Source: Arthrobacter zhangbolii
Lineage (GTDB): Bacteria; Actinomycetota; Actinomycetes; Actinomycetales; Micrococcaceae
Direction of reading: 5' to 3'
DNA: 64,000 nucleotides
NCBI RefSeq assembly: GCF_022869865.1
Contig: NZ_CP094984.1
Location: 3,162,001 to 3,226,000, forward strand
The notes under the pieces were generated by a model that was not told where the DNA came from, did no database searches, and saw only the letters and a list, made by a program, of their open reading frames with translations. Position numbers and translations under genes: made by a program. Shown one piece after another: positions 1 to 64,000 of the stretch (position 1 is its first letter; every line of letters begins with the position of its first letter).

Positions 1-348
1 GTCCGGGGAGTAGAACCTCGCCCGGGTCTGCAGGTTCTCCCTGCCGGTCAGGATGGGATCCAGCATCGAATCCTGAAAGACCACGCCGATGGCCTCGCGG
101 ACTCCGTTGCCGCGGCGCACCACATCGTGCCCTGCCACCTCCACTGTTCCGGCGTCGAAGGGAAGCACAGTGGTGAGGCAGGAGATTGTGGTGGATTTAC
201 CTGCTCCGTTGGCGCCCAGGAAGGCAAACACGCTGCCTGCCTCCACCTCGAAGGACAAATCGTCCACGGCAGCAACCCGGCCGAACCGTTTGGTCAGCCC
301 CCGCACCGCAATAGCCGAGTCTCCGCGCACCGTTCGCTCCAGTCCCAC
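1..348 (-). CDS. ABC transporter ATP-binding protein, N-terminal part (runs off the left edge)
   Basis: The 116 codons visible encode the start of a cytoplasmic ABC ATPase, probably of a drug or lipid exporter of the DrrA/CcmA type. Walker A GANGAGKST is at about residues 45-53 and the Q-loop VVFQD at about 95-99. The Walker B and signature motifs lie outside the window. I place the start at a GTG 3 bp after the stop of the upstream acetyltransferase, so the two are probably translationally coupled. A nearby ATG is out of frame. The permease partner is not visible, so the substrate is unknown. The ATPase family is secure from the motifs; the exporter class is inference from the sequence around Walker A (TKRFG, then SFEVEAG). 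Confidence 0.85.
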   Translation of the reverse strand, partial: MGLERTVRGDSAIAVRGLTKRFGRVAAVDDLSFEVEAGSVFAFLGANGAGKSTTISCLTTVLPFDAGTVEVAGHDVVRRGNGVREAIGVVFQDSMLDPILTGRENLQTRARFYSPD

Positions 349-351
349 CCA

Positions 352-891
352 TCAGCCGGGCAGATCGTTCCATTCAAAGGGTGTGACCGTCTCGTTTTCC
401 CAGTCAGTCCGAAGTATGGCATAGGCCACGGAAGCGACCCGGGAACCCTCTGCCGTGGGCCACGCCTGACGGTAATGCGCTTCCTTCACGAACCCTGCGC
501 GGACAAACGTTTTACGCATGGCGATGTTGTCTTCCCGGGTCTGGCCCTCAAACCGCACTATCCCGGGCATCTCGGTGAAGACCAGGCGACACAGGGCCCG
601 GACGACGTCGACGCCGAGTCCCTTCCCGCGCCAGCCTTCCGCCAGCCGCAGGTCGAAGACCGGATTATCGTCTCCGAGGTCCTCCAGCACCGTCATGCCC
701 ACGTCCTCGCCGTCGGACCGGATCCAATAGCCCTGCGACTCCCCGCTCCAGAAGTCGCCGGCGGCCACCCGCGACGCGGCCTGCTCCGCCGTTGGAGCAG
801 GGTTCATATGGAAGGGGAAGCGGTTGGCGGAGAGGAATGCGGTAACGGCATCCGCGTCTGCGGCCGTCATCCGGTGAAGGGTGATGCTCAT
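352..891 (-). CDS. GNAT family N-acetyltransferase (RimJ/RimL-like)
   Basis: A 179-residue acetyl-CoA-dependent N-acetyltransferase. The acetyl-CoA pyrophosphate-binding loop RGKGLG is at residues 88-93, followed by the C-terminal GNAT segment with N-x-AMRKTF and GF, typical of the RimJ/RimL subgroup that acetylates protein N-termini or small amines. Length is normal for a single-domain GNAT. It sits directly upstream of the ABC ATPase gene (3 bp gap) and is probably co-transcribed with it, which would suit a resistance or self-protection role, but the acceptor substrate cannot be read from sequence. No signal peptide or membrane segment is present. Confidence 0.85.
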   Translation of the reverse strand: MSITLHRMTAADADAVTAFLSANRFPFHMNPAPTAEQAASRVAAGDFWSGESQGYWIRSDGEDVGMTVLEDLGDDNPVFDLRLAEGWRGKGLGVDVVRALCRLVFTEMPGIVRFEGQTREDNIAMRKTFVRAGFVKEAHYRQAWPTAEGSRVASVAYAILRTDWENETVTPFEWNDLPG

Positions 892-914
892 GCCGGGAGT
901 CTAACCGGCCAACG

Positions 915-1055
915 CTATGGGTGGGTGGTCACCATGATCAGCTGCCAGCCTTCGGGGACCTGCGCCTGCAGCGCTTCACGTGCTTCCAGGAAGCTCTCAC
1001 CCTCGGCTTCCAGTTCCCGGGTTTCGACAGGACGGATAATGCCAGTGACTTTCAT
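915..1055 (-). CDS. Small hypothetical protein (46 aa)
   Basis: A short ORF starting at the ATG that reads MKVTGIIRPVETRELEAEGE. The frame stays open further upstream, but that part looks like untranslated leader, and a GGAAA stretch precedes this ATG. The product is soluble with an acidic middle helix and ends in GWQLIMVTTHP. I do not recognise the family. Small proteins with a sequence of the form 'EAREALQAQVPEGWQL' look like conserved actinobacterial hypotheticals, but that is an impression, not a match I can verify. It lies 23 bp upstream of the GNAT gene on the same strand and may be the first gene of that operon. Confidence 0.55.
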   Translation of the reverse strand: MKVTGIIRPVETRELEAEGESFLEAREALQAQVPEGWQLIMVTTHP

Positions 1056-1250
1056 GTTTCCAGCGTAGGCAGTCCGGCCCCGCAACCGTGGGCCGTCCGG
1101 TGTTGTGTCCCCCACCCCTAGTAGGATCGGGTTTCCACCGGCGGTGCATCCTGCGCTGATTCCCGGGGATCACGTACTCACTGAACACAATCGCCAGGCA
1201 GGTACCTGGTACAAGGCACAAGGCACAAGGCACAAGGAAAGGTCCGTCTC

Positions 1251-1730
1251 ATGGCCGAGGCCCGCAGCGACACCGGGTATCCCGCGTACGCGCACCAGAC
1301 CGGCTACCGGGAAACACCCCCGCCTCCGCTGCCCCCGCAGTCCTCCAGCCGGCGGGTGGCTGCCGGTGTCCTGGCCATTCCGCTGATGATCGTCAACGGG
1401 CTCGGCGCAGCCACCATGTTCACCAGTGACCGGGCCCTTTCCCCGGCCCTTGGAGTGCTGGCGGTGCTATGGCTTGCCCTGACCTGTGCGGTGCTCGCAG
1501 CCGGGATTGGACTCCTGCTCCGGCGCAGCGGCGTCGATAAGAAAGCCCCGATGCTCCTGCTCGGCAGTACAGCGGCGCTGATTGCGGTCGGTGCCCTCAC
1601 CGCCTTCCTCCGTGAGGCAGCAGGGCCCATACTGTTCAGCGCATTCTTCGGCCTGCCGATCATCATTCTGCTCCTGACCCGAATGAGGCGGGAGAAAGCC
1701 GAGCGCGCCGTCCTGAACAAGCGGGCCTGA
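1251..1730 (+). CDS. Hypothetical integral membrane protein (159 aa)
   Basis: An inner-membrane protein with a Pro/Tyr-rich, probably cytoplasmic N-terminus (about residues 1-33, with a PPPPLPPQ run), about four hydrophobic segments (near 36-57, 65-90, 100-118 and 124-142) and a basic C-terminal tail RMRREKAERAVLNKR. No family motif is recognised. The start ATG follows GGAAAGG at good spacing. Just upstream the sequence repeats ACAAGGC three to four times (1209-1236), placing several AAGG-like motifs near the start. It is monocistronic between a divergent gene on the left and a tandem repeat on the right. Confidence 0.6.
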   Translation: MAEARSDTGYPAYAHQTGYRETPPPPLPPQSSSRRVAAGVLAIPLMIVNGLGAATMFTSDRALSPALGVLAVLWLALTCAVLAAGIGLLLRRSGVDKKAPMLLLGSTAALIAVGALTAFLREAAGPILFSAFFGLPIIILLLTRMRREKAERAVLNKRA

Positions 1731-1771
1731 CCGGCCGAGACCCCGCCGGAATTCCCGGACGGAAGCTCGAC

Positions 1772-1841
1772 CCGCCGAATCCCCAGCCCGCCGGAAGCCT
1801 CCGCCGAATCCCCAGCCCGCCGGAAGCATCCGCCGAAGCCC
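1772..1841. repeat. 29-bp tandem repeat, two full copies and a partial third
   Basis: A 29-bp unit beginning CCGCCGAATCCCCAGCCCGC occurs at 1772-1800 and 1801-1829 with one base difference, then begins again at 1830. It fills the space between two convergent genes. Short period, absence of spacers and high GC argue against CRISPR; it looks like a local replication-slippage duplication. Confidence 0.8.
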
Positions 1842-1881
1842 ACCGCCGGGTTCCCCCGCCGGAATCCCCCGACCCGGGGTA

Positions 1882-2604
1882 TTAGAGCGCAGTACCCGTT
1901 TCCGCTGCGAGGGCCTGCAGCAGCTCGTCCTGGAAAGCGGTGTCCAGAACAGCGGCATGGGGCTGTCTGCGCCTCCTGTGGTACCAGTAGCCGCCGCTGG
2001 TGAGCGCGTCGGGATCCTCGCTGGCCGCGAGCCATTCCTGGGTTTCGTGGCCCAGGGCAAAATCATCCGGCGCGTTCGGGCCGCCCATTTTGGTAGGCAC
2101 CCAGCCCGGATCCACCGCGTTGGCCAGCACCTGCGGACGGCGGCGGGCAAGGGCGGCGGAGAACGTGGTCACGTAGAGTTTGCTGTCCGCGTAGGATCCC
2201 GGTTTTCCGCCGGTCCAGTCGGCGCCGGACAGTGAGGGACGGCCGCTGAAGTGGGAGCTGCTGCTCAGGTAGATGTGCCGCTGCGGTTCCTCGAGCAGGG
2301 CGGTGAGCAGGTAGGGTGCCACCACGTTGACTTCCAGCACGGACGGACCGGTTTCCACACCGGCGTTATGGATCACCGAATCGAGGCGGTGGCCCGTGTT
2401 CAGGGTCCCGGCCAGGTTCCGTACCGAGTCCCGGTCCGCAAAGTCGGCCACCACTGCTTCCGCACCGCGGTCCAGCAGCGGTTCGAGGGCGGAGGTCCGC
2501 TCCCTGCTGCGGGCATGGACGACGACGTCGTGTCCGGCGGTAAGCAGCGCATCCGCCGCGGCGTACCCCAGTCCGTCAGTGGAACCGGTAACGAGGATCC
2601 TCAT
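1882..2604 (-). CDS. SDR family NAD(P)-dependent oxidoreductase
   Basis: A classical-type short-chain dehydrogenase/reductase of 240 residues. The dinucleotide-binding glycine motif TGSTDGLG is at residues 6-13, the NAG motif (HNAG) near 79-82, the catalytic Ser in the run SSSS near 114-118, and the catalytic Tyr138-x3-Lys142 (YADSK). The substrate is unknown; the family reduces or oxidises alcohols and ketones in the cytosol. I start at the ATG giving MRILVTG, 10 bp after AAAGG; a GTG three codons earlier is an alternative. The gene is next to, and could be controlled by, the PadR regulator upstream on the same strand (41 bp gap). Confidence 0.9.
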   Translation of the reverse strand: MRILVTGSTDGLGYAAADALLTAGHDVVVHARSRERTSALEPLLDRGAEAVVADFADRDSVRNLAGTLNTGHRLDSVIHNAGVETGPSVLEVNVVAPYLLTALLEEPQRHIYLSSSSHFSGRPSLSGADWTGGKPGSYADSKLYVTTFSAALARRRPQVLANAVDPGWVPTKMGGPNAPDDFALGHETQEWLAASEDPDALTSGGYWYHRRRRQPHAAVLDTAFQDELLQALAAETGTAL

Positions 2605-2645
2605 CAGCTGCACGCCTTTCCCTTTAGGCCCGGCACCGCACCGGA

Positions 2646-2984
2646 CTATTCAACGAGGTTCGCCCTGATACCGGCGAGGAACTGCTCGCCCGCCCCGGTC
2701 AGGGAAATGTCCTTCCGCCGGGCTCCGGTCCGGGGCACCTCCACCTCTTCACCGTGCAGGAGTCCCGCGTCCTGAAGCCGTTTCAATGTCCGGTAGAGGC
2801 TGCGCTCGGTGATCTTCCATCCTGTACCGGAGGCAACCCCTGCGGCAATGCCGGCCACTGTGACCGGCTGGTGCTCGGCCACCACCCGCAGGATCACCGG
2901 TGTCAGCATCGATTTTTTGTAAGTCTCCACCCAGGAGGCGATTCGCGCCCGGATCCATTCCTCTTCCTCTGAGGGATGTGCCAC
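2646..2984 (-). CDS. PadR-like winged-helix transcriptional regulator
   Basis: A 112-residue DNA-binding protein. The winged helix spans about residues 20-100: the recognition helix region ERSLYRTLKRLQDAGLL is followed by a wing with RRKDISLTGAG, the usual PadR pattern. It lacks the long C-terminal dimerisation helix of PadR-s1 and resembles the short PadR-s2 group. It starts with a GTG 3 bp after the stop of the membrane-protein gene; the ribosome-binding site overlaps that stop, so coupling is likely. PadR repressors usually control an adjacent membrane protein, here the 149-residue protein upstream, and often themselves. A candidate operator lies at 3461-3473. Confidence 0.8.
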   Translation of the reverse strand: MAHPSEEEEWIRARIASWVETYKKSMLTPVILRVVAEHQPVTVAGIAAGVASGTGWKITERSLYRTLKRLQDAGLLHGEEVEVPRTGARRKDISLTGAGEQFLAGIRANLVE

Positions 2985-2987
2985 CCC

Positions 2988-3437
2988 TTAGTCCTCCCAC
3001 CCACGGCCCAGGACGGACCCGGCCAGGTGGATCAGCACGCCGGTCCCCCACACGGCACTCATCAGCAGCGTGGCTCCGAACCAGGGCGTTGCCAGCAGCT
3101 CCTGCGCCGCCTGCGCTTCCGTTCCGTCTGGTCCCAAGGCGAACAGCCGAATGACGGCGTGCAGGTTAAAGGACGCGGTGACGGCGAGGAAGGCAATGAC
3201 GTGGGCGATGGCCAGTCCAAAGCGGATCCGGGTCAGCCGGCGGTAATTGCGCCAGATCCAGGCTGCGGTTCCGGCGGCCACCGCAGCGGTCAATGCGCCG
3301 CCGGCAACGCCGATTCCTCCCCCGGTCAGGGCGATGACGGCTTGGACCAATGCCATGGCGGCAACCAGGGCCAGCAGATACGGCAGCAGGAGGGAGCGGG
3401 CGTTGAGGGTGCCTGACGAGGCTGTAGTGGTGTCCAT
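2988..3437 (-). CDS. Hypothetical four-TM membrane protein, first gene of a PadR operon
   Basis: A 149-residue inner-membrane protein with four hydrophobic segments (about residues 18-38, 42-62, 78-98 and 118-140) and a positively charged loop RNYRRLTRIR after the second. No enzymatic motif is seen and I do not recognise the family. It is translated just ahead of the PadR gene (3 bp gap), which suggests that the regulator senses something linked to this protein. I chose the ATG giving MDTTTASS; a GTG three codons upstream is the alternative. Confidence 0.65.
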   Translation of the reverse strand: MDTTTASSGTLNARSLLLPYLLALVAAMALVQAVIALTGGGIGVAGGALTAAVAAGTAAWIWRNYRRLTRIRFGLAIAHVIAFLAVTASFNLHAVIRLFALGPDGTEAQAAQELLATPWFGATLLMSAVWGTGVLIHLAGSVLGRGWED

Positions 3438-3460
3438 GGCTGGCACTGTACCAATAGAAC

Positions 3461-3473
3461 ACTACCTACGGTA
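3461..3473. promoter_or_regulatory. Candidate operator, inverted repeat CTACC-TAC-GGTAG
   Basis: A perfect inverted repeat with 5-bp arms and a 3-bp centre lies 24 bp upstream of the membrane protein-PadR operon. Position and symmetry suit an autoregulatory PadR site; the assignment is inference. Confidence 0.4.
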
Positions 3474-3538
3474 GGGGTATATTTCCGGTACCCGGAACAG
3501 GAAAGGACCTGCAGCATGGACAGGCCCTGAGGAACATG

Positions 3539-3583
3539 AAAAAGGGGCCCGCTCCCCTTGCTAACAGGGAAAGCGGACCCCTT
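3539..3583 (-). terminator. Intrinsic terminator of tRNA-Ala
   Basis: Read on the minus strand, a GC-rich stem (GGGGTCCGCT pairing with AGCGGGCCCC, one G-T pair) closes a short loop and is followed directly by TTTTT. It lies 9 bp past the tRNA 3' end. Confidence 0.8.
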
Positions 3584-3591
3584 CGGATCTG

Positions 3592-3664
3592 TGGAGCTTA
3601 GGGGAATCGAACCCCTGACCTTTTCATTGCGAACGAAACGCTCTACCAACTGAGCTAAAGCCCC
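3592..3664 (-). tRNA. tRNA-Ala (anticodon CGC)
   Basis: A 73-nt cloverleaf with acceptor GGGGCTT pairing with AAGCTCC (one G-T), D arm GCTC-AGTTGGTA-GAGC, anticodon stem TTTCG/TGAAA with loop TTCGCAA, and T arm GGGGTTCGAATCCCC. Anticodon CGC reads GCG, an alanine codon heavily used in this GC-rich genome. CCA is not encoded, as is common in Actinobacteria. Confidence 0.95.
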
Positions 3665-3891
3665 AAACTGCGCCACACGGCGCGGGTCCGGCATCGCCTT
3701 CGGCATCAAAGCCGACATCACACCGGATAACCACCCGCTAGGCTACATCGATTCTAATCACGCCGCCGTGCCGCAGCCAAACCATAAGCCCCCTTTGGAA
3801 GTCCTGCACGGTGTCGTTACGGTGGTGGCAAGGCCGCGGCCGGAGCCCGGGCACGGCCGAAGGCAAGCTCACCGGAATCAAGGAGAATCCC

Positions 3892-4296
3892 ATGTCCGTG
3901 ATCACCAAAATGCTCGAAAGCCACCCCGCCGGCCCCCGCGCCGCAGATCCCCGACTGCTGGCCGAATGCCTCGAAGCCTGCGGCGAATGTGCCTCCGTCT
4001 GCAATGCCTGCGCAGACGCCTGCCTGGGCGAGGACATGCTCGGCGATTTGGTCACCTGTATCCGGACCAATTTGGACTGTGCGCAAATCTGCGCCGCCAC
4101 GGCCGCTGTGCTGTCCCGGACAGCAACCACGGGCCCCGCAACCGCCGCCCTGCTACATGCCTGCATGGCAGCCTGCGCTGCCTGCGCCGAGGAATGCCAG
4201 CAGCACGCGTCCATGCATGAGCACTGCCGGATCTGCGCCGAGGCCTGCCGGCGCTGCCTTAACGCCTGCGAAAAACTCCTGGTCTCGCTGGGCTGA
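3892..4296 (+). CDS. Cys-rich four-helix-bundle protein, copper-storage (Csp/DUF326) type
   Basis: A 134-residue helical protein with about 18 cysteines arranged as CxxxC pairs facing one bundle core (for example ECLEACGECASVCNACADAC). This is the hallmark of the DUF326/Csp family, whose members bind many Cu(I) ions inside a four-helix bundle. It lacks a signal peptide, so it would be a cytosolic store like Csp3. His-rich residues near the C-terminus (HASMHEHC) could guide metal entry. AAGGAG precedes the chosen ATG; the frame is open 27 codons further upstream but without a ribosome site. A metal-type P-type ATPase lies about 1 kb downstream, which is suggestive of shared metal handling but is not operonic. 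Confidence 0.85.
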   Translation: MSVITKMLESHPAGPRAADPRLLAECLEACGECASVCNACADACLGEDMLGDLVTCIRTNLDCAQICAATAAVLSRTATTGPATAALLHACMAACAACAEECQQHASMHEHCRICAEACRRCLNACEKLLVSLG

Positions 4297-4319
4297 CCCG
4301 GCCCCGCTGCCGGGGAAAC

Positions 4320-4835
4320 CTAGGAACGCCGGGACAGCACCAGGCCGCGCACATAAGCAGCCTGGCCGGCGTGCTCCAGGCAATCCGCGAGGATGCTCAC
4401 CAGCCGGACACCGAGCGTGACGGGCGGATCCCAGGCCCGGTCCACCACCTGGTCCAGGTCCTGTGCGGAGAGCCCGGAAACAAATGCCTCCGTCCGGGCA
4501 TGGACATCGTCGTAATAGCCCAGCAGCACCTCGGCGGAATGCACCCGCACCTGCGCCACCTGCTCGGAGGTATGCCCGTACCCGGTATCCTCCACGGCCA
4601 GCGGCAACCCCACCCGTTTGGCCCAGCCGTCCGCGGTCCAGGCCTGTTCCTGCCCGGCGACGTCGGCAATCTGGGCGTCCTCCACCCGGCCAAGGTGCCA
4701 GATCAACCAGGCAATGGAGTTCCCCTCCGGGTATGGGCGGTGGTTCAGGGCATCGGCGTCCAGATCCTGGACGGTCCGGCGAACCGTCTCGGGGAGGCGT
4801 CCGAAGGCATCAATTAACAGGTCACTCTGGTCCAT
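4320..4835 (-). CDS. DinB/mycothiol-dependent family protein (DUF664-like)
   Basis: A 171-residue DinB-superfamily four-helix protein. Metal-ligand histidines are visible in WLIWHLGRVED (about residue 48) and DCLEHAGQAAYVRG (about residue 156), with a third in between (VHART). Family members in Actinobacteria are often mycothiol-dependent isomerases or S-transferases, but many are uncharacterised. The NHRPYPEGNSIAW sequence is typical of the DUF664 subgroup. It is monocistronic and convergent with the Cys-rich protein gene. Whether it uses mycothiol is inference from family and lineage. Confidence 0.8.
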   Translation of the reverse strand: MDQSDLLIDAFGRLPETVRRTVQDLDADALNHRPYPEGNSIAWLIWHLGRVEDAQIADVAGQEQAWTADGWAKRVGLPLAVEDTGYGHTSEQVAQVRVHSAEVLLGYYDDVHARTEAFVSGLSAQDLDQVVDRAWDPPVTLGVRLVSILADCLEHAGQAAYVRGLVLSRRS

Positions 4836-4982
4836 GAGGGCAAACTCCGACGGGTTGGCGGGCAGGGTGTCGCCATCCTTTCACGTGCCTGGCACACCGT
4901 GAAGAGCCGAAGTGGCTGGCTGCGGCAGAAAAACCGGCGCAGAGTGGGTGCGCATGGACCCGTCCCGCCCTAAAATTGCCGG

Positions 4983-5204
4983 ATGAGCTGGACTGACGAG
5001 CGTCCCGCATGGCTTCCGCCCCTTCCGTCACCACACCGCGGCCTCCTCCGGATCACGCTGGGCCTGATCCTGGTGTGCGGCACCATGCTGACCTGCCTGG
5101 CAGTTGCCGCATTCGGTGCCCTCCTGAGCATGTACTTACTCTGGCCCCTCGCCGTCGGGCTCCTGCTCCTGATGTCCGGCCTGCTCAGCCGCCGCGTCCT
5201 CTAG
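4983..5204 (+). CDS. Small two-TM membrane protein (73 aa)
   Basis: A small protein with an N-terminal soluble stretch (MSWTDERPAWLPPLPSP) and two adjacent hydrophobic segments (about residues 23-46 and 50-68), ending in RRVL. Nothing identifies its function. It stands alone on the plus strand ahead of the P-type ATPase gene (84 bp gap). Confidence 0.5.
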   Translation: MSWTDERPAWLPPLPSPHRGLLRITLGLILVCGTMLTCLAVAAFGALLSMYLLWPLAVGLLLLMSGLLSRRVL

Positions 5205-5287
5205 CCCACCGAATGCCGGGACGGTGGCTTAGTTAGGTGAGGTTTCGCTTGCTGGAAACCCCGCACCGACAGGCCTACAACAGAGAC

Positions 5288-7396
5288 ATGGCCACTCTGT
5301 TCCGTCTCCCCCGCGCGGTCCGCCGCTATCCGCTGGTGTTCGCCACCGTGCTGGCGGGTGTGGCGGTTCTGCTGCTGCAGTGGGCCGGTGCGGGCACTGC
5401 CGCTGCCTGGACCGCCAGCCTCTTCGCCTCGGCGGTGGCACTGAAAACCGCTGCGGGCATGGTCCGGGACATCCGGGCCGGCAACTGGGGGCTGGATATT
5501 CTGGCGGTTATCGCCATTGCGGCCACGGTTGCCGTGGGGGAATACCTGGCGGCGCTGATCATCGTGCTGATGCTCTCCGGCGGGCAGGCCCTGGAAGACT
5601 ATGCCGCCGGGCGGGCCCGCGGTGAACTGGATGCCCTGCTGGAACGCGCACCGCAGCGTGCGCACCGGTTTCCCGGCGGCGACACCACAGCGGCCGCCGA
5701 GGACATTCCGGCCACGGAGGTGGTTGCCGGTGACCTGCTGCTGATCCGTCCGGCCGAGGTGGTGCCGGTGGACGGGGAACTCGTCTCCCCCGAAGGCGGC
5801 TTTGACGAATCCTCGCTGACCGGCGAGCCGCTGCCGGTTACCCGCTACGCCGGCGACGCCGTGCTCAGCGGTTCGGTCAACGGCACCCGCGCCGTACTGC
5901 TGCGGGCCACCGCCACGGCGGAGAACAGCCAGTACCAGCGCATTGTTGCGCTGGTGGCCGAAGCCGCAGGGTCCAAGGCACCGGTGGTCCGGCTTGCAGA
6001 CCGTTTCGCGGTTCCCTTCACTGCTGTTTCCCTGCTGATCGCCGGGGTGGCGTGGGCGTTGAGCGGTGACCCCGTGCGGTTTGCCGAGGTGCTGGTCCTG
6101 GCCACGCCGTGCCCGTTGCTGATTGCCGCTCCCGTGGCATTCCTGGGCGGAATGAGCCGTTCGGCCCGCGCCGGGATCATCGTCAAGGGCGGAGCCGTGC
6201 TGGAGCAGCTGTCCAAAGCCGAGAGTGCGGCCTTCGACAAAACCGGCACCTTGACGCACGGGCAGCCCGAACTCGTGGAGGTCCGTCCGCAGCCCGGCTT
6301 TGGGGCGGAGGAAGTGCTCGGCCTGGCGGCCTCGGCAGAGCAGTACTCTTCCCACGTCCTGGCCGCCGCGGTGCAGCAGGCAGCCGCAGCCCGCGGACTT
6401 GGCCTCCAGTCCTCCCGGGACGCCCGGGAAGTGGCAACCAACGGTGTGGAAGCCGTGCTGGGCGGGCACACCGTCCGCGTGGGCAAGGAACGCTTTGTGG
6501 CTGAAACCGCCGCTGACACGGTTCCGGCACACCTGGAACCGGGCCAGATGGTGGTTTACGTCGGCATCGACGGACACTTTGCCGGCACCCTGATCATGAG
6601 TGATGCGGTGCGGGAAAACGCCGCCGCCACCCTGCACCGCCTGGCCGCACTCGGCATCCGGCGCACCGTGATGCTGACCGGAGACGGTCCGGGCACGGCA
6701 GGCGCCGTGGCGGCAGGACTCGGGATCACCGATGTCCGGGCCGGGCTGCTGCCCGCGGACAAGGTGGACGCGGTACGCACGCTCTCGCCCCGGCCGGTGA
6801 TTATGGTGGGCGACGGCGTCAATGACGCTCCGGTGCTGGCGGCCGCCGACGTCGGCATCGCCATGGGGGCGCGCGGCTCCACCGCCGCCAGCGAATCCGC
6901 CGACGTTGTGCTGGTGGCCGACGACATCAGCCGGGTGGCCGACGCCGTGGAGATCGGCCGCCGGACCATGCGGGTGGCTTTGAGCAGCATCTGGTTGGGC
7001 ATCATCCTGAGCGTAGGGCTGATGCTGACCGCCGCCTTCGGGTTCATTCCCGCGGTGGCCGGCGCCCTGACGCAGGAAGCGGTGGACCTGGCGGCCATCC
7101 TCAACGCCCTCCGGGCACTGCATGGCGGCCGGCGGCCGGGTGCCGCCGCCCGGGAGACGCGCTCCGGGGCAGACCGCGGGGCAGGCAGCGACGCGGATGG
7201 TGGGACAGACGGCGACGCGGATGGTGGGACAGACAGCGGCACGGACGGCGGGGCAGGCACCGGGACGGGCGGTGGGACAGGCACCGGCGCGGACGGCAGC
7301 ATGGACGGCGGGACAGGCAGCGGGACGGACTCCGGCCCAGGCAGTGGGCAGGACAGCGGGCCGGCACCGACAAAGCCGTTTTTCCGGGCCGAATAA
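5288..7396 (+). CDS. Heavy-metal translocating P1B-type ATPase with TPC motif and Gly/Asp-rich tail
   Basis: A 702-residue ion pump. Seen in order: no N-terminal metal-binding domain; TMs from about residue 14; actuator TGE at 178-180; transmembrane TPC at 273-275 in place of the common CPC; phosphorylation motif DKTGT at 317-321; and the hinge GDGVND in the last third. The P1B HP dipeptide reads HV (SSHVLA, 356-357). The TPC/HV combination marks a less studied P1B subclass, so the metal is uncertain (Cd, Zn, Co or other). Residues about 620-702 are an unusual low-complexity tail of Gly, Asp, Thr and Ser encoded by DNA repeats. The start ATG gives MATLFRLPRA; the frame extends 17 codons upstream without support. 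Confidence 0.9.
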   Translation: MATLFRLPRAVRRYPLVFATVLAGVAVLLLQWAGAGTAAAWTASLFASAVALKTAAGMVRDIRAGNWGLDILAVIAIAATVAVGEYLAALIIVLMLSGGQALEDYAAGRARGELDALLERAPQRAHRFPGGDTTAAAEDIPATEVVAGDLLLIRPAEVVPVDGELVSPEGGFDESSLTGEPLPVTRYAGDAVLSGSVNGTRAVLLRATATAENSQYQRIVALVAEAAGSKAPVVRLADRFAVPFTAVSLLIAGVAWALSGDPVRFAEVLVLATPCPLLIAAPVAFLGGMSRSARAGIIVKGGAVLEQLSKAESAAFDKTGTLTHGQPELVEVRPQPGFGAEEVLGLAASAEQYSSHVLAAAVQQAAAARGLGLQSSRDAREVATNGVEAVLGGHTVRVGKERFVAETAADTVPAHLEPGQMVVYVGIDGHFAGTLIMSDAVRENAAATLHRLAALGIRRTVMLTGDGPGTAGAVAAGLGITDVRAGLLPADKVDAVRTLSPRPVIMVGDGVNDAPVLAAADVGIAMGARGSTAASESADVVLVADDISRVADAVEIGRRTMRVALSSIWLGIILSVGLMLTAAFGFIPAVAGALTQEAVDLAAILNALRALHGGRRPGAAARETRSGADRGAGSDADGGTDGDADGGTDSGTDGGAGTGTGGGTGTGADGSMDGGTGSGTDSGPGSGQDSGPAPTKPFFRAE
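7157..7372. repeat. Degenerate simple-sequence repeat inside the P-type ATPase 3' end
   Basis: Alternating GACGGCGGGACAGGC-like and GCGGATGGTGGGACAGAC-like units tile the last 70 codons of the ATPase. One 24-bp stretch containing GCGACGCGGATGGTGGGACA is duplicated exactly. It keeps the reading frame and encodes a Gly/Asp/Thr/Ser tract. Confidence 0.75.
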
Positions 7397-7503
7397 GCCT
7401 GCACCCTCTCTCCCCCACCCGCACACCGGCATCGGGATACGCCGATGAGCAGGTACGCCGATGACGGGACAAATGTGCCGCCGCGTTGGTGCCGCTATGG
7501 CTT

Positions 7504-7573
7504 TGCACGGGTTCCGGAGGCAGGCTATTGAAGCGGGGAAAATCCCGCGTGCACCAGCCGTCGGGGCGCCGAC
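7504..7573 (+). ncRNA. Candidate structured 5' leader of the SLC13 permease gene
   Basis: Two stems nest within one another: outer TGCAC (7504-7508) with GTGCA (7549-7553), enclosing GCGGG (7533-7537) with CCCGC (7544-7548) around a GAAAAT loop and a 24-nt 5' internal bulge. A second hairpin, GTCGG-ggcg-CCGAC, follows at 7560-7573. This compact fold ends about 40 nt before the permease start. It does not match any riboswitch consensus I can recall, so I list it only as a candidate regulatory RNA. Confidence 0.35.
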
Positions 7574-7612
7574 CCAGGGGTGAGAAGTGGATACAACCGA
7601 AAGCCCGGTCGC

Positions 7613-9208
7613 ATGATCCCGCCCATGCTCGCCACCTTTGCGGTCCTCGCCCTGGCAGTCGCGGGATTTATGACCAACCGGGTGCCCCTCGTGATCGTCG
7701 CGCTCTTTGTTCCAGTGGCACTGTGGGCCACCGGTGTGCTCACGCTAAACGAAGCCCTGCAGGGTTTCAGTGACCCGATCACCCTGTTTATTGCCTCGCT
7801 GTTTGTTCTCAGCGAGGCCCTCGACGCCACGGGAATCACTGCATGGATCGGACAGCAGCTAGAACTTCGCTCCTCCCTGAGCCGCACCGGCCTGCTCATC
7901 ACCATCATGGCCGTCGCTGCACTCCTCTCCGCGGTGATCAGCATTAACGGCGCCGTCGCTGCACTGCTGCCCGTCGTCGTCGTCGCAACCGCGCGGGCCG
8001 GCGTCGTCCCCTCGCACATGCTGATTCCGCTGGCCTTCGCCGCGAGTGCGGGATCGCTGCTGACCCTGACCGGAACTCCGGTGAACATCATCGTCTCGGA
8101 CCTCTCCGCCAGCTCCGGCGGGCGGGAGTTCGGGTACTTCGAATTTGCCCTGGTGGGGCTCCCCCTGGTTGTGGTGACAACTCTCCTGGTGGTGCTCCTC
8201 GGCCGCAGGCTCCTGCCCGGGCGCACGCCCGAGCGGCTCGCGGAGGCGGGGGCTGACCCGCGGGCCCGGGTGAAGTCCTGGCGCGAGAGCTATACGGCCG
8301 ACCTCGACACGGAACGGCTGTTCACGGGAAAAATGGGTGCCGTCGAGGTCCTCGTCGCGCCGCGTTCAACGCTGATCGGACGCATCGTCAGCCCAGGCAT
8401 GACCACGCAGCGGGAAGACCTGGTCATCGTCGCGCTGCACCGCGGCGGGACCGCCGATGCGGCTCCCGATGATCCCGCCCCGCCCGGGACCCTGACGCTG
8501 CGCGCCGGCGACTCGGTACTGGTCCACGGCCCCTGGGACGCGCTGCGCCGCTACGTGCAGTCCGCTGATGTCATCGCCGTCGAACCGCCGCATATCCTCC
8601 AGCGGGGCGTACCGCTGGGACGCGGATGGCGCCGCTGCCTTACCGTGCTGGCCGCCACGATCCTGCTGCTGGCAACCGGCCTCCTCCCGCCGGTAATGGT
8701 GGGGCTGCTGGCCGCAGCCGCCCTGGTCCTCCTGGGGGTGGTGACCGTGCCGCAGGGGTTCCGGGCCATTTCCTGGAGCACCGTGGTCCTCATCGGCGCG
8801 CTTATCCCGCTGTCCTCGGCTTTCGTTTCCTCGGGCGCGGCAGATGGGATCGCCGCCCTGGTCCTGGATTCAGCCGGCGACGTGTCCCCGCATTTGGCCC
8901 TGCTGGTGATCTGCGTCCTCGCCCTCATCCTGGGCCAGTTCATCTCAAACGTGGCCACCGTGCTTGTGATGGGGCCGGTAGCGGTGACTTTCGCGCAAAC
9001 GCTCGGGGTCAGCGTGCTGCCCTTCATGATGGGACTCAGCGTCGCCGGGGCCGCCGCCTTCCTCACCCCCATCGCCACCCCGGCCAACCTCTTGGTGATG
9101 CAGCCCGGCGGATACCGCTTCGGAGACTACTGGCGCCTCGGTTTGCCGCTCTCCTTGGTTTTCCTCGCCGCCGCAGAGCTGTACGTGCCGCTCATCTGGC
9201 GGTTCTGA
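7613..9208 (+). CDS. SLC13/ArsB-superfamily permease with a cytoplasmic TrkA_C domain
   Basis: A 531-residue inner-membrane transporter of the divalent-anion symporter family (SLC13/DASS). Two hydrophobic halves flank a soluble region at about residues 215-325 that resembles a TrkA_C regulatory domain (VLVAPRSTLIGRIVSPGM..., then LRAGDSVLVHGPWDALRR). Repeated motifs SINGAVAALLPVV and GTPVNIIVSD in the first half and SNVATVLVMGPVAV and TPIATPANLLVM in the second are the paired re-entrant hairpins of the fold. Substrates of relatives are sulfate, dicarboxylates or citrate; which applies here is not visible. The start is uncertain: I use the ATG giving MIPPMLATF, but a GTG 11 codons upstream is possible. 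The leader may fold (7504-7573). Confidence 0.85.
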   Translation: MIPPMLATFAVLALAVAGFMTNRVPLVIVALFVPVALWATGVLTLNEALQGFSDPITLFIASLFVLSEALDATGITAWIGQQLELRSSLSRTGLLITIMAVAALLSAVISINGAVAALLPVVVVATARAGVVPSHMLIPLAFAASAGSLLTLTGTPVNIIVSDLSASSGGREFGYFEFALVGLPLVVVTTLLVVLLGRRLLPGRTPERLAEAGADPRARVKSWRESYTADLDTERLFTGKMGAVEVLVAPRSTLIGRIVSPGMTTQREDLVIVALHRGGTADAAPDDPAPPGTLTLRAGDSVLVHGPWDALRRYVQSADVIAVEPPHILQRGVPLGRGWRRCLTVLAATILLLATGLLPPVMVGLLAAAALVLLGVVTVPQGFRAISWSTVVLIGALIPLSSAFVSSGAADGIAALVLDSAGDVSPHLALLVICVLALILGQFISNVATVLVMGPVAVTFAQTLGVSVLPFMMGLSVAGAAAFLTPIATPANLLVMQPGGYRFGDYWRLGLPLSLVFLAAAELYVPLIWRF

Positions 9209-9367
9209 GCTTTCGGGGCGCCGGGCCTAAATGCCTGATCCCGGGTAACGGTGCGGCGCCGATGGCCGCAACAGGGCGGGAACGAGGATAATGGGCCATG
9301 GTCCGGCGCCCGGACCGCTGCCGGTAATGCTGCCGGCACTAAGGGTTTCGACGCTAGGGGAATGTCC

Positions 9368-10363
9368 ATGACGCTGGTCGACAATGCGGTCTACGTGGAC
9401 GGCAAACGCAGTCACGACCCGGACAGCCTGGACGAGACCTTCGAGCTGACCCGAACCTCCGGCGGCATGGCCTGGATTGGCCTCTACCGGCCGGACGAAA
9501 TAGAGCTGCTGGCCTTGGCCGAAGAGTTCGGGCTGAACCTGCTGATTGTCGAAGACGCCCTGGCCGGCCATCAGCGCTCCAAGCTGGAGCAGTACAACGA
9601 GCAGCTGTTTGTGGTGCTTCGCCCCGCGCGCTACCTGGACGACGTCGAACGCGTGGAGTTCGGGGAGCTGCACCTCTTTGTGGGACCCAACTTTGTGGTC
9701 ACCGTCCGGCACGCCGAATCCCCTGACCTTGCCCGGGTGCGCAAGCGGCTGGAGCAGGAACCGGAACTGCTGATGCTCGGGCCGCAGGCGGTGCTGTACG
9801 CCGTACTGGACCAGGTGGTGGATGAGTACGCTCCGGTGGCGGCCGGACTTGAAAACGACATTGACGAAATTGAGGACCAGCTGTTCGGCGGCGACGCCGA
9901 GGTCTCCCGCCGCATCTACGAACTCTCCCGCGAGGTGATCCAGTTCCAGCGCGCCATCTCCCCGCTGCAAACCGTAGTGGGGGAACTGCGCAACAACGCT
10001 GACCAGTACGGCGTTCCGGCTGAGCTGCGGGACAACCTGGGCGATGTACTGGACCACGTGCTGCGGCTGATCGACCGGGCCAACGCGTACCGCGCCATCC
10101 TGGAAAACGCACTGACCCTGTCCTCCACGCTGGCCTCGAATCGGCTGGCCGAAACCAGCATTGAGCAGAACGAGCAGGTGAAACGGATTTCCTCCTGGGC
10201 CGCCATCCTATTTGCGCCAACCCTGGTGGGCACCGTCTACGGCATGAACTTCGAGAACATGCCGGAACTGTCCTGGCAGTTCGGTTATCCGCTGGCCCTC
10301 CTGGGAATGCTGGTGACCGGGATAGTCCTTTACCTGACCTTCAAGCGGAATAAGTGGCTGTGA
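9368..10363 (+). CDS. corA: CorA family magnesium/cobalt transporter
   Basis: A 331-residue divalent cation channel. A large N-terminal cytoplasmic domain is followed by a long helix and two C-terminal TMs. The selectivity signature YGMNF sits at the end of TM1 (GTVYGMNFENMPELSW), and the basic tail FKRNKWL is typical of the family. It imports Mg2+ (sometimes Co2+ or Ni2+) as a pentamer. AGGGG lies 7 bp before the chosen ATG (MTLVDNAVYVDG); an ATG two codons earlier has poor spacing. The stop overlaps the start of the META lipoprotein gene (TGATG), so both are coupled. Confidence 0.93.
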   Translation: MTLVDNAVYVDGKRSHDPDSLDETFELTRTSGGMAWIGLYRPDEIELLALAEEFGLNLLIVEDALAGHQRSKLEQYNEQLFVVLRPARYLDDVERVEFGELHLFVGPNFVVTVRHAESPDLARVRKRLEQEPELLMLGPQAVLYAVLDQVVDEYAPVAAGLENDIDEIEDQLFGGDAEVSRRIYELSREVIQFQRAISPLQTVVGELRNNADQYGVPAELRDNLGDVLDHVLRLIDRANAYRAILENALTLSSTLASNRLAETSIEQNEQVKRISSWAAILFAPTLVGTVYGMNFENMPELSWQFGYPLALLGMLVTGIVLYLTFKRNKWL

Positions 10364-10779
10364 TGTCCCGGTGGACGGGCCGGACGCTGCTGGCACTGGT
10401 GCTGCCCGCCGCCCTGCTGTTGGCGGCATGCGGGGACGCCGCCAACAGCGCCTCACCGGACGACGGCGGCACCGCCCCGGACGCCGACGTCACCGGGGCC
10501 TGGGGAGACACAGCCAACCCGAAGGCACCGTCGCTGGAGTTTAATCCCGGCGGGCGGGTTAGCGGCACCGACGGCTGCAACCGGCTGATGGGCCACTGGA
10601 GCATCGAGGGCACCCGCGTCACCCTGCAGGACATGGCCTCCACCATGATGCTCTGCCACGACGTGGATGAATGGCTGTCCGCCGGTACAGCGGCCGACGT
10701 CGACGGCGACACCCTGCGGATCTACAACCAGGCAGGCACCGAAATCGGGGTCCTGGCGCGTCCACGCTCCGGGGCCTGA
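10363..10779 (+). CDS. META domain (HslJ-like) lipoprotein
   Basis: A 138-residue exported lipoprotein with signal peptide MSRWTGRTLLALVLPAALLL and lipobox LAAC, then a Ser/Asp/Gly linker and a META domain (about residues 45-135). The META landmarks NPGGRVSGTDGCNRLMGHWSIEG and STMMLCHD are present. META/HslJ proteins are small beta proteins of the cell envelope, linked in some bacteria to stress or antibiotic tolerance, with no known catalytic role. The ATG overlaps the corA stop by one base, so the gene probably depends on corA translation. Confidence 0.85.
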   Translation: MSRWTGRTLLALVLPAALLLAACGDAANSASPDDGGTAPDADVTGAWGDTANPKAPSLEFNPGGRVSGTDGCNRLMGHWSIEGTRVTLQDMASTMMLCHDVDEWLSAGTAADVDGDTLRIYNQAGTEIGVLARPRSGA

Positions 10780-10828
10780 CAGACACCGGGCCTAACAGAG
10801 GGAACACCGGCGGGGAGAAAGGGATGCC

Positions 10829-11488
10829 GTGTCCGAGGCAGCACCAACAGCACCGGCCATCCTGCGGCTGCCGTTCACCGGCCGCTGGCTGACGCAGAAC
10901 AGCCCTGCCAACCGCGTCCCCAGCCACGGCACCGACCTGTTCGGCACCGCCTACGCCATCGACTTCGTGGCCGTGGACGCACACGGCCGGTCCGGACCGC
11001 CCGGATGGCGGTCCCTGCTCTCCACGGAGGCGCCGGAGATCTTCCACGGCTTCGGGGTGTCGGTGCTGGCACCGGCGTCGGGCACCGTGGTCTCCGTGCA
11101 CGACGGCGAACCGGACCATCAGGCACGCCGCTCCCAGCCCGCACTGCTCGCCTACGCCCTGACGCAGCGCGGGCGGGTGCGGCAGGGCCCGAACGCAATT
11201 GCCGGCAATTCTGTGGTGATTGCCCTGGAACCGGAGGGCCCCTTTGTGCTGCTCGCGCATCTGGCCTGCGGCTCCGTGGAGGCGGTGCCGGGTGCCCGGG
11301 TTCGGGCAGGCGTCCGGATTGGCGCCTGCGGAAACTCCGGCAACAGCACCGAGCCGCATGTCCATCTCCAGGTCACGGACTCTATGGACTGGGGCACCTG
11401 CCGCGGCCTGCCAGTGGCTTTTCTGCATCCCGGAGGCGGGGCCGGACCGTGGCTGCCGCGCAACGGAGAGGTTTTCGACGCGGGTTAG
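10829..11488 (+). CDS. M23 family (LytM-like) metallopeptidase domain protein
   Basis: A 219-residue protein with the zinc-binding elements of M23 endopeptidases: HGTD at residues 33-36 and HVH at 177-179 (GNSGNSTEPHVHLQV). Family members cut peptidoglycan cross-links. No signal peptide is visible at the GTG start, and the N-terminus reads directly into the fold, so either export uses another route or the enzyme acts on a cytosolic substrate. The GTG follows GGGGAGAAAGGG. The stop TAG lies within the first unit of a tandem repeat (11477 onward). Confidence 0.8.
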   Translation: MSEAAPTAPAILRLPFTGRWLTQNSPANRVPSHGTDLFGTAYAIDFVAVDAHGRSGPPGWRSLLSTEAPEIFHGFGVSVLAPASGTVVSVHDGEPDHQARRSQPALLAYALTQRGRVRQGPNAIAGNSVVIALEPEGPFVLLAHLACGSVEAVPGARVRAGVRIGACGNSGNSTEPHVHLQVTDSMDWGTCRGLPVAFLHPGGGAGPWLPRNGEVFDAG

Positions 11489-11556
11489 GCGCGGGCTGGA
11501 CGCAGGTTAGGCGCGGGCTGGACGCGGGTTAGGCGCGGGTTAGGCGCGGGCTACCG
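11477..11556. repeat. 22-bp tandem repeat spanning the M23 gene stop codon
   Basis: Units reading GACGCGGGTTAGGCGCGGGC plus two bases occur at 11477-11498, 11499-11520 and from 11521, the last followed by an extra GGTTAGGCGCGG. Each unit contains a TAG, the first of which is the gene's own stop, so the gene 3' end itself has been multiplied. Confidence 0.8.
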
Positions 11557-11704
11557 GCGCCGCTTCTGAAACCCGGAATACCCAGGGACAGTCCCGGGTT
11601 GGTCCTAAGGGAGCCTAAGTGCACAATGGATTTCGGCTCTTTTACGGCCCGTCCCGGGACACATCCCGGCCCGGCACCCACTCTCCAGAACGGCAGCAAG
11701 CACC

Positions 11705-13222
11705 TTGAAAAACCTTTCCCCGGAGACGGTCAGGCCCTGGCCCGCACTGTGGTCCCTGGTCATCGGCTTCTTCATGATCCTGGTGGACTCCACGATCGTA
11801 AACATCGCCACCCCGGCCATCATGGAAGACCTTGGCGCAGGCCTGGACCAGGTGATCTGGGTGATCAGTGCCTACCTGCTGGCCTACGCGGTGCCGCTGC
11901 TGATTACCGGACGGCTGGGCGACCGCTTTGGTCCCCGCCGCGTTTACCTGATCGGACTGGTGGTCTTTACCCTGTCCAGCCTTTGGTGCGGCTTTGCCAA
12001 CAGCGTGGATGCGCTGATTCTGGCCCGTGTCTTCCAGGGCTTCGGCGCGGCACTGATGACCCCGCAGACCATGTCCGTGATCACCCGGATCTTCCCACCG
12101 GAAAAGCGCGGCACCGCTCTGGGTCTCTGGGGCGCCACGGCGGGCGTCGCCACCCTGGTGGGACCGATCCTCGGCGGCGTCCTGGTGGACGGCCTGGGCT
12201 GGGAATGGATCTTCTTCATTAACATCCCCGTGGGTGTGGTGGGCTTTATCCTCGCCTACCGGCTGGTGCCCCGGCTCTCCACCTCGGTGCACCGCTTCGA
12301 TTACCTGGGCGTGCTGCTCAGTGCGGCGGGCATGTTTGCGCTGGTCTTCGGTATCCAGGAAGGCGAGAGCTATGACTGGGGCACCATCGCCGGGCCCATC
12401 TCGGTCTGGTCGCTGATCATTGCGGGCATTGTCCTGCTGGCCCTGTTTGTGCTCTGGCAGCGCCTGAACCGTGCCGAACCGCTGCTGCCGCTGAAGCTCT
12501 TCCGGGACCGCAACTTCTCGCTGGCCAATATCTCCATCACCGGCATGGGCTTCGCCGTGACCGCGTTCTCCCTGCCGCTGATCCTCTTCGCGCAGAACGT
12601 TCGCGGACTCAGCCCCACCCAGGCCGCCCTGCTGCTGGCCCCGATGGCTGTCCTGTCCGGCGTCCTGGCCCCGCTGGCGGGCAAAACCGTGCAACGCGGC
12701 AACCCCAAGTTCATCGCCGTCGTCGGCTTCGCCTCCATGGCCGCATCCCTGATCTGGCTCGGCGCACTGCTCAGCCCGGATGTGCCGTACTGGCAGCTCG
12801 TGCTCCCGATGCTCCTGATGGGCTTTGCGAACGCCTGCATCTGGCCCTCCGTCTCGCTCACCGCCACCCGCAATCTGGCCGCTGATGTCGCCGGCGCGGG
12901 ATCCGGCGTCTACAACACCACCCGCCAGTTCGGTGCCGTGATCGGCAGCAGCGCCATTGCCGCCATCATGCAGTCCCGCCTCAGTGCACACCTGGGCGCC
13001 GGGGCGGCCGACGGCGGGACGGCACCTGCCGCCGGTGCGTTCCCGGAGGCGCTCAAGGCAGGCTATTCGGAGGCCATGGGCCAGTCGCTGTACCTGCCTG
13101 CCGCCGTGATCATCGTGGCCCTGCTGGCGGCGCTGTTCTACGCCAAGCCGGCCCCTGAGCTGACTTCCCGCGGCGCCCCCGGCAGTGCCCGCGGGGATGC
13201 CGCAAAGAGCACCGCGGCCTAG
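11705..13222 (+). CDS. MFS drug efflux transporter, DHA2 (EmrB/QacA) family, 14 TM
   Basis: A 505-residue proton-driven multidrug exporter. Motif D1-like VDSTIVNIATPAI lies in TM1, motif A GRLGDRFGPRRV in the TM2-3 loop, and the antiporter motif C region GPILGGVLVDG in TM5. About 14 hydrophobic segments fit the DHA2 class. The cytoplasmic C-terminus is Ala/Gly/Ser-rich. Start is a TTG with a weak ribosome site, so the exact N-terminus is uncertain. No regulator is adjacent. The substrate cannot be inferred. Confidence 0.88.
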   Translation: MKNLSPETVRPWPALWSLVIGFFMILVDSTIVNIATPAIMEDLGAGLDQVIWVISAYLLAYAVPLLITGRLGDRFGPRRVYLIGLVVFTLSSLWCGFANSVDALILARVFQGFGAALMTPQTMSVITRIFPPEKRGTALGLWGATAGVATLVGPILGGVLVDGLGWEWIFFINIPVGVVGFILAYRLVPRLSTSVHRFDYLGVLLSAAGMFALVFGIQEGESYDWGTIAGPISVWSLIIAGIVLLALFVLWQRLNRAEPLLPLKLFRDRNFSLANISITGMGFAVTAFSLPLILFAQNVRGLSPTQAALLLAPMAVLSGVLAPLAGKTVQRGNPKFIAVVGFASMAASLIWLGALLSPDVPYWQLVLPMLLMGFANACIWPSVSLTATRNLAADVAGAGSGVYNTTRQFGAVIGSSAIAAIMQSRLSAHLGAGAADGGTAPAAGAFPEALKAGYSEAMGQSLYLPAAVIIVALLAALFYAKPAPELTSRGAPGSARGDAAKSTAA

Positions 13223-13297
13223 CAGACTTCGGCCCGGCGGCCGGAGCCCGCGGGGCGTAGGTCCCGCGGGCGGGCGGGTGCTGGTCCGGCCGCGGGC

Positions 13298-13387
13298 GGG
13301 AAAATCGACCGGTGGGAAAATCGACCGGTTTGCGTTTTTTCAGCCAGTCCAAACTGCGCGAAAGAATTCAAACAGTGCGAAAGAATG
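13298..13387 (-). repeat. Partial copy (D) of the palindromic repeat family, with internal duplications
   Basis: The 16-bp string GGGAAAATCGACCGGT is present twice in tandem (13298-13313, 13314-13329), followed by TTGCGTTTTTTCAG. In reverse complement, ACGCAAACCGGTCGATTTTC matches the right arm of the element at 61229-61270. A second 19-bp tandem pair (CAAACTGCGCGAAAGAATT and a near copy) occupies 13350-13387. Confidence 0.6.
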
Positions 13388-13429
13388 CTTATCGGCCGTA
13401 AAACCGGCGTCGGCGGGTACGCTCGCGCC

Positions 13430-13759
13430 ATGACTATCGTCTCGAAGTTTTTCGCCGGGGTGCTCCTCGCCAACGCCGTTCCACACGGCGTCAGTGCCGT
13501 GCAGGGCAAGCAGTTCCCGACCCCGTTCGCCTCCCCGCCCGGCGTCGGGCTCTCCAGCCCCCTCGCCAACGCCGCGTGGAGTGCCCTCAACGCCGCGGGC
13601 GGCGCCGCGCTGCTTGGCGGGGGCGTGACCGGACCCCGCGATCGCGCCGCTCTACTGGCGGGGACCGTCTCCATGGGCTTTTTCCTGGCCTGGTACTTCG
13701 GCAAAGCGGATCGGCCCGCGAACGGACCGGACACGGCCATATCCGGGCGGACCGCGTAG
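13430..13759 (+). CDS. Hypothetical small membrane protein (109 aa)
   Basis: A protein with an N-terminal hydrophobic segment (FFAGVLLANAVPHGVSAVQG), a second around residues 45-65 and a third around 72-88 (LLAGTVSMGFFLAWYF), probably three membrane helices. The motif NAVPH near residue 15 resembles small uncharacterised actinobacterial membrane proteins; no function can be given. The start ATG reads MTIVSKFFAG; upstream codons overlap the repeat region and are not supported. Confidence 0.55.
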   Translation: MTIVSKFFAGVLLANAVPHGVSAVQGKQFPTPFASPPGVGLSSPLANAAWSALNAAGGAALLGGGVTGPRDRAALLAGTVSMGFFLAWYFGKADRPANGPDTAISGRTA

Positions 13760-13784
13760 GAGGCTGGCCGGTCAGCATCTGCAG

Positions 13785-13922
13785 GCAGCCCAGTCCGGGA
13801 CCGTCGCGGCAGCCCCAGTCCGGGCCGGACGCGGCAGCCCAGTCCGAGCTTGCGCAGCCCAAAAAACCCGTCGCGGCAGCCCCAGCCCAATCCAAGCTTG
13901 CGCAGCCCAAGACCGGCGCGGT
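13785..13922. repeat. Interleaved degenerate repeats between convergent genes
   Basis: CGCGGCAGCCC followed by AGTCC or AATCC recurs four times, and CGAGCTTGCGCAGCCCAA / CAAGCTTGCGCAGCCCAA recurs twice. The units overlap and differ in length, so this looks like repeated slippage, not an array with spacers. Confidence 0.7.
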
Positions 13923-13950
13923 GGCCTCCGCGCCGGGTCCGGCTTCGGGG

Positions 13951-14832
13951 CTACTCCTTCTTCAGTTTGTCCTGCGCCGCTCCGGCAGCCTTCTCCACCA
14001 CGTTGGGCACGTCCGTGGTCCCGTAGAACCGTGCGTCCGGACGGGTGGGCGGAGGCATGGGAGCCGACGTCGTCGGTCCGTCATGGTAGCTGAACTCACC
14101 GTGTCCGTCCGGCGTGGGTCCGGACGCCCAGGAGCCTTCGGAAGCATGCTCGCCGTCGGAGAAGTTCAGGTACTGGTAGGAGACTTCCCGGTATTCCTTG
14201 TTGAGCGGGAAGTTGCTGGGGACCGGAAGCTGTTCCATATTCTCCGCCTGAAGTTCCAGGGCCGCGGCGGTCCATTGGTTCTGGTGCATGGTGTCCCTGG
14301 CGAGCAGGAAGGACAGCAGATCCCGCACGCCGTGGTCATCCGTCATGTGATAGAGCCGGGCGACCGCGAGGCGACCCTGCATTTCGATGTTGGCATTGGA
14401 GGTGAAGTCCGCGAGCATGTTGCCGCTGGCGGTGATGTAGCCGCCGGTCCAGGGGTTGCCGTTGCTGTCCACCGGGCGGGCGCCGGCACCAGCGACAATG
14501 GCGTGCTGGACATCCATGCCTCCCATCACTGCGGCCACCGTCGGATCGGACTGCACCGCGTCATTGGTGATGCCCAGCGGGGCCTTTTCCAGCAGTTGGG
14601 CGATCATCACGGCCAGCATTTCCACGTGGCCCATTTCCTCGGCTGCGATGCCATAGAGCAGGTCCCGGTACTTGCCCGGCACATGGGAATTCCAGGACTG
14701 GAAGCCGTACTGCATGGCCACGGTAATTTCACCGTATTGTCCGCCCAGAACCTCCTGCAGCTTCCGGGCATAAACGGCGTCGGGCTTGTCCGGGGTGGAT
14801 TTGAATTGGAGCTCCTGCTTATGGAAAAACAT
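13951..14832 (-). CDS. Manganese catalase
   Basis: A 293-residue non-haem catalase that disproportionates H2O2 with a dimanganese centre in a four-helix bundle. The core ferritin-like helices carry the expected Glu/His ligands: GEITVAMQYGFQ, AAEEMGHVEMLAVMI (E-E-x2-H) and ARDTMHQNQW with its ExxH equivalent. The C-terminal about 50 residues are a Pro/Gly-rich tail typical of the family, ending in a Lys-rich helix. GGAGG sits 6-7 bp before the chosen ATG (MFFHKQELQF); a GTG five codons upstream is less likely. Monocistronic; no regulator is adjacent. It protects against peroxide when iron is limited. Confidence 0.92.
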   Translation of the reverse strand: MFFHKQELQFKSTPDKPDAVYARKLQEVLGGQYGEITVAMQYGFQSWNSHVPGKYRDLLYGIAAEEMGHVEMLAVMIAQLLEKAPLGITNDAVQSDPTVAAVMGGMDVQHAIVAGAGARPVDSNGNPWTGGYITASGNMLADFTSNANIEMQGRLAVARLYHMTDDHGVRDLLSFLLARDTMHQNQWTAAALELQAENMEQLPVPSNFPLNKEYREVSYQYLNFSDGEHASEGSWASGPTPDGHGEFSYHDGPTTSAPMPPPTRPDARFYGTTDVPNVVEKAAGAAQDKLKKE

Positions 14833-15029
14833 GTCATTCCTCCGCACCTTGTGGACCGCCGCGTGAGACGAGCCTCCGTTTGTTGGGGGCCGTGGCCGGT
14901 CACAGTGGTCCCAACGTAGACCGGTGTCCGGAGGCAGGGAAGAGCAAACCTGCCCCTTTCCGCGGCCAGACGGGAACCGCCCGTTTCAGGTCCCGGCCAA
15001 TTGCTCCCGGCACGGGTAGTCTGCTTGCC

Positions 15030-16499
15030 ATGGTCTCCCCCGAACTCCCGCCCGCGCCGCCTTCCGATCCAGCCGGTGCATCACCGCAGGTCACCGACGA
15101 TTTCGCCGTCCGCCGGCACACCCTCCCCTCAGGACTTGGCTACACCACTACCACCGGACGGATGGTCTTCCGGAAGGAGGAGGTAAAGGACGGGAAGTCG
15201 GACGGATTCCAGCCCAAGGCGGAGATTTTTATGACCGCCTATACCGCCGATGCCCCGGAGAACGGACCCAACCGCCGGCCCGTGGTGTTCGCCTTCAACG
15301 GCGGGCCGGGGTCCGCCTCCGTCTGGCTGCACATGGGCCTTCTGGGCCCGCGGATGGTGGACTCGGGCGACGCCGGGGCGCTCACACCGCCGCCCTTCGG
15401 CCTGGTGGATAACCCGCAGACCCTGCTGCAGCACTCGGACCTGGTGATGATCGACCCGGTGAACACCGGCTTCTCCCGCGTGGTGGACGGCAACGACGCC
15501 GGCGAGTTCCACGGTTTCGAGGAGGACCGGGACCTGGTGGCCGAGGTGATCCGGCTCTGGACCACCCGCAACAACCGCTGGCTGAGCCCCAAGTACCTGG
15601 TGGGCGAGTCCTACGGCACGCTGCGCGCCGTCGCTGTGGCCGGGAAGCTCTTTGACGCGTACGGCCTGGCGGTCAACGGCCTCGGCCTGATTTCCACCGT
15701 ACTGAACATGGCCACCCTGGACTTCGCACCCGGGCGGGAAACCCCGTATCCGCTGCACCTGCCCACCTATGCCGCCATTGCCCATTATCACGGCCGCCAT
15801 CCCGGACGGGAACTGGCCGACGTCGTGCGCGAAGCCGAGGAGTACGCCTCCCGCGACTACGTGTACGCCCTGCACCAAGGGGCGCGGCTGGACGCCGGGG
15901 AGTACGACGACGTCGTCCGCCGGCTCGCGGAAATCACCACCCTGGACGAGGGTTTCATCCGCCGCACCAACCTGCGCTGGGACTATGCCATGTTCTCCGC
16001 CGAACTGCTGCGCGGGGAGAACCTGTCCGTGGGTCGCATCGACGGCCGGTTCGCTGCCGCCCCGGCGCACCAGCAGGACTGGATCAACTGGGACGATCCC
16101 AGCCTCACCGCTATCAACGGGCCGTACTCGGCAGCGATTAACCACTACGTGCGTGCGGAGCTGGGGTACGAGAACGACCTGCCGTACGAAATCCTCACCG
16201 GCCGCGTCCAGCCGTGGAGCTACAAGAACTTTGAAGGGGTTCCCGTGGACGTCACCGGCACGCTGGAACGGCTGCTGGTCCACAACCCGTCACTGCGGGT
16301 GCACGTGGACTACGGCTATTACGACGGCGCCACGCCGCACTTCGCCGCAGAGTATGTGTGGGCGCACATGCGCCTGGACGAGGATGCCCGGGCACGGTTC
16401 TCACACCACTACTACGAGGCCGGGCACATGATGTACGTCAAGCCGGAGTGCCGGGTGGACCAGCTGCGCAATCTCGCGGAGTTTGTCGCCGGCGCTTAG
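15030..16499 (+). CDS. Peptidase S10 (serine carboxypeptidase-like) protein
   Basis: A 489-residue alpha/beta hydrolase of the S10 carboxypeptidase family. The oxyanion element NGGPGSAS is at 90-97, nucleophile GESYG with Ser194, Asp near 432 (GYYDGATPH) and His near 466 (YEAGHMMY). No signal peptide is present, unlike secreted carboxypeptidases; bacterial S10 homologues of this type are often cytosolic and of unknown substrate. The ATG at MVSPELPPAP follows a plausible promoter region shared with the divergent catalase gene. Confidence 0.88.
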   Translation: MVSPELPPAPPSDPAGASPQVTDDFAVRRHTLPSGLGYTTTTGRMVFRKEEVKDGKSDGFQPKAEIFMTAYTADAPENGPNRRPVVFAFNGGPGSASVWLHMGLLGPRMVDSGDAGALTPPPFGLVDNPQTLLQHSDLVMIDPVNTGFSRVVDGNDAGEFHGFEEDRDLVAEVIRLWTTRNNRWLSPKYLVGESYGTLRAVAVAGKLFDAYGLAVNGLGLISTVLNMATLDFAPGRETPYPLHLPTYAAIAHYHGRHPGRELADVVREAEEYASRDYVYALHQGARLDAGEYDDVVRRLAEITTLDEGFIRRTNLRWDYAMFSAELLRGENLSVGRIDGRFAAAPAHQQDWINWDDPSLTAINGPYSAAINHYVRAELGYENDLPYEILTGRVQPWSYKNFEGVPVDVTGTLERLLVHNPSLRVHVDYGYYDGATPHFAAEYVWAHMRLDEDARARFSHHYYEAGHMMYVKPECRVDQLRNLAEFVAGA

Positions 16500-16509
16500 G
16501 GCTCGGCAG

Positions 16510-17259
16510 TCACTCCGGGCGGCGGAACAGGGCGGTAAGCAGGAAAGATTCGCCAAACCACGGAGAATCCCGGTCTTGGGTTGCCATTGGGCGGATTTCG
16601 ATCTCGCCCAGGTCTGCGAAAACCCACCGAAGATCGTCCGGACTGAAGGCTATCCCTGCTTCAAACTCCCCATCTTGGTAGAGCTGCTCGTCTGGTGCTT
16701 CTGCGCCCATCTTGCCCCTGGCAAAACAGGCCAGCCCCAAATACCCGCCGGGCGCGAGGGTCCGCTGCAGGAGTTGCAGGTAGCTGATCCGGCGGTGCGG
16801 GGGAAGGTGATGCAGACAGCCCGAGTCGTAGACCAGTCCGTACGGTCCAGGCAACGCATCAGGCGGAAGCGTGAAAGCGTTGCCACAGGTGAAGGAGACG
16901 TCCAGCTGCCGGTCTGCAGCCCGTTCCCGCCCCCACTTCACCGCAGCCGAGGAGAGGTCTACGGCGTCCACGGCGTATCCGCGCTCAGCAAAAAAGAGGG
17001 CATTGCGCCCGGGCCCCGAACCCAGATCCAGTACACGGGTCGGCGAGAGCACGCCTTCGCGGACCCACCGCGCCAGGTTCTCATCGGGCTTGTCCGCAAA
17101 AAACGGAACGGGCCGGGTGCGGTCTGCGTAGAAGTTGTTCCACCAGGCGCTCCCGGCGTCGCTGGTCCAGCGGACCGATTCACGCGCAAAGAGCCCGTCC
17201 ATCAGGTCGAGGAGGTCTTCAACGGACCGCATCCTGCGGTTGATCGAGGGTTCGCTCAT
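16510..17259 (-). CDS. Class I SAM-dependent methyltransferase
   Basis: A 249-residue methyltransferase. Motif I VLDLGSGPGRN is at residues 76-86, the acidic post-I residue in VDAVDLS, and motif II/III around YDSGCLHHLPPHRR and GGYLGLACFA. This pattern matches the thiopurine-methyltransferase-like/tellurite-resistance branch of small-molecule methylases, but the acceptor is unknown. It ends 10 bp past the convergent S10 gene stop and lies upstream of the DUF456 gene on the same strand. Confidence 0.85.
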   Translation of the reverse strand: MSEPSINRRMRSVEDLLDLMDGLFARESVRWTSDAGSAWWNNFYADRTRPVPFFADKPDENLARWVREGVLSPTRVLDLGSGPGRNALFFAERGYAVDAVDLSSAAVKWGRERAADRQLDVSFTCGNAFTLPPDALPGPYGLVYDSGCLHHLPPHRRISYLQLLQRTLAPGGYLGLACFARGKMGAEAPDEQLYQDGEFEAGIAFSPDDLRWVFADLGEIEIRPMATQDRDSPWFGESFLLTALFRRPE

Positions 17260-17280
17260 ACCGCCACACCCTATACATGA

Positions 17281-17781
17281 TCAGCGGGTGGCGAAGTGCA
17301 CCCAGACGCCCGCACCCCAGATGCCACCCGCGGTTAGCGCCAACGCGAGTTCAGCCAGGATGCCGATCCCCATCGCCTTCAGGGTGGCCAGGCTGGAGGA
17401 CCAGGCGGTGGACAGGTTCCGCTGCCGCTGCCATTCGCTCAGCAGCAGGCCGGCGGCGAACCCGACGAACAGGCCAACGGCGGGGATGGTGAACATTCCG
17501 ACGACGCCGAGCACCACGCCGGCAACGATGGAGCGGGTGGGAATCTGCCGCTGCTTCAGCCGCCGCCCGGTGAGAAAGAAGCTGGCGAGCATACCGGCAA
17601 CCAGCAGCACCGCACCGATCCCGAAAGCCCACCAGCCCGCCGGGCTCTGCACGCCGAAGGCCCAGCCCAGCAGGGCAATGATGATCAGGATGCTGCCGGG
17701 CAGCACGGGCACCACTATGCCGGTCAGTCCCACGGCAATCACGAGGGCAGCCGCAAGGGTTACAAGGAGATCGGGATCCAT
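17281..17781 (-). CDS. DUF456 domain membrane protein
   Basis: A 166-residue inner-membrane protein with about four hydrophobic segments and the DUF456 landmarks LTGIVVPVLPGSILI near the N-terminus and GMFTIPAVGLFVGFAAGLLLSEW in the middle. Gly-rich repeated stretches are typical. DUF456 has no established function; related proteins are small membrane proteins found widely in Actinobacteria. It precedes the methyltransferase gene on the same strand (21 bp gap), so both may be co-transcribed. Confidence 0.85.
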   Translation of the reverse strand: MDPDLLVTLAAALVIAVGLTGIVVPVLPGSILIIIALLGWAFGVQSPAGWWAFGIGAVLLVAGMLASFFLTGRRLKQRQIPTRSIVAGVVLGVVGMFTIPAVGLFVGFAAGLLLSEWQRQRNLSTAWSSSLATLKAMGIGILAELALALTAGGIWGAGVWVHFATR

Positions 17782-17934
17782 TCCATCAGTCTTGCACCGC
17801 TTCCCCGCGACCGGCGTATTTCCTTTCGGGTGGTTCGGCGCCGGCGAATGTACAGATACGGGGCTTAAACCCGCCGAATAAGCCCGTTATGTGTACACCG
17901 GACGGTCATGCCCTGCTGCCGGGTTGGGTTTCAG

Positions 17935-17991
17935 CTGCCGGATTGGGAAATCGCTCCGCTGCAAACCGGCAGGGATTTCCCAAACCGGCAG
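17935..17991 (+). repeat. Palindromic repeat element, copy A
   Basis: Left arm CTGCCGGATTGGGAAATC (17935-17952) pairs with right arm GATTTCCCAAACCGGCAG (17974-17991), one mismatch in 18. The loop is 21 nt, core CTCCGCTGCAAACCGGCAG. Weaker outer arms continue the pairing on both sides. It lies alone in the 355-bp gap 17782-18136 and matches copy B at 42707 in reverse orientation. Otherwise that gap shows only the ribosome site of the next gene. Confidence 0.75.
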
Positions 17992-18136
17992 ATTCATCCC
18001 CAAACGTAGTGTTATCGCGCTCCTAGGGCCCCCTAAACCCGGACGCACTGCCTCCCTCAGGTGGAGAAATTAGTAAGGATGCTTATAAGCTGGCATCTTC
18101 AGCCCGATTCCCCGGACGGAAACAGGAGATGCAGTA

Positions 18137-19282
18137 ATGAGCACCGACCCAGAGAACCCCGCCAACACTTCCTCGAACGGCCGCGGCGCCAACGACGGCG
18201 GCCCTCTGCGGGACCGCTCGGAACGGTCTGCCGCAGCTGCTGAGACCGCGGGCACCGTTCCCGCAGACGGTCGTAGGGTTGAAGACACCGGCACACGGGT
18301 GAGCGACGCAGCCTCCGCCTCAGCTGCCGATCAGGGTCAGGTACCGGGCCGGCATACGGGCAGCCACGCCGGTAGCTACGCCACGGATCCGGACGGCGGG
18401 CGCAACGATACCCGCGCAGTCCCGGCAGCAGAGATGCGCAACGACAGCACCGCCGGCGAGGACACCTCCACCCGGGCCGTTCCCACGCACACCACCGGCG
18501 AGGACACCCGCACCCGGGCCGTCCCCACGCACACCGCCGGCGAGGACACCTCCACCCGGGTCGCTCCGGTAACGGCAAGCCGCGACCTGCCCGGCGACTC
18601 CGGCGGTGACCGCCGCGCCCACAGGACTGCGGAGGACGGCGATGCAAGGAACGCGCGGAACGATCGGCACAGCGACGGTGTGGCGGGCGACGCCGCCCTG
18701 CCGAACCGGGACGCCCTCCTGGCCTTGGAAAAGGAACGTTTCGGCGGCATGAAGTTCGGCTCGGCGTTCTTCGGCTGGCTGACGGCCACCGGTATGGTGG
18801 TGCTGCTGACGGCGCTGGCCGCCGCGATCGGCGCCGCCATCAACCTTTCCGCCGAAACGGATCTGGGGGCGGCCCTCGAATCCGCCGCCGCCAACCAGTC
18901 CGCCGGTATTATTGGCGCCGTCATCATGCTCGCAGTACTGCTGCTTTCCTACTTTGCCGGCGGTTACGTTGCCGGCCGAATGGCACGCTTCAACGGTCTC
19001 AAGCAGGGCCTGGCTGTGTGGCTGTGGGCGCTGATCGCGGCCGCCGTCGTCATTATCCTGGGCCTGATCTACGGCAGCGATATCCGTAGCATCAGCCAGC
19101 TGAACTCCGTGGCTCCGCTGCCGGAGGATCTGAACAACGTCAGCCCCGGCACCTGGATCGCCGTGGCCGCGAGCCTGGTGGTTACACTGCTCGGCGCCGT
19201 GCTGGGCGGACTGGCCGGTATGCGCTTCCACCGCCGTATTGACCGTGCCGATTTCCGCACGGAAGACACCGTCACCCGCTAG
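18137..19282 (+). CDS. Membrane protein with long disordered, repeat-bearing N-terminus
   Basis: 381 residues. Residues 1 to about 195 are polar and probably disordered, with a 14-residue repeat GEDTSTRAVPTHTT in two full copies and one partial (about 107-145). The rest has about four TMs: FFGWLTATGMVVLLTALAAA, AGIIGAVIMLAVLLLSYFAGG, AVWLWALIAAAVVIILGLIYG and AVAASLVVTLLGAVLGGLAG. The Gly-rich GGYVAGRMARF after TM2 and the C-terminal FHRRIDRADF suggest a conserved domain, but I cannot name it. AGGAG lies upstream of the ATG. A strong hairpin terminator follows. Confidence 0.75.
   Translation: MSTDPENPANTSSNGRGANDGGPLRDRSERSAAAAETAGTVPADGRRVEDTGTRVSDAASASAADQGQVPGRHTGSHAGSYATDPDGGRNDTRAVPAAEMRNDSTAGEDTSTRAVPTHTTGEDTRTRAVPTHTAGEDTSTRVAPVTASRDLPGDSGGDRRAHRTAEDGDARNARNDRHSDGVAGDAALPNRDALLALEKERFGGMKFGSAFFGWLTATGMVVLLTALAAAIGAAINLSAETDLGAALESAAANQSAGIIGAVIMLAVLLLSYFAGGYVAGRMARFNGLKQGLAVWLWALIAAAVVIILGLIYGSDIRSISQLNSVAPLPEDLNNVSPGTWIAVAASLVVTLLGAVLGGLAGMRFHRRIDRADFRTEDTVTR
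18455..18570. repeat. 42-bp in-frame tandem repeat
   Basis: Units at 18455-18496 and 18497-18538 differ by a few bases; a third partial unit runs to about 18570. Each encodes a 14-residue GEDTxTRAVPTHTx motif in the preceding gene. Confidence 0.8.
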
Positions 19283-19300
19283 CGGAGCGCCCTCGGATCC

Positions 19301-19351
19301 AAAACGGCCGCTGCTCCTCCGGGTTTCCGGGGGTGCAGCGGCCGTTTTTAG
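19301..19351 (+). terminator. Strong intrinsic terminator, 14-bp perfect stem
   Basis: AAAACGGCCGCTGC pairs perfectly with GCAGCGGCCGTTTT around an 18-nt loop, followed by T. It ends the membrane-protein gene at 19282. The remaining gap to 19631 holds a degenerate element (19365-19435) and the SDR terminator. Confidence 0.85.
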
Positions 19352-19364
19352 TAGGTCGGCCGGT

Positions 19365-19435
19365 TTGTGTGGCCGGGTGGTTTGCTGCTGGTTTTCCGCT
19401 GCCCGATCCGCAGGATTTCCCACTCTCTGGTACCC
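19365..19435 (-). repeat. Possible degenerate copy (E) of the palindromic family
   Basis: In reverse complement, GTGGGAAATCCTGCGG, then GCAGCGGAAAACC, then ACACAAACCGGCC keep the order of the loop and arm strings of copies A and B (GGGAAATC, GCAAACCGG, CCCAAACCGG), but pairing is mostly lost. This is a weak call based on order and shared words. Confidence 0.3.
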
Positions 19436-19578
19436 CTGCGGCTGCTGTGACCTCACCGGTACCACCGACACCACTGGGTGGGATGCTGTGCACCCGACCA
19501 GTACTACCTTGCATAACCCTTGGAGCCGGGCCTCACATCATCGTCCACGGCACCTGTTCTAACCCGCTGTATAAACAA

Positions 19579-19606
19579 ACCGGGGCCCCGCAAACGCGGG
19601 GCCCCG
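19579..19606 (-). terminator. Intrinsic terminator of the SDR gene
   Basis: CCGGGGCCCCGC pairs perfectly with GCGGGGCCCCGG around AAAC. On the minus strand the stem is followed by GGTTTGTTTAT. It lies 25 bp past the stop of the SDR gene. Confidence 0.85.
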
Positions 19607-19630
19607 GTGCAACGGTGTGTAACCAAACGG

Positions 19631-20539
19631 TTACGGCGAAGGCGTGCCGCCGTTGACGTTCAGCGTCTCGCCGATCACGTAGCTGGACTCCGGGGAGGCC
19701 AGGAAAACGTAAGCGGGGGCAAGCTCGGTCGGCTGTCCGGCGCGGCCCAGCGGAACGCTCTGGCCGAACTCCGGCAGGTCTTCCTTGTTCTGCCCGTCGC
19801 TGGGCTGGAGCGGCGTCCAGAACGGACCCGGCGCCACAGCATTCACGCGAATGCCCTTCGGAGCCAGCTGCTGGCCCAGGCCCTTGGTGAAGTTGTTGAT
19901 CGCAGCCTTGGTGCTGGCGTAGTCCAGCAGGTTCGGCGATGGCTCATAGGCCTGGATGGAGGTGGTGTTGATGATGCTCGAACCGGCCGGCAGGTGCTTC
20001 AGCGCAGCCTTGGTCACCCGGAAGAACGAGTAGATGTTCGTCTTGAAGGTGTGGTCCAGCTGCTCGTCAGAGAGATCCTCGAGGTTGTCCACCGCAACCT
20101 GCTTGCCGGCGTTGTTGACCAGGATGTCCAGCCCGCCGAGGCCGGCCACGGCATCTTCCACGAGCTGGCTGCAGTACTCGGCGTCCTTCAGGTCACCGGG
20201 GAGCTTAACCACCTTGCGGCCGGTCTTCTCGATGACTTCGGCGATGTGCTGCGCGTCCGGTTCCTCTTCGGGGAGGTAGGAGAGGGCGACGTCGGCGCCT
20301 TCCCGGGCGAAGGCGATGGCCACGGCCGCGCCGATGCCGGAATCGCCGCCGGTTACGAGCGCCTTGCGGCCCTCCAGCCGTCCGGTGCCCCGGTAGGTGT
20401 CCTCGCCGTGGTCCACGTGCGGGGTCATGTCCTTATCGAGTCCCGGCTCGGACTGGTCCTGGACGGGAGGGGCGATGGACGGGTAACGGTCCACCGGGTT
20501 CTGGAAGGTGTACTGGTCCGAGTTGTTGCCGTTTGTCAT
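19631..20539 (-). CDS. SDR family oxidoreductase, YghA-type
   Basis: A 302-residue short-chain dehydrogenase with the long N-terminal extension (about 45 residues, including TFQNPVDRYPSI and PGLDKDMTPHVDHGEDTY) that defines the YghA/general-stress subgroup. The NAD(P) motif TGGDSGIG, NNAG, catalytic Ser in NTTSIQAY and YASTK (Tyr-x3-Lys) are all present. The Pro-Gly-Pro lid PGPFWTP and the C-terminal NVNGG are intact. Relatives are stress-induced alcohol or aldehyde dehydrogenases. I use the ATG 25 codons into the open frame (MTNGNNSDQ), preceded by GTGGGAAC. Confidence 0.9.
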   Translation of the reverse strand: MTNGNNSDQYTFQNPVDRYPSIAPPVQDQSEPGLDKDMTPHVDHGEDTYRGTGRLEGRKALVTGGDSGIGAAVAIAFAREGADVALSYLPEEEPDAQHIAEVIEKTGRKVVKLPGDLKDAEYCSQLVEDAVAGLGGLDILVNNAGKQVAVDNLEDLSDEQLDHTFKTNIYSFFRVTKAALKHLPAGSSIINTTSIQAYEPSPNLLDYASTKAAINNFTKGLGQQLAPKGIRVNAVAPGPFWTPLQPSDGQNKEDLPEFGQSVPLGRAGQPTELAPAYVFLASPESSYVIGETLNVNGGTPSP

Positions 20540-20692
20540 AGAAGTTCCCACTTTCGGTAGGTCAGTCCATTTCGGGCGGTCCGGTCGGGGCCGCCGCAAA
20601 AGGCGGTCACTCACGCTTACGTAAGTATGCTTACTACCCTATGCCCGAGGGTCGGTCCGGCTCAAGTTGGGCTGCCCCCAACGACGACGGCG

Positions 20693-20868
20693 CACCACGG
20701 CGGCCGGCACGACGACGCCGCAGCCTGTCCCCGGGCGGACGGCACCACGGCGGCGGGCACGACGACGTCGCAGCCTGTGTCCCCGGGACGGCACGACGGC
20801 GGCCGGTACAACGACGCCGCGGCCCGCGCCCCCGGGCGGGCGGCACGACAGCGGCGGGGCCTACGGCG
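20693..20868. repeat. About 50-bp degenerate tandem repeat, three and a half copies
   Basis: Units begin CACCACGGCGGC..., contain GACGACGCCGCAGCCTGT and end CCCCGGGCGGACGG; they start near 20693, 20743 and 20792, with a partial at 20844. The tract ends 8 bp before the Bcr/CflA stop codon and fills the gap 20540-20875, in which I see nothing else but the SDR upstream region. Confidence 0.75.
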
Positions 20869-20875
20869 GCGGAGC

Positions 20876-22117
20876 CTACGCTCCCCGTGCCAGCCGGCGT
20901 CGTTCCCCGTCCGGCTGGTCCGGACTCCGGGTCGCCAGCAGCGCCAGGACCGCCATCAGCGCCGAACCGCACATCACCAGGGCCAGCGGCAGGGCGGTGT
21001 CCTCCCCCGCGATGCCGGTCAGCGGGGAGACCAGGGCGCCGAAGAAGAACTGTCCGCTGCCCAGTACGGCGGAGCCGCTGCCGGCAGCGAATCCTGCCTC
21101 GGCCAGGGCCAGGCTGGTGGTGTTGCCCATGATGAAGCCCACCGAGGAGGCAGCCAGGAAGATCGGCACGGCCAGCAGCAGCGGCGGAACGTCCAGCAGG
21201 ATCATCAGCAGAAGGACTGCAGAGACACCCAGCAGCACCGGGACGGCGATGCTGACGGTGCGTCGCGGCGGCACCGTCCGGGCCAGGCGGGCGGAAATGA
21301 ACCCGGCCAGCACCAGACCCAGCGCGTTAATACCGAACGCCACCCCGTACCCGGCCGGGGAAAGGCCCATCAGGTTCTGGTAAATGAACGGTGAGGCGGA
21401 GATGTAGCCCATCAGTACGCCGAAGGTGGAGGCGAACAGCACCGCATACCCCACGAACCGGCGTCGGCGCAGCACCGCAGCCAGCCCGCCCAGGAACGGG
21501 CCGCTGCTGCGCTTTTCCGGCGGACGGGTCTCCCGGACAACACCGGCCACCCCGGCGAGCATGGCCGCCGCAAGCCCGGCGAGGACCCAGAGCACTCCGC
21601 GCCAGCCGATGCTGCCGGCCAGGATGCCGCCCACGGTCGGTGCGAGTACGGGCGCCACGCCGCCAATGGTCATGAGCAGGCTGAAGGTGCGGGCCGCTGA
21701 CTGCCCGGAGGTCAGGTCCGCCACGACGGCGCGGGCAATCACCACGCCTGCGGAGGCAAACAGGCCCTGGAAAAGCCGGCCGGCAATAAGTACCGGCAGG
21801 TTCGGCGCCACGGCACAGACCACGGAGGCCAGGACAAACAGCACGGAGCCGATCAGCAGCGGACGGAACCGCCCGTACCGGTCCGAGAACGGGCCGAAGA
21901 ACAGCTGTCCGACCGCCATGCCAATCAAGAAGGCCGTGAGGGTGAGCTGGATACCCGTGGCGGTGGCACCCAGTTCGTCCGCCATCTGCGGGAAGGACGG
22001 CAGATACAGATCTGTGGCGAACGGGCCCGTGGCCGAAAGCAGTGCCAGGACCAGCAGCAGTCCCGTGGTCATGGCGGCGGGGCCGGTGGAACGGCGAAGG
22101 GCGGACATATACGCCAT
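20876..22117 (-). CDS. MFS multidrug efflux transporter, Bcr/CflA family (12 TM)
   Basis: A 413-residue drug:H+ antiporter. TM1 carries the Bcr signature ATGPFATDLYLPSFPQMADEL, motif A GPFSDRYGRFRPLLIG lies in loop 2-3, and the motif C region GVAPVLAPTVGGIL in TM5. Twelve hydrophobic segments and a short basic C-terminus (GERRRLARGA) fit the family, which exports bicyclomycin, sulfonamides, chloramphenicol or cysteine in other bacteria. No regulator is adjacent. The divergent neighbour is a universal stress protein; the two share a 90-bp promoter region. Confidence 0.9.
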   Translation of the reverse strand: MAYMSALRRSTGPAAMTTGLLLVLALLSATGPFATDLYLPSFPQMADELGATATGIQLTLTAFLIGMAVGQLFFGPFSDRYGRFRPLLIGSVLFVLASVVCAVAPNLPVLIAGRLFQGLFASAGVVIARAVVADLTSGQSAARTFSLLMTIGGVAPVLAPTVGGILAGSIGWRGVLWVLAGLAAAMLAGVAGVVRETRPPEKRSSGPFLGGLAAVLRRRRFVGYAVLFASTFGVLMGYISASPFIYQNLMGLSPAGYGVAFGINALGLVLAGFISARLARTVPPRRTVSIAVPVLLGVSAVLLLMILLDVPPLLLAVPIFLAASSVGFIMGNTTSLALAEAGFAAGSGSAVLGSGQFFFGALVSPLTGIAGEDTALPLALVMCGSALMAVLALLATRSPDQPDGERRRLARGA

Positions 22118-22207
22118 CTTAGGAACAATGCCCGGCCCTGCTCTGGCCGTTACGCCTGCATGACGCGCAGACTACTGGATATCTGGCCAACCTCGGGAAG
22201 GAACCCC

Positions 22208-22648
22208 ATGGCTGAGGCACCCCGGAAACGGATTGTTGTTGGTATGGACGGCTCCGAAGAGTCCGTGCAGGCACTGCGGATGGCGGCCCGGCTGGCCGAT
22301 CTGCTCGGCTGCCGGATTGAGACGCTCATTGTCTGGGAATACCCGGCCATGCTGGCAACGCCGTTTCCCACCACGGAGTTCTCTCCGCGAGTTGAGGCGG
22401 AGAATGCGCTGGCCGAGGCCGTGGACGCAGCATTTGCGGACACTGAGGTTCCGGACGGCCTGACCCGGCAGGCAGTGGCCGGACAGCCGGCACGGGTACT
22501 GATGGAGGCCAGCCGCGGAGCGGAAATGCTGGTGGTGGGCAACCGCGGACGCGGCGGGTTTGCCGGGCTGCTGCTGGGTTCGGTGAGTACGGCCGTGGCG
22601 GCCCATGCCTACTGCCCGGTGCTGATTGCCCGGCCGCACCGGGACTAG
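22208..22648 (+). CDS. Universal stress protein (UspA family)
   Basis: A 146-residue single USP domain. The ATP-binding motif G-2x-G-9x-G(S/T) is present as GNRGRGGFAGLLLGSVS, with the N-terminal strand RIVVGMDGSEES. ATP-binding USPs act as cytosolic stress or energy sensors. GGAAGG precedes the chosen ATG (MAEAPRKR). Directly downstream come an 82-bp-spaced direct repeat and a hairpin that separate it from the convergent transporter gene. Confidence 0.9.
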   Translation: MAEAPRKRIVVGMDGSEESVQALRMAARLADLLGCRIETLIVWEYPAMLATPFPTTEFSPRVEAENALAEAVDAAFADTEVPDGLTRQAVAGQPARVLMEASRGAEMLVVGNRGRGGFAGLLLGSVSTAVAAHAYCPVLIARPHRD

Positions 22649-22649
22649 C

Positions 22650-22760
22650 GGCGCGGGGCACCTCCGTGCAGGCGGGCCGGGACAGGCTGGCAGGGGCACC
22701 TACGGACCAGGACCGGGGCACCACCCGGACAGGCGCGGGGCACCTCCGTGCAGGCGGGCC
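22650..22760. repeat. 29-bp exact direct repeat, copies 82 bp apart
   Basis: GGCGCGGGGCACCTCCGTGC plus nine further bases occur at 22650-22678 and again at 22732-22760. The intervening sequence contains shorter GGGGCACC fragments of the same unit. The first copy starts 2 bp after the UspA stop codon. Confidence 0.8.
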
Positions 22761-22780
22761 CGGACAGGGGCCTGTCCGGG
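22759..22780. terminator. Hairpin between convergent genes
   Basis: CCCGGACAGG pairs perfectly with CCTGTCCGGG around GG. There is no U-tract, so it is an I-shaped candidate terminator serving the UspA gene and the efflux gene that ends at 22798. Confidence 0.5.
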
Positions 22781-22797
22781 AGCCCCAACCCAAGCCG

Positions 22798-24321
22798 CTA
22801 GCGGTGGGCCGGCACCTTGCGGATCAGGATCCCGGCGCCGACGGCGGCGAGCACCATGGTGATCACGCCGATCAGCGTGGTGACGCTGACGCCTGAATCG
22901 AAGGCCACCTGGGCCGAATGCAGCAGCGATGCCGCCTGGTCCGCGGGCAGGTCCTCGGCCACATGCACCGCACCACCCAGGGTTTCGCCGGCGGCAGCAC
23001 TCTGCTCCGGGCTCAGTCCGCCGGGGACGGAGACGCCGCTGCGGTAGGCGGCGGTGAGGATGCTGCCCAGCACGGCGGTGCCCAGAACGGAGCCGATCTC
23101 ATAGGCGGTTTCGGAAATGGCCGAGGCTGATCCGGCACGGGAGGGCGGGACGCTGGCCAGGATCAGGTCATTGGAGATGGTTTCGGCCGCACCGACGCCC
23201 ACGCCAAGCAGCAGGAACGCAACGACCAGCGTCATCACGGTGACGTTCTCCCCGGAGGCGAAGACCAGGCCGTACCCGGCAGCGTTGAACAGCAGCCCGC
23301 CGGCCACCACTACGGCCGGGCGGACCCGCTTGACCAGGGGCACCACGGCGAGGCCGGTGATGATGGTCAGCACCAGGCCGGGCAGCATGGTCAGACCGGC
23401 CTCGATGGGTGTCTGGCCGACCACTAGTTGCAGGTGCTGGGACAGGAAGAAGATAAAGCCGACCATGGCGAACAGGCTGAGCAGGTTCGCTGCAATGGAG
23501 CCGGTGAAGACGGGGTTCTGGAACAGCCGGACATCCAGCATCGGCTTCTCGCGGGAAAGCTGGCGGCGGGCAAAGAGGAAGCCCAGGATCAGACCGGCGG
23601 CGATGAACGGCAGGCCGGCACCCGCGCCGTCGTGCGCGAAGGTCTTGATGCCGTAGGTGACCGAGAGCATGGCGGCCATCACCAGGACCACGCCGAGCCG
23701 GTCCACGGCTCCGGGGCTGGGATCCTTGGACTCGGGCAGCAGGATCGGCGCGAAGATCAGCAGGGGCAGCAGCACCGGAATGGAAAGCAGGAACACCGAA
23801 CCCCACCAGAAGTGCTCCAGAAGTACGCCGCCCACAATCGGGCCCAGTGCCGCGCCGCCGGAGAAGCCGGCTGCCCAGATGGCCACGGCGATCCTGCGCT
23901 GGGAGGGGTCCACAAAGATGTTGCGGATCAGGGAGAGCGTGGCGGGCATCAGCATGGCACCAAAGACACCCATCAGGGCGCGGGCCACAATCAGCAGCAT
24001 TGCCGACGGCGCGAAGGCCGCCACCAGGGAGAAGACACCGAAGCCGGCACTGCCGATCATCAGCAGCTTCAGCCGCCCGATCCGGTCCCCCAGACTGCCC
24101 ATGGGGACCAGCAGTCCGGCCAGGACCAGGGCGTAGATATCCACGATCCACAGCAGTTCGACGCCGGTGGGCGCCAGCGCCTGGGACAGCGACGGGATGG
24201 CGAAGCTCAGGACGTTGTTGTCGATGGAGATCAGCAGAACAGGCAGCATCAGGACAGCGAGCCCCCACCATTCGCGCTTACCTGCACGCGTTACTGCGGG
24301 CTTTTCCTGGACGGCCAGCAC
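22798..24321 (-). CDS. MFS drug efflux transporter, DHA2 family (LfrA/SmvA-like, 14 TM)
   Basis: A 507-residue exporter with 14 predicted TMs. TM1 LLISIDNNVLSFAIPSLSQAL and motif A GSLGDRIGRLKLLMIGS resemble LfrA/QacA/SmvA pumps for cationic dyes, quaternary ammonium compounds and fluoroquinolones; the motif C region reads GPIVGGVLLEHFWW. An acidic residue in TM1 (the D of ISIDN) is the usual cation-contact position. The GTG start follows AAGGAGG at 5 bp. The TetR gene transcribed divergently and the repeat operator between them indicate inducible control, as for LfrA/LfrR. Confidence 0.9.
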   Translation of the reverse strand: MLAVQEKPAVTRAGKREWWGLAVLMLPVLLISIDNNVLSFAIPSLSQALAPTGVELLWIVDIYALVLAGLLVPMGSLGDRIGRLKLLMIGSAGFGVFSLVAAFAPSAMLLIVARALMGVFGAMLMPATLSLIRNIFVDPSQRRIAVAIWAAGFSGGAALGPIVGGVLLEHFWWGSVFLLSIPVLLPLLIFAPILLPESKDPSPGAVDRLGVVLVMAAMLSVTYGIKTFAHDGAGAGLPFIAAGLILGFLFARRQLSREKPMLDVRLFQNPVFTGSIAANLLSLFAMVGFIFFLSQHLQLVVGQTPIEAGLTMLPGLVLTIITGLAVVPLVKRVRPAVVVAGGLLFNAAGYGLVFASGENVTVMTLVVAFLLLGVGVGAAETISNDLILASVPPSRAGSASAISETAYEIGSVLGTAVLGSILTAAYRSGVSVPGGLSPEQSAAAGETLGGAVHVAEDLPADQAASLLHSAQVAFDSGVSVTTLIGVITMVLAAVGAGILIRKVPAHR

Positions 24322-24380
24322 GGCATCCTCCTTCTTGAAACATCAGCATTGTTTTTGGGCACGGGAAAACCCCGACTAGC

Positions 24381-24405
24381 TACTGTACCGTCTAGACTGT
24401 ACGGT
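24381..24405. promoter_or_regulatory. Candidate TetR operator between divergent efflux and regulator genes
   Basis: ACTGTAC occurs at 24382-24388 and 24396-24402, each followed by CGT or GGT, around the 8-bp palindrome GTCTAGAC. The two overlapping half-palindromes are centred in the 130-bp intergenic region, as expected for a repressor controlling both promoters. Confidence 0.6.
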
Positions 24406-24451
24406 TCTCAAATTGCCGACTTTCCGGGCCTCGATGGCGTAGCGTAAAAGC

Positions 24452-25018
24452 ATGTCCACCCCTCGTCCCGCCCGGGACCGCATCCTTGACGCCTATGAAG
24501 AGCTGCTCATCAATGAAGGTCCCCGCGGCGCCACCCTCGATGCCGTGGTTACCCGCGCCGAAGTCTCCAAGGGAGGCCTGCTCTATCACTTCAAGAACAA
24601 GGAAGCGATGGCCGGTGCCCTGATCGAAAAGCTTCGCGAGCTGGCCGCCGCGGACCTGCAGACCATGCGCGAGGATCCGGAAGGGCCGTCACGGTATCTG
24701 GTGCGCGGCTCGGTCTACGTGGGCAGCGACCTGGACCGGGCACTGATCGGTGTGGTGCGGCTGGCGCAGGCATCGGATCCGGTGGCCTCGGACCTGCTCA
24801 AGGACATCCACCGCAGCTGGTTTGACCTGGTGCAGCAGGAGGTCGGAGACCCTGTCATTTCCCGGGCCATCATGCTCCTGGCGGACGGACTGTATTACAA
24901 CGAGGGCCTGCCCGGCGGCTGGCCGCAGGATCACCGCAATGACCGTTCCCGCTCCGTGCCCGAACTGCTCGAAGTGGTGGACCTGCTGAAGTCCCACGCC
25001 CAGCAGACCAGCGCGTAG
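24452..25018 (+). CDS. TetR family transcriptional regulator of the adjacent efflux gene
   Basis: A 188-residue repressor. The N-terminal HTH (about residues 12-56) contains RDRILDAYEELL and the recognition region VSKGGLLYHFKNKEAM. The C-terminal ligand domain is all-helical and variable (about 70-188). Divergent arrangement with a DHA2 pump and a palindromic site between them support local repression relieved by the pump's substrates. The start ATG begins MSTPRPARDR. Downstream the RraA-like gene follows after 72 bp with its own start region. Confidence 0.9.
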   Translation: MSTPRPARDRILDAYEELLINEGPRGATLDAVVTRAEVSKGGLLYHFKNKEAMAGALIEKLRELAAADLQTMREDPEGPSRYLVRGSVYVGSDLDRALIGVVRLAQASDPVASDLLKDIHRSWFDLVQQEVGDPVISRAIMLLADGLYYNEGLPGGWPQDHRNDRSRSVPELLEVVDLLKSHAQQTSA

Positions 25019-25090
25019 CCCCTGGCCAACGCCGCTGCCCCCGGCGTGGCAGGAGGGCATCGCGTTGTGCGCTCTGCCACAGTAGAAGCC

Positions 25091-25564
25091 ATGGAAACCC
25101 AACTGAGCACAGCTGACCTTTATGACGAGCGCGGCGAGGAACTGGCCTCCGTGTCGCTGCAGTTCCAGGACCTGGGCGGACACACCGCCTTTACCGGCCC
25201 CATCCGCACCGTCCGGTGCCTGGAGGACAACGGGCTGATCAAGTCCCTGCTGAACTCCCCCGGCAACGGTGCCGTCCTGGTGATCGACGGCGCCGGATCA
25301 CTGAACACCGCACTGATGGGGGACATGATTGCCGCCGCCGCCGTGGAGAACGGCTGGGCCGGCGTCGTTATCAACGGCCCCATCCGTGACCGCACCGCCG
25401 TCGCCAAGCTGCCGCTGGGGGTCAAGGCGCTGGGCTCCAACCCGCGCAAGAGCGCCAAGGACTCTGTCGGCGAGGTGGACGTGCCCGTAGAGTTCGGCGG
25501 TGTCACCTTCCGTCCCGGCGCGACACTGTTTGCCGACGAGGACGGCATCCTCGTCGAACCCTAG
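25091..25564 (+). CDS. rraA: RraA-like protein (ribonuclease E regulator / HMG aldolase family)
   Basis: A 157-residue protein of the RraA fold. The conserved GxxGxA-type loop appears as IDGAGSLNTALMGDMIAAAA, and NGPIRDR and LGSNPRKSAKDSVGEVDVPVEFGGVTFRPGATLFADEDG are family hallmarks, including the Arg and Asp used by the 4-hydroxy-4-methyl-2-oxoglutarate aldolase members. RraA modulates RNase E in proteobacteria; in Actinobacteria either role is possible. The ATG gives METQLSTADLYDE. The gene is 8 bp ahead of the DLH-family gene and likely co-transcribed. Confidence 0.85.
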   Translation: METQLSTADLYDERGEELASVSLQFQDLGGHTAFTGPIRTVRCLEDNGLIKSLLNSPGNGAVLVIDGAGSLNTALMGDMIAAAAVENGWAGVVINGPIRDRTAVAKLPLGVKALGSNPRKSAKDSVGEVDVPVEFGGVTFRPGATLFADEDGILVEP

Positions 25565-25572
25565 GAGTCCCC

Positions 25573-26184
25573 GTGGCCAACGTGCTGCTGTTCCACCACG
25601 CGCTCGGCCTCACGGCCGGCATGGATGCCTTTGCCGACGTGCTGCGCGAAGCCGGACACACGGTCACGGTGCCCGACCTCTACGACGGCCACGTGTTCGG
25701 CGACCTGGAGGAGGGCGTGGCGTATGCCGCCGAAATCGGGATGGATGCCATTGAGGAACTGGGCGTGCAGATTGCCGGCCGTTTTCCGCCGGACATGGTC
25801 TACATCGGCTTCTCCCTGGGCGTGATGCCGGCGCAGCGGCTGGCACAGACCCGGCCCGGCGCCCGCGGTGCGGTGCTGGTCAGCGCCTGCCTCCCGCTGG
25901 GCACCTATGGCGATACGTGGCCGGCCGGTGTGCCCGTCCAGATCCACGGTATGGACGCGGACCCGTACTTCGCGGAGGAAGGGGACCTGGACGCCGCGGA
26001 AAACCTGGCCGCATCCAGCCCGGACGCAGACCTGATCCTCTATATGGGCGCCTCGCACCTGTTCGCGGACATCAGCCAGCCGGACTTTGACATGGATGCC
26101 TCCTTCGCCTTCACCCGGATGGTGCTGCAGCTGCTGGACCGGGTGGACGCAAAACCCGCTGACGCGGAACCCCGGGACGCTTAA
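25573..26184 (+). CDS. Dienelactone hydrolase family protein
   Basis: A 203-residue alpha/beta hydrolase of the DLH family. The nucleophile elbow reads GFSLG (about residue 80), so serine replaces the cysteine of true dienelactone hydrolase; the acid Asp (MDADPYF) and catalytic His (GASHLF) are in place. The substrate is unknown. GTG start after GGAG. The last residues DAKPADAEPRDA are low-complexity. Forms a two-gene unit with the rraA-like gene, ended by a perfect hairpin. Confidence 0.85.
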   Translation: MANVLLFHHALGLTAGMDAFADVLREAGHTVTVPDLYDGHVFGDLEEGVAYAAEIGMDAIEELGVQIAGRFPPDMVYIGFSLGVMPAQRLAQTRPGARGAVLVSACLPLGTYGDTWPAGVPVQIHGMDADPYFAEEGDLDAAENLAASSPDADLILYMGASHLFADISQPDFDMDASFAFTRMVLQLLDRVDAKPADAEPRDA

Positions 26185-26200
26185 CCCCGGAACGCTTAAC

Positions 26201-26243
26201 CACAGAAGCTGCGGCACCCGCACGGGGCGCCGCAGCTTCTGTG
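26201..26243. terminator. Bidirectional intrinsic terminator, 15-bp perfect stem
   Basis: CACAGAAGCTGCGGC (26201-26215) pairs with GCCGCAGCTTCTGTG (26229-26243). It separates the convergent hydrolase and CitE-like genes. Confidence 0.85.
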
Positions 26244-26262
26244 TGTTCAGGGGAGGGGATCC

Positions 26263-27108
26263 CTACGCGTTCCAGAGTCCGTAGGAGTCCGCCAGCGAGG
26301 AGATCTTCTGCGCACGGGCAAGGCGCGGCAGGTAGGAACCGTCGCCCACCACGGCGCCGGCAGCGTGGGCCTCCAGCAGTTCGTGCGCCCAGGTGATTTC
26401 GGATTCGCTCGGTGAAAGTCCGCGGTTGATGTAGTCCGTGGCCTCGGGCATCAGGCACAGCTTGCCGGTCATGCCCATGCTCTGGGTGACCTTGCAGGCC
26501 TCCAGCAGCGGCTCGCCCACGGCACCCACGGTGGGGCCGTCGATGGGGCCGGGCAGCTGGCCCACACGTGAGGCAACCACCAGCTTGGAGCGGGCGTAGG
26601 CCAACGCCATCGGATCATCCGAAGCGCCGGTGTCGCGGCGGAAATCGCCGACGCCGAAGGCCAGCCGGAAGGTGCCGGGAGCACTGGCAATGGCGGTGGC
26701 GTTTTCAATGCCAAGTGCAGACTCCACCAGGGCGAGCACCGGGGTGCCGGCCTGCAGCCGCATGGCGGTGTGGGTGACCTGCTCAGGCTTTTCGGTCATC
26801 GCGAGCATCACACCGCGCAGGCCCGGGGCCTTGGACAGGGCGGCGAGGTCATCGGCCCAGTAATCGGTTTCGATGCCGTTGACACGCACCCAGGCGGTCA
26901 TGCCGGTGGACAGTGCCTCCACCACCCGCTCGCGGGCTTCAGCCTTGCCATCCGCAGGCACCGCGTCTTCCATGTCGAAGACCACGGAATCGGCCTCGGA
27001 CGCCAGCGCCGGCGCAAAGTTCGCTTCATCGGCTGCTGAAGCCAGCAGCCAGGAACGGGAAAGTTTCGCGGGGAGCGCAGCAGCGCGGCTGTTTCGAAAT
27101 GGGGCCAT
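26263..27108 (-). CDS. HpcH/HpaI aldolase / citrate lyase beta-like (CitE-like) protein
   Basis: A 281-residue TIM-barrel lyase. VVFDMEDAVPADGK carries the metal/acid residues and VRVNG the substrate-contact Arg; PVLALVESALGIENA holds the metal-binding Glu, and FGVGDFRRDTG the second metal Asp. These belong to the CitE-like CoA-ester lyases (malyl-, citramalyl- or methylmalyl-CoA). Position just downstream of the purine operon hints at glyoxylate handling, because malyl-CoA lyases condense or release glyoxylate, the end product of ureidoglycolate breakdown; that link is inference. A 117-bp gap with a hairpin separates it from allB. Confidence 0.85.
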   Translation of the reverse strand: MAPFRNSRAAALPAKLSRSWLLASAADEANFAPALASEADSVVFDMEDAVPADGKAEARERVVEALSTGMTAWVRVNGIETDYWADDLAALSKAPGLRGVMLAMTEKPEQVTHTAMRLQAGTPVLALVESALGIENATAIASAPGTFRLAFGVGDFRRDTGASDDPMALAYARSKLVVASRVGQLPGPIDGPTVGAVGEPLLEACKVTQSMGMTGKLCLMPEATDYINRGLSPSESEITWAHELLEAHAAGAVVGDGSYLPRLARAQKISSLADSYGLWNA

Positions 27109-27178
27109 AAGAAGACACTACTTTCAGGCTTGGCAGTTACTAAAATGCGACGGGCGTCATGTGGCCACCATCACCCGT

Positions 27179-27219
27179 GTGACCGCGGCCGCCAGGACCC
27201 GGTCCCCGGCCGCGGTCAC
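27179..27219 (-). terminator. GC-rich hairpin downstream of allB
   Basis: GTGACCGCGGCCG (27179-27191) pairs perfectly with CGGCCGCGGTCAC (27207-27219), with further GGACC/GGTCC pairing inside. There is no U-tract; position 7 bp past the allB stop supports termination or transcript processing between allB and the CitE-like gene. Confidence 0.6.
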
Positions 27220-27225
27220 CCGGTC

Positions 27226-28590
27226 CTAGCTGTTCCGGGCCTCGCCGCGGCGCAGCAGCCGGCCCGCGGGTGCCGCCGGATCCACATCGGCGCCGGCGAG
27301 CAGCGTGCGCCGCACAACGCCGGTCAGCCGCTTTCCGGCGTAGGGCGTGATCGGGTTCTTGTGCTGCAGGGCGGCCGGGTCCACGGTGAAGGTGTCCTCC
27401 GCGGCGAAGACGGCGAAGTCTGCGTCCTTACCATCGGCAATGGCTCCCTTGTGGTCCAGCCCGGCGAGTTCGGCGGGGGCGGCGGACATCCAGCGCAGCA
27501 CCTGCTCCAGGCTGATCCCGCGGGTGCGTGCCTCGGTCCAGATCAGGGCCAGGCCCAGCTGCAGCGAGGACACCCCGCCCCAGGCCACGCCAAAGTCGCC
27601 GTTCTCCAGGTCCTTCAGGTCCAGGGTGCTGGGCGAATGGTCGGAAACAATGCAGTCAATGGTCCCGTCCGCCAGGCCGGCCCACAGCTGTTCCCGGTTC
27701 GCGTCTTCGCGGATGGGCGGGCAGCATTTGAAGGCCGTGGCGCCGTCGGGAATCTCCTCGGCCTTCAGCGTGAGGTAGTGCGGGCAGGTCTCGGCGGTCA
27801 GCCGCACGCCGTCGGCCTTGGCCGTGCGGATCAGCGGCAGCGCTTCGGCGGAGGACAGGTGCAGGATGTGCGCCCGGCCGCCGGTGCGCCGGGCCGCGTC
27901 AATGACGCCGGCGATGGCGGTGTTTTCCGCGGCCGGCGGGCGGGAGGCGAGGAACCCGGCATACTGTGCTCCGGGCGGGGTGTCCGCGATGGCGGCGGGA
28001 TCCTCGGCGTGCACAATCAGCAGGGCGTCGAAGGTTTTCAGTTCGGCGAGCGCCGCTTCCATTTCCGCCGGTTCCAGGTGCGGGAACTCGTCCACGCCGG
28101 AATGGACCAGGAAGCATTTGAAGCCGAACGCGCCGGCCTCGTGCAGCGGGCGCAGATCCGCTAGGTTGCCGGGCACGGCCCCGCCCCAGAAACCCACGTC
28201 CACCGCGGCCTGCGGTGCGGCGACGGCGCGCTTGGTGTCCAGCGCATCCACGCTTACGGTGGGCGGGATGCTGTTCAGCGGCATGTCGATGAGCGTGGTG
28301 ACCCCGCCCGCTGCGGCGGCACGGGTGGCGGAGGCGAAGCCCTCCCACTCGGTGCGGCCGGGCTCGTTCACGTGTACGTGGGTGTCCACCAGGCCGGGCA
28401 GCAGGGTTTCGTCCGCGGCCAGCTCCATCAGCCGGTCCCCTTCGAGTCCGGTGCCCAGGGGTACGACGGCGGCAATCACCCCGCCCCGCACCCCCACTTC
28501 GGCGGGAATGGTCCCCTCCGGGGTGAGCACGGCACTGCCGCGGATCACCAGGTCGAAGTGCCCTGCTTCCTGTGCTGACGAAATACCCAT
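27226..28590 (-). CDS. allB: Allantoinase
   Basis: A 454-residue amidohydrolase that opens allantoin to allantoate. HVHVNEPG gives the first metal His pair (about residues 71 and 73); the bridging carboxylated Lys lies in [12 protein letters not shown], further ligands are in LIVHAEDP and AHILHLSS, and the metal Asp in CIVSDHSPS. The sequence GRTEWEGF after the His pair is typical of AllB rather than dihydropyrimidinase. The ATG overlaps the stop of the isomerase-like gene (TGATG) and has GGAGGG upstream, so it is the last tightly coupled gene of the purine operon. Confidence 0.93.
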
Positions 28591-29465
28591 CACGAACCCT
28601 CCGTTGAAGAAACACCATCCGGTGAGGTGTCACCGGCTACCAAAAAATCCGCCGCCTGCAGGAACGTGCCCGGTGACAGGCCGTCCGCCGGCGCGAAGTA
28701 CTCCAGCGAGACATCCCCGGCGTAGCCGCGGGCGCGCAGCTCCCGCACCCAGCGGGCCAGGGGCAGGCTGCCGGTGCCGGGGGCGCCACGGCCTGGTGCG
28801 TCGGCAATCTGCACATGGCCAAACCGGGCTGCGTCGGCGGCAATCAGCGCGGCCACGTCCTCGCCGTTGACCGCCAGGTGATAGAAGTCCGCAAGCAGCG
28901 CCGTGTTCTCCGCCCCGGCGTCGTGCGCCTGCTGCAGGACTGCGGCCGCGTCCGCCGCGGTGCGCAGCGGATAGTCCGGCGCACCGCTGAGCGGTTCCAG
29001 CAGCACTGTCCCGCCGAAGGGCGCCACGGCTGCGGCGGCGGCACGCAGGTTCCGCAGTGCTTCCGCGTCCTGCTCCTCCGGGCTGAAGTCCGTGCTGCGG
29101 TTCCCGTACAGGGCGTTGAACAGCCGGCAGCCCAGGCGCTTCCCGATCCCGGCCACCACCGCAGCATTGGCCCTGAACTGCGCACCCCGGTCCGGCAGGG
29201 ACAGCACGCCACGCTCACCGGCGGGCATGTCCCCGCCGTAGAAGTTCAGTGCCCCCAGCTGCACGCCGGCGTCGCGGACGGCTGCTTCGAACTCCCGGAC
29301 CTGCGCTTCGGCGGGTACCGGCTCCTCGAACGGCCACCAGAATTCCACCGTGCCAAACCCGGCGGCCCGCGCGGCGGCGGGGCGTTCCATCAGCGGCAGT
29401 TCGGTGAACAGCGTGGAGCAGTTCACCGAGTACCCGGCCAGCGGGCCGCCGTCGGACGCCGTCAT
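28590..29465 (-). CDS. Hydroxypyruvate isomerase-like TIM-barrel protein
   Basis: A 291-residue xylose-isomerase-like barrel of the Hyi/OtnI family. [21 protein letters not shown] at the N-terminus, [11 protein letters not shown] and [14 protein letters not shown] are the family signatures; metal ligands include the Glu in LLEPLS, the Asp/His in [13 protein letters not shown] and the final Glu in SLEYFAP. Hyi interconverts hydroxypyruvate and tartronate semialdehyde, which links glyoxylate from purine breakdown to glycerate. Coupled at both ends: its ATG overlaps the allE stop (TAATG) and its stop overlaps the allB start. Confidence 0.85.
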
Positions 29466-30304
29466 TAACGGCCGCCGAGCAGGACCTGGCGGTTGACGTC
29501 CTTGTACAGGAGGTAGCGGAAGTTGGACGGGCCGCCGGCGTAGCAGGCCTGCGGGCAGAAGGCGCGCAAGGACATGTAGTCCCCCTCCTCCACCTCCACC
29601 CAGTCCTGGTTCAGCCGGTACACGGCTTTGCCTTCCAGCACGTACAGTCCGTGTTCCATCACGTGGGTTTCCGCGAACGGGATGACGGCGCCGGGTTCGA
29701 AAGTCACTACGTTCACGTGCATGTCATAGGCCACGTCATCCACCGGGATCATCCGGGTGGTGCGCCATTTGTTGTCCGTGCCGGGCATCGCGGCGGGTTC
29801 AATGTCCTGCTCGTTGCCGAAGACCGGCTGCGGGGTGTGGCCGGCGAGCGGCTGGTAGGCCTTGCGGATCCACTGGAACTTCGCCGGCTCGCCGCCCTCG
29901 TTGTAGGCACTCCACAGGGCTTCCGGCGGCAGGTAGGCAAAACCGCCCGGTGTCAGCACGTGGTCCCGGCCGAGCAGCCGGATGGTAAGGGCTCCTTCCA
30001 GCACAAACACGAAGGATTCCACCGTCAGTTCCGGTTCCGGGGCGCGGGATCCGCCCCCGGGTGCCACCTCCACCAGGTACTGGGCGAAGGTGGTGGCCCC
30101 GCCGGCTACCGGCCGGTTCAGGATCCAGGTGCGGGTGTCCGTCCATTCGGGCAGCACGCTGGTGACAATGTCGCGCAGTACGCCGCGCGGAATCACGGTG
30201 TAGGCCTCGGTCACCACGGCGCGTCCGGTGAGCAGCTCGGTCTGACCCGGCAGGCCGCCGGCGGCTGCGTAGTAGCGCGGGGTGTCGGACTGGGGGGTAT
30301 TCAT
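29465..30304 (-). CDS. allE: (S)-ureidoglycine aminohydrolase
   Basis: A 279-residue bicupin that releases ammonia from (S)-ureidoglycine to give (S)-ureidoglycolate. Two cupin halves are visible: the first with SFVFVLEGALTIRLLG, the second with the Mn-binding ETHVMEHGLYVLEGKAVYRLN and the substrate residues in EGDYMSLRAFCPQACYAGG. LPEWTDTRTWILNRPVAGGATTF is diagnostic of AllE. The enzyme step lies two reactions after allantoinase; the intervening allantoate amidohydrolase is not present in this window. AAGAAGG upstream of the ATG; a 37-bp gap follows the DUF6986 gene. Confidence 0.92.
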   Translation of the reverse strand: MNTPQSDTPRYYAAAGGLPGQTELLTGRAVVTEAYTVIPRGVLRDIVTSVLPEWTDTRTWILNRPVAGGATTFAQYLVEVAPGGGSRAPEPELTVESFVFVLEGALTIRLLGRDHVLTPGGFAYLPPEALWSAYNEGGEPAKFQWIRKAYQPLAGHTPQPVFGNEQDIEPAAMPGTDNKWRTTRMIPVDDVAYDMHVNVVTFEPGAVIPFAETHVMEHGLYVLEGKAVYRLNQDWVEVEEGDYMSLRAFCPQACYAGGPSNFRYLLYKDVNRQVLLGGR

Positions 30305-30341
30305 CTAGCGGACCTTCTTTGGGGTGGGGAATTGGTGCCGG

Positions 30342-31676
30342 TCAGGACGTGGCGGGGCGGGAAGTGGACGGTGCGGAAGGCGCTGCCGGGACCGCTGCGG
30401 CGGCCTTGGGGTGGGCCAGGGCGGCGAGTTCGACGCCGGTCAGCCCGGTGCCGTCCGCCACTTCCGCCTCGGTCAGGGCGCCGCAGAGCAGTCCGCGGTG
30501 CACAAACCGGGCCAGTGCGCGGGCGGTGGCCGGTTCATCCAGCACCGTTCCCTCGAGCTTGGCAACGTAGGTGTGCAGCCGGCGGGCGGCGGCGTCGAAC
30601 CCCTCCCGGTAGAAGGCGTAGGTGGCCAGGAAGCGGGTGAGCAGCTGGGCCGGGTGCAGGTCCCAGCCCTGGTAGAAGCCGCGTTCCAGGGAACGGCGCA
30701 CCAGCCGGGCGTGCAGCTGCCAGGCGGCGCGGATTTCCTCCGGGGTGCCCAGCGGCAGGATGTTGGTGGAGCCGTCCGAGAGCCGGACGCCGGTGCCGGC
30801 AACGGCCACCTGCATCACGGCCTTGGCGTAGTCCGCGGCCGGGTGCTCCATGGACTGGTATTCGGCGGCGATCTGCACCGAATCGCTGTAGTCGTAGGTG
30901 CCGTAGTGCAGCGCCGAGATCCGGCCCTTGCCGCGGTGGATCAGCTGGGCCGCCGGCACGGTGCCGTTGGCGGCCAGGATGAGCTGCGGGGTTTCCACCT
31001 GCACTTCGAACCGCAGCCGTCCCGGTTCCAGTCCGTGCGCTTCCTCCAGACGTTCGCAGGTGTAGACCATGGCCTCCACCTGCTCCACGGTGGAAACCTT
31101 GGGCAGGGTCAGGACCAGGCCCTCCGGCAGCTCCCCCGCCGCGAGCAGGCCGGCCAGGAACAGGTCCAGGGTGCGTACGCCGCGGGCCCGGGTGGCCGCT
31201 TCGAAGCACTTGAACCGTATACCCACGAACGGCGGGGCGGTGCCGTCCGCCACCGCGGCAGCGACAGCGGCGGCAGCCTGCCGGGCGTGGGTATCCTCCT
31301 CCTCGTCCGGCCGCATCCCGTATCCGTCCTCGAAGTCCAGCCGCAGGTCCTCGATGGGTTCAGTCTGCAGTTTGGCCTCGACCAGGGGCACGACGGCGGC
31401 GGCCAGGTCCGCGTCCAACCCCGCCACCTCTGCCAGCTCCGTCAGCGACCCCTGCGCCGCCGCGGCGGCCAGGCCCTCCCGGCCCCAGTGGGCAGGCAGG
31501 GCCGGCACGCAGCGGTCGGCGGGAATGTAGACGGTGTGTACGGGCTGCCGGGTACCCGCGTCGCCCGGATAGGCGGCGGCCAGCAGCCGGTCGGTGTCCG
31601 CGAGGACGGCGTCCAGCCGGTGCAGGTGGCCGTCACCGAGGACGGGGGCGGGTGCGGGGGCGGTGGAGGGTTTCAC
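30342..31676 (-). CDS. DUF6986 family protein (aldolase-superfamily-like), purine operon member
   Basis: A 444-residue cytosolic protein. Its core carries features of the phosphoenolpyruvate-binding aldolase/CitE superfamily: RLDFEDGYG (acidic metal or base position), LVLTLPKVSTVEQVEAMV, RFEVQVETPQLILAA (Glu in the VET position) and GTYDYSDSVQIAAEYQSMEHPAADYAK. I know this as the DUF6986 family, found in actinobacterial purine clusters; no activity is assigned that I can state. It sits 10 bp after the permease gene and 37 bp before allE, so it is co-transcribed. A glyoxylate- or ureidoglycolate-related lyase role is a reasonable guess only. GTG start. Pro/Ala-rich tail. Confidence 0.8.
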   Translation of the reverse strand: MKPSTAPAPAPVLGDGHLHRLDAVLADTDRLLAAAYPGDAGTRQPVHTVYIPADRCVPALPAHWGREGLAAAAAQGSLTELAEVAGLDADLAAAVVPLVEAKLQTEPIEDLRLDFEDGYGMRPDEEEDTHARQAAAAVAAAVADGTAPPFVGIRFKCFEAATRARGVRTLDLFLAGLLAAGELPEGLVLTLPKVSTVEQVEAMVYTCERLEEAHGLEPGRLRFEVQVETPQLILAANGTVPAAQLIHRGKGRISALHYGTYDYSDSVQIAAEYQSMEHPAADYAKAVMQVAVAGTGVRLSDGSTNILPLGTPEEIRAAWQLHARLVRRSLERGFYQGWDLHPAQLLTRFLATYAFYREGFDAAARRLHTYVAKLEGTVLDEPATARALARFVHRGLLCGALTEAEVADGTGLTGVELAALAHPKAAAAVPAAPSAPSTSRPATS

Positions 31677-31686
31677 GGTTACGGTC

Positions 31687-33186
31687 CTAGTGGGGGTCGT
31701 TTTCGGTGCTGCCGGTGGTGGCCAGCGGGATTTCCTGGCCGTCGGCGTCGAGCAGTTTTCCGTCCTGCATGTGGTCGCCGTCCTTCAGCGCCGCCGGGTC
31801 CTCAATGCGCACAATCCGGTTGGAGCCTTCGGCCCAGACCGAGGGATCCTCGGAGTTGCCGGTGCGGATGTGGTTGAAGAGGATGTTCATCAGGATCGCC
31901 ATGACGGCTGCGGAGCTGATGCCGGAGTGGAAGATGGTGCCGAACCAGGTGGGGAACTCGTCATAGAAGGTGGGCGCGGCAATCGGGATCATGCCGAAGC
32001 CAATGGACGTGGCCACGATAATGAAGTTCATGTTGTTGCGGTAGTCCACCTTCGCCAGGGTGCGGATACCGCTGGCCGCCACGGTGCCGAACAGGACAAT
32101 GCCCGCGCCGCCAAGGACCGGCGTCGGCACCGCTGCCACCACCCGGCCCAGGACCGGAAGCAGGCCCAGGATGACCAGGATCAGACCGCCGGCGCTGACC
32201 ACAAACCGGCTCTTGACGCCGGTGATGGCCACCAGGCCCACGTTCTGAGCGAAGGCGCTCTGGGTGAAGGAGTTGAACACCGGGGACAGGGCGCTGGAGA
32301 GCATGTCCGCGCGCAGGCCGTTGGCGATGCGCTTGGAGTCCACCTTGGTTTCGACAATTTCGCCCACCGCAATGATGTCCGCGGTGGTTTCGGTCAGGGT
32401 CACCAGGATCACGATCACCATGGAGATGATGGCCGCGGCCTCAAAGGTCGGCATGCCGAACGCGAAGGGTTCCGGGACGGCGAAGATCGCGCCGCTGCCG
32501 ACGGCGGAGAAGTCGGCCTTGCCGGTGACGACGGCGAAGACGGTGCCGAGCACAATGGCGATCAGGATGGAGAGCCTGGAGATGGTGGAGTTGCCGAGCT
32601 TGCTCAGCAGCAGCACCAGCAGCAGCGTCAGCGCGGCCAGGCCGATGTTCGAGACGCTGCCGTAATCCGGGGCGGCGCTGCTGCCGCCCATGGCCCAGTT
32701 CGCGGCCACGGGCATCAGCGTCAGGCCGATGGTGGTGATCACGACGCCGGTGACCACCGGCGGGAAGAAGCGGATCACCTTGGCGAAGACCGGGGTGATC
32801 AGCAGGCCGATCAGCGAGGCGACTATCACCGCACCGAACACGGACTGCAGGCCGCCGCCGCCGTCGAGGATGGCGGTCATGGTGGCCACCCCGGCGAAGG
32901 ACACACCCTGGACCAGGGGCAGCTGGGAGCCGAAGAACGGGATGCCGACGGTCTGCAGCAGGGTGGCCAGGCCGCCCACGAAGAGGCAGGCGGCGACGAG
33001 CATGCCGACGTCGGTGGAATCCAGTCCGGCGGCGGTGCCGACGATCAGCGGCGGGGCGATGATGCCGCCGTACATGGTCAGCACATGCTGGAAGCCGTAG
33101 GCGAAGGTGCTGCCCAGCGGCAGTTTGGCGTCTTCCGGGCGGGCGGGCGCGCTGCCGGCCGTGGCGGGGCTGTGTTTGCGGCTCAT
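31687..33186 (-). CDS. Nucleobase:cation symporter-2 (NAT) family permease, urate/xanthine type
   Basis: A 499-residue transporter with about 14 TMs. The NAT signature is present as QNVGLVAITGVKSRFV, with the TM3 motif GTAAGLDS and the TM8 Glu in LTETTADIIAVGE. NAT proteins with this pattern import xanthine and/or urate with protons or sodium, fitting the operon. The ATG overlaps the uricase stop (TGATG). The frame is open for another 118 codons upstream, but that part is the antisense frame of uricase and not real. C-terminal 60 residues are cytosolic and polar. Confidence 0.92.
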   Translation of the reverse strand: MSRKHSPATAGSAPARPEDAKLPLGSTFAYGFQHVLTMYGGIIAPPLIVGTAAGLDSTDVGMLVAACLFVGGLATLLQTVGIPFFGSQLPLVQGVSFAGVATMTAILDGGGGLQSVFGAVIVASLIGLLITPVFAKVIRFFPPVVTGVVITTIGLTLMPVAANWAMGGSSAAPDYGSVSNIGLAALTLLLVLLLSKLGNSTISRLSILIAIVLGTVFAVVTGKADFSAVGSGAIFAVPEPFAFGMPTFEAAAIISMVIVILVTLTETTADIIAVGEIVETKVDSKRIANGLRADMLSSALSPVFNSFTQSAFAQNVGLVAITGVKSRFVVSAGGLILVILGLLPVLGRVVAAVPTPVLGGAGIVLFGTVAASGIRTLAKVDYRNNMNFIIVATSIGFGMIPIAAPTFYDEFPTWFGTIFHSGISSAAVMAILMNILFNHIRTGNSEDPSVWAEGSNRIVRIEDPAALKDGDHMQDGKLLDADGQEIPLATTGSTENDPH

Positions 33187-34106
33187 CAGCAGAAACCGCC
33201 CACGGTATTCCAGACCGGCGAGTCCGCGACCACGCCTTCGCGCAGCACGGCGGCTTCGATCAGGCCGTAGGGGCGGTCCGCGGCGAAGAAGACCTCGTTG
33301 GGGTTGTCCAGGCCGAACGGCGCCAGGTCCACCAGGAAGTGGTGGTTGTTCGGCAGGGAGAGCCGTACTTCGGCGATCTCGGGGTGCGCGGCGATAACGG
33401 CCTTGCCCATTTCGAACATGGTCTGCTGCAGCGCCAGGGAATGCGTGTTCGCGAAGGCGTCCAGCAGCAGGGTCCGGGCGGAGGCGTACAGGGCGTTGAA
33501 ATCCAGTGCGTCCAGGTCCGTGTCCGGGGCGTAGCGCCACTTCGCGGTCACGTCGGTGGCCAGGATCCGGTCGGTGGTTTCGGCCAGCGTGGTGTAGCGG
33601 TCCCGGGGGAAGCTGTGGAACTCGGAGCCGGTGGACTTCAGCACGGTCAGGCCGCTGATGCCGGAGACCAGGTGCTGCCGGCCGCCCTCGGAGACGAGCA
33701 CCGCGGTGCGGATTTCTGACTTGTCCTTGGCGAAGGCGTGGTCATGGTCGCTGATCCGGTTCCAGAAGTACTGTTCAGCCGCCCAGCGGCCGCCGGAAAC
33801 CCACTCGAAGCCGCCGGTGAAGTGCCGCTCCAGGCGCAGCAGGAACGCCTCGGGCGAGCCGACGCCGTCGCGGGCGAAGGCGTAAATGGTGTTCTTCTGG
33901 GTGTCGGTGGCCACCACGTGGGCATTGTCGCCCTCGGTGTGCGCTGCCTCGAAATCACCGTGCAGCTGGCTGGTGACGCTGAGGTCTTCGAGCTGGTGCC
34001 GGGCGGTGTCGCGGGTGACCTTCACCAGGCGCACCTCGGCCTTCCCGTACTGGTTGCTGCCGAGGACAATCTGGGCTGCGGTGGTGGCCTGGGTTGTTTC
34101 TGTCAT
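33186..34106 (-). CDS. pucL: Urate oxidase (uricase)
   Basis: A 306-residue cofactor-free oxidase converting urate to 5-hydroxyisourate. Seen: the N-terminal catalytic Lys region GKAEVRLVKVTRD, the active Thr in VVATDTQKNTIYA, the Arg/Gln region VLKSTGSEFHSFPRDRYTTLAETTDRI, and the Asn-His end motif LPNNHHFLVDLAPFGLDNPNEVFFA. The two T-fold halves are intact and the length is normal. The stop overlaps the permease start and a 4-bp gap separates it from uraH. No peroxisomal-type SRL tail, as expected for a bacterium. Confidence 0.95.
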   Translation of the reverse strand: MTETTQATTAAQIVLGSNQYGKAEVRLVKVTRDTARHQLEDLSVTSQLHGDFEAAHTEGDNAHVVATDTQKNTIYAFARDGVGSPEAFLLRLERHFTGGFEWVSGGRWAAEQYFWNRISDHDHAFAKDKSEIRTAVLVSEGGRQHLVSGISGLTVLKSTGSEFHSFPRDRYTTLAETTDRILATDVTAKWRYAPDTDLDALDFNALYASARTLLLDAFANTHSLALQQTMFEMGKAVIAAHPEIAEVRLSLPNNHHFLVDLAPFGLDNPNEVFFAADRPYGLIEAAVLREGVVADSPVWNTVGGFC

Positions 34107-34110
34107 GGGT

Positions 34111-34452
34111 TTAGCTTCCTCGGTAGGTGGAGTAGGCGAAGGGGCTCAGCAGCAGCGGTACGTGATAGTGCTGGGCCGCGTCGGTCAGGGCGAAAGTGAG
34201 GGAAACGCTGGGGAAGAAGGTCTCGGTGCCGGTGGCGGCAAAGTAGTCGCCGGTGGCGAAGTCGATCCGGTAGGTGCCGGGGGTGAGCTGTTCCGGGCCC
34301 AGGCTGGACACCCGGCCGTCGGCGTCGGTGGTGCCCTCCGCTACCCGGTCCCAGCCGTCTCCGCTGGCGGCCAGGAGGGCGACGGCGACGCCGGCGGCTG
34401 GCCGGCCGGCGCCGGTGTCCAGGATGTGGGTGGTGACGTGGCTGCGGGTCAT
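34111..34452 (-). CDS. uraH: 5-hydroxyisourate hydrolase (transthyretin-like)
   Basis: A 113-residue tetrameric enzyme that hydrolyses 5-hydroxyisourate to OHCU. The active-site elements are the N-terminal HVTTHILDTGAGRPA (His), the Arg in TYRIDF, the His in HYHVPLLLSPFAYSTYRGS, and the terminal YRGS that distinguishes the enzyme from vertebrate transthyretin. Overlaps uraD by 4 bp (ATGA). Confidence 0.95.
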   Translation of the reverse strand: MTRSHVTTHILDTGAGRPAAGVAVALLAASGDGWDRVAEGTTDADGRVSSLGPEQLTPGTYRIDFATGDYFAATGTETFFPSVSLTFALTDAAQHYHVPLLLSPFAYSTYRGS

Positions 34453-34979
34453 GGGTGTAGCAGTCCTTCCAGACGCAGAATGGCTATTTCGCGCAGCTGG
34501 GCTGCGATGACGGGGACTTCCTCCGCGGGTGTGTGCCCGAGCCGCTCCTGCAGGGCGGCCAGGATTTCCTCGGCGCTGCGGCCGGCGGCGCGGATCAGGA
34601 AGACCTGGCCGAACTTCTCCTCGTAGGCGCGGTTGCCGGCCAGCAGCCGGTCCTGCACATCCTCGAGTCCGCTGACGGAGGCCTGCTCGCTGCGGGAGAA
34701 GCGGGCTTCAGTGCCGGAACCTGCCGGGCGCTCGCCGATCCGGGGATGGTGCGCCAGCGCTGCTTCGATTTCCGCCTCGGTGAAGTCCGGGGCGGCCAGT
34801 TCGGCGAAGCTGAGCAGTTCTCCGGCGGTGGCGAACGGGCGGGCTGCGGCTACCTCGTTGCACCAGCGCGGGATGTCCACACAGGGGCGCAGCATGGCTT
34901 CGGCATCGGCCCTCCGGGCGGCGTTGAACGCGGTAAGGAAGTCCGGGGCGGCGTCGTCGGGGCGGAGTTCTGAGGGCAC
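34449..34979 (-). CDS. uraD: OHCU decarboxylase
   Basis: A 176-residue enzyme converting 2-oxo-4-hydroxy-4-carboxy-5-ureidoimidazoline to (S)-allantoin. The catalytic motif HHPRIGE lies near residues 77-83; the substrate-binding Glu/Gln region SRSEQASVSGLEDVQDRLLAGNRAYEEKFGQVFLIRAAGRSAEEIL is complete. It is the first gene of the urate operon. GTG start without a strong ribosome site. The promoter region lies in the 453-bp gap upstream. Confidence 0.94.
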   Translation of the reverse strand: MPSELRPDDAAPDFLTAFNAARRADAEAMLRPCVDIPRWCNEVAAARPFATAGELLSFAELAAPDFTEAEIEAALAHHPRIGERPAGSGTEARFSRSEQASVSGLEDVQDRLLAGNRAYEEKFGQVFLIRAAGRSAEEILAALQERLGHTPAEEVPVIAAQLREIAILRLEGLLHP

Positions 34980-35060
34980 GGGTGTCAGCTTTCAGGTAGA
35001 GCTCGTCCGTTGCCGGCGCTGAACACCCTTGACCATCGGCGGCGCCGACTTGATTCGATG

Positions 35061-35143
35061 TTTCCTGCAAACGGAATTGATATGCCGGTCAGTCTGGGTG
35101 AGGTACGTCATATCTGTCAAGAAACATGTCATTCCGGCGGAAT
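35061..35143 (-). promoter_or_regulatory. Promoter and candidate operators of the urate operon
   Basis: On the minus strand TTGACA (35120-35115) is followed at 18 bp by CAGACT, a plausible housekeeping promoter for uraD. Two inverted repeats flank it: ATTCCGGCGGAAT (35131-35143, upstream of the -35 box) and TTTCCTGCAAACGGAA (35061-35076, downstream of the start point). Their shared TTCC...GGAA arms suggest one regulator, possibly of IclR type, but none is encoded in the window. The rest of the 34980-35432 gap is relatively AT-rich near 35100-35200 and holds two hairpins at 35298-35360. Confidence 0.4.
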
Positions 35144-35297
35144 AAAACTGATTTATGTTTCCCGCCGGTAAATTCCGCGGTAACCGTGCGTCTTTTTCCG
35201 GGAGAGTATTGCGCCAGCGCCCTTCTCTCCGTGACAATCCCCGGCTTCCGGCACACCTTCCTGTCCCCTCCGACCGGCCGGCCCCGCACCTTCCCAC

Positions 35298-35366
35298 CCA
35301 CTGATGCCAGTGGTGCTGGAGTGGTCCCACTGGGCAACACCAGCCCCACTTGGTGGGACCCTGTGC
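35298..35366. repeat. Paired hairpins, possible second dispersed family
   Basis: CCACTG-atgc-CAGTGG (35298-35313) is followed by GGTCCCAC (35323-35330) pairing with GTGGGACC (35353-35360). The 29-nt stretch from 35338 matches 19463-19491 at 23 of 29 positions. A related GTGGGG/CCCCAC hairpin lies at 61316. It may also terminate the 8-oxoguanine deaminase gene, which ends at 35433. Confidence 0.4.
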
Positions 35367-35432
35367 GGCGCGGCCCCCAGCACCGGCCGCAGCACCGGCC
35401 GCACCCGCCGCACAAAGGCACACCCCGCCCGG

Positions 35433-36851
35433 TTACCCGGCCATCATCCGCCGGGCCGCCGCGGTGTGCCGGGCAATCAGCTCCGGCAGGTCGACGCCGG
35501 GCAGCTGCCCGTCGACTACGCGCCAGGCACCGCCGACCATCACCCGGTCCGCGCGGTCCGCGCCGCAGAGCAGCAGGGCCGAGAGCGGATCGTGGCTGCC
35601 GGAGAAGCGCAGGTCATCCAGCCGGAACATCGCCAGGTCCGCCTGCCGGCCCGGCGCCAGTTCGCCCACATCCTTCCGCCCCAGGGCACGCGCTGATCCC
35701 TTGGTGGCCCAGCCCAGCGCACGTTCGGGCGTGATGGCTTCGGCGCCGTAGCGCAGCCGCTGCAGATACAGGGCCTGCCGCGCCTCCAGGATCAGGTTCG
35801 AAGCGTCGTTGGAAGCCGAGCCGTCCACGCCCAGCCCCACCGGGGCGCCTGCGTCCTCCAGCTCCGCCATCCGGCCAATGCCGCTGGCCAGGCGCATGTT
35901 CGACGTCGGACAGTGGGCAACGGCGGTGCCTGCCGCGCCCAGCCGGGCAACCTCGTCGTCGTTGAAATGCACGCCGTGTGCCAGCCAGGTCCGGTCCCCC
36001 AGCCAGCCGACGCTCTCCAGATAATCCACCGTCCGCAGCCCGAACATCTCCAGGCAGAAGGCTTCCTCGTCCATGGTTTCGGCCAGGTGGGTGTGCAGCC
36101 GGACGTCCTGTTCCTCGGCAAGCGCGGCGCTGTCGCGCATGATCTCCCGGGTCACCGAGAACGGCGAACAGGGGGCCAGCCCAATCTGGATCACGGCGCC
36201 GTCACCGCGTTCGTGATAGTCCCGGATCAGCCGCCGGCTGTCCTCAAGGATCACATCCGGAGCCTGGACCGTGTGCTGCGGCGGCAGGCCGCCGTCGTCC
36301 TCCCCCAGGGTCATGGAGCCGCGGGTGAGCATGGCCCGCATGCCCAGTTTCCGCACCACGTCCACCTGCACGTCAATGCCGTCCTCGAGCCCGTCGGGGA
36401 AGAGGTAGTGGTGGTCCGCGGCGGTGGTGCAGCCGGACAGCAGCAGTTCGGACAGCGCTACGGTGGTGGCCAGTTCCAGGTCCGCCGGGGTCAGCCTGGC
36501 CCACACCGGATACAGGTTCTTCAGCCAGGGGAACAGCGGGGTGTTCACCACCGGCGCCCAGGCCCGGGTGAGGGTTTGGTAGAAGTGGTGGTGCGTGTTG
36601 ATCAGCCCCGGCAGCAGCACGTGGCCGGACGCGTCAAAGACCTCGGAGCAGGGCGCGGACGGGGTTTGCCCGGCTGCCAGCACCTCGGCGATGATCCCGT
36701 TCTCGATCACCAGGCCGCCGGCGGCATCCAGTCCGTTGGCGGTGAAGGCGGCCAGCGGGTTCCTGATCCAAAGGCGGGCGCGGGGTGAATCGGGTACGAC
36801 GGCGGCGGGTGCGACGGCGGTGGGCGCTGAGGCGGGCGTGGAAGCGTTCAT
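35433..36851 (-). CDS. 8-oxoguanine deaminase (amidohydrolase family)
   Basis: A 472-residue zinc amidohydrolase of the guanine deaminase/AtzB-TrzN group. GLINTHHHFYQTLTR supplies the metal His pair and the Gln/Thr loop of 8-oxoguanine deaminases; HTHLAET, the LAHGVHFNDDE His/Glu, CPTSNMRLASG and GVDGSASND complete the site. It would convert 8-oxoguanine to urate, feeding directly into the adjacent urate operon, and may also accept isocytosine as relatives do. Closest specific name by pattern; a triazine hydrolase or cytosine-type deaminase is the alternative. Divergent from xdhC across a 577-bp gap. AAGGATG precedes the ATG. Confidence 0.82.
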   Translation of the reverse strand: MNASTPASAPTAVAPAAVVPDSPRARLWIRNPLAAFTANGLDAAGGLVIENGIIAEVLAAGQTPSAPCSEVFDASGHVLLPGLINTHHHFYQTLTRAWAPVVNTPLFPWLKNLYPVWARLTPADLELATTVALSELLLSGCTTAADHHYLFPDGLEDGIDVQVDVVRKLGMRAMLTRGSMTLGEDDGGLPPQHTVQAPDVILEDSRRLIRDYHERGDGAVIQIGLAPCSPFSVTREIMRDSAALAEEQDVRLHTHLAETMDEEAFCLEMFGLRTVDYLESVGWLGDRTWLAHGVHFNDDEVARLGAAGTAVAHCPTSNMRLASGIGRMAELEDAGAPVGLGVDGSASNDASNLILEARQALYLQRLRYGAEAITPERALGWATKGSARALGRKDVGELAPGRQADLAMFRLDDLRFSGSHDPLSALLLCGADRADRVMVGGAWRVVDGQLPGVDLPELIARHTAAARRMMAG

Positions 36852-37428
36852 CGAACATCCTTGGGCAGACAGACCCCTCCCGGGGCCAGCTCAGTGGGCT
36901 TGTCTGCTGATCCAAGAGGCCGGTTCCGCATTCCGGTCCGCGCAGGCGGCGGGCCGGACAATCCGTGCGCCGGTGGCCTGACCGTCCGCACGGCCCCACC
37001 CTACCCAGATGACGGGGCCATCCCGGAAAATGTGAAGCAAACGACTGTGCCGCCCCTTCCCGCACCGGACGTCCCGGTCCAAGCAGTGTCCGGTACAGCA
37101 GGCTCCCGGGCGGGCGGGGCGAGGCGGCCGGGTGACCGTACGCGTCATAACCGGCGGGGTGTCCCGCGTGCCGGGACACCGTGGTAGGCTTCCGTGCAAT
37201 TACCGGAGCAATTGCGGCATTCATCGTTTCCCGGCGGTGCCGGAATATGCATTCTTTTCCGCCTGCAGGGCGGATCAATGCGCGCCGTAATATGTTTCGC
37301 TTTTAGTCATTGTTTTGCGGATTTAAGGCCCCTGCCCGGTTCTCCCGGCAGGGGGAACTCACCGCTTTGGTTACTGGGTTAGCCGGTGGCGGTTGCCGCC
37401 GGCAGGTGTTGCTGGAGGGTAGGCCGCA
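36852..37428. other. Divergent intergenic region between 8-oxoguanine deaminase and xdhC
   Basis: No credible gene is seen. An inverted repeat TTCCCGGCGGTGCCGGAA (37228-37245) resembles the TTCC...GGAA sites upstream of uraD, and TCCGCC-TGCAG-GGCGGA lies nearby at 37258-37274. An AT-rich segment around 37285-37325 probably holds the xdhC promoter. These would place both directions of the purine island under common control. Confidence 0.35.
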
Positions 37429-38697
37429 GTGTTGGACATGCTCAATGCGCTGGCATCCGCCACGGCGGACGGTGCCCCATGCGCGGTGGCGACCATTGTG
37501 CGGGCGTCCGGCTCCGTGCCCCGCCCGGTCGGCACCTCCATGCTCATCAGCGGAACCGGAGAGATCACCGGTTCCCTTTCCGGCGGTTGCGTTGAGGCCG
37601 CCGTCGTCACCGCCGCCGAAGAGGTCCTCGCCGCGGGCCGTGCCCGGGTGGAGGCCTTCGGCTACAGCGATGCCGATGCCTTCGCCGTCGGCCTCAGCTG
37701 CGGCGGCACCCTGGAGGTCCTGATCCAGCCCGTCGCCGCCGGCACCTTTCCCCTTATCCCCGGCCCCGACGCCCCCTGTGCCCTGATCCGGCGGATCGAC
37801 GCCGCAGCATCCGACGGCGGAACGGCTGCCCCGTTGCTTGTCGCCGACCCGGCCGGTGCCACCGATGCCGGTCTCCTCGCCGCCCACGGCGCGGCCCTGA
37901 CCGCGATGCTGGCCATGGATCCCGCGCGTGCCGCCGCCCGGATCGCCCCGCTTATCGCGGCCGGACGGACCGGCGTCGTCGAACTGGACGGCCCGGGCCT
38001 GGACGGTCCGGGCCTGGGCGGACCGGGACTCAGCGGGCCGAAAACGGGCGCACCGGCGGACGGCGCATCGGCGAACAGCACACCGGCGCACGCCGGCCCG
38101 GGCGCTGCGTGCGAGCCCGGTGGCCCCGTCCTGTTCCTCGAATCCCGGCTCGCGCCGCCGCGGCTGATCCTGATCGGCGCCAATGATTTCTCCGCCGCGC
38201 TGGCCCGGCAGGGCCGGCTGCTGGGCTATCACGTGACCATCTGCGACGCCCGGCGCGCGTTCACCACCCCGGACCGGTTCCCCGCGGCGCACCATGTACA
38301 GGTGCAGTGGCCGGATCAGTACCTGCGCCGCGAAGCCGCAGGCGGGAACCTGGATGCCCGGACCGTGGTGTGCGTGCTCAGCCATGACGCCAAGTTTGAT
38401 GTCCCGGTGCTGGCCGAGGCCCTGCGGGGCAACCTCGCCTATGTGGGGGCCATGGGATCCCGGCGCAGCCACGAACAGCGGATGGCCGCCCTGCGCGCCG
38501 CGGGCCTGACCGCCCGCGACCTGGAGAAGCTGCACTCCCCCATCGGGCTGGACATCGGCGCCGCCACACCGGAGGAAACCGCCCTGTCCGTCTTCGCCGA
38601 AATTGTTGCCGCCCGCTCCGGGGCTGCCGCCAGCGGGCAGCCGCTGCGGACCCGCAGCGGGCCCATCCATCCGTACAACCGACTTCACGCCAGCTAA
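37429..38697 (+). CDS. xdhC: XdhC/CoxI family molybdenum-cofactor chaperone
   Basis: A 422-residue protein needed to sulfurate or insert molybdenum cofactor into xanthine dehydrogenase. The N-terminal XdhC domain shows RASGSVPRPVGTSMLIS and GSLSGGCVE; the C-terminal Rossmann domain shows RLILIGANDFSAALARQGRLLGYHVTICDAR and AYVGAMGSRRSHEQR. Between them (about residues 183-225) is a Gly/Pro-rich insert with DGPGLDGPGLGGPGLSGP, encoded by short DNA repeats, that is not part of the family fold. GTG start after GGAGGG; ATG three codons on is an alternative. First gene of the xdh operon. Confidence 0.88.
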   Translation: MLDMLNALASATADGAPCAVATIVRASGSVPRPVGTSMLISGTGEITGSLSGGCVEAAVVTAAEEVLAAGRARVEAFGYSDADAFAVGLSCGGTLEVLIQPVAAGTFPLIPGPDAPCALIRRIDAAASDGGTAAPLLVADPAGATDAGLLAAHGAALTAMLAMDPARAAARIAPLIAAGRTGVVELDGPGLDGPGLGGPGLSGPKTGAPADGASANSTPAHAGPGAACEPGGPVLFLESRLAPPRLILIGANDFSAALARQGRLLGYHVTICDARRAFTTPDRFPAAHHVQVQWPDQYLRREAAGGNLDARTVVCVLSHDAKFDVPVLAEALRGNLAYVGAMGSRRSHEQRMAALRAAGLTARDLEKLHSPIGLDIGAATPEETALSVFAEIVAARSGAAASGQPLRTRSGPIHPYNRLHAS

Positions 38698-38706
38698 GGG
38701 ACCCCT

Positions 38707-39615
38707 ATGGACATGCCTACCGTTTCCGACGTCATCCGTACCGCGGATCCGCAGCAGTGGCGCCCCGGGGATGCCTGGATGGCCGGCGGCACGGTGCTGT
38801 TCTCCTACGGATCGGACACGCTGGCCCGGCTGCTGGATATCACCGCCGCCGGCTGGGAATCCCTGACGGTGTCCGAGGACGGCCTGGAGATCGCCGCCAC
38901 CTGCACCATCGCCGAGCTGTTCGCCTTCCCCGACGCCGCCCCGGCCGCGGCCCGGGAGCAGTGGCCGGCTTTGGGCCTGATTCCGCTGTGCTGTGATTCC
39001 TTTGTCGCCTCCTTTAAGGTCTGGAATGTTTCCACCGTGGGCGGGAACATCTGCACCGGCCTGCCCGCCGGACCCATGACGTCGCTGACCACGGCACTGG
39101 ACGGCGTCGCACTGGTCCACTCCCCGGACGGCACCTCGCGCCGGCTGCCCGTGACCGAGCTGGTCATCGGCGACGGCCGCACCGCGCTGGCTCCGGGCGA
39201 ACTGCTGCGCAGCGTCACCCTGCCCGCGTCCGCCCTGCGGGCCCGCACCGCGTTCCGGCGGCTGTCCCTGACCAACCTTGGCCGCTCCGGGGTGCTGGTG
39301 ATCGGCCGGCTGGATGAGGACGGCACGTTTGTCCTGACCGTCACCGCCGCCACCAAGCGTCCGGTCCAGCTGCGGTTCGCCGCCGTGCCCACCCGGGCCG
39401 AGCTGCGCGCCGAGCTGGACCGCAGCATCGACGCCGCGCTCTGGCACGACGATGTGCACGGCCTGCCCGAATGGCGGCACTACATGACGGACCGGCTGGC
39501 CGAGGAAATCCGCGCCGAACTCGCCGCTCCGGCGCCCCCCGCTGCTTCCGCGCCGGCTCCCCCCGCTGCTTCCGCTTCCGCCAACACCCCTGCCCCGAAG
39601 GAGGGTTCCCTGTGA
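38707..39615 (+). CDS. Xanthine dehydrogenase, FAD-binding subunit
   Basis: A 302-residue FAD protein of the molybdopterin-dehydrogenase family. The flavin loop AGGTVLF (near residue 26) and the second motif NVSTVGGNICTGLPAGP (near 108) are present, followed by the CO-dehydrogenase flavoprotein C-terminal domain. The last 35 residues are an Ala/Pro linker. The stop overlaps the GTG of the catalytic subunit gene (GTGA), ensuring equal synthesis. It passes electrons from the FeS clusters to NAD+. Confidence 0.9.
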   Translation: MDMPTVSDVIRTADPQQWRPGDAWMAGGTVLFSYGSDTLARLLDITAAGWESLTVSEDGLEIAATCTIAELFAFPDAAPAAAREQWPALGLIPLCCDSFVASFKVWNVSTVGGNICTGLPAGPMTSLTTALDGVALVHSPDGTSRRLPVTELVIGDGRTALAPGELLRSVTLPASALRARTAFRRLSLTNLGRSGVLVIGRLDEDGTFVLTVTAATKRPVQLRFAAVPTRAELRAELDRSIDAALWHDDVHGLPEWRHYMTDRLAEEIRAELAAPAPPAASAPAPPAASASANTPAPKEGSL

Positions 39616-42563
39616 CCTACCGGATCAATGACGCCGAGGTGGAGGCCACCCCCTTCCCCGGCCAGTGCCTGCGCACCTTCCTGCGCGAACAGGGCAACCT
39701 GGGAGTCAAAAAGGGCTGCGACGCCGGGGACTGCGGCGCCTGCACCGTGCACGTTGACGGCAAACCCGTGCACAGCTGCCTCTACCCCGCGGTGCGCGCC
39801 GAGGGCCGGGAAATCACCACCATTGAAGGCCTGGCCGGTGAGGACGGGCTGCACCCGATGCAGCAGCAGTTCCTGGACGCCCAGGGCTTCCAGTGCGGCT
39901 TCTGCACCGCCGGCATGGTGATGACCGCCGCCACCTTCGACGAGGAACAGAAGGCCAACCTGCCGCGGAACCTCAAGGGCAACCTGTGCCGCTGCACCGG
40001 CTACCGCGCCATCGGGGACGCGGTCTGCGGGCACCGGCATGTGGACGTGCCCGACGACGGCGCCCCGGCTCCGGAGGACGGCGCCGCCGCGGCCAGCACC
40101 CCCGCGCCGCGCACCGTCGGCACCAGCGTGCCGGCCCCGGCCGGCCCGGACATTGTCACCGGCCGCGCCCGCTACACCATGGACGTTCGGGCAGCCGAGC
40201 TGCCCGGGCTGCTGCACATGAAGATCCTGCGTTCCCCGCACGCGCACGCCCGGATTGTTGCCATCGATGCGAGCGCTGCCCTGGCCGTGCCCGGTGTCGA
40301 AGCGGTGCTCACGCACGAGGACGCCCCGGACCAGCTCTTCTCCACTGCCCAGCACGAACTGCACACCGACGATCCCGACGACACCCGGATCCTGGACACC
40401 GTGGTGCGTTTCCGCGGCCAGCGGGTGGCCGCCGTCGTCGCCGCATCGGTGGGTGCTGCCGCGGAAGGCGTGCGCGCACTGAAGGTCGAGTACGAACTGC
40501 TGCCCGCCGTGCTGGACACCGACGCCGCACTGGCCGACGGCGCACCCGAGGTCCACCCCGGCACGGCGGGGAACATCGTGGCGGAACTGCATTCGGAGCT
40601 CGGCGACGCGGAGGCCGGGCTCGCGGCAGCCGCCGTCGTGCACGAGAACACCTACGTCAGCCAGCGGCTGCAGCACGTGGCAATGGAAACGCACGGCTCC
40701 ATCGCGTCCTTTGATGACAAGGGACGCCTGGTGGTGCGCACCTCCACGCAGGTTCCGTTCCTGATCCGCCGCGCGCTGTGCCGGGTATTCGGCCTGAAGC
40801 CGGCTTCGGTGCGGGTGCTCACCGGCCGGGTGGGCGGCGGGTTCGGCGGCAAGCAGGAAATGCTCACCGAGGACATTGTGGCCCTGGCAGCCCTGAAGCT
40901 GAACCGGCCGGTACAGCTGGAACTGACCCGCGAGGAACAGTTCACCGCCACCACCACCCGGCACCCCTTTGCCGTGCACGTCCGCGCCGGCGCCGCAGCG
41001 GACGGCACCCTGACCGCCCTTGCGGTGGACGTCACGGCGAACACCGGGGCCTACGGCAACCACGCGCCCGGCGTGATGTTCCATGGCTGCGGGGAATCCG
41101 TGGCTGTGTATAAATGCGACAACAAAAAGGTGGACGCCCGCTCGGTCTACACCAACACGCTGCCCTCCGGTGCCTTCCGCGGCTACGGGTTGAGCCAGAT
41201 GATCTACGCCATCGAATCCGCCATGGACGAGCTGGCCCGCGGGCTGGGCATGGATCCGCTGGAATTCCGCCGCCGCAACGTGGTGGCCAAGGGCGATGAC
41301 ATGGTTTCCACCGCCCCCGAACCGGCCGAGGACGTGCACTACGGCAGCTACGGGCTGGACCAGTGCATTGACCTGGTCTCCGGCGCGCTGGCCGAGGGAC
41401 GGCAGCGGCCGGAAACCTCCGGGGCGCAATTGCCCGCGGCATCGGAGCTTTCCGGCGACGGCGGGGCGGACGACGGCGGGGCGGACGGCGGCGGGTTCGC
41501 TCCCGTCGTGGACGACGGCGGGGCTGACGACGTCGACGGCTGGCTGATTGGCGAGGGCACCGCCGTCGCCATGATCGACACCGTGCCGCCGCGCGGACAC
41601 ATCAGCCACGCAAAGATCTCCCTGCAGGAGGACGGCCGGTACGGACTGGACGTGGGCACCTCGGAGTTCGGCAACGGCACCACCACCGTGCACACGCAGC
41701 TGGCCTCCACCGCACTGCATACCACCGCGGACCGGATCGTGATCCGGCAGTCGGACACCGATCTGGTGGACCACGACACCGGCGCCTACGGCTCTACCGG
41801 CACCGTGGTGGCGGGCAAGGCCTCGCTGGCTGCCGCGCAGGAACTGGCCACCCTGCTCAAAGGCTTTGCGGCGTCCCTGTTTTCCAACACCTCGGCCCAG
41901 GTGCAGCTGCTGGCCGACTGTGTGGAGTGCGACGGCGAACGGATCCCGCTGGCCGACGTCGCCGCCCGCGCCAGGGCCGAGGAGATCGACCTGTCCGCCG
42001 AGGGCCGCTGGGGCGGCACGCCGCGCTCGGTGGCCTTCAATGTGCAGGGCTTCCGGGTGGCGGTCCACGCGGGCACCGGCGAGCTGCGGATCCTGCAGAG
42101 CGTGCATGCCGCGGACGCCGGCGTCGTGATGAACCCGGTGCAGTGCCGCGGCCAGATTGAGGGCGGCATTGCCCAGGCACTGGGAGCTGCACTGTATGAG
42201 GAGGTGCGAATTGACGCCGAGGGTACGGTGGAAACCCGGATCCTGCGCCAGTACCACATCCCCACGTTCGCCGATGTGCCGCGCACGGAGGTCTTCTTCG
42301 CGGAAACCGATGATGCGCTGGGGCCGATGGGCGCCAAGTCCATGAGCGAGAGCCCGTTCAACCCGGTGGCTCCCGCCCTGGCCAACGCCCTGCGGGACGC
42401 CACGGGGATCCGGTTCGCCCGGCTGCCGTTTGCCCGGGACACCATCTACCTGGGCATGCGGGCGGCCCGGGAGGATTCCGGCGATGTACACGGCGACGCC
42501 CAGGCCGCCGGGAACCTGGCCGCCGGGCTGCGCGAACGGGACGCTCCGGCTCCGGCGGTGTAG
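39612..42563 (+). CDS. Xanthine dehydrogenase, fused [2Fe-2S] and molybdopterin-binding subunit
   Basis: A 983-residue enzyme oxidising hypoxanthine/xanthine to urate. The N-terminal part (1-160) has both [2Fe-2S] sites: [17 protein letters not shown] with a later HSC, and QCGFCTAG with CRCTG. From about residue 170 the molybdenum domain follows (GRARYTMDV..., [20 protein letters not shown], and [14 protein letters not shown] with the catalytic Glu). This is an unusual split: FeS and Mo parts are fused while FAD is separate. A Gly/Asp insert at about 603-644 ([13 protein letters not shown]) interrupts the Mo domain. GTG start overlaps the FAD gene stop. Confidence 0.9.
41452..41545. repeat. 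Simple-sequence GACGGCGGG repeat inside the xdh catalytic gene
   Basis: GACGGCGGGGCGGAC-like units recur four times, in frame, encoding Gly/Asp/Ala runs. The composition resembles the P-type ATPase tail at 7157-7372. Confidence 0.7.
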
Positions 42564-42675
42564 GGCTGCCGGCGCGCCGGGCCGCGCCCCGGCGGCAGGC
42601 CGGTGGGTGCGGCTCAGCCCCTCCGGCTGCCCCGGCGGTGTAGGGGTTGCGGGTGCGGCTCAGCCCCTCCGGCTG
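42553..42675. repeat. Direct repeats duplicating the xdh 3' end
   Basis: CCGGCGGTGTAGGG, which contains the xdh stop codon, recurs at about 42632. GTGCGGCTCAGCCCCTCCGG plus three bases occurs at 42607-42629 and 42653-42675 (period 46). The second copy contains the stop codon of the convergent EamA gene. Confidence 0.75.
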
Positions 42676-43664
42676 ATGGCGTTTCGCTCCGCTTTGTCCG
42701 TTTTCCCTCCAGTTTGGGAAATCGCTGCCGGTTTGCAGCGGAGGGATTTCCCAAACTGGAGGCGTTTTCCCAAAGTGGAGGAATTTTCCCCACCGATGGG
42801 CTTCTTCCTCAGTGCCCTGCCGGCAGGACCGGCCAGCACCAGTGCACCCAGAACGACAGCCGCGCCAAGACACTGGCCGGGGCTCAGCGCCTGCCCGGCG
42901 AGCAGCCAGCCGGCCGCGGCAGCAACCACCGGACTGAGCAGCCCGAGCAATGCGGCACTGGACGCCGGAAGCCGGTGCAGGCCGCGGAACCACAGGCTGT
43001 AGGCCAGGGCGGAGCCGATCAGACAGAGATAGGCATAACCGGCGAGGTTGATGCCGGTCAGGGCGGGCGGCGGTCCTTCCACCAGCAGCGCCAGCGGAAG
43101 CAGGAACACTCCGCCGGCGATCAGCTGCCAGGACGTGGCGGCCAGCAGCGTATCCGGGACACCCCATTTTTTGGTCAGGACCACCCCGGCGGCCATGGCT
43201 ACCGCCCCTCCCAGCGCAGCCGCCACACCCACCGCGTCCAGACGGGCCTGTGCCTGCAGCACCAGCAGCCCGACGCCGGCCATCCCGGCGGTACCTGCCG
43301 CCAGTTTCCGTCCGGTCAGCCGTTCCCCGATCCAGCGCGAGGCGAAAAGCGCCACCAGCAGCGGCTGCACGGCACCCACCGTGGCGGCCACCCCGCCGGG
43401 CAGCCGGTAGGCGGCCACAAACAGCAGCGCAAAGAACAGCCCGATATTCAGCACTCCCAGCACTGCCGAACGCCACCACCACTGGCCGCGGGGCAGCCGC
43501 CGCACCAGCAGAAGCAGCAGCAGCCCTGCGGGCAGGGAGCGCAGCAAGGCGGCCAGCAGGGGCCGCTCCGGCGGCAGCAGTTCCGCTGCCACGATGTACG
43601 TGGTTCCCCAAACAATCGGCGCCAGGGCCGTCGTTAGGGTCAGGATCAAGGTTTTGCTAAGCAC
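42660..43664 (-). CDS. EamA/DMT family exporter with a repeat-derived C-terminal tail
   Basis: A 334-residue, ten-TM drug/metabolite transporter (two EamA halves: about residues 10-140 and 150-280). APIVWGTTYIVAAELLPPERP and the Pro/Arg-rich loop LLRSLPAGLL are typical of RhaT/YdcZ-like exporters. The family core should end near RALRKKP (about 287). The remaining tail, including GKSLRCKPAAISQTGG, is encoded by palindromic element B and flanking repeats, so a former intergenic element has been captured by read-through. The GTG start lies within the MarR operator, 6 bp after TATATT, so the mRNA may be leaderless; a TTG five codons in is an alternative. Confidence 0.85.
   Translation of the reverse strand: MLSKTLILTLTTALAPIVWGTTYIVAAELLPPERPLLAALLRSLPAGLLLLLLVRRLPRGQWWWRSAVLGVLNIGLFFALLFVAAYRLPGGVAATVGAVQPLLVALFASRWIGERLTGRKLAAGTAGMAGVGLLVLQAQARLDAVGVAAALGGAVAMAAGVVLTKKWGVPDTLLAATSWQLIAGGVFLLPLALLVEGPPPALTGINLAGYAYLCLIGSALAYSLWFRGLHRLPASSAALLGLLSPVVAAAAGWLLAGQALSPGQCLGAAVVLGALVLAGPAGRALRKKPIGGENSSTLGKRLQFGKSLRCKPAAISQTGGKTDKAERNAISRRG
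42707..42761 (-). repeat. Palindromic repeat element, copy B
   Basis: Left arm CTCCAGTTTGGGAAATC (42707-42723) pairs perfectly over 17 bp with GATTTCCCAAACTGGAG (42745-42761). The 21-nt loop core is the exact reverse complement of the loop core of copy A (19 of 19 bases), so B lies in opposite orientation. The outer stem differs from copy A on both sides yet still pairs. Confidence 0.8.
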
Positions 43665-43692
43665 TTAGCTAATATAGCTAAGTGCTTAGCAA
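43654..43692. promoter_or_regulatory. 39-bp palindromic operator/promoter between eamA-like and marR genes
   Basis: TTGCTAAGCACTTAGCTA (43654-43671) and its exact reverse complement (43675-43692) flank ATA. Both divergent -10 boxes (TATATT leftward, TAATAT rightward) fall at the centre, so one bound dimer pair would block both promoters. Partner: the MarR protein encoded 18 bp to the right. Confidence 0.85.
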
Positions 43693-43709
43693 ATTGCTAG
43701 AGTGCAATC

Positions 43710-44186
43710 ATGACTGATCACGTAGGCAGGGTCCTGGAGCAGTGGGCAGCGGAGCGGCCGGACCTGGATGTTTCGCCGATGGCCGTGGTGGGGCGGCTGT
43801 CGCGGGTGGCACGCCGCTTCGATGAACAGCTGGCGGAAACGTTCGCCAAACACGGCCTGGACGCGGCCTCCTTTGACGTCCTGGCCACACTGCGCCGCTC
43901 CGGCCCGCCGTACACACTCACCCCCAAGGACCTCAGTGCCAGCTCCATGGTCACCTCCGCCGCCATAGCCCAGCGGCTGAACCGACTGGAGGCGCAGGGG
44001 TACGTGCGGCGCTCCCCCAGCTCCGCCGACCGGCGGGGCAAGCTGGTCTCGCTGACGGATGCGGGCCGGAGCGCCGTCGACGCCGCCCTCCCTGACCACG
44101 TGGCCACCGAACAGCAACTGCTGGCGGCCCTGGGTGAGGGCGAACGCGCCGCACTGGCCGCACTGCTGGCGAAATTGGATGCCTGA
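43710..44186 (+). CDS. MarR family transcriptional regulator
   Basis: A 158-residue winged-helix repressor. The DNA-binding core runs from about residue 50 to 115: SFDVLATLRRSGPPYTLTPKDLSASSMVTSAAIAQRLNRLEAQGYV is followed by the wing SPSSADRRGKLVSLT. Helices at both ends form the dimer interface. It faces an EamA exporter gene across a 39-bp perfect palindrome, so it most likely represses the exporter and itself, released by a small ligand that the exporter removes. The unusual N-terminal extension VLEQWAAERPDLDVSPMAVVGRLSR is shared by a MarR subgroup. Confidence 0.92.
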   Translation: MTDHVGRVLEQWAAERPDLDVSPMAVVGRLSRVARRFDEQLAETFAKHGLDAASFDVLATLRRSGPPYTLTPKDLSASSMVTSAAIAQRLNRLEAQGYVRRSPSSADRRGKLVSLTDAGRSAVDAALPDHVATEQQLLAALGEGERAALAALLAKLDA

Positions 44187-44245
44187 CGCGGGCCGGAATA
44201 CCCCCAGCAAAACCGTGTCCTAAGCGTTATATATATTTGTTCCCT

Positions 44246-44266
44246 ATATTCAGTTTTCCTGAGTAT
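44246..44266. promoter_or_regulatory. Candidate PadR operator
   Basis: ATATTCAG and CTGAGTAT form an inverted repeat (one mismatch, 5-bp spacer) just upstream of the PadR gene and downstream of the AT-rich TTATATATAT, which may be the -10 region. Symmetry and placement suit autoregulation. Confidence 0.45.
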
Positions 44267-44276
44267 CGTTCAGGGC

Positions 44277-44615
44277 ATGAGCAAGCATGAGATGCGCGAA
44301 CCGACCTTCCTGGTCCTCTCCGCCCTGGCAGACGGGCCCAAGCACGGCTACGCCCTGATCTCCGAGGCAAAGGATCTTTCCGGCGGCCGCGTGAAGCTGC
44401 AGCCCGGCACCCTGTACGGCGTGCTGGACCGGCTGCGCGAAGACGGCCTGGTGGAGATTTCCGGCGAGGACGTGGTGGACGGCCGCGCACGCCGCTACTA
44501 CCGAATCACCGAGAACGGCGCCGCCACACTGGGCCGCGAAGCCGAACGGCTGGCGGCCAACGCCCGGCAGGCCATGTCCAAGCTGAAGCTGCGCGCAGCA
44601 CAGGCCGGCGCATGA
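44277..44615 (+). CDS. PadR family transcriptional regulator
   Basis: A 112-residue PadR protein of the short type. MREPTFLVLSALADGPKHGYALISEA and LQPGTLYGVLDRLREDGLVE are textbook PadR signatures, with the wing at RARRYYRITENGAATL. Its stop overlaps the start of the downstream membrane-protein gene (ATGA), a typical PadR-target pair in which the partner is often a membrane protein with an HAAS/permease-like domain. An inverted repeat 10 bp upstream may be its operator. Confidence 0.92.
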   Translation: MSKHEMREPTFLVLSALADGPKHGYALISEAKDLSGGRVKLQPGTLYGVLDRLREDGLVEISGEDVVDGRARRYYRITENGAATLGREAERLAANARQAMSKLKLRAAQAGA

Positions 44616-45796
44616 ACACCGACGGCGCGCCCCGGCAAGCCGCCCGCCCCTCCCGGCAGGCGCACGGCACCTCCGGACAGGCGCACGGCAGCCCAGCTCC
44701 TGAAACCGGCAGGGACACCACCGCACTGGAGGCAGCCTACGCCAGGGCACTGTATGCCTACCCCGGCAGCTGGCGCCGGGAACAGGGTGCGGAAATGATC
44801 GGCGTGCTGCTCGACGTCGCGCGCAGCGAACACCGTACCCACCCCACTCCGGCAGAGCTGATTAACCTGGTGGGCAACGGCCTGGCCGCCCGCGCCCTGG
44901 CCCTGCTCGGCGCGGTGGGACGGACGCGCCGCAACGGCATCGCCTTCACCGCCACGGTGCTGGCCACCTACCTGGCCCTCACCCTGACACTGCTGGGCGA
45001 ATGGGGCCCATGGGTCCGCCCGGGAACCCTGCGCTGGCGGCCCACCGGTGAAGGGTTCGGCGAGTCCCTGTTGCCGCTGGGACCGTTCACGACGGCGGCC
45101 GCAGTGGTGTATCTGGCACTGATCGCCGGGTTCCTGGCTACGTTGGCAGGCCGGCGGGCTCTGCGCCGGACGCTGCACCTCAGCGTCGCAGCTGCGGCTC
45201 CCCTGGTCAGTCTGGCCGGCACCTGGATGGAGGTGCTGGCGCCCCCATTGGTTCCCATGCTGGGGGTGAGCGCACTGGCGCTGCTGGCTTTGGCCGGCAA
45301 CCCTGCCACCACTACCTCCGGACGGCTGCTGCTGGCCGTTGTCACCGCCGGTGTTTCATGGGGCGGGGTGATGCTCGCGGTGAACCGGCTCCCCGGCGGT
45401 GCCGCACTGTTCTTTTACGACACCGACAGCCTGATAGCCGTGGATGCCCGCTCCCTCACCCTGGCGGCGGTGTTCCTGATGCTCCTGGCGGGCATGCTGC
45501 TGGCCAGCGGACGGCGCGCCCTGCCCTGGACCGTGGGCCTGGCCGTGGCTGCCGTGCCCCTGCTGGTCCGGCTCTGGTCCGGTGGTTTGCTGGACGGTGG
45601 TCTGCTGGACGGCGGTTTGCTGGACGGGGCGGTACTGGACGGGGCCCTGACCGGTTCCGGTCTGCCGGCTGACGCCGGTTGGGGCGGGGGCTTCCTGCTC
45701 CTGGCTCCGGTCGCGGCCGCGGCGCTGACCGCCGTCGGCCTGCGTCTCGGAAGCATCGGCTCCCGCCGTAGGCAAGGCCTCCCCCGCACCACCTAA
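44612..45796 (+). CDS. Multi-TM membrane protein coupled to PadR
   Basis: A 394-residue inner-membrane protein. After a polar repeat-bearing N-terminus (RQAHGTSGQAHGS) comes a soluble segment AYARALYAYPGSWRREQGAEMIGVLLDVA, which resembles the HAAS-type region found in PadR partners, then about eight hydrophobic segments. A five-residue repeat GGLLD occurs three to four times (about 327-345), encoded by short DNA repeats, between the last TMs. Function unknown; PadR partners of this kind are linked to envelope stress or antibiotic response in other Gram-positive bacteria. ATG overlaps the PadR stop. Confidence 0.75.
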   Translation: MNTDGAPRQAARPSRQAHGTSGQAHGSPAPETGRDTTALEAAYARALYAYPGSWRREQGAEMIGVLLDVARSEHRTHPTPAELINLVGNGLAARALALLGAVGRTRRNGIAFTATVLATYLALTLTLLGEWGPWVRPGTLRWRPTGEGFGESLLPLGPFTTAAAVVYLALIAGFLATLAGRRALRRTLHLSVAAAAPLVSLAGTWMEVLAPPLVPMLGVSALALLALAGNPATTTSGRLLLAVVTAGVSWGGVMLAVNRLPGGAALFFYDTDSLIAVDARSLTLAAVFLMLLAGMLLASGRRALPWTVGLAVAAVPLLVRLWSGGLLDGGLLDGGLLDGAVLDGALTGSGLPADAGWGGGFLLLAPVAAAALTAVGLRLGSIGSRRRQGLPRTT

Positions 45797-45930
45797 GACG
45801 TGTGGCCCGCTTGAGCCCACCCGCCTTACCCGCACCACCGCATTCCCTCCCGAATAACGTTCCACGGACACGCTCCCGATGAGCCGGTCCGGTACTGCCG
45901 CACACCCGCACCAGTCTCGAAAGGCACATC

Positions 45931-46905
45931 ATGAACCTCTCCGTGAGCACCCCTTCCCGCCGCCCGGACCGCGCCCAGGGCTCCGCATCCCCCATGCCCG
46001 GCCGCCGTCGTCGTTATCTCGCCGGCCTCGGCTCCGCACTGTTGATCGGCACGGCAACACTGGCCGGCTGCTCCGCTGATGCCGGGCTGACCGTGGTGGC
46101 GGATTCCTCCGCCGACCCGTTCGAGGCCTACCTGGCCGAGGAAATGGACCAGGCGTTCTTTGCCCAGGACGTGCTCCGTTTCCAGTGCTACGCGGACAAC
46201 GGCTACTCCGAGTACGCCCAGTTCATCCCCACCGAACCCCGTGCCCAGTACCGCAGCGAGCTGCTGGATCAGCTGACCGTCACTGACGCCTTCTTCGACA
46301 GCGTGCAGGATGCCACCGACCGGGGCCTGCGGTACGAGGCGGAGCAGCCCGCCCCCGCCAAGGTCTTTGTGCACGATGCAGCCTTCGACGCCGTCGCCTC
46401 CGCCTGCGACACCAAGGCCTGGGCCGCGCTGGGGAAGGACGCCGAGAACACCCTGATCGAATACAACCGGCTCGCCAGCAAGCTCTCGGGCATCTTTGAC
46501 CCCACCATGGATGATCTGCAGCCCCTGCAGGCGAAAGTGGTGCAGTGCCTGGCCGACTCCGGGGAACCGGTAACCGCCGCACCGGACCAGCTCTTCGGCA
46601 TGGCGCCCGGGGTCGAGCTCGGCGCCCCGGTGGAATACCCGGAACACAGCGGCCCGAAGCAGTCCGCCGGGGTGGAGATCATTCCCGCGGATACCGAAAT
46701 TTCCTACGAGCCCACCCCGGCGGAGGCGGCCCTGGCCGTGAAGTACTACAACTGCTCCGTGGAAACCGGGGTGCGGGAGGAATTTGCCGCGTCGATCCTG
46801 GCGGCCAAGAAGGCCGCCGTTGCGGAACACGCAGCGGAGCTGGAGAAGCTGAACCCGCGCATCACGCAGATTGCCGCGGCCGCGAAGGACCTGCTGGACA
46901 GCTGA
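45931..46905 (+). CDS. Putative lipoprotein (324 aa)
   Basis: An exported protein. The N-terminus has a Pro/Arg-rich stretch, then a signal sequence YLAGLGSALLIGTATLAGC with lipobox LAGC (Cys about 47). The mature part is acidic and largely helical, with four Cys after the lipid-modified one (FQCYAD, SACD, VQCLAD, YNCSVE) that could form two disulfides. The C-terminus is a Lys/Ala/Glu helix. No domain is recognised. GAAAGG lies before the ATG. A second, smaller lipoprotein gene follows after 95 bp. Confidence 0.7.
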   Translation: MNLSVSTPSRRPDRAQGSASPMPGRRRRYLAGLGSALLIGTATLAGCSADAGLTVVADSSADPFEAYLAEEMDQAFFAQDVLRFQCYADNGYSEYAQFIPTEPRAQYRSELLDQLTVTDAFFDSVQDATDRGLRYEAEQPAPAKVFVHDAAFDAVASACDTKAWAALGKDAENTLIEYNRLASKLSGIFDPTMDDLQPLQAKVVQCLADSGEPVTAAPDQLFGMAPGVELGAPVEYPEHSGPKQSAGVEIIPADTEISYEPTPAEAALAVKYYNCSVETGVREEFAASILAAKKAAVAEHAAELEKLNPRITQIAAAAKDLLDS

Positions 46906-47000
46906 TCCCTGCACTGTTCCGGGCGTGCCCCCGGGCCGGCGAAACCCGGTCCGGGGCATTTCCCGGCACCAGCGGCCCGCAGGGTTACGCTGTCCCGGTG

Positions 47001-47405
47001 ATGACATGGGGGCGGCCGCCGGGGCCGGGGCCGCGCAGGATGGCCAAGCTGCTGTCGATGCTGGCCATGGCCGGAGGGACGGTCCTGTCCGGATGCCAGA
47101 TCGACAGTGCGCCTATGCCTCCGGACGGCCATGTGTTCCTGACGGTCAGAGTGCAGCCGGCCGGCGAGACGGAGTCCGTGCAGGATTGCCAGGTCCGGCT
47201 GGATCCCCTGTTCAGCACTTCGCCGGCGCCCCGGGCCGCCGCTGGCATTTCGGATGCCGCCGGGGTGGTGGAGTTTGTCCAGCCGCACGGAAATTACCAG
47301 CTTTTCGTCGAGTGCCCGGGCCTGGAACCAGCGGATCCGACCTACCTCGAGCTGGACGGAAACGTCGCTTATGCGGATACGCAGGTCCTCGCCAGCCAAC
47401 CCTGA
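47001..47405 (+). CDS. Putative small lipoprotein (134 aa)
   Basis: The N-terminus contains a signal peptide MAKLLSMLAMAGGTVLSGC with lipobox LSGC. The mature domain (about 85 residues) is beta-rich, with VFLTVRVQPAGE, ISDAAGVVEFVQPHGNYQLFVECPG and YLELDGNV, which resembles a carboxypeptidase-regulatory or transthyretin-like beta sandwich; that is an impression only. I start at the ATG giving MTWGRPPGPG; the ATG at 47040 that begins the signal peptide directly is equally likely. Adjacent to another lipoprotein gene on the same strand. Confidence 0.55.
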   Translation: MTWGRPPGPGPRRMAKLLSMLAMAGGTVLSGCQIDSAPMPPDGHVFLTVRVQPAGETESVQDCQVRLDPLFSTSPAPRAAAGISDAAGVVEFVQPHGNYQLFVECPGLEPADPTYLELDGNVAYADTQVLASQP

Positions 47406-47721
47406 GGCAGCACCCGGCACGGAACCCCTAGGCCAGGGCCCAAGGAAGGGTCGGCGTTTGCTGCGGAAGCAGGGGACGGAATATGAACAGCTCACCCATG
47501 TCCGACGACGACGGCCGGCACCGCGCCGGGCCACCCGCCGTCGGCCGTTTATGACGCTGCCCTGACACGTTGGACCGGCACCGCGTCCCTGACCGGGACA
47601 GCAGTTAGAATCAGCGCAGAAGACGCGGCGGGGGCCCGGGAGTACAACAGAAATACCGGCCCTCCGGCGGCCGGATACCCTTCCGGAGCCCGTCTTGGTC
47701 CCGTTCCCGGAAGAAGTAGAA
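47406..47721. other. Intergenic region with no feature seen
   Basis: The 316 bp before the GNAT gene contain no convincing ORF, strong hairpin or repeat. The GGAAG ahead of 47722 is the next gene's ribosome site. Confidence 0.5.
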
Positions 47722-48507
47722 ATGCATCCCTTCACCCCCGCCTCACAGCAGGTCACCCTGCCGGTACAGCCGGCCGCCGCGGGGCAACGGCCCGGCATTG
47801 CCGGCTCGCCCCGGCCCTTCCTGCCGGACACGCTGCGCACCATCCGCTCCGCCCAGAACGGTGCCGGGCAGAAGGCCCGCCAGGTGACCCTGCTGCGCGA
47901 TGATCCGGCCAAATCCGACGTTATGTCACTGCTGGCCCAGAACCGCGACCTGCTGTACCCCGGGCTGGGAGCCGGCGCAGCCGGGCTGACCCCTCCCTAC
48001 CTGAAGCACCCGTCGGTGAGCTTCTGGACCGTGCGCGAAAACGGCACACTGCTGGGCTGCGGCGCACTCAAGGAACTTACCCCGCCAGTCCCCGGCAGCG
48101 GCACCACCGGCCTGTGCGGGGAAATCACGTCCATGCGCACCGCCGCGTACGCCCGCGGACTGGGTGTGGGCCAGGTGCTGCTGCAGCAGATCATCAGCAA
48201 TGCCAGCGCCCGCGGCTACGCCTGCCTGCTGCTGGAAACCGGAACCCAGGACTTCTTCGCCTCCTCCCGGCGGCTGTACCAGCGCCACGGCTTTGTCGAC
48301 TGCCGGCCGTTCGGCACCTACCGGGCGGATCCGGGCAGCATCTTCATGCGCCTTGACCTGCAGCCCGCCGCATCCGCAGCCGGAGCGGAGGCGGAGACGG
48401 CCGATGCCGCCGCAGCCCCCGCCGCACGGGAGCATGCCAAGCCCGGCACCCTGACCGCCATCCTCGCCGCCCAGCGGGCCATGGCGGCGCGGCCGCCGGT
48501 GCGCTGA
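47722..48507 (+). CDS. GNAT family N-acetyltransferase with disordered extensions
   Basis: A 261-residue protein with a GNAT domain at about residues 60-215 (LSFWTV-type strand HPSVSFWTVRENGTLLGCGALKEL, then the acetyl-CoA motif RGLGVGQVLLQQII and LETGTQDFFASSRRLYQRHGF). The family pattern matches YsnE/phosphinothricin-type small-molecule acetylases. The 50-residue N-terminus and the Ala/Glu-rich C-terminal 45 residues are extensions. It is a tandem paralogue of the next gene, which has almost only the GNAT core. GGAAG lies before the ATG. Substrate unknown. Confidence 0.85.
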   Translation: MHPFTPASQQVTLPVQPAAAGQRPGIAGSPRPFLPDTLRTIRSAQNGAGQKARQVTLLRDDPAKSDVMSLLAQNRDLLYPGLGAGAAGLTPPYLKHPSVSFWTVRENGTLLGCGALKELTPPVPGSGTTGLCGEITSMRTAAYARGLGVGQVLLQQIISNASARGYACLLLETGTQDFFASSRRLYQRHGFVDCRPFGTYRADPGSIFMRLDLQPAASAAGAEAETADAAAAPAAREHAKPGTLTAILAAQRAMAARPPVR

Positions 48508-48523
48508 GAGTGCCAGGCAAACC

Positions 48524-49027
48524 GTGAACCTGCAGCTCGATGACCCCTGCGCCCCGGATGTGCTGGCCCTGTTGGAAGAGCATCTGGCGGACATGTTCGC
48601 CACCTCCCCGGCCGAAAGCGTGCACGCCCTGGATCCGGAAGCACTGCGCGATCCGTCCGTCACTTTTTGGACGGTGCGCGGGCACGGTCTGCTGCTGGGC
48701 TGCGGCGCCCTGCGGGAACTGAACCCGCATCAGGGGGAAATTAAGTCCATGCGCACCGCCGCCTCCGCCCGCGGGCTCGGCGTCGCCACCCGGATCCTGC
48801 AGGGCATCCTGGCCGAGGCGCAGGCGCGCGGGTACCGGTCCGTGCTGCTGGAAACCGGCACCGAGGACTTCTTCGCCCCGGCCCGCCGGCTCTACGCCCG
48901 GCACGGGTTCACCGAATGCCCGCCCTTCGGCAGCTACACCGAGGACCCGCACAGCGTGTTCATGGCCCTGGACGCGGATACCTCCGGACGGTTCCCCGTC
49001 CCCGGCCGGCAAGAGACCGCCCACTAA
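48524..49027 (+). CDS. GNAT family N-acetyltransferase (paralogue of the preceding gene)
   Basis: A 167-residue single GNAT domain. PSVTFWTVRGHGLLLGCGALREL, RGLGVATRILQGILAEAQARGYRSVLLETGTEDFFAPARRLYARHGF and the final FMALD align closely with the upstream protein, so the two arose by tandem duplication and then diverged at both ends. The GTG start lies 16 bp after the previous stop, so they are co-transcribed. Ten base pairs separate it from the GT87 gene. Confidence 0.88.
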   Translation: MNLQLDDPCAPDVLALLEEHLADMFATSPAESVHALDPEALRDPSVTFWTVRGHGLLLGCGALRELNPHQGEIKSMRTAASARGLGVATRILQGILAEAQARGYRSVLLETGTEDFFAPARRLYARHGFTECPPFGSYTEDPHSVFMALDADTSGRFPVPGRQETAH

Positions 49028-49037
49028 ACTGGCAGGC

Positions 49038-50306
49038 ATGGCACTAACGACGGCGGAACCCCGCGCCCGTACCCGCACGCAGGTCCTCTGGCTCGCCGTC
49101 GGGCTTCCGGTGGCACTGCTGCTGGTGGTGCTGGGCGCGCAGATCCACGGGCTGGACTTCACCGTCTACCGTGAGGGCGCCCGGGCGTTCCTGGGCCTGG
49201 GCGAACACCGGCTGTATGACCCGGCGCTGGTGCAGACCGATACCCGCGGGCTGCCGTTCACCTATCCGCCCTTCGCCGCCCTGCTGCTGACCCCGTTCGC
49301 GTTCCTGCCCGAAGCCGTGGGGCTGGTGCTGATCACGGCCACCTCGTGCGCCTGCCTGCTGGTCACCGGGTTCCTCGTGGCCCGCTACCTGGAACGCAGC
49401 GAGGTGCTCCCGGCGAAGCTGCACCATGCCCTCGGCGGCAGCACCGGCACCGCCGTCCTGGCCGTGCTGCTGATCGGTGTGCTGGGACCGTGGCGGGAGG
49501 GACTGGGCTTCGGCCAGATCAACCCGATGCTGATGCTGCTGATTGTCGCGGACCTGCTCCGCCCGGCGTCCGCCAGGTTCCCGCGCGGCATCCTGATCGG
49601 CCTGGCGGCGGGCATCAAGCTCACGCCGCTGGCGTTCGGGCTGATTTTCCTGGTCCGGAAGGACTGGCGGGCCATCCTGGCCATGGGCGGGACCTTCGCC
49701 GCCACCGTGGCTGCAGGCTGGCTGGCCTCCCCGGAGCAGGCGCGGACGTTCTGGTTCGACTCGCTGTTTAATGCGGACCGGGTCGGCGACACGACGGATA
49801 TGTACAACGTGTCGCTGAACTCGCTCATTGCCCATTTCGGCACCCCCGAGGCGCTGCAGCGTCCGCTCTGGCTGCTCGCCTCCGCCGCCGTCGTCGTCTT
49901 GGGGTTCCTCGCGATCCGGCGTTCGGATGCCCGCGGGGATGCCGTGGCGGCGATCAGCGCGAATGCCGTGGTGATGCTCGCCATCTCGCCGATTTCCTGG
50001 TTCCACCACTGGGTCTGGATTGCGCTGCTGCTGCCGGCGCTGTGGGGGGCGGTACGACGGCGGCGCGCCGGGGTGCGTGCCGCGGGCACGGCCCTGCTGG
50101 TGGCGCTGGTGCCGGTATTTATGCTCTCCTCGATCACCGTCACCATGATGCTCACCGGCACGGTGAGCGGTCAGGGGCCGGTGGCGCTGGAGCTGTTCAC
50201 CGGGCTGGGCGTGGTGCTGCCGGTGGCGGCGCTGGCCTTCTGGGCCACCGCTCCGGTCTCCGCGGATCCGTCAGCGGAGCCCTCCGGCCAGCCCAGCACC
50301 AGATAG
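49038..50306 (+). CDS. GT87 family polyprenol-phosphate-mannose-dependent mannosyltransferase
   Basis: A 422-residue GT-C fold glycosyltransferase with about ten to eleven TMs. The first extracellular loop carries the catalytic Asp in GLDFTVYREGARAFL and the sequence LYDPALVQTDTRGLPFTYPPFAALLLTPFA; GQINPMLMLLIVADL and SWFHHWVWIALLLPAL are the family's hallmarks. GT87 enzymes build mannan/PIM-type glycolipids of the actinobacterial envelope using polyprenyl-phosphomannose. The last 45 codons overlap the convergent GNAT gene on the other strand by 136 bp. Confidence 0.85.
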   Translation: MALTTAEPRARTRTQVLWLAVGLPVALLLVVLGAQIHGLDFTVYREGARAFLGLGEHRLYDPALVQTDTRGLPFTYPPFAALLLTPFAFLPEAVGLVLITATSCACLLVTGFLVARYLERSEVLPAKLHHALGGSTGTAVLAVLLIGVLGPWREGLGFGQINPMLMLLIVADLLRPASARFPRGILIGLAAGIKLTPLAFGLIFLVRKDWRAILAMGGTFAATVAAGWLASPEQARTFWFDSLFNADRVGDTTDMYNVSLNSLIAHFGTPEALQRPLWLLASAAVVVLGFLAIRRSDARGDAVAAISANAVVMLAISPISWFHHWVWIALLLPALWGAVRRRRAGVRAAGTALLVALVPVFMLSSITVTMMLTGTVSGQGPVALELFTGLGVVLPVAALAFWATAPVSADPSAEPSGQPSTR

Positions 50307-50815
50307 ACCTCCGGCAGCCCGGCATAATGCCGGTCCAGTTCCGGCCGATGCTGCAGCCCGGCAGCCTGCGCGGTCCGCTGGGACAAGATGTTGGACGCGG
50401 TGGTCCGGGCCAGCACCGGCAGCTCCGGCAGTAGTTCCCGGCCGCGGCGGACGGCTTCGCGGGCCCCTTCCTTCGCGTAGCCCCGGCCCCAGACGGCGGG
50501 GTCATACCGGTAGTAGAGATTCAGGATGTCCCGGTCATCCACTGTTGCCCGCTGCAGCCCGGTGAAGCCGATGACGGTGCCGGGGGCGTCCCGCTCCGCC
50601 ACGGCCCAGTAGCCGAACCCTTCGCGGTCCCAGTGGTCCAGGAAATCCTGCAGCAACTTCGCCGCGGACTGCGCGGTGGGCGTCACGGGATTGTGCAGAT
50701 TGGTACGGGGATCGGTATGGATCCGCAGCGCGGCCTCATAGTCCGTGCGTTCCAGCCGGCGCAACAGCAAATGCTCGGTGGTGACGGGGCTCCAGTTGGC
50801 GGGGTTCTGGCTCAT
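50171..50815 (-). CDS. GNAT family N-acetyltransferase (RimJ/RimL-like), 3' end antisense to GT87
   Basis: A 214-residue protein. The GNAT core spans about residues 12-175: LLLRRLERTDYEAALRIHTDPRTN, GVIGFTGLQ-type strands, the acetyl-CoA motif GRGYAKEGAREAV, and the NILSQRTAQAAGLQ helix. This is the ribosomal-protein-type subgroup. After YLVLGWPEG (about 178) the remaining 36 residues are Ser/Ala/Thr-rich, have no family counterpart and are read antisense to the GT87 3' end, so they probably arose by loss of an earlier stop. Start at the ATG giving MSQNPANWSP. Confidence 0.82.
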   Translation of the reverse strand: MSQNPANWSPVTTEHLLLRRLERTDYEAALRIHTDPRTNLHNPVTPTAQSAAKLLQDFLDHWDREGFGYWAVAERDAPGTVIGFTGLQRATVDDRDILNLYYRYDPAVWGRGYAKEGAREAVRRGRELLPELPVLARTTASNILSQRTAQAAGLQHRPELDRHYAGLPEVYLVLGWPEGSADGSAETGAVAQKASAATGSTTPSPVNSSSATGP

Positions 50816-50886
50816 GCGGCCCATCCTAGGCTGGCCCACCCCCGGTTTTAGTGCCGAGCATCAGGTTGAAACGCCGAAGGGCTGGA

Positions 50887-51963
50887 TCAGGACCAGCGGC
50901 CGACCAGGGCGCGGAACATCCTGGCAGCATCCTCCAGCGCCGCAAGCTCCAGGAACTCGTCGACGGCGTGCATCTGGGCAGGCGATCCCGGCCCCCAAAC
51001 GAGCACCGGCACACCGGGCGCCGCCTGCGCCAGCACCGCACCGTCAGTGAAGTAGGGCGCGGGGCTGGAATCAACCTCGACGGCGGCGAGCGCTTCGATC
51101 CCGTCAACGGAAGAGCGCAGCGCGGGCAGCGCCAAAAGCACGTCCACCCCGGAGATCTCCGGCTGGCTTTGCCACCACTGCAGCAGTGTGGTGCCCTCAC
51201 CGGCTATACGCATATCGATCACCGCTTCGGCTGCGTCGGGGACAATGTTCGGTGCGGTTCCGGAGGAGAACGTCCCCAGATTCCACGTTTCGGGGCCGAG
51301 GAACCCGTCTGCTCCCAGGGGCAGTTCCTTGCCGGCACGCACCAGGACATCGGCGAGTTTCAGCGCGGCGTTCACGCCCCGTTCCGGCGTGCTTCCGTGG
51401 GCAGCCAGACCCTCCGCGGTGACCCGCAGCCACAACGCCCCGCGATGACCCAGCACAATCCGGTTCTGCGTAGCCTCCGGAATAATCACCGCCCCCAGAT
51501 CCAGCCCGGCCAGCCCCGCAGCGGCGTCGGGAGCTCCGAGGCTGCCAATCTCCTCGTCGGCAGTCATCAGCAGACCCACATTGCGGCCCAGCCGGTCCGC
51601 TTCCAGCAGGGCCGCCACCGCAGCGGCGAGCCCTCCCTTCATGTCCGTGGAGCCACGTCCGTACAGACGTCCGTCAGCGATCCGTGCCGCGAAGGGCGCC
51701 TGGCTCCACCGGGCCGGCTCCCCCACGGGCACGGTATCCACGTGGCAGGCGAACAGCAGGACCGGTCCATCTCCTGCGCCTGCGGTGAGCAGGGTCCAGG
51801 GGTATTCGCCCGGGCCGCTTCGGCGAACCCTGACATTCCGGGCCGAAGCAGACACCAGATCGGCCACAAATCCCTGCAGCGCTTCCTGCGCCGCGTGGTC
51901 GCCGGAGTCTGTTTGTCTCCTGACCAGATCCTGCAGGAGCTGCACGGTCTGTTCCTCGGTCAT
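50887..51963 (-). CDS. M20 family metallopeptidase (ArgE/DapE/ACY1-like)
   Basis: A 358-residue di-zinc amidohydrolase. Metal ligands and base appear as FACHVDTVPVGE (His, Asp), GRGSTDMKGGLAA (bridging Asp), TADEEIGSLGA (catalytic Glu and ligand), a Glu in IIPEAT, and the C-terminal His in AQMHAVDEFLEL. The small dimerisation domain is present (HRGALWLRVTAEG... IVPDAAEAVIDMRI). Relatives deacylate N-acyl amino acids. It lies 42 bp past the LacI gene on the same strand and may belong to the same regulon, so it could act on an acylated compound linked to that operon's substrate (inference). Confidence 0.88.
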   Translation of the reverse strand: MTEEQTVQLLQDLVRRQTDSGDHAAQEALQGFVADLVSASARNVRVRRSGPGEYPWTLLTAGAGDGPVLLFACHVDTVPVGEPARWSQAPFAARIADGRLYGRGSTDMKGGLAAAVAALLEADRLGRNVGLLMTADEEIGSLGAPDAAAGLAGLDLGAVIIPEATQNRIVLGHRGALWLRVTAEGLAAHGSTPERGVNAALKLADVLVRAGKELPLGADGFLGPETWNLGTFSSGTAPNIVPDAAEAVIDMRIAGEGTTLLQWWQSQPEISGVDVLLALPALRSSVDGIEALAAVEVDSSPAPYFTDGAVLAQAAPGVPVLVWGPGSPAQMHAVDEFLELAALEDAARMFRALVGRWS

Positions 51964-52005
51964 CAACGCTCCTTGCTGCTCTTCGTTGTAGTTCCGCCCG
52001 CTGAA

Positions 52006-53010
52006 TCAGGAGGCGGGTTTTCCGGTGCTTTCCCGCAGTGTCATTTCCGGAGCCAGCGCGAGCCGGACAGAGGCTTCGTCTCCGTCCTCCAGCAGCAGGC
52101 GCACCGCCTGCCGGGCCATCGCTTCCAGCGGCTGCCGGACGGTGGTCAGCCGGGGCGTGCAAAGATCGGCGAATTCAATGTCGTCAAAGCCCGTGACCTG
52201 TAAATCCTTTGGCACGGCAATCCCTGACCGGTGGCAGGTCTGCAGCACGCCAATGGCAATAATGTCGGCTCCGCACACCAGCGCGTCGGGGAGAGTCCCC
52301 TGCTCGGCCATCGATGCCGTCGCGCTCCGGCCGAAGGAGGCACTGTACTCGCCCAGCATTATCCAGTTCTCGGAAAAGGACAGGTCGAAGTGCCGGCATA
52401 GCCTGCGAAAGGCCTGATGGCGTGCGGCCCCGGAGGAGTCTGTTTCCCGGGCGCCAATGAATCCCACCGACTTGACCCCCTGCTCCACCAGGTGTTCGAG
52501 GACCTGCCGGATGCCCCGCTCATCGTCCACGCCAACCCAGTCGGCGTCGAGGCCTTCAATCCGCTGGTCAACCTGCACCAGCGGCCGTGCACGTGCGGCA
52601 GCCTGCACGGCTTCCATGCTGCCTGTCGCGTCCACGGGGCTGACGATCAAACCGTCCACCTGCTGACCCAGCAGGGACTGCAGTGCTTCGCGTTCCCGCT
52701 CGACGTCCTGATGGGCGTTGCACAGCAGCAGCTGGAAGCCCCGGGCATGCAGCGCGTCTTCGACCTCCTGCACCAGATCCGTATTAAACGGGTTGGCGAT
52801 TTCCGGCAGGACCATCCCGATGGTGCGGGTTTTGGAACTGCGCAATGCGCTGGCGATGGTGTTGCGCGAATATCCGAGCTTTCGGACTGACACCTGCACG
52901 GCACGTCGCAGTGCCGGATCCACAGTCTCGGCTCCTGCCAGGACCCTGGACACCGTGGCGATGGAAACGCCTGCATCGTCAGCGACCGTCCGTATGGTCA
53001 CCCTTTCCAA
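52006..53010 (-). CDS. LacI family transcriptional regulator of the adjacent operon
   Basis: A 334-residue repressor: an N-terminal LacI HTH (VTIRTVADDAGVSIATVSRVLAG) with hinge helix SALRSS, then a periplasmic-binding-protein-like domain (KTRTIGMVLPEIANPFNTDLVQEVEDALHARGF ... GVDDERGIRQVLEHLVEQGVKSVGFIGA). I choose a TTG start six bases after AGGGGG; the open frame further upstream lies in the promoter region. It faces the BtpA-PfkB-ABC operon across 219 bp containing two LacI-type palindromes, so it is almost certainly the local regulator, responding to the imported sugar-like compound or its phosphate. Confidence 0.9.
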   Translation of the reverse strand: MERVTIRTVADDAGVSIATVSRVLAGAETVDPALRRAVQVSVRKLGYSRNTIASALRSSKTRTIGMVLPEIANPFNTDLVQEVEDALHARGFQLLLCNAHQDVEREREALQSLLGQQVDGLIVSPVDATGSMEAVQAAARARPLVQVDQRIEGLDADWVGVDDERGIRQVLEHLVEQGVKSVGFIGARETDSSGAARHQAFRRLCRHFDLSFSENWIMLGEYSASFGRSATASMAEQGTLPDALVCGADIIAIGVLQTCHRSGIAVPKDLQVTGFDDIEFADLCTPRLTTVRQPLEAMARQAVRLLLEDGDEASVRLALAPEMTLRESTGKPAS

Positions 53011-53027
53011 ATTCAGCCCCCTGCTGT

Positions 53028-53039
53028 GAAAACGTCTTC
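53028..53039. promoter_or_regulatory. LacI-type operator of the regulator gene
   Basis: GAAAACGTCTTC is a near-palindrome around ACGT, 17 bp upstream of the lacI start, of the same type as the site at 53194. Autoregulation is inferred. Confidence 0.6.
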
Positions 53040-53153
53040 TGATACTAGGCCCATTCCAGGTGAGATAACCAGCCGAGGAAAAATCCCTCATTTGACCATT
53101 GTTTCCGGGGCGTTACAACGAACTTACATGTGACGACGCGGAAAAGAAATGTA

Positions 53154-53209
53154 TTGACCGTTTCGGTTGCTCGGCCTAGCATCGTCCAAAACCGAGGAAA
53201 CGTTTTCTC
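53154..53209 (+). promoter_or_regulatory. Promoter and LacI-type operator of the BtpA-PfkB-ABC operon
   Basis: TTGACC (53154-53159) and TAGCAT (53177-53182) are separated by 17 bp, a clear housekeeping promoter. The palindrome GAGGAAACGTTTTCTC (53194-53209), centred on AAACGTTT, lies just after the expected start point, a position that blocks transcription when bound. Confidence 0.75.
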
Positions 53210-53229
53210 ACCTATTCCGAGAGGCTCCC

Positions 53230-54072
53230 ATGTCGACACCAGCACTGGGCGTGTTCCCACCCAAACCGTCCGCCATCGCCGAGCTCTTCGCCGCGGACAA
53301 GGTTCTCGTCGGCGCCATTCATCTGCCGCCGCTGCCCGGCAGCCCGCATTACCGCGGGCAGCCGGTCGAGGAGATCGCGGCTTACGGGCTGCAGGAGGCA
53401 CGCACTTATCTGGAGAACGGTTTCAGCACCGCGATTGTGGAAAACCACTGGGACATTCCGTTCCAGAAACCCGGCGAGCACGGTTACGAAACTGCGGCAG
53501 CCATGGCTGTCATCACGCGCCGCGTGGTGGAGGAATTCGGTCCGCGAATCGGGGTCAGCATCCTCTCCAACGCCGGTGAGTGCTCCGTCGCTGCCGCGCA
53601 TGCCGCCGGCGCAGGATGGATCCGGGTGAACCAGTGGGCCAACGCCTACGTCGCCAACGAGGGGTTCATCGAAGGCCAGGCCGCGGCCACCACGCGCTAC
53701 CGCTCACGGATCCAGGCGCAGGGCGTGCGGGTGTTCGCCGACGTCCACGTGAAGCACGGTGCCCATGCCATCGTGGCCGACCGCACACTCGCCGAGCAGA
53801 CCGAGGACGCGGAGTTCTTTGATGCTGACGTCCTGATTGCCACCGGTTCCCGGACCGGGGATGCAGCCAGCGTTGAGGAGGTGCGCGGTATCCGGGACTG
53901 CACTGTCCTGCCCGTCATCATCGGATCCGGCATCACTGCTGAGAACGCCGCTGAGCTGCTGGGTGAATGCAACGGAGCCATTGTGGCGTCATCGGTAAAG
54001 GACAACGGCCGCTGGTGGGGACGGGCCGAAGGCAGCAAAGTCCGCGCGGTGGCAAAAGCCGCCGGGATGTAG
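53230..54072 (+). CDS. BtpA/SgcQ family TIM-barrel protein
   Basis: A 280-residue protein of the BtpA family. The signature VGAIHLPPLPGSPHYRGQ begins at about residue 28; further hallmarks are GFSTAIVENHWDIPF, GVSILSNAGECSVAAAHAAGAGWIRVNQWANAYVANEGFIEGQA, and the phosphate-binding-like end IIGSGITAENAAELLGECNGAIVASSVKDNGRWW. Cyanobacterial BtpA was linked to photosystem I stability, which cannot apply here; E. coli SgcQ belongs to a sugar cluster. The fold and the C-terminal GSG/GAIVASS elements suggest a phosphorylated-sugar ligand. First gene of the LacI-controlled operon, 8 bp before the kinase gene. Confidence 0.88.
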   Translation: MSTPALGVFPPKPSAIAELFAADKVLVGAIHLPPLPGSPHYRGQPVEEIAAYGLQEARTYLENGFSTAIVENHWDIPFQKPGEHGYETAAAMAVITRRVVEEFGPRIGVSILSNAGECSVAAAHAAGAGWIRVNQWANAYVANEGFIEGQAAATTRYRSRIQAQGVRVFADVHVKHGAHAIVADRTLAEQTEDAEFFDADVLIATGSRTGDAASVEEVRGIRDCTVLPVIIGSGITAENAAELLGECNGAIVASSVKDNGRWWGRAEGSKVRAVAKAAGM

Positions 54073-54080
54073 CCGGAACC

Positions 54081-54980
54081 ATGATTGCCTTTTGTGGTTA
54101 CGCGAACCGGGACGTCATTGTGCAGATGGACGTGCTGCCGTCACCGGGCGAACGCCTCCAGGCCCGGTCTATCCGGCTGTACGACGGCGGCATGGCAGCG
54201 AATGCGGCCGTGGCCGCAGCCCGGTTCGGTGCCGACGCGGTATTCGCCGGAGCGGTGGGAGCGGATCCCGAATCCGCTGCGTTCCTCGCCGCCTTGGAAC
54301 GTGAAGGTGTCTCCACCGCCTGGTCCCGCACCGATGCCTTCCTGACCCACGCCGTCGTCCTGCTGGACCGGCATGGCGAGCGGGCCGTCGTCAGCGAGGA
54401 TGACGCCCTGACCGGTGATGACCTCGAGGCCGTCCTGGGCAGGCTCCACCCCGGTAGCGGGCACTGGCTGTACGTGGACGGTTACCGCTGGGAACAGCCG
54501 CTCCCGGCACGCACCGAGGCCCGCATCGTCGTGGACATCGACGGATGTCACACTGCAGCCCAGGTCCGCAATGCCGCCGCTGCCGCCGGGCACCTGCTGG
54601 GCAGCCGCCGCACCTTCGAGGACACCTGCGGACTCTCACTGGAAGAGCTGCAGGAAATGTCCCGCCGCGAAGAAACCACCATTGTGCTCACCCGCGGCGC
54701 CGGCGGCCTGGATTTGCTCGAGCCAGGCCGGCCGGTCCGCCATATCCCGGCCGTCCGGGTCGAGGCCGTCGACGACACCGGCGCAGGAGACTGCTTCGCG
54801 GGAGTCTATGTCGCTGAACTTGCCCTCGGACAAACCGCGGCTGCGGCTGCCACAACAGCAGCCGCCGCAGCAGCGCTGGCCTGTACCCGCCGCGGCGCCC
54901 GGGCATCACCGGGCCGAGCTGAACTTCGCGACTTTCTTGCCACCCTCCAGACCGTTCCTGCCACCCACGGCACCCACTGA
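54081..54980 (+). CDS. PfkB family carbohydrate/nucleoside kinase
   Basis: A 299-residue ribokinase-fold kinase. Substrate region MIAFCGYANRDVIVQMDVLPSPGERLQA, the glycine pair in YDGGMAANAAVAAARFG, and the ATP/anion-hole motif DDTGAGDCFAG (about residue 234-244, catalytic Asp in TGAGD) are present. Members phosphorylate ribose, fructose, nucleosides and similar. In this operon it most likely phosphorylates the compound imported by the ABC system. The start ATG is 8 bp after the BtpA-like stop; an open frame extending further upstream overlaps that gene and is rejected. Confidence 0.92.
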   Translation: MIAFCGYANRDVIVQMDVLPSPGERLQARSIRLYDGGMAANAAVAAARFGADAVFAGAVGADPESAAFLAALEREGVSTAWSRTDAFLTHAVVLLDRHGERAVVSEDDALTGDDLEAVLGRLHPGSGHWLYVDGYRWEQPLPARTEARIVVDIDGCHTAAQVRNAAAAAGHLLGSRRTFEDTCGLSLEELQEMSRREETTIVLTRGAGGLDLLEPGRPVRHIPAVRVEAVDDTGAGDCFAGVYVAELALGQTAAAAATTAAAAAALACTRRGARASPGRAELRDFLATLQTVPATHGTH

Positions 54981-54992
54981 AAAGGACCCACC

Positions 54993-56018
54993 ATGCGAAA
55001 GCGATTTACTGCCGCCCTGTCCATCGCCGCTCTGGCCCTGACCCTCTCGGCCTGCGACGGCTCGTCTGAGGCCGCTGACACCCCCGATTCCACCGGTGCC
55101 GCCGTTGCTGCCGAAATCCCCCAGCCGGAACGGATCCCCGAAACATGCGAGGCCCCCGACGGCGGCAACCTGAGGATCGGTCTGGTCACCCCGAATCTCC
55201 AGGCCCTGTTCTTCAACCAAATCAACACCGGCGCCCAGACCATCGCAGATGAGGCGGACGTGGACCTGCAGATCATCAGCGCCAACGATGACCCCATCCA
55301 GCAGGCCAACGCCGTGGAAAACCTGGTTGCCAAGAACGTGCAGGCAGTGATCGTGGCCGCCATCGATACCGAAGGCATCAAGCCCGCACTGAAGGCCGCC
55401 GCAGCGGCCGGGGTGAAGGTTGTTGCCGTTGACGGCATCGTCGAGGACCCGGCGGTCTCCACCCAGGTGGGCACGTCCAATGAGGAAAGCGGAGCCCAGA
55501 TGGGTGAGTTCCTGCTGGAAGCAGCTGACGGCGATGCCGGGCCCGTCGGCATCGTCGGCGCCCTGAACTCCACCATCCAGCTTGAACGCCAGAAGGGATT
55601 CGAAGACGCGATCAAGTCCGGCGGCATGGAGGTGGGCACCGTAGTAGACGGCAAGAACGTGCAGGAAACCGCCCAGAGCTCCGCGGAAAACCTCCTGACC
55701 GGAAACCCCAACCTCGAATACGTCTATGCCACCGGTGAGCCGGCACTGATCGGCCTCGTCTCCGGCGTCAAGAACCAGAACGCCCAGGATCGGGTCAGCA
55801 TTGTCGGCTGGGACCTGTCCGACGCCGCGGTTGACGGCCTGCAGGAGGGCTACGTCAAGGGCGTGGTCCAGCAGAACACCTTCCAGTTCGGCTATGACGC
55901 CATGACCGCCGCCGTGGACCTGAGCTGCGGCCGCGAGGTGGAAAGCACCATTCCCGTGCCCACCCAGATCGTCACCCCGTCGAACGTCGACGATTACCTC
56001 TACTACTTGAAGAAGTGA
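54993..56018 (+). CDS. ABC transporter substrate-binding lipoprotein (RbsB-like)
   Basis: A 341-residue lipoprotein. Signal peptide MRKRFTAALSIAALALTLSAC ends in lipobox LSAC. The mature protein is a type I sugar-binding fold: RIGLVTPNLQALFFNQINTGAQTIADEADVDLQIISANDDPIQQANAVENLVAKNVQAVIVAAID is the canonical N-lobe of pentose/hexose/autoinducer-2 binders, with GIVGALNSTIQLERQKGFEDAI and VSIVGWDLSDAAVDGLQEGYVKGVVQQNTFQFGY in the C-lobe. The Asp/Gln/Asn residues that would hold a sugar are present. Ligand unknown; probably a sugar, lactone or nucleoside. Confidence 0.92.
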   Translation: MRKRFTAALSIAALALTLSACDGSSEAADTPDSTGAAVAAEIPQPERIPETCEAPDGGNLRIGLVTPNLQALFFNQINTGAQTIADEADVDLQIISANDDPIQQANAVENLVAKNVQAVIVAAIDTEGIKPALKAAAAAGVKVVAVDGIVEDPAVSTQVGTSNEESGAQMGEFLLEAADGDAGPVGIVGALNSTIQLERQKGFEDAIKSGGMEVGTVVDGKNVQETAQSSAENLLTGNPNLEYVYATGEPALIGLVSGVKNQNAQDRVSIVGWDLSDAAVDGLQEGYVKGVVQQNTFQFGYDAMTAAVDLSCGREVESTIPVPTQIVTPSNVDDYLYYLKK

Positions 56019-56023
56019 TCCCG

Positions 56024-56779
56024 ATGACCTCTCCCGAACTCCTCGTTGAACTCCGAGGCATCAAGAAGTCCTTCGGTCCAGTGAAATCGCTGCAGGGCGT
56101 GGACCTCAAACTGCACCGGGGCGAAGTCCTTGGCCTGGTGGGGGACAACGGCGCCGGCAAATCCACGCTGATGAAGGTGCTCGCCGGCGCCGAACAGCAC
56201 GATGAAGGCGAAATCCTGATCCGCGGAAAGTCCGTGAAATTCAACAGCCCCGGTGACGCGCAGAAGGAAAACATCGGCATCGTCTACCAGGACCTGGCCC
56301 TCTGCAACACCCTCGATGTGGCGAGCAACCTGTTCCTTGGCCGTGAGCCGGTCAAGGGCAGGTTCCTGGACCGGCGGACCATGCACGAACAGGCTGCCAA
56401 GGTTTTGGATGACCTGCATGTCCGGGTCAAGTCCACCCACCAGGAAATCGGTACCCTTTCCGGCGGCCAGCGCCAGACTGTCGCCATCGCCCGGGCGGTT
56501 TCCTTCAAGCCCGACGTGCTGATTCTGGACGAGCCGACGGCGGCCCTCGCCGTGGCCGAGGTGGAGTCGGTCCTCCGCCTCATCCGCCAGGTTGCTGCGG
56601 AGGGGGTGGGCGTCATCCTGATTACCCACCGGCTGCAGGACATCTTCCGGGTCTGCGACCGGGTCACCGCCATGTACGAGGGCCAGAGCGTGGATGACCG
56701 GCCCATCAGCTCCCTGAACATTGAATCCCTCGTCGCCATGATCACCCGGTCGGACGAAGAGTACCCGGAGGCATCCTGA
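56024..56779 (+). CDS. ABC transporter ATP-binding protein (single-domain RbsA/FrcA-like)
   Basis: A 251-residue ATPase. Walker A GDNGAGKST (about 41-49), signature LSGGQRQ (about 145) and Walker B VLILDEP, with the D-loop and a His switch in ITHRLQD. It has one nucleotide domain only, unlike the duplicated RbsA (about 500 residues), and so resembles FrcA, which works as a homodimer with a single-permease system. I start at the ATG eight bases after GAAG; a GTG that overlaps the previous stop is an alternative. Its stop overlaps the permease start (TGATG). Confidence 0.92.
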   Translation: MTSPELLVELRGIKKSFGPVKSLQGVDLKLHRGEVLGLVGDNGAGKSTLMKVLAGAEQHDEGEILIRGKSVKFNSPGDAQKENIGIVYQDLALCNTLDVASNLFLGREPVKGRFLDRRTMHEQAAKVLDDLHVRVKSTHQEIGTLSGGQRQTVAIARAVSFKPDVLILDEPTAALAVAEVESVLRLIRQVAAEGVGVILITHRLQDIFRVCDRVTAMYEGQSVDDRPISSLNIESLVAMITRSDEEYPEAS

Positions 56780-57792
56780 TGACTACCCCCACACCGACCG
56801 CACGCGCCGTCCGGACCAGTTCCCCTTCGTGGCTGGAACGCTCGAATAAACCCACGCTGCTGATGGGTGCGGTCACCGTGCTCATCGCGGTGATTTTCTC
56901 CATCGCCAGCCCGGCGTTCCTGTCGCTGGGCAACCTGGCCAACCTGGCCACCCAGATTGCTCCGGTCCTGGTGATCGGCGTGGCCATGACGTTCGTCATC
57001 ACGGCCGGACAGATCGATCTCTCCGTCGGCGCCATTGCCGCGTTCATTGCAGCCACCAGTGCCGAACTGATCGCCACGGGCATGGAATCATCGGTGGTCA
57101 TCCTGCTGGCCTGCCTCATGGGGCTCGCCTGGGGGCTGGTCAACGGCTACCTGGTCAGTTACCAGGGCATCCCGGCCTTCATCGTCACCCTAGCGACCAT
57201 GTCCGTGATCCGTGGCCTGGCGCTGCTCTCTACCGAAGGGTTCTCCATTCCCATCGGCGAGCAGACCGTGATGCGGCAGATCGGCTCCGGTTCCTTCCTC
57301 GGGATTTCCTGGCTGGCCTGGATCGGCATTGTTGTTTTCATCGCCGGACTGATCCTTATGCACAAGATGCGTTTCGGCCAGTACGTCACCGGCATCGGTT
57401 CCAACGAGGAATCGATCCGCCGGGCCGGCGTCAATACCCGCCGCATCAAGATGCTGGTCATGGCCCTCTCCGGCCTGGCCGCCGGCATCGCCGGCGTGAT
57501 GATCGCAGCCCGCCTGGGGTCAGGTTCGGCGAACTCCGCCGTCGGGCTCGAACTGACGGTGATCGCCGCCGTCGTCATCGGCGGTACCGACCTGTTCGGC
57601 GGACGCGGCACGGTTGTGGGAACCCTGATCGGGGCAATCCTCACCGGGTTGATCGCCAACGGCCTGACCCTGGTGGGCATGAGTCCGTTCCTCACCCCTA
57701 TTGTTACCGGCCTCGTCCTCCTCGCCGCGATCTGGATCAATATGCGCGGCAAGAAACTCTCCGATCTCGTCAGCAGGTTGAGCGGAAAATGA
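56779..57792 (+). CDS. ABC transporter permease (RbsC/FrcC-like)
   Basis: A 337-residue permease of the BPD_transp_2 family with about ten TMs. Conserved blocks: NLATQIAPVLVIGVAMTFVITAGQIDLSVGAIAAF, GIPAFIVTLATMSVIRGLALLST, the EAA-like cytoplasmic loop TGIGSNEESIRRAGVNTRRIKMLVMALSGLAAGIAG, and VIGGTDLFGGRGTVVGTLIGAILTGLI. It imports the ligand of the upstream binding protein; a homodimer is expected as only one permease gene is present. ATG overlaps the ATPase stop, and its own stop overlaps the next ATG (ATGA). Confidence 0.93.
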   Translation: MTTPTPTARAVRTSSPSWLERSNKPTLLMGAVTVLIAVIFSIASPAFLSLGNLANLATQIAPVLVIGVAMTFVITAGQIDLSVGAIAAFIAATSAELIATGMESSVVILLACLMGLAWGLVNGYLVSYQGIPAFIVTLATMSVIRGLALLSTEGFSIPIGEQTVMRQIGSGSFLGISWLAWIGIVVFIAGLILMHKMRFGQYVTGIGSNEESIRRAGVNTRRIKMLVMALSGLAAGIAGVMIAARLGSGSANSAVGLELTVIAAVVIGGTDLFGGRGTVVGTLIGAILTGLIANGLTLVGMSPFLTPIVTGLVLLAAIWINMRGKKLSDLVSRLSGK

Positions 57793-58817
57793 CCACTGTC
57801 CAGACGGTTGGCGGCCCGGTTGAGCACACCGAACTGGGGCTTGTCCTGCCGCACGAGCACCTGGCAAACGATCTGGCGCGTGCCTTCACTCCCGCCGAGG
57901 ACCCGCAGATCCGGACCCTGCTGGCCGGCCCGGTGACCGCAGAACTGGCACCTGTCCTGCGCGAACATCCGTATAACAGCAAAGACAACTGCGGCCTGCA
58001 TGACCCCGCAGCAGTGGTTGAGGATCTGAGCGCTTTTCGGGCAGCGGGCGGGACTACGGTCATTGACCTCACTCCGCCCGGCCTGGGCCGGGACCCCGAA
58101 GCCCTGCTGAGGTATTCCGAGGCCTCCGGGGTCCGGGTAGTGATGGGTTCGGGATGGTACCTGCAGAAATTCCAGGCTGGTGAGGAACTGGCGGCCTCCG
58201 AGGAGGAGCTCACCGCACAGATTCTCGCCGACTTCGAGCGGCCGGGCGTGCGTCCCGGTGTGATCGGGGAAATCGGCGTCTCGCCGTCGTTCACCGCCGC
58301 GGAGGAAAAATCGCTGCGTGCCGCCGCCCGTGCCCAGCTGCAGTTAGGGGTGCCGCTGTTTGTCCATCTCCCCGGCTGGTTGCGGGTTGGCCACCGGGTG
58401 CTGGACATCGTGCTGGATGAATGCGGGGTGCGGCCCGAGGCAGTGGTGCTGTGCCACATGGACCCCTCATCGGAGGACCCCGGCTACCAGCTGGAGCTGG
58501 CCAAACGCGGCACCTACCTCTGTTTCGACATGCTCGGCATGCCGTACAGCTACCCGGGCGAAGGCATCTCGCCAACCCCGGACCAGGCTGCGGAGGCGGT
58601 GGCCCGGCTGATCGAGGCAGGTTACCGGGACCGGATCCTGCTCAGCCACGACGTATTCCTCAAGGGGATGCTCAGCCGCTACGGCGGCAACGGCTTCGGC
58701 TTTGTTCCCTCCGTTTTCCCCCGCTTCCTGGCGGAGCGCGGGGTATCCGGGGAAACCGCCAGGGAACTGATGACAAGGAATCCGGCGCAGCTGTTTGTCG
58801 ATTCACACCACGCATAA
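57789..58817 (+). CDS. Phosphotriesterase-like amidohydrolase superfamily protein
   Basis: A 342-residue TIM-barrel hydrolase. The metal pair is visible as LPHEHLAND, further His in LFVHLPGW and VVLCHMDPSSED, and the Asp in LLSHDVFLKGML; GVIGEIGVSP occupies the usual Lys/Glu strand, with Glu as in the phosphosugar-lactonase branch where Lys carboxylation is absent or shifted. Characterised relatives hydrolyse phosphorylated sugar lactones, not organophosphates. In the operon it would act after import and phosphorylation. Start overlaps the permease stop (ATGA). Confidence 0.88.
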   Translation: MTTVQTVGGPVEHTELGLVLPHEHLANDLARAFTPAEDPQIRTLLAGPVTAELAPVLREHPYNSKDNCGLHDPAAVVEDLSAFRAAGGTTVIDLTPPGLGRDPEALLRYSEASGVRVVMGSGWYLQKFQAGEELAASEEELTAQILADFERPGVRPGVIGEIGVSPSFTAAEEKSLRAAARAQLQLGVPLFVHLPGWLRVGHRVLDIVLDECGVRPEAVVLCHMDPSSEDPGYQLELAKRGTYLCFDMLGMPYSYPGEGISPTPDQAAEAVARLIEAGYRDRILLSHDVFLKGMLSRYGGNGFGFVPSVFPRFLAERGVSGETARELMTRNPAQLFVDSHHA

Positions 58818-58862
58818 ACCACTCCACCAGTTACAAGACCACTAGTTATCCAAGAAGGAATC

Positions 58863-59615
58863 ATGGCCAAAGTACTAATTGCCGGCGAAAGCTGGATGAC
58901 CACCTCCACACACGTCAAGGGCGTCGACGAGTTCTCCGTGCACTCCTACGTGGAAGGTGTGGGTCCGCTCAAGAACGCCCTGGAAGCCGCCGGGCACGAG
59001 GTCACCCACATGCCGGCCCATCTGGTGCCGACAGAGTTTCCCGGCAGCGCCGAGGCGCTGGGCCGCTACGACGTCGTTGTGCTCTCGGACATCGGCGCCA
59101 ACTCCATCCAGCTCGCCCCCGGTGTTTTTGAACGCTTTACGCCGGGCGAGGACCGGCTGCAGGCACTCGCCGACTGGACCCGCGCCGGGGGCGGGCTGGT
59201 GATGATCGGCGGTTACCTGTCCTTCTCCGGTTTCCAGGCACGTGCCGCGTTCCGCAATACCGCCATCGCCGAGGTGCTGCCGGTTGGCATGCTGGCCGAG
59301 GACGACCGGTGGGAGCTGCCCTCCGGCCTGACCGCCAAGGTGGAGATGCCCGGGCATGCGGTGTTGGGCAGCGCCGGCGAAGAGTGGCCGGCACTGCTGG
59401 GCTACAACCGCACCACGCTGCGTCCCGGTGCCGAGCTGGTGGCATCCATTAACGGTGATCCGCTGATCGCGCTGTCCGAGCATGGTTCCGGACGCAGCGC
59501 CGTCTTCACATCGGACTGCTCCCCGCACTGGGCTCCGGCGGCCTTCTGCGAGGAATGGCCGGGATACCAGCAGATCTTTGACGGCATCATCCGCTGGGTC
59601 TCCGGCGAACAATAA
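58863..59615 (+). CDS. Glutamine amidotransferase-like (DUF1355/GATase1-like) protein
   Basis: A 250-residue protein with a class I glutamine-amidotransferase-like fold. VLIAGESWMTTSTHVKGVDEF and YDVVVLSDIGANS, then GGGLVMIGGYLSFSGFQARAAFRNTAIAEVLPV belong to the PF07090-type family; the nucleophile Cys of true GATases is replaced in GGYLSFSG, so no glutaminase activity is expected. GSGRSAVFTSDCSPHWAPAAFCEEWPGY is also conserved in the family. Last gene of the LacI-controlled operon, 45 bp after the phosphotriesterase-like gene with AAGAAGG before its ATG. Function unknown. Confidence 0.82.
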   Translation: MAKVLIAGESWMTTSTHVKGVDEFSVHSYVEGVGPLKNALEAAGHEVTHMPAHLVPTEFPGSAEALGRYDVVVLSDIGANSIQLAPGVFERFTPGEDRLQALADWTRAGGGLVMIGGYLSFSGFQARAAFRNTAIAEVLPVGMLAEDDRWELPSGLTAKVEMPGHAVLGSAGEEWPALLGYNRTTLRPGAELVASINGDPLIALSEHGSGRSAVFTSDCSPHWAPAAFCEEWPGYQQIFDGIIRWVSGEQ

Positions 59616-59642
59616 GACGGGTGCCCCCGGCGCCTGTTTCAC

Positions 59643-59686
59643 GGGGCGGCCAAGCAATCCGTTATGTACGGTTGCTTGGCCGCCCC
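59643..59686. terminator. Bidirectional intrinsic terminator, 15-bp perfect stem
   Basis: GGGGCGGCCAAGCAA (59643-59657) pairs with TTGCTTGGCCGCCCC (59672-59686). It separates the LacI-controlled operon from the convergent MarR gene. Confidence 0.88.
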
Positions 59687-59688
59687 GC

Positions 59689-60114
59689 TCAGTCCAACGC
59701 CGTGGAGACGTGCCGCAGCCAGCGGGCCACCGTTTCCAGTTCCTCAGGGGTGAAGCCGTCATTGATGCGCGTGTTCAGTTCGTTGATGGCCCCGTGGACG
59801 ACGCCGAGCGCCTCCGTTCCGGCCGGCGTCAGGGCCAGGCGGATGGTCCGGGCATCGGCCGGATCGGGTGCACGGGTGATGAGCCCGGCGGACTCCATCC
59901 GGGCCAGCAGCCCGCTCATCCCGGCCGGGGACGCCTGCACCGCGTCGGCCACTTCACCCGTGCTCGCGCCGGGATGGGAGGCGACGTACAGGAGCACCCC
60001 GCCCGCGGAGGCACTGATGCCATGCTCCCTGCCCCGGCCGGCAATCCAGCGCCGCAGCCGGCGTTCGGCGGTCAGCGTAAGGAAAAACAGGCGCGGCGGT
60101 TTCGCCGTACGCAC
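59689..60114 (-). CDS. MarR family transcriptional regulator
   Basis: A 141-residue winged-helix regulator. SAGGVLLYVASHPGASTGEVADAVQASPAGMSGLLARMESAGLITRAPDPADARTIRLALTPAG spans the HTH and wing. The GTG start (MRTAKPPRLFFLTLTAERRL) has GGGGAG four bases upstream; the longer open frame overlaps the hydrolase gene and is not supported. It follows the hydrolase gene by 35 bp in the same operon and probably binds the TTTCGCATGCGAAA palindrome at the hydrolase start, controlling both genes. Confidence 0.88.
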   Translation of the reverse strand: MRTAKPPRLFFLTLTAERRLRRWIAGRGREHGISASAGGVLLYVASHPGASTGEVADAVQASPAGMSGLLARMESAGLITRAPDPADARTIRLALTPAGTEALGVVHGAINELNTRINDGFTPEELETVARWLRHVSTALD

Positions 60115-60149
60115 TGACTCCCCCGGCTCGGCATTCCGGCGGGGCGCGC

Positions 60150-61025
60150 CTACTGCGGGCTCAGCCCTGCTTTCTCCGTCAACCACGTCAGCACCTCCGG
60201 CCACAGCTTCTCACGCGAACTGCGGCGGAAGAAGCCCATGTGCCCGGCAGGTGAATAGGTGCGCCGCTCCACCGAGGCGTTGACCAGGTGGGAGAAGACC
60301 GCGTTGATCTGCCCCGGCGTCGCCCAGAGATCGTCGGTGAACCCGATCACCAGCGCGTCCGTCTTCACCTCGGCGGTGCGCCGGGCGGCATCCATGCTCG
60401 GATCATCAAAGAAGTAGTTCGGTTTTTTGCTCCAGCCGCTCCACTCCAGCATTGCGGCACCGGGCATGTCCTCCCCCAGGCCGAGCTTCCGGCCGGGCAC
60501 GGCGCCCAGCAGCCGGCCGGTCAGCGGACCGAGGAAGCTCAGGATCAGTCCCACCCGGAACCGTTCCTTCCGGTCCTCAATGGCCCTGGTGACACCGGCG
60601 TGCGAGGCCACGCCCACGAATCCGCGCAGGTCCTCCAGCCCGTTGTTCAGCGCCATGGCGTGGGCGCCGAGGCTGTGGCCCACGGCCAGGTGCGGCAGGT
60701 CGGGGAAACGGTCCCGCATCCAGGCCGACGTCGCCGGGACGTCCTGGCCCATCCAGTCGCGCATCCTCAGCTGCCGGTTCGCCTTCGGGCTGCCCGAGGC
60801 GCCGGTCCCGCGGTAGTCATAGGTCAGCACGGCAAACCCGTTTTCGGCCAGGTATTCGCCGAAGCCGGTGTACAGCCGTTCCGCCACCGCGGTGGCCGGG
60901 TGGATGACGACGGCGGCCCGGGCCGTGCCGTCGGGTAGGCGCAGGGTTCCGGCCACCGCACCGCCGGCGGGAACCGGGATGGAAATCCGTTCGGCAGTGA
61001 TCGAGGTCACGTCATTATTTCGCAT
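60150..61025 (-). CDS. Alpha/beta hydrolase (YheT/serine aminopeptidase-like)
   Basis: A 291-residue alpha/beta hydrolase. Oxyanion strand VVIHPATAVAERLY, YDYRGTGASG, nucleophile elbow GHSLGAHAM, Asp region GFTDDLWATPGQIN and His in SPAGHMGFFRR are all present. The pattern fits the group annotated as alpha/beta hydrolases of the YheT/S33 type with acyl or ester substrates. The ATG (MRNNDVTSITAERI) lies within a 14-bp palindrome and 7 bp after TATATT, so the message may be leaderless. The frame extends upstream into a GGCT microsatellite, which is not coding. Co-transcribed with marR. Confidence 0.85.
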   Translation of the reverse strand: MRNNDVTSITAERISIPVPAGGAVAGTLRLPDGTARAAVVIHPATAVAERLYTGFGEYLAENGFAVLTYDYRGTGASGSPKANRQLRMRDWMGQDVPATSAWMRDRFPDLPHLAVGHSLGAHAMALNNGLEDLRGFVGVASHAGVTRAIEDRKERFRVGLILSFLGPLTGRLLGAVPGRKLGLGEDMPGAAMLEWSGWSKKPNYFFDDPSMDAARRTAEVKTDALVIGFTDDLWATPGQINAVFSHLVNASVERRTYSPAGHMGFFRRSSREKLWPEVLTWLTEKAGLSPQ

Positions 61026-61031
61026 GCGAAA
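61018..61031. promoter_or_regulatory. Perfect palindrome TTTCGCATGCGAAA overlapping the hydrolase start codon
   Basis: The 14-bp palindrome contains the ATG of the hydrolase gene; TATATT on the minus strand ends 7 bp before it. This suits a MarR-family operator sitting on the transcription start of a leaderless operon. Confidence 0.65.
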
Positions 61032-61099
61032 CAATATACATGGGACGAACGGTTGCGGATACCCTTCGGGGTCGGACTTCTCGGTCTGGGGTGGGTGGC

Positions 61100-61149
61100 G
61101 GGCTGGCAGGCTGGCTGGCTGGCTGGCTGGCAGGCTGGCAGGCTGGCTG
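61100..61149. repeat. GGCT tetranucleotide microsatellite
   Basis: GGCTGGCA and GGCTGGCT units run for about 50 bp upstream of the hydrolase promoter. Copy number may vary between strains. Part of the 452-bp gap 61026-61477, which is filled by this tract, element C and two further hairpins. Confidence 0.8.
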
Positions 61150-61186
61150 TACGGGCCCGGCACTTTGCCGCCGGTTTGTGGATTCC

Positions 61187-61244
61187 CTGCCGGTTTGGGT
61201 TTGTACTGCCGGTTTAAACGGGCAGCAAAAACCCAAACCGGCAG
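61187..61244 (+). repeat. Palindromic repeat element, copy C
   Basis: CTGCCGGTTTGGGTTT (61187-61202) pairs perfectly with AAACCCAAACCGGCAG (61229-61244). The 26-nt loop contains CTGCCGGTTTAAACGGGCAG, itself nearly self-complementary. Outer arms CCGGTTTGTGGATTCC and GGATTC-type/CCGAACCGG (61171 to 61260) extend the fold with mismatches. The downstream string AACCGGTCGATTTTCC is shared with copy D. Confidence 0.75.
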
Positions 61245-61315
61245 CAGATTCCCGAACCGGTCGATTTTCCAGGCCGGGACTCTCCCCGGCCCGCACAGAT
61301 TCCCACGGAGTGTTA

Positions 61316-61357
61316 CTGGTGCGACGCGTGGGGAAACATCCGCCCCACCTGCACCAG
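61316..61357. repeat. Composite hairpin, possible second dispersed family
   Basis: CTGGTGC (61316-61322) pairs with GCACCAG (61351-61357), and inside it GTGGGG (61328-61333) pairs with CCCCAC (61343-61348). Its loop string resembles that of the hairpin at 35323-35360. Confidence 0.55.
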
Positions 61358-61397
61358 AGCGTGGGAAAACCGAGTCACCGCGAGGTTGGCAGCCAAA

Positions 61398-61453
61398 CGA
61401 GAAGGCACAAATTACCGATTTTCAGCCGAAAAACGGTAATTTGTGCCTTCTCG
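61398..61453. terminator. AT-richer 20-bp perfect inverted repeat downstream of hpaI
   Basis: CGAGAAGGCACAAATTACCG (61398-61417) pairs exactly with 61434-61453; ATTTTC and GAAAAA inside the 16-nt loop extend the stem. It lies 24 bp past the hpaI stop and could terminate it, but lacks a U-run after the stem, so a mobile palindromic element is the other reading. Confidence 0.55.
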
Positions 61454-61477
61454 ATTCCCGCGAACCCTCCGGCCCGC

Positions 61478-62278
61478 TTAGTAACTCGCGCGGTCCCCGC
61501 CCTCCGCAGCGGGGATGTACTTCGCCGCCAGTGCCTCGCTCCCCCGGGCCAGCATCGCAACGTCGGCGCCCACCAGAATAAAGTCCACGCCGGCGTCGAT
61601 ATAGCGGCGGGCGGTGGCCTCGGCGAAGGCGTTCACCCCCACGGGTTTGCCAGCGGCCTTCACCACCCGGATGCAGTGCTCGACGGCGGAGACCACGTCC
61701 GGGTGCTCCTGCTGGCCCAGCAGCCCCATGGAGGCGGCCAGATCAGCAGGACCGAGGAACAGCCCGTCCACTCCCTCAACGGCGGCAATCGAAGCCACGT
61801 TGTCGACGGCGGCCACGGACTCGATCTGCACCAGCAGCGTCACGGACTCGGCGGCGTTTTCGAGGTAGCCCTCGATCCGGTTCCAGCGGGAGGCACGGGC
61901 CAGGGCGCTGCCCACGCCGCGGATCCCGTGCGGCGGATACCGGAAGGCGCGGACCAGCTCGGCCGCCTGCTCCGGGGTGTCCACCATGGGAATCAGCAGG
62001 TTCTGCGCGCCCAGGTCCAGGTACTGCTTGAGCAGCACCGCATCCCCGATGGGCGGGCGGACCACGGCACTAACAGGGTAGCCGTGCACGGCCTGCAGCT
62101 GCGCCAGCAGGGATTCAATCCCGTTGGGGCTGTGCTCGGCGTCGATCAGCAGCCAGTCCAGGCCGGAGCCGGCGCAGATTTCAGCGACCAGCGGGCTGCC
62201 GGAGCAGACCCACATACCGGTCTGGCGGCCGCCGGCGGCAAGCCGGGCGGCGAAGGTTTGCTCTACTCGAAGCGGCAT
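61478..62278 (-). CDS. hpaI: 4-hydroxy-2-oxoheptanedioate aldolase (HpaI/HpcH)
   Basis: A 266-residue class II aldolase cleaving 4-hydroxy-2-oxoheptane-1,7-dioate to pyruvate and succinate semialdehyde. TGMWVCSGSPLVAEICAGSGLDWLLIDAEHSPN gives the family start (base His, Asp), PLIPMVDTPEQA and RGVGSALARASRW the substrate Arg region, LVQIESVAAVDN the metal Glu and DGLFLGPADLAASMG the metal Asp. Last step of homoprotocatechuate (4-hydroxyphenylacetate) breakdown. Its start overlaps the hpaH 3' end by 16 bp, so both are coupled. Confidence 0.92.
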   Translation of the reverse strand: MPLRVEQTFAARLAAGGRQTGMWVCSGSPLVAEICAGSGLDWLLIDAEHSPNGIESLLAQLQAVHGYPVSAVVRPPIGDAVLLKQYLDLGAQNLLIPMVDTPEQAAELVRAFRYPPHGIRGVGSALARASRWNRIEGYLENAAESVTLLVQIESVAAVDNVASIAAVEGVDGLFLGPADLAASMGLLGQQEHPDVVSAVEHCIRVVKAAGKPVGVNAFAEATARRYIDAGVDFILVGADVAMLARGSEALAAKYIPAAEGGDRASY

Positions 62279-63048
62279 GTGATGGTTCCCAACGGTCCGT
62301 AGTCAGCGAAGACGGTATCGCCCTTGTAGACCCACATGGGCCGGGTGAACGATCCGGCAAGAATAATTTCCCCGGCCTGCAGCGAGGTGCCGTGCGCGGC
62401 GAGCTTGTTCGCCAGCCAGTACACGCCGGCGGCGGGGTGGTTCAGCACGCCGGCTGCAACGCCGGTTTCCTCGATACCCTGGTTGCGGTAGAGCAGGGCG
62501 GAGACCCAGCGGAGATCGACGTCGGCCGGTTTCACCGGGTTGCCGCCCACCACCATGGCGCCCATGGCCGCGTTGTCGGAGATGGTGTCCACAATGGTCC
62601 GGCCGTCCATCTCGATCCGCGAATCCAGGATCTCCAGGGCCGGCACCACGTAGTCCGTGGCGTCCAGGACGTCGAAGAGCGTGCAATTCGGGCCGGCCAG
62701 CGGCCTGCCCAGCACAAACGCCAGCTCCACCTCGATGCGGGGATGCGTGTAGGCATCCCACTGCAGAACGGCGCCGTTCTCCAGCACCATGTCATCCAGG
62801 ATGACGCCGTAGTCCGGCTCGGTAATGCCGGTGGCTGCCTGCATGGCCTTGGAGGTCAGGCCGATCTTGTGCCCGGCCAGCTTCCGGCCGGAGGCTAGCA
62901 GCCGGTCCGCCCAGAGGTTCTGCACCGCGTAGGAATCCTCCACGGTCATCTCGGGATAACGGGCGGTCAGCAGCGGCACCGGGGTCCGGGTCCGCTTGGC
63001 TTCGACCAGTTCATCGGCCACCGCCTTCAGGGTCTCTTTATCTAGCAC
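62263..63048 (-). CDS. hpaH: 2-oxo-hepta-3-ene-1,7-dioate hydratase (HpaH/HpcG)
   Basis: A 261-residue hydratase of the fumarylacetoacetate-hydrolase/4-oxalocrotonate-decarboxylase family. [29 protein letters not shown], then [11 protein letters not shown] with the two metal Glu residues, and ALEILDSRI complete the Mg-binding site. It adds water to 2-oxohept-4-ene-1,7-dioate, giving the substrate of HpaI. A 132-bp gap with a GC-rich hairpin separates it from hpaD. Confidence 0.92.
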
Positions 63049-63180
63049 CGTGCTGCTTTCTGTTCGTTAAAACTAAGGGTGGGACGGGGTGGGACCAGCG
63101 TCCGGGAGGACGACGACGGCGCCGGGCTCGCGCCGCCGTCGTTACCGCGCCGTCGTCGGGCCTTTCCGGCGGGGCCGGCC

Positions 63181-64000
63181 CTAGAGCTGGGTACCGATCT
63201 TGAAGCCCTTGGCGGCCTCGCCCGCGTAGCTGCCCGACTCGTCGTCGGGCCGGGTGTAGGAGAACCCGTCCGCGCCGATGGTGACCGCCATTTCGGAGGT
63301 CTCCGTGCGCTTGGTCAGCGGCTGCGGGTTGCCGTCCAGGTCCAGGACCAGGGAGGCCTCGGTGTACCAGGACGGGACCACGGGGTTGCCCCACCAGTCG
63401 CGGCGCTGGTTGTCGTGGACGTCCCAGGTGATGGTGGGGTTGTCCGGATCACCGGTGTAGTAGTCCTGCGTGTAGATCTCGATGCGGTGGTCATCCGGAT
63501 CCAGGATGTAGAGGTAGAAGGCGTTGGATACCCCGTGCCGGCCGGGACCGCGTTCAATCCGGTCGGAAATGCGCAGCGCGCCCATCTTGTCGCAGATCTG
63601 GATGATGTTGTGCTTTTCGTGCGTGGCGAAGGCCATGTGGTGCATGCGCGGGCCGTCGCCGCCGGTCAGGGCGGTGTCATGCACGGTGTGCTTGCGGTGC
63701 ATCCAGGCGGCGTAGGTGACGCCGGCGGAGTCCTTGATGTCCTCGGAGACGCGGAAGCCCAGGTCCTCCAGGTAGGCGCGGCCGCGGGGCACGTCCGGGG
63801 TGACCTGGTTGAAGTGGTCCAGGCGGACCAGTTCGCCGGCGGAGTAGAGGTCGTAGCGCTGGGTGAGGCGTTCCACGTGCTCGGTTTCGTAGAAGAACTC
63901 GTAGGGGAAGCCCAGCGGGTCCTCCACACGCACGGAGTCGCCGATGCCCTTGACGAAGCCATCCTTCCGGCGCTCGGTGCGGCAGCCCAGTTCCTTGTAA
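63181..64000 (-). CDS. hpaD: 3,4-dihydroxyphenylacetate 2,3-dioxygenase, C-terminal part (runs off the right edge)
   Basis: 273 codons of an extradiol ring-cleavage dioxygenase; the N-terminus lies outside. The metal triad is visible: His in LVRLDHFNQV, His in PRMHHMAFATHE and Glu in RIEIYTQDYYTGDPDNP. The Tyr/His around VSNAFYLYILDPDDH and the C-terminal lid DWWGNPVVPSWYTEASLVLDLDGN match the Brevibacterium/Arthrobacter homoprotocatechuate 2,3-dioxygenases, which use Fe(II) or Mn(II) in this vicinal-oxygen-chelate fold. It opens the aromatic ring ahead of the HpaH and HpaI steps. Confidence 0.93.
   Translation of the reverse strand, partial: YKELGCRTERRKDGFVKGIGDSVRVEDPLGFPYEFFYETEHVERLTQRYDLYSAGELVRLDHFNQVTPDVPRGRAYLEDLGFRVSEDIKDSAGVTYAAWMHRKHTVHDTALTGGDGPRMHHMAFATHEKHNIIQICDKMGALRISDRIERGPGRHGVSNAFYLYILDPDDHRIEIYTQDYYTGDPDNPTITWDVHDNQRRDWWGNPVVPSWYTEASLVLDLDGNPQPLTKRTETSEMAVTIGADGFSYTRPDDESGSYAGEAAKGFKIGTQL

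Follow-up and report, generated by a model that had tools for sequence, protein, structure and literature searches.

A dispersed palindromic repeat family of Arthrobacter with a putative hairpin at mRNA 3′ ends

Three copies of the element and their neighbouring genes

The window, the whole 64,000-nt stretch of Arthrobacter zhangbolii DNA that was analysed, carries three copies, A, B and C, of a palindromic element. Copy A (17914..18011, + strand; nhmmer 85.5 bits; CM match G000:C1:3179913-3180013) comprises an outer left unit, a core palindrome (stem 17935-17991) and a portion of a right unit. It is flanked by two genes that read away from it, a DUF456 gene on the left (17281..17781, − strand; PF04306, E 9.9e-29) and, on the right, a gene with a weak Yip1 match under the curated cut-off (18137..19282, + strand), whose ATGAGC start is present in most relatives read and for which the gene caller gives a start at 18434. 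This divergent-gene setting was seen in 8 genomes, and the site is filled in the relatives G001, G002 (two copies), G003, G014, G015, G020 and G021. Copy B (42686..42782, − strand; 70.7 bits, also a CM match; core stem 42706-42762) lies beyond the end of a molybdopterin-binding oxidoreductase gene (39471..42563, + strand; PF02738 and PF20256) and is overlapped by the 3′ end of a 334-aa EamA transporter ORF (42660..43664, − strand; PF00892, E 6.9e-34), of which codons ~293-326 fall inside the copy and the remaining tail behind it; related EamA proteins stop at 304 aa in five cases and at 322 aa in G002, with different tails. Copy C (61168..61261, − strand; 44.9 bits, also a CM match; stem from 61187) is a divergent variant with the inner palindrome CTGCCCGTTTAAACCGGCAG and two units per side, stem arms included. 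An HpcH/HpaI aldolase gene (61478..62278, − strand; PF03328, E 3.7e-53) lies upstream of it in its own orientation, and the copy found at the same site in G002 has a core 90% identical to that of C.

Between C and the aldolase gene lies an unrelated dispersed palindrome with 29-nt arms (61395..61456, no strand assigned). This second family occupies six places in the A. zhangbolii genome and eight in G002, and displays the same arm symmetry, with stronger covariation than the A/B/C family.

A family model built from 31 copies (A and B included, C excluded) yielded maxima of 3.3-8.1 bits in ten simulated windows, compared to the 85.5, 70.7 and 44.9 bits of A, B and C. Two decayed relatives proposed in the preliminary description did not survive this comparison: the one near 13298 scores 7.5 bits, inside the range of the simulated maxima, and the one near 19365 gives no match to the family model. 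A scan for stem-loops (18-bp arms, at most 2 mismatches, loops of 3-30) detected nine places in the window, compared to 0 or 1 in each of ten order-1 simulations. The near-perfect stems reported for A, B and C were recovered (18 bp, with 17/18, 18/18 and 17/18 pairs and loops of 21, 21 and 22 nt), and reading of the sequence bore out that A and B share the loop core CTCCGCTGCAAACCGGCAG in opposite orientation and that their arm ends, CTGCCGG and CTCCAGT, differ while each is matched on both arms. The complete element measures ~100 bp and consists of a long central inverted repeat between inverted 19-nt units, CTGCCGGTTTGGGATTCTG-like on the left and GTTTTTCCCAAACCGGAGG-like on the right, the left side being at times amplified into tandem arrays; these units outside the stem are a feature absent from the preliminary description. 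A, B and C have predicted folding energies of −48.8, −51.9 and −61.8 kcal/mol (z = −4.5, −7.6 and −8.4), and all five copies of the family that were folded have z between −4.5 and −9.3.

Copy number, distribution and turnover in Arthrobacter

Five related sites in 64 kb had been taken to imply many in the genome. The 3.46-Mb A. zhangbolii genome has only nine places (8 of the 25 rows of this search, with E ≥0.27, were treated as chance), and since six of the nine copies fall within 3.10-3.26 Mb, the window sits in a local cluster. The distance to the presumed origin is 200-360 kb for six of the nine, which, together with the regular 19-nt spacing and inverted arrangement of the units, would suit a series of sites bound by a protein of nucleoid or chromosome organisation, with the 19-nt unit as the putative site. 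We find this very improbable, as copies of the unit CCGGTTTGGGA show no excess outside the elements (79 matches with at most one mismatch in the A. zhangbolii genome compared to 97 for a reversed control). The uptake-sequence pairs of Neisseria and Haemophilus also consist of inverted short units and form hairpins behind genes, and the A/B/C family resembles them in that short inverted units form predicted hairpins behind genes. An uptake-sequence-like single unit was rejected: CCGGTTTGGGA is not singly dispersed, nine of its ten exact matches in the A. zhangbolii genome lying inside elements.

Across the genus the claim of a dispersed family is borne out: it is matched in 21 of the 25 Arthrobacter genomes searched, occupies many places whose flanking genes form separate site groups, and gives at least 27 strand-wise matches in each of G002 and G024. 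When 149 genomes drawn from the bacterial family were searched, 8 of the 20 matching genomes listed were Arthrobacter, and the other 12 belonged to other genera and scored below most Arthrobacter matches; among four of these other-genus matches that were read, one carries the unit CTCCGCTTTGGGACAT and the others appear to be different palindromes. A search of plasmids and phages with one relative's copy as query found no match.

Comparison of filled and empty sites revealed presence/absence variation between close species, as the preliminary description had anticipated. Two copies of G015 reside in 159-bp and ~339-bp segments that are absent from G014, and another copy is present in G002, G008, G012, G015 and G020 and absent from A. 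zhangbolii, G009 and G018. In at least one case the absence results from a deletion; a copy between convergent genes has been lost from G014, where a shorter stem with a fold that is not unusual (z = −0.86) remains. No target-site duplication was found in three filled/empty comparisons; one of them reflects a deletion and the other two are unpolarised, so no insertion event was observed. A lineage-specific variant occupies four separate places in the G024 genome with cores 92-97% identical, an identity that by itself gives no date for its spread because cores at different sites of G015 and G002 also reach 97%.

Placement, orientation and arm symmetry

Placement was assessed for 120 elements of 19 genomes, in stretches chosen among the matches listed and with genes called by a home-made script. 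One element lay at a locus edge; the remaining 119 were classified, two of them overlapping called genes, and orthologous sites were collapsed to 54 sites, or 51 once neighbouring copies were merged. Convergent gaps hold 23 of the 51 sites compared to 41 of 280 other gaps (P = 3e-6), and divergent gaps 6 of 51 compared to 97 of 280 (P = 0.0009). Between tandem genes, 17 of 22 sites lie with the transcript and 5 against it (P = 0.008). Of 101 stop-facing elements (orthologues counted apart), 40 lie within 20 nt of the stop codon, where uniform placement would give 22.6 (sd 2.8; maximum 33 in 2000 draws). Relative to the replication fork, 22 elements lie with it and 35 against it (57 elements, 8 genomes; contig starts were taken as origins, which is supported for the A. 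zhangbolii genome only). Orientation driven by the fork was rejected: of the 20 tandem elements among these, 13 follow the fork and 7 oppose it, and 16 follow the transcript and 4 oppose it.

We propose that the element probably provides a hairpin at mRNA 3′ ends, a role suggested by its placement and predicted folds. Once transcribed, it would form a highly stable hairpin at the mRNA 3′ end, which may limit read-through, protect the 3′ end, or both. Counting against this role are the absence of a U-tract behind A and C and its presence behind B on the + strand only, site A, divergent in 8 genomes, and the G014 loss, which left an ordinary fold. The avoidance of divergent gaps would also be expected of purely selfish REP-like palindromes that lack a host function, insert anywhere and survive at 3′ ends, where they spare genes and promoters; such palindromes would equally fit the presence/absence variation, the common variant at several G024 places, the G014-type loss without an unusual hairpin left behind, and the absence of an RNA-type wobble preference (see below). 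Taken alone, selfishness leaves unexplained the orientation with the transcript (17 versus 5 sites), the crowding of elements within 20 nt of a stop codon and the retention of divergent site A in 8 genomes, and we regard it as rather unlikely to be the whole account.

Stable predicted hairpins behind stop codons, one copy often being common to both convergent genes, could instead be canonical intrinsic terminators, alike by descent and selected for termination. Across the family the aligned right unit is T-rich (columns 84, 85, 87 and 88 have T in 0.74, 0.75, 0.48 and 0.66 of rows), and B is followed by CGTTTTCC, with four T, on the + strand only. In contrast, no U-tract follows the stem of A or C on either strand, and more than half of the copies lack a pair at the base of the core stem (columns 25/80), which sets stem and T-run apart. 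Site A, being divergent, is not a place where a terminator is expected, and G-U pairs equal A-C mismatches. We hold this explanation to be decidedly unlikely. A terminator scan listed none of A, B and C, a result that carries little weight given its loop limit of 8.

The preliminary description had read the pairing-preserving stem changes as selection on structure or pairing-dependent spread. Covariation does exceed background, 8 of 36 stem pairs ranking among the 100 highest of 4956 column pairs where 0.73 would be expected, and 85.9% of core cells are paired in the 31 copies. Selection on RNA structure did not find support, since G-U and A-C are equally common (254 and 244 of 4292 cells at paired positions; 68 and 70 in elements lying with the transcript), which also counts against the 3′-end hairpin. 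A control also speaks against structure: sliding it by +3 columns in the 31 copies gave 32 both-side-changed cells and 43 pair types, compared to 30 and 38 for the actual structure. Upkeep of the palindrome at the DNA level, with arms matched by template switching or unit exchange, would yield paired changes above background and this equality of G-U and A-C without RNA selection. It would also agree with the outer unit of B, which has the CTCC end of both arms, and with the second palindrome family, equally symmetric and more strongly covarying. Near-identical copies, which likewise lend no support to selection on RNA structure, speak against it: they display 474 one-sided changes, 63 double changes of other types and just 3 of the paired Watson-Crick kind, so that correction of arms is infrequent on short time scales. 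On this evidence, we judge DNA-level upkeep unlikely as the main explanation.

Relation to known repeats and proposed reading

In line with the preliminary description, no named repeat was matched: Rfam returned only a tRNA at gathering score, and the literature searched contained no description of the family. A table of counts in PMC12306157 includes an Arthrobacter species and may cover the A/B/C family. Homologous copies at unrelated places, a stable shared stem-loop and an intergenic location with a 3′-end preference, all found here, are the marks of the SLS class. The SLS families ERIC/Ype and Efa, as presented in the cited parts of PMC1590033 and PMC2267715, are likewise dispersed, form a strong stem-loop, are mostly intergenic and prefer 3′ ends and convergent gaps. 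The A/B/C family differs from them in sequence and taxon, and in its 19-nt units and the tandem amplification of one side; PMC2267715 mentions DUS families, and Arthrobacter does not occur in its main text.

REP, BIME and REPIN elements, in the cited parts of PMC3733652 and PMC3116915, share with the family the intergenic palindromes, inverted units, clusters and presence/absence variation. A GTAG or CGTC tag at one palindrome foot characterises REP/REPIN in the part of PMC3733652 drawn on, which also states that CGTC-type REPs lack a dedicated transposase; neither tag stands at the stem foot in the consensus of our 31 copies. Copy number differs too, with nine in A. zhangbolii compared to usually >100 for REP in the cited part of PMC2817692.

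RAYT transposases are the usual explanation of REP-like repeats. The associated REP-type transposase that the preliminary description proposed looking for did not turn up: a profile search for Y1_Tnp (PF01797) found it in none of 25 Arthrobacter genomes and in 5 of 14 known genomes used as control, and the family differs from REP/REPIN in being without a RAYT or other Y1_Tnp in these 25. A RAYT may formerly have been present and been lost since. A DUF559/AbiEi-like gene (identity read from its translation), flanked by two elements at 1197-1198 kb, was considered as a mobilising partner and dropped because G002 carries an alpha/beta hydrolase at that place, the gene itself has no Pfam family, and the A. 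zhangbolii DUF559 match lies elsewhere. MITEs are short non-coding inverted-repeat elements, as are the copies described here; the target-site duplication expected of a MITE was not seen in the three filled/empty comparisons, none of which captured an insertion. The A/B/C family is best read as a new addition to the known class of intergenic repeats with a stem-loop, to which REP and ERIC belong.

Taking these observations together, we lean slightly towards a genus-wide modular repeat family that forms a predicted hairpin at mRNA 3′ ends and disperses without a present-day RAYT. New copies would come by a route other than a RAYT present today, recombination between units would produce arrays and losses, and copies may persist where the hairpin is harmless or useful, by analogy with what has been proposed for REP and ERIC. 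A bolder proposal, unlikely in our estimation, is that a DNA-level process that does not depend on RAYT/Y1 transposases both disperses at least two unrelated palindrome families in Arthrobacter and preserves their symmetry, with the G024 lineage active more recently; if this were true, the process could be hairpin-templated copying at replication forks, and its footprint would be the paired changes in the arms that show no preference for G-U. Termination in high-GC actinobacteria is less studied, and the defined set of hairpins behind genes suits transcript-end mapping in such an organism. Genus-wide palindromes with species-level turnover, and no Y1 found in 25 genomes, make the family a tractable case for asking how such repeats may disperse without a Y1 transposase.

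Copies in the window and range of the family

The preliminary description of a dispersed palindromic family held for copies A (17914-18011, + strand), B (42686-42782, − strand) and C (61168-61261, − strand). Their stems, starting at 17935, 42706 and 61187, are paired at 17/18, 18/18 and 17/18 positions around loops of 21, 21 and 22 nt, respectively, and comparable stems occur at nine places in the window versus zero or one in each of ten order-1 simulations. A sequence model built on 31 copies, including A and B but without C, gave scores of 85.5 (A), 70.7 (B) and 44.9 bits (C), compared to at most 8.1 bits in ten simulated windows. Predicted RNA folding energies were −48.8 (z −4.5), −51.9 (z −7.6) and −61.8 kcal/mol (z −8.4) for A, B and C, respectively. 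Two decayed relatives proposed near 13298 and 19365 were not supported: the former reached 7.5 bits, under the simulated best, and the latter had no match with the sequence model.

The genome of A. zhangbolii is a single contig of 3,464,001 bases, of which the window covers 3162001-3226000. BLAST with copy A as the query gave 25 rows, of which 17 (E ≤0.15) correspond to nine places in this genome, and a covariance model recovered the identical nine, each on both strands; the anticipated abundance in the genome is thus reduced to a modest copy number. Six of the nine copies lie within 3.10-3.26 Mb. Since the open reading frames at the contig start read as dnaA, dnaN, gnd and recF (named from their translations), the origin was taken to be there, which places these six copies 200-360 kb from it. 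Across eight genomes, the last 15% of the contig holds 27 of 57 elements, orthologous sites being counted repeatedly.

Query A found matches in 21 of 25 Arthrobacter genomes and in none of 14 genomes from other families of the order. The covariance model was run on a sample of 149 genomes of the taxonomic family and matched 20, of which eight are Arthrobacter and 12 belong to seven other genera; one of four other-genus matches that we read carries the unit sequence of the family and three resemble other palindromes. At least 27 strand-wise matches were found in each of two other Arthrobacter genomes, G002 and G024. The repeat pattern of 19 specified bases occurs exactly in 12 public stretches, nine of which are Arthrobacter; the remaining three (Lachnoclostridium, a Nitrospira MAG and an archaeal MAG) are by our estimate compatible with chance. 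Plasmids and phages gave no match with one relative's copy as the query, and searches of the literature and Rfam turned up no name for the family.

Anatomy, turnover and spread of the element

Aligned copies define an element of about 100 bp in which the core, CTGCCGGTTTGGGAAATCCCTCCGCTGCGCAGTGGCAGGGATTTCCCAAACCGG(CAG or TCG), is flanked on the left by the unit CTGCCGGTTTGGGATTCTG and on the right by the unit GTTTTTCCCAAACCGGAGG. The left side is amplifiable, as relatives carry tandem 19-nt units and G024 carries 52-bp double units in 2.7 to 4.8 copies. The arms of A and B differ by an exchange of unit ends (CTGCC for CTCC), which in B extends to the outer unit. On its own, the unit shows no enrichment in the A. 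zhangbolii genome.

Occupancy varies between relatives. The gap between divergent genes that holds copy A (site A) was read in 13 genomes: it is occupied in A. zhangbolii, G001, G002 (two copies), G003, G014, G015, G020 and G021, and no element was seen in G008, G009, G010, G012 and G018. A site near an aldo/keto reductase gene carries the element in G002, G008 (two copies), G012, G015 and G020 and is rearranged in G014. A. zhangbolii, G009 and G018 have no element there, nor do seven relatives that are more distant, as far as the 260 nt read extend. Because A. zhangbolii and G002 are sisters in a tree of three stretches, their difference at this site points to a gain or loss in or near that pair. 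G014 and G015 are 96.7% identical over the tree stretches, and segments of 159 bp and about 339 bp with copies are present in G015 and missing in G014. The site of the latter segment also holds an element in A. zhangbolii, G002, G008 and G020, so G014 lost this copy. Three comparisons of filled and empty sites, one of them this deletion, showed no target-site duplication.

Mean core identity is 0.765 for different sites of the same genome, 0.713 for different sites in different genomes, and 0.76 for copies from different genomes that belong to one site group. G024 has a distinctive core variant whose copies at four separate places (L272, L273, L275 and L278) are 92-97% identical, with identity of up to 98% between local duplicates (L276 and L279). 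However, a G015 copy and a G002 copy at different sites also share 97% core identity, so the G024 identity is no proof of recent spread. PF01797, which comprises the IS200/IS605-type and RAYT transposases, was the transposase family searched; none of the 25 Arthrobacter genomes matched it, compared to 5 of 14 known genomes used as a control, so the suggested search for a REP-type transposase found none. The gene between the two copies at 1197-1198 kb was evaluated as a candidate partner in spreading and then dropped.

Other palindromes

A second, unrelated palindrome family with a stem of 20-29 bp lies at 61395-61456 of the window. It occupies six places in A. zhangbolii and eight in G002, and a search of 17 Arthrobacter genomes found matches in 6. 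Its paired arm changes exceed shuffles (0/500 reach the score) and show no G-U preference (six versus seven A-C); 16 copies lie in seven tandem, five divergent and four convergent contexts. In both A. zhangbolii and G002, a copy follows within a few hundred bases of a DUF559 match (952450 and 921975, respectively). Several G024 copies of the main family, including L272 and L278, have an inverted repeat, ccgacacgcgttcccact ... agtgggaacgcgtgtcgg, about 100 bp downstream, to which TTCCCAC ... GTGGGAA behind copy C (about 61300-61380) bears a loose likeness. A palindrome with similar-looking units, GGTTTGTCCGGATCCC..., adjoins the element of the aldo/keto reductase site in stretches L340-L343 (G008, G012, G014 and G015). 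Between divergent genes at 43653-43693, two perfectly matching 19-bp arms separated by 3 nt form an inverted repeat that is possibly an operator.

Placement, pairing and possible role

Placement was determined for 120 elements from 19 genomes using genes called by a home-made codon-usage script; 119 were classified, and one was at a locus edge. The classified elements fell in convergent gaps (56), tandem gaps with (35) or against (10) the transcript and divergent gaps (16), or overlapped a called gene (2). Among the other gaps in these stretches, counted from a length of 60 nt upwards, 41 were convergent, 97 divergent and 142 tandem. Site A accounts for nine of the 16 divergent elements, across eight genomes. 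Collapsing orthologous sites left 54 sites, and merging neighbouring copies left 51 (23 convergent, 17 tandem with the transcript, 5 tandem against, 6 divergent), in which convergent gaps are over-represented (P = 3×10−6, Fisher's test), divergent gaps are under-represented (P = 0.0009, Fisher's test) and tandem orientation favors the transcript, 17 to 5 (P = 0.008, one-sided binomial test). Counting orthologous copies apart, 40 of 101 stop-facing elements lie within 20 nt of the stop codon, whereas uniform placement predicts 22.6 (sd 2.8, maximum 33 in 2000 draws). Element strand showed no overall agreement with replication in eight genomes (22 with and 35 against the fork; 13 and 7, respectively, in the tandem subset, n = 20). 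According to PMC1590033, strong bacterial stem-loops generally prefer convergent gaps and the 50 bp after stop codons, so the placement of this family is not by itself special.

Elements occupy the gap that separates a GH2 glycosidase gene from a glyoxalase-like gene in A. zhangbolii (1197-1199 kb, L190) and ten other genomes, often two around a variable gene (without Pfam family in A. zhangbolii, an alpha/beta hydrolase in G002). In the window, the end (42660-42784) of a predicted EamA transporter open reading frame runs through copy B, which would supply about 33 of its last codons; the frame measures 334 aa versus 304 in five relatives. The G002 counterpart (322 aa) likewise ends in an element, in the opposite orientation.

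The stem changes had been described as preserving pairing. Across the 31 copies, the covariation score of the named structure was reached by none of 500 column shuffles, although relatedness can inflate it, and in a control a slide of +3 columns beat the structure on two other measures. With 120 copies, the 100 highest-ranking of the 4956 column pairs included 8 of the 36 stem pairs, against an expectation of 0.73, placing covariation above background. G-U cells were about as frequent as A-C cells (254 versus 244 overall; 68 versus 70 where the copy has the orientation of the transcript). Between near-identical copies, there were 474 one-sided, 3 paired Watson-Crick and 63 other double changes. 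Pairing is thus kept in the long term, with both strands alike, which does not indicate RNA; the pairing data do not support selection on RNA structure.

That the elements are canonical terminators is argued against by several features. On neither strand is A or C followed by a U-tract, and B has four T behind it on the + strand only. A terminator pattern scan listed none of A, B and C, but was restricted to loops of 8. A gap that lost its copy retains just a shorter stem whose fold is not unusual. The best-supported reading is that the element is a predicted hairpin at transcript 3′ ends, tolerated or used there. For further work, the most useful fact is the absence of the Y1 transposase (PF01797) from the 25 genomes. 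The palindromic family is real, genus-wide in Arthrobacter and of modest copy number, and it joins an already known kind of repeat as a new member.
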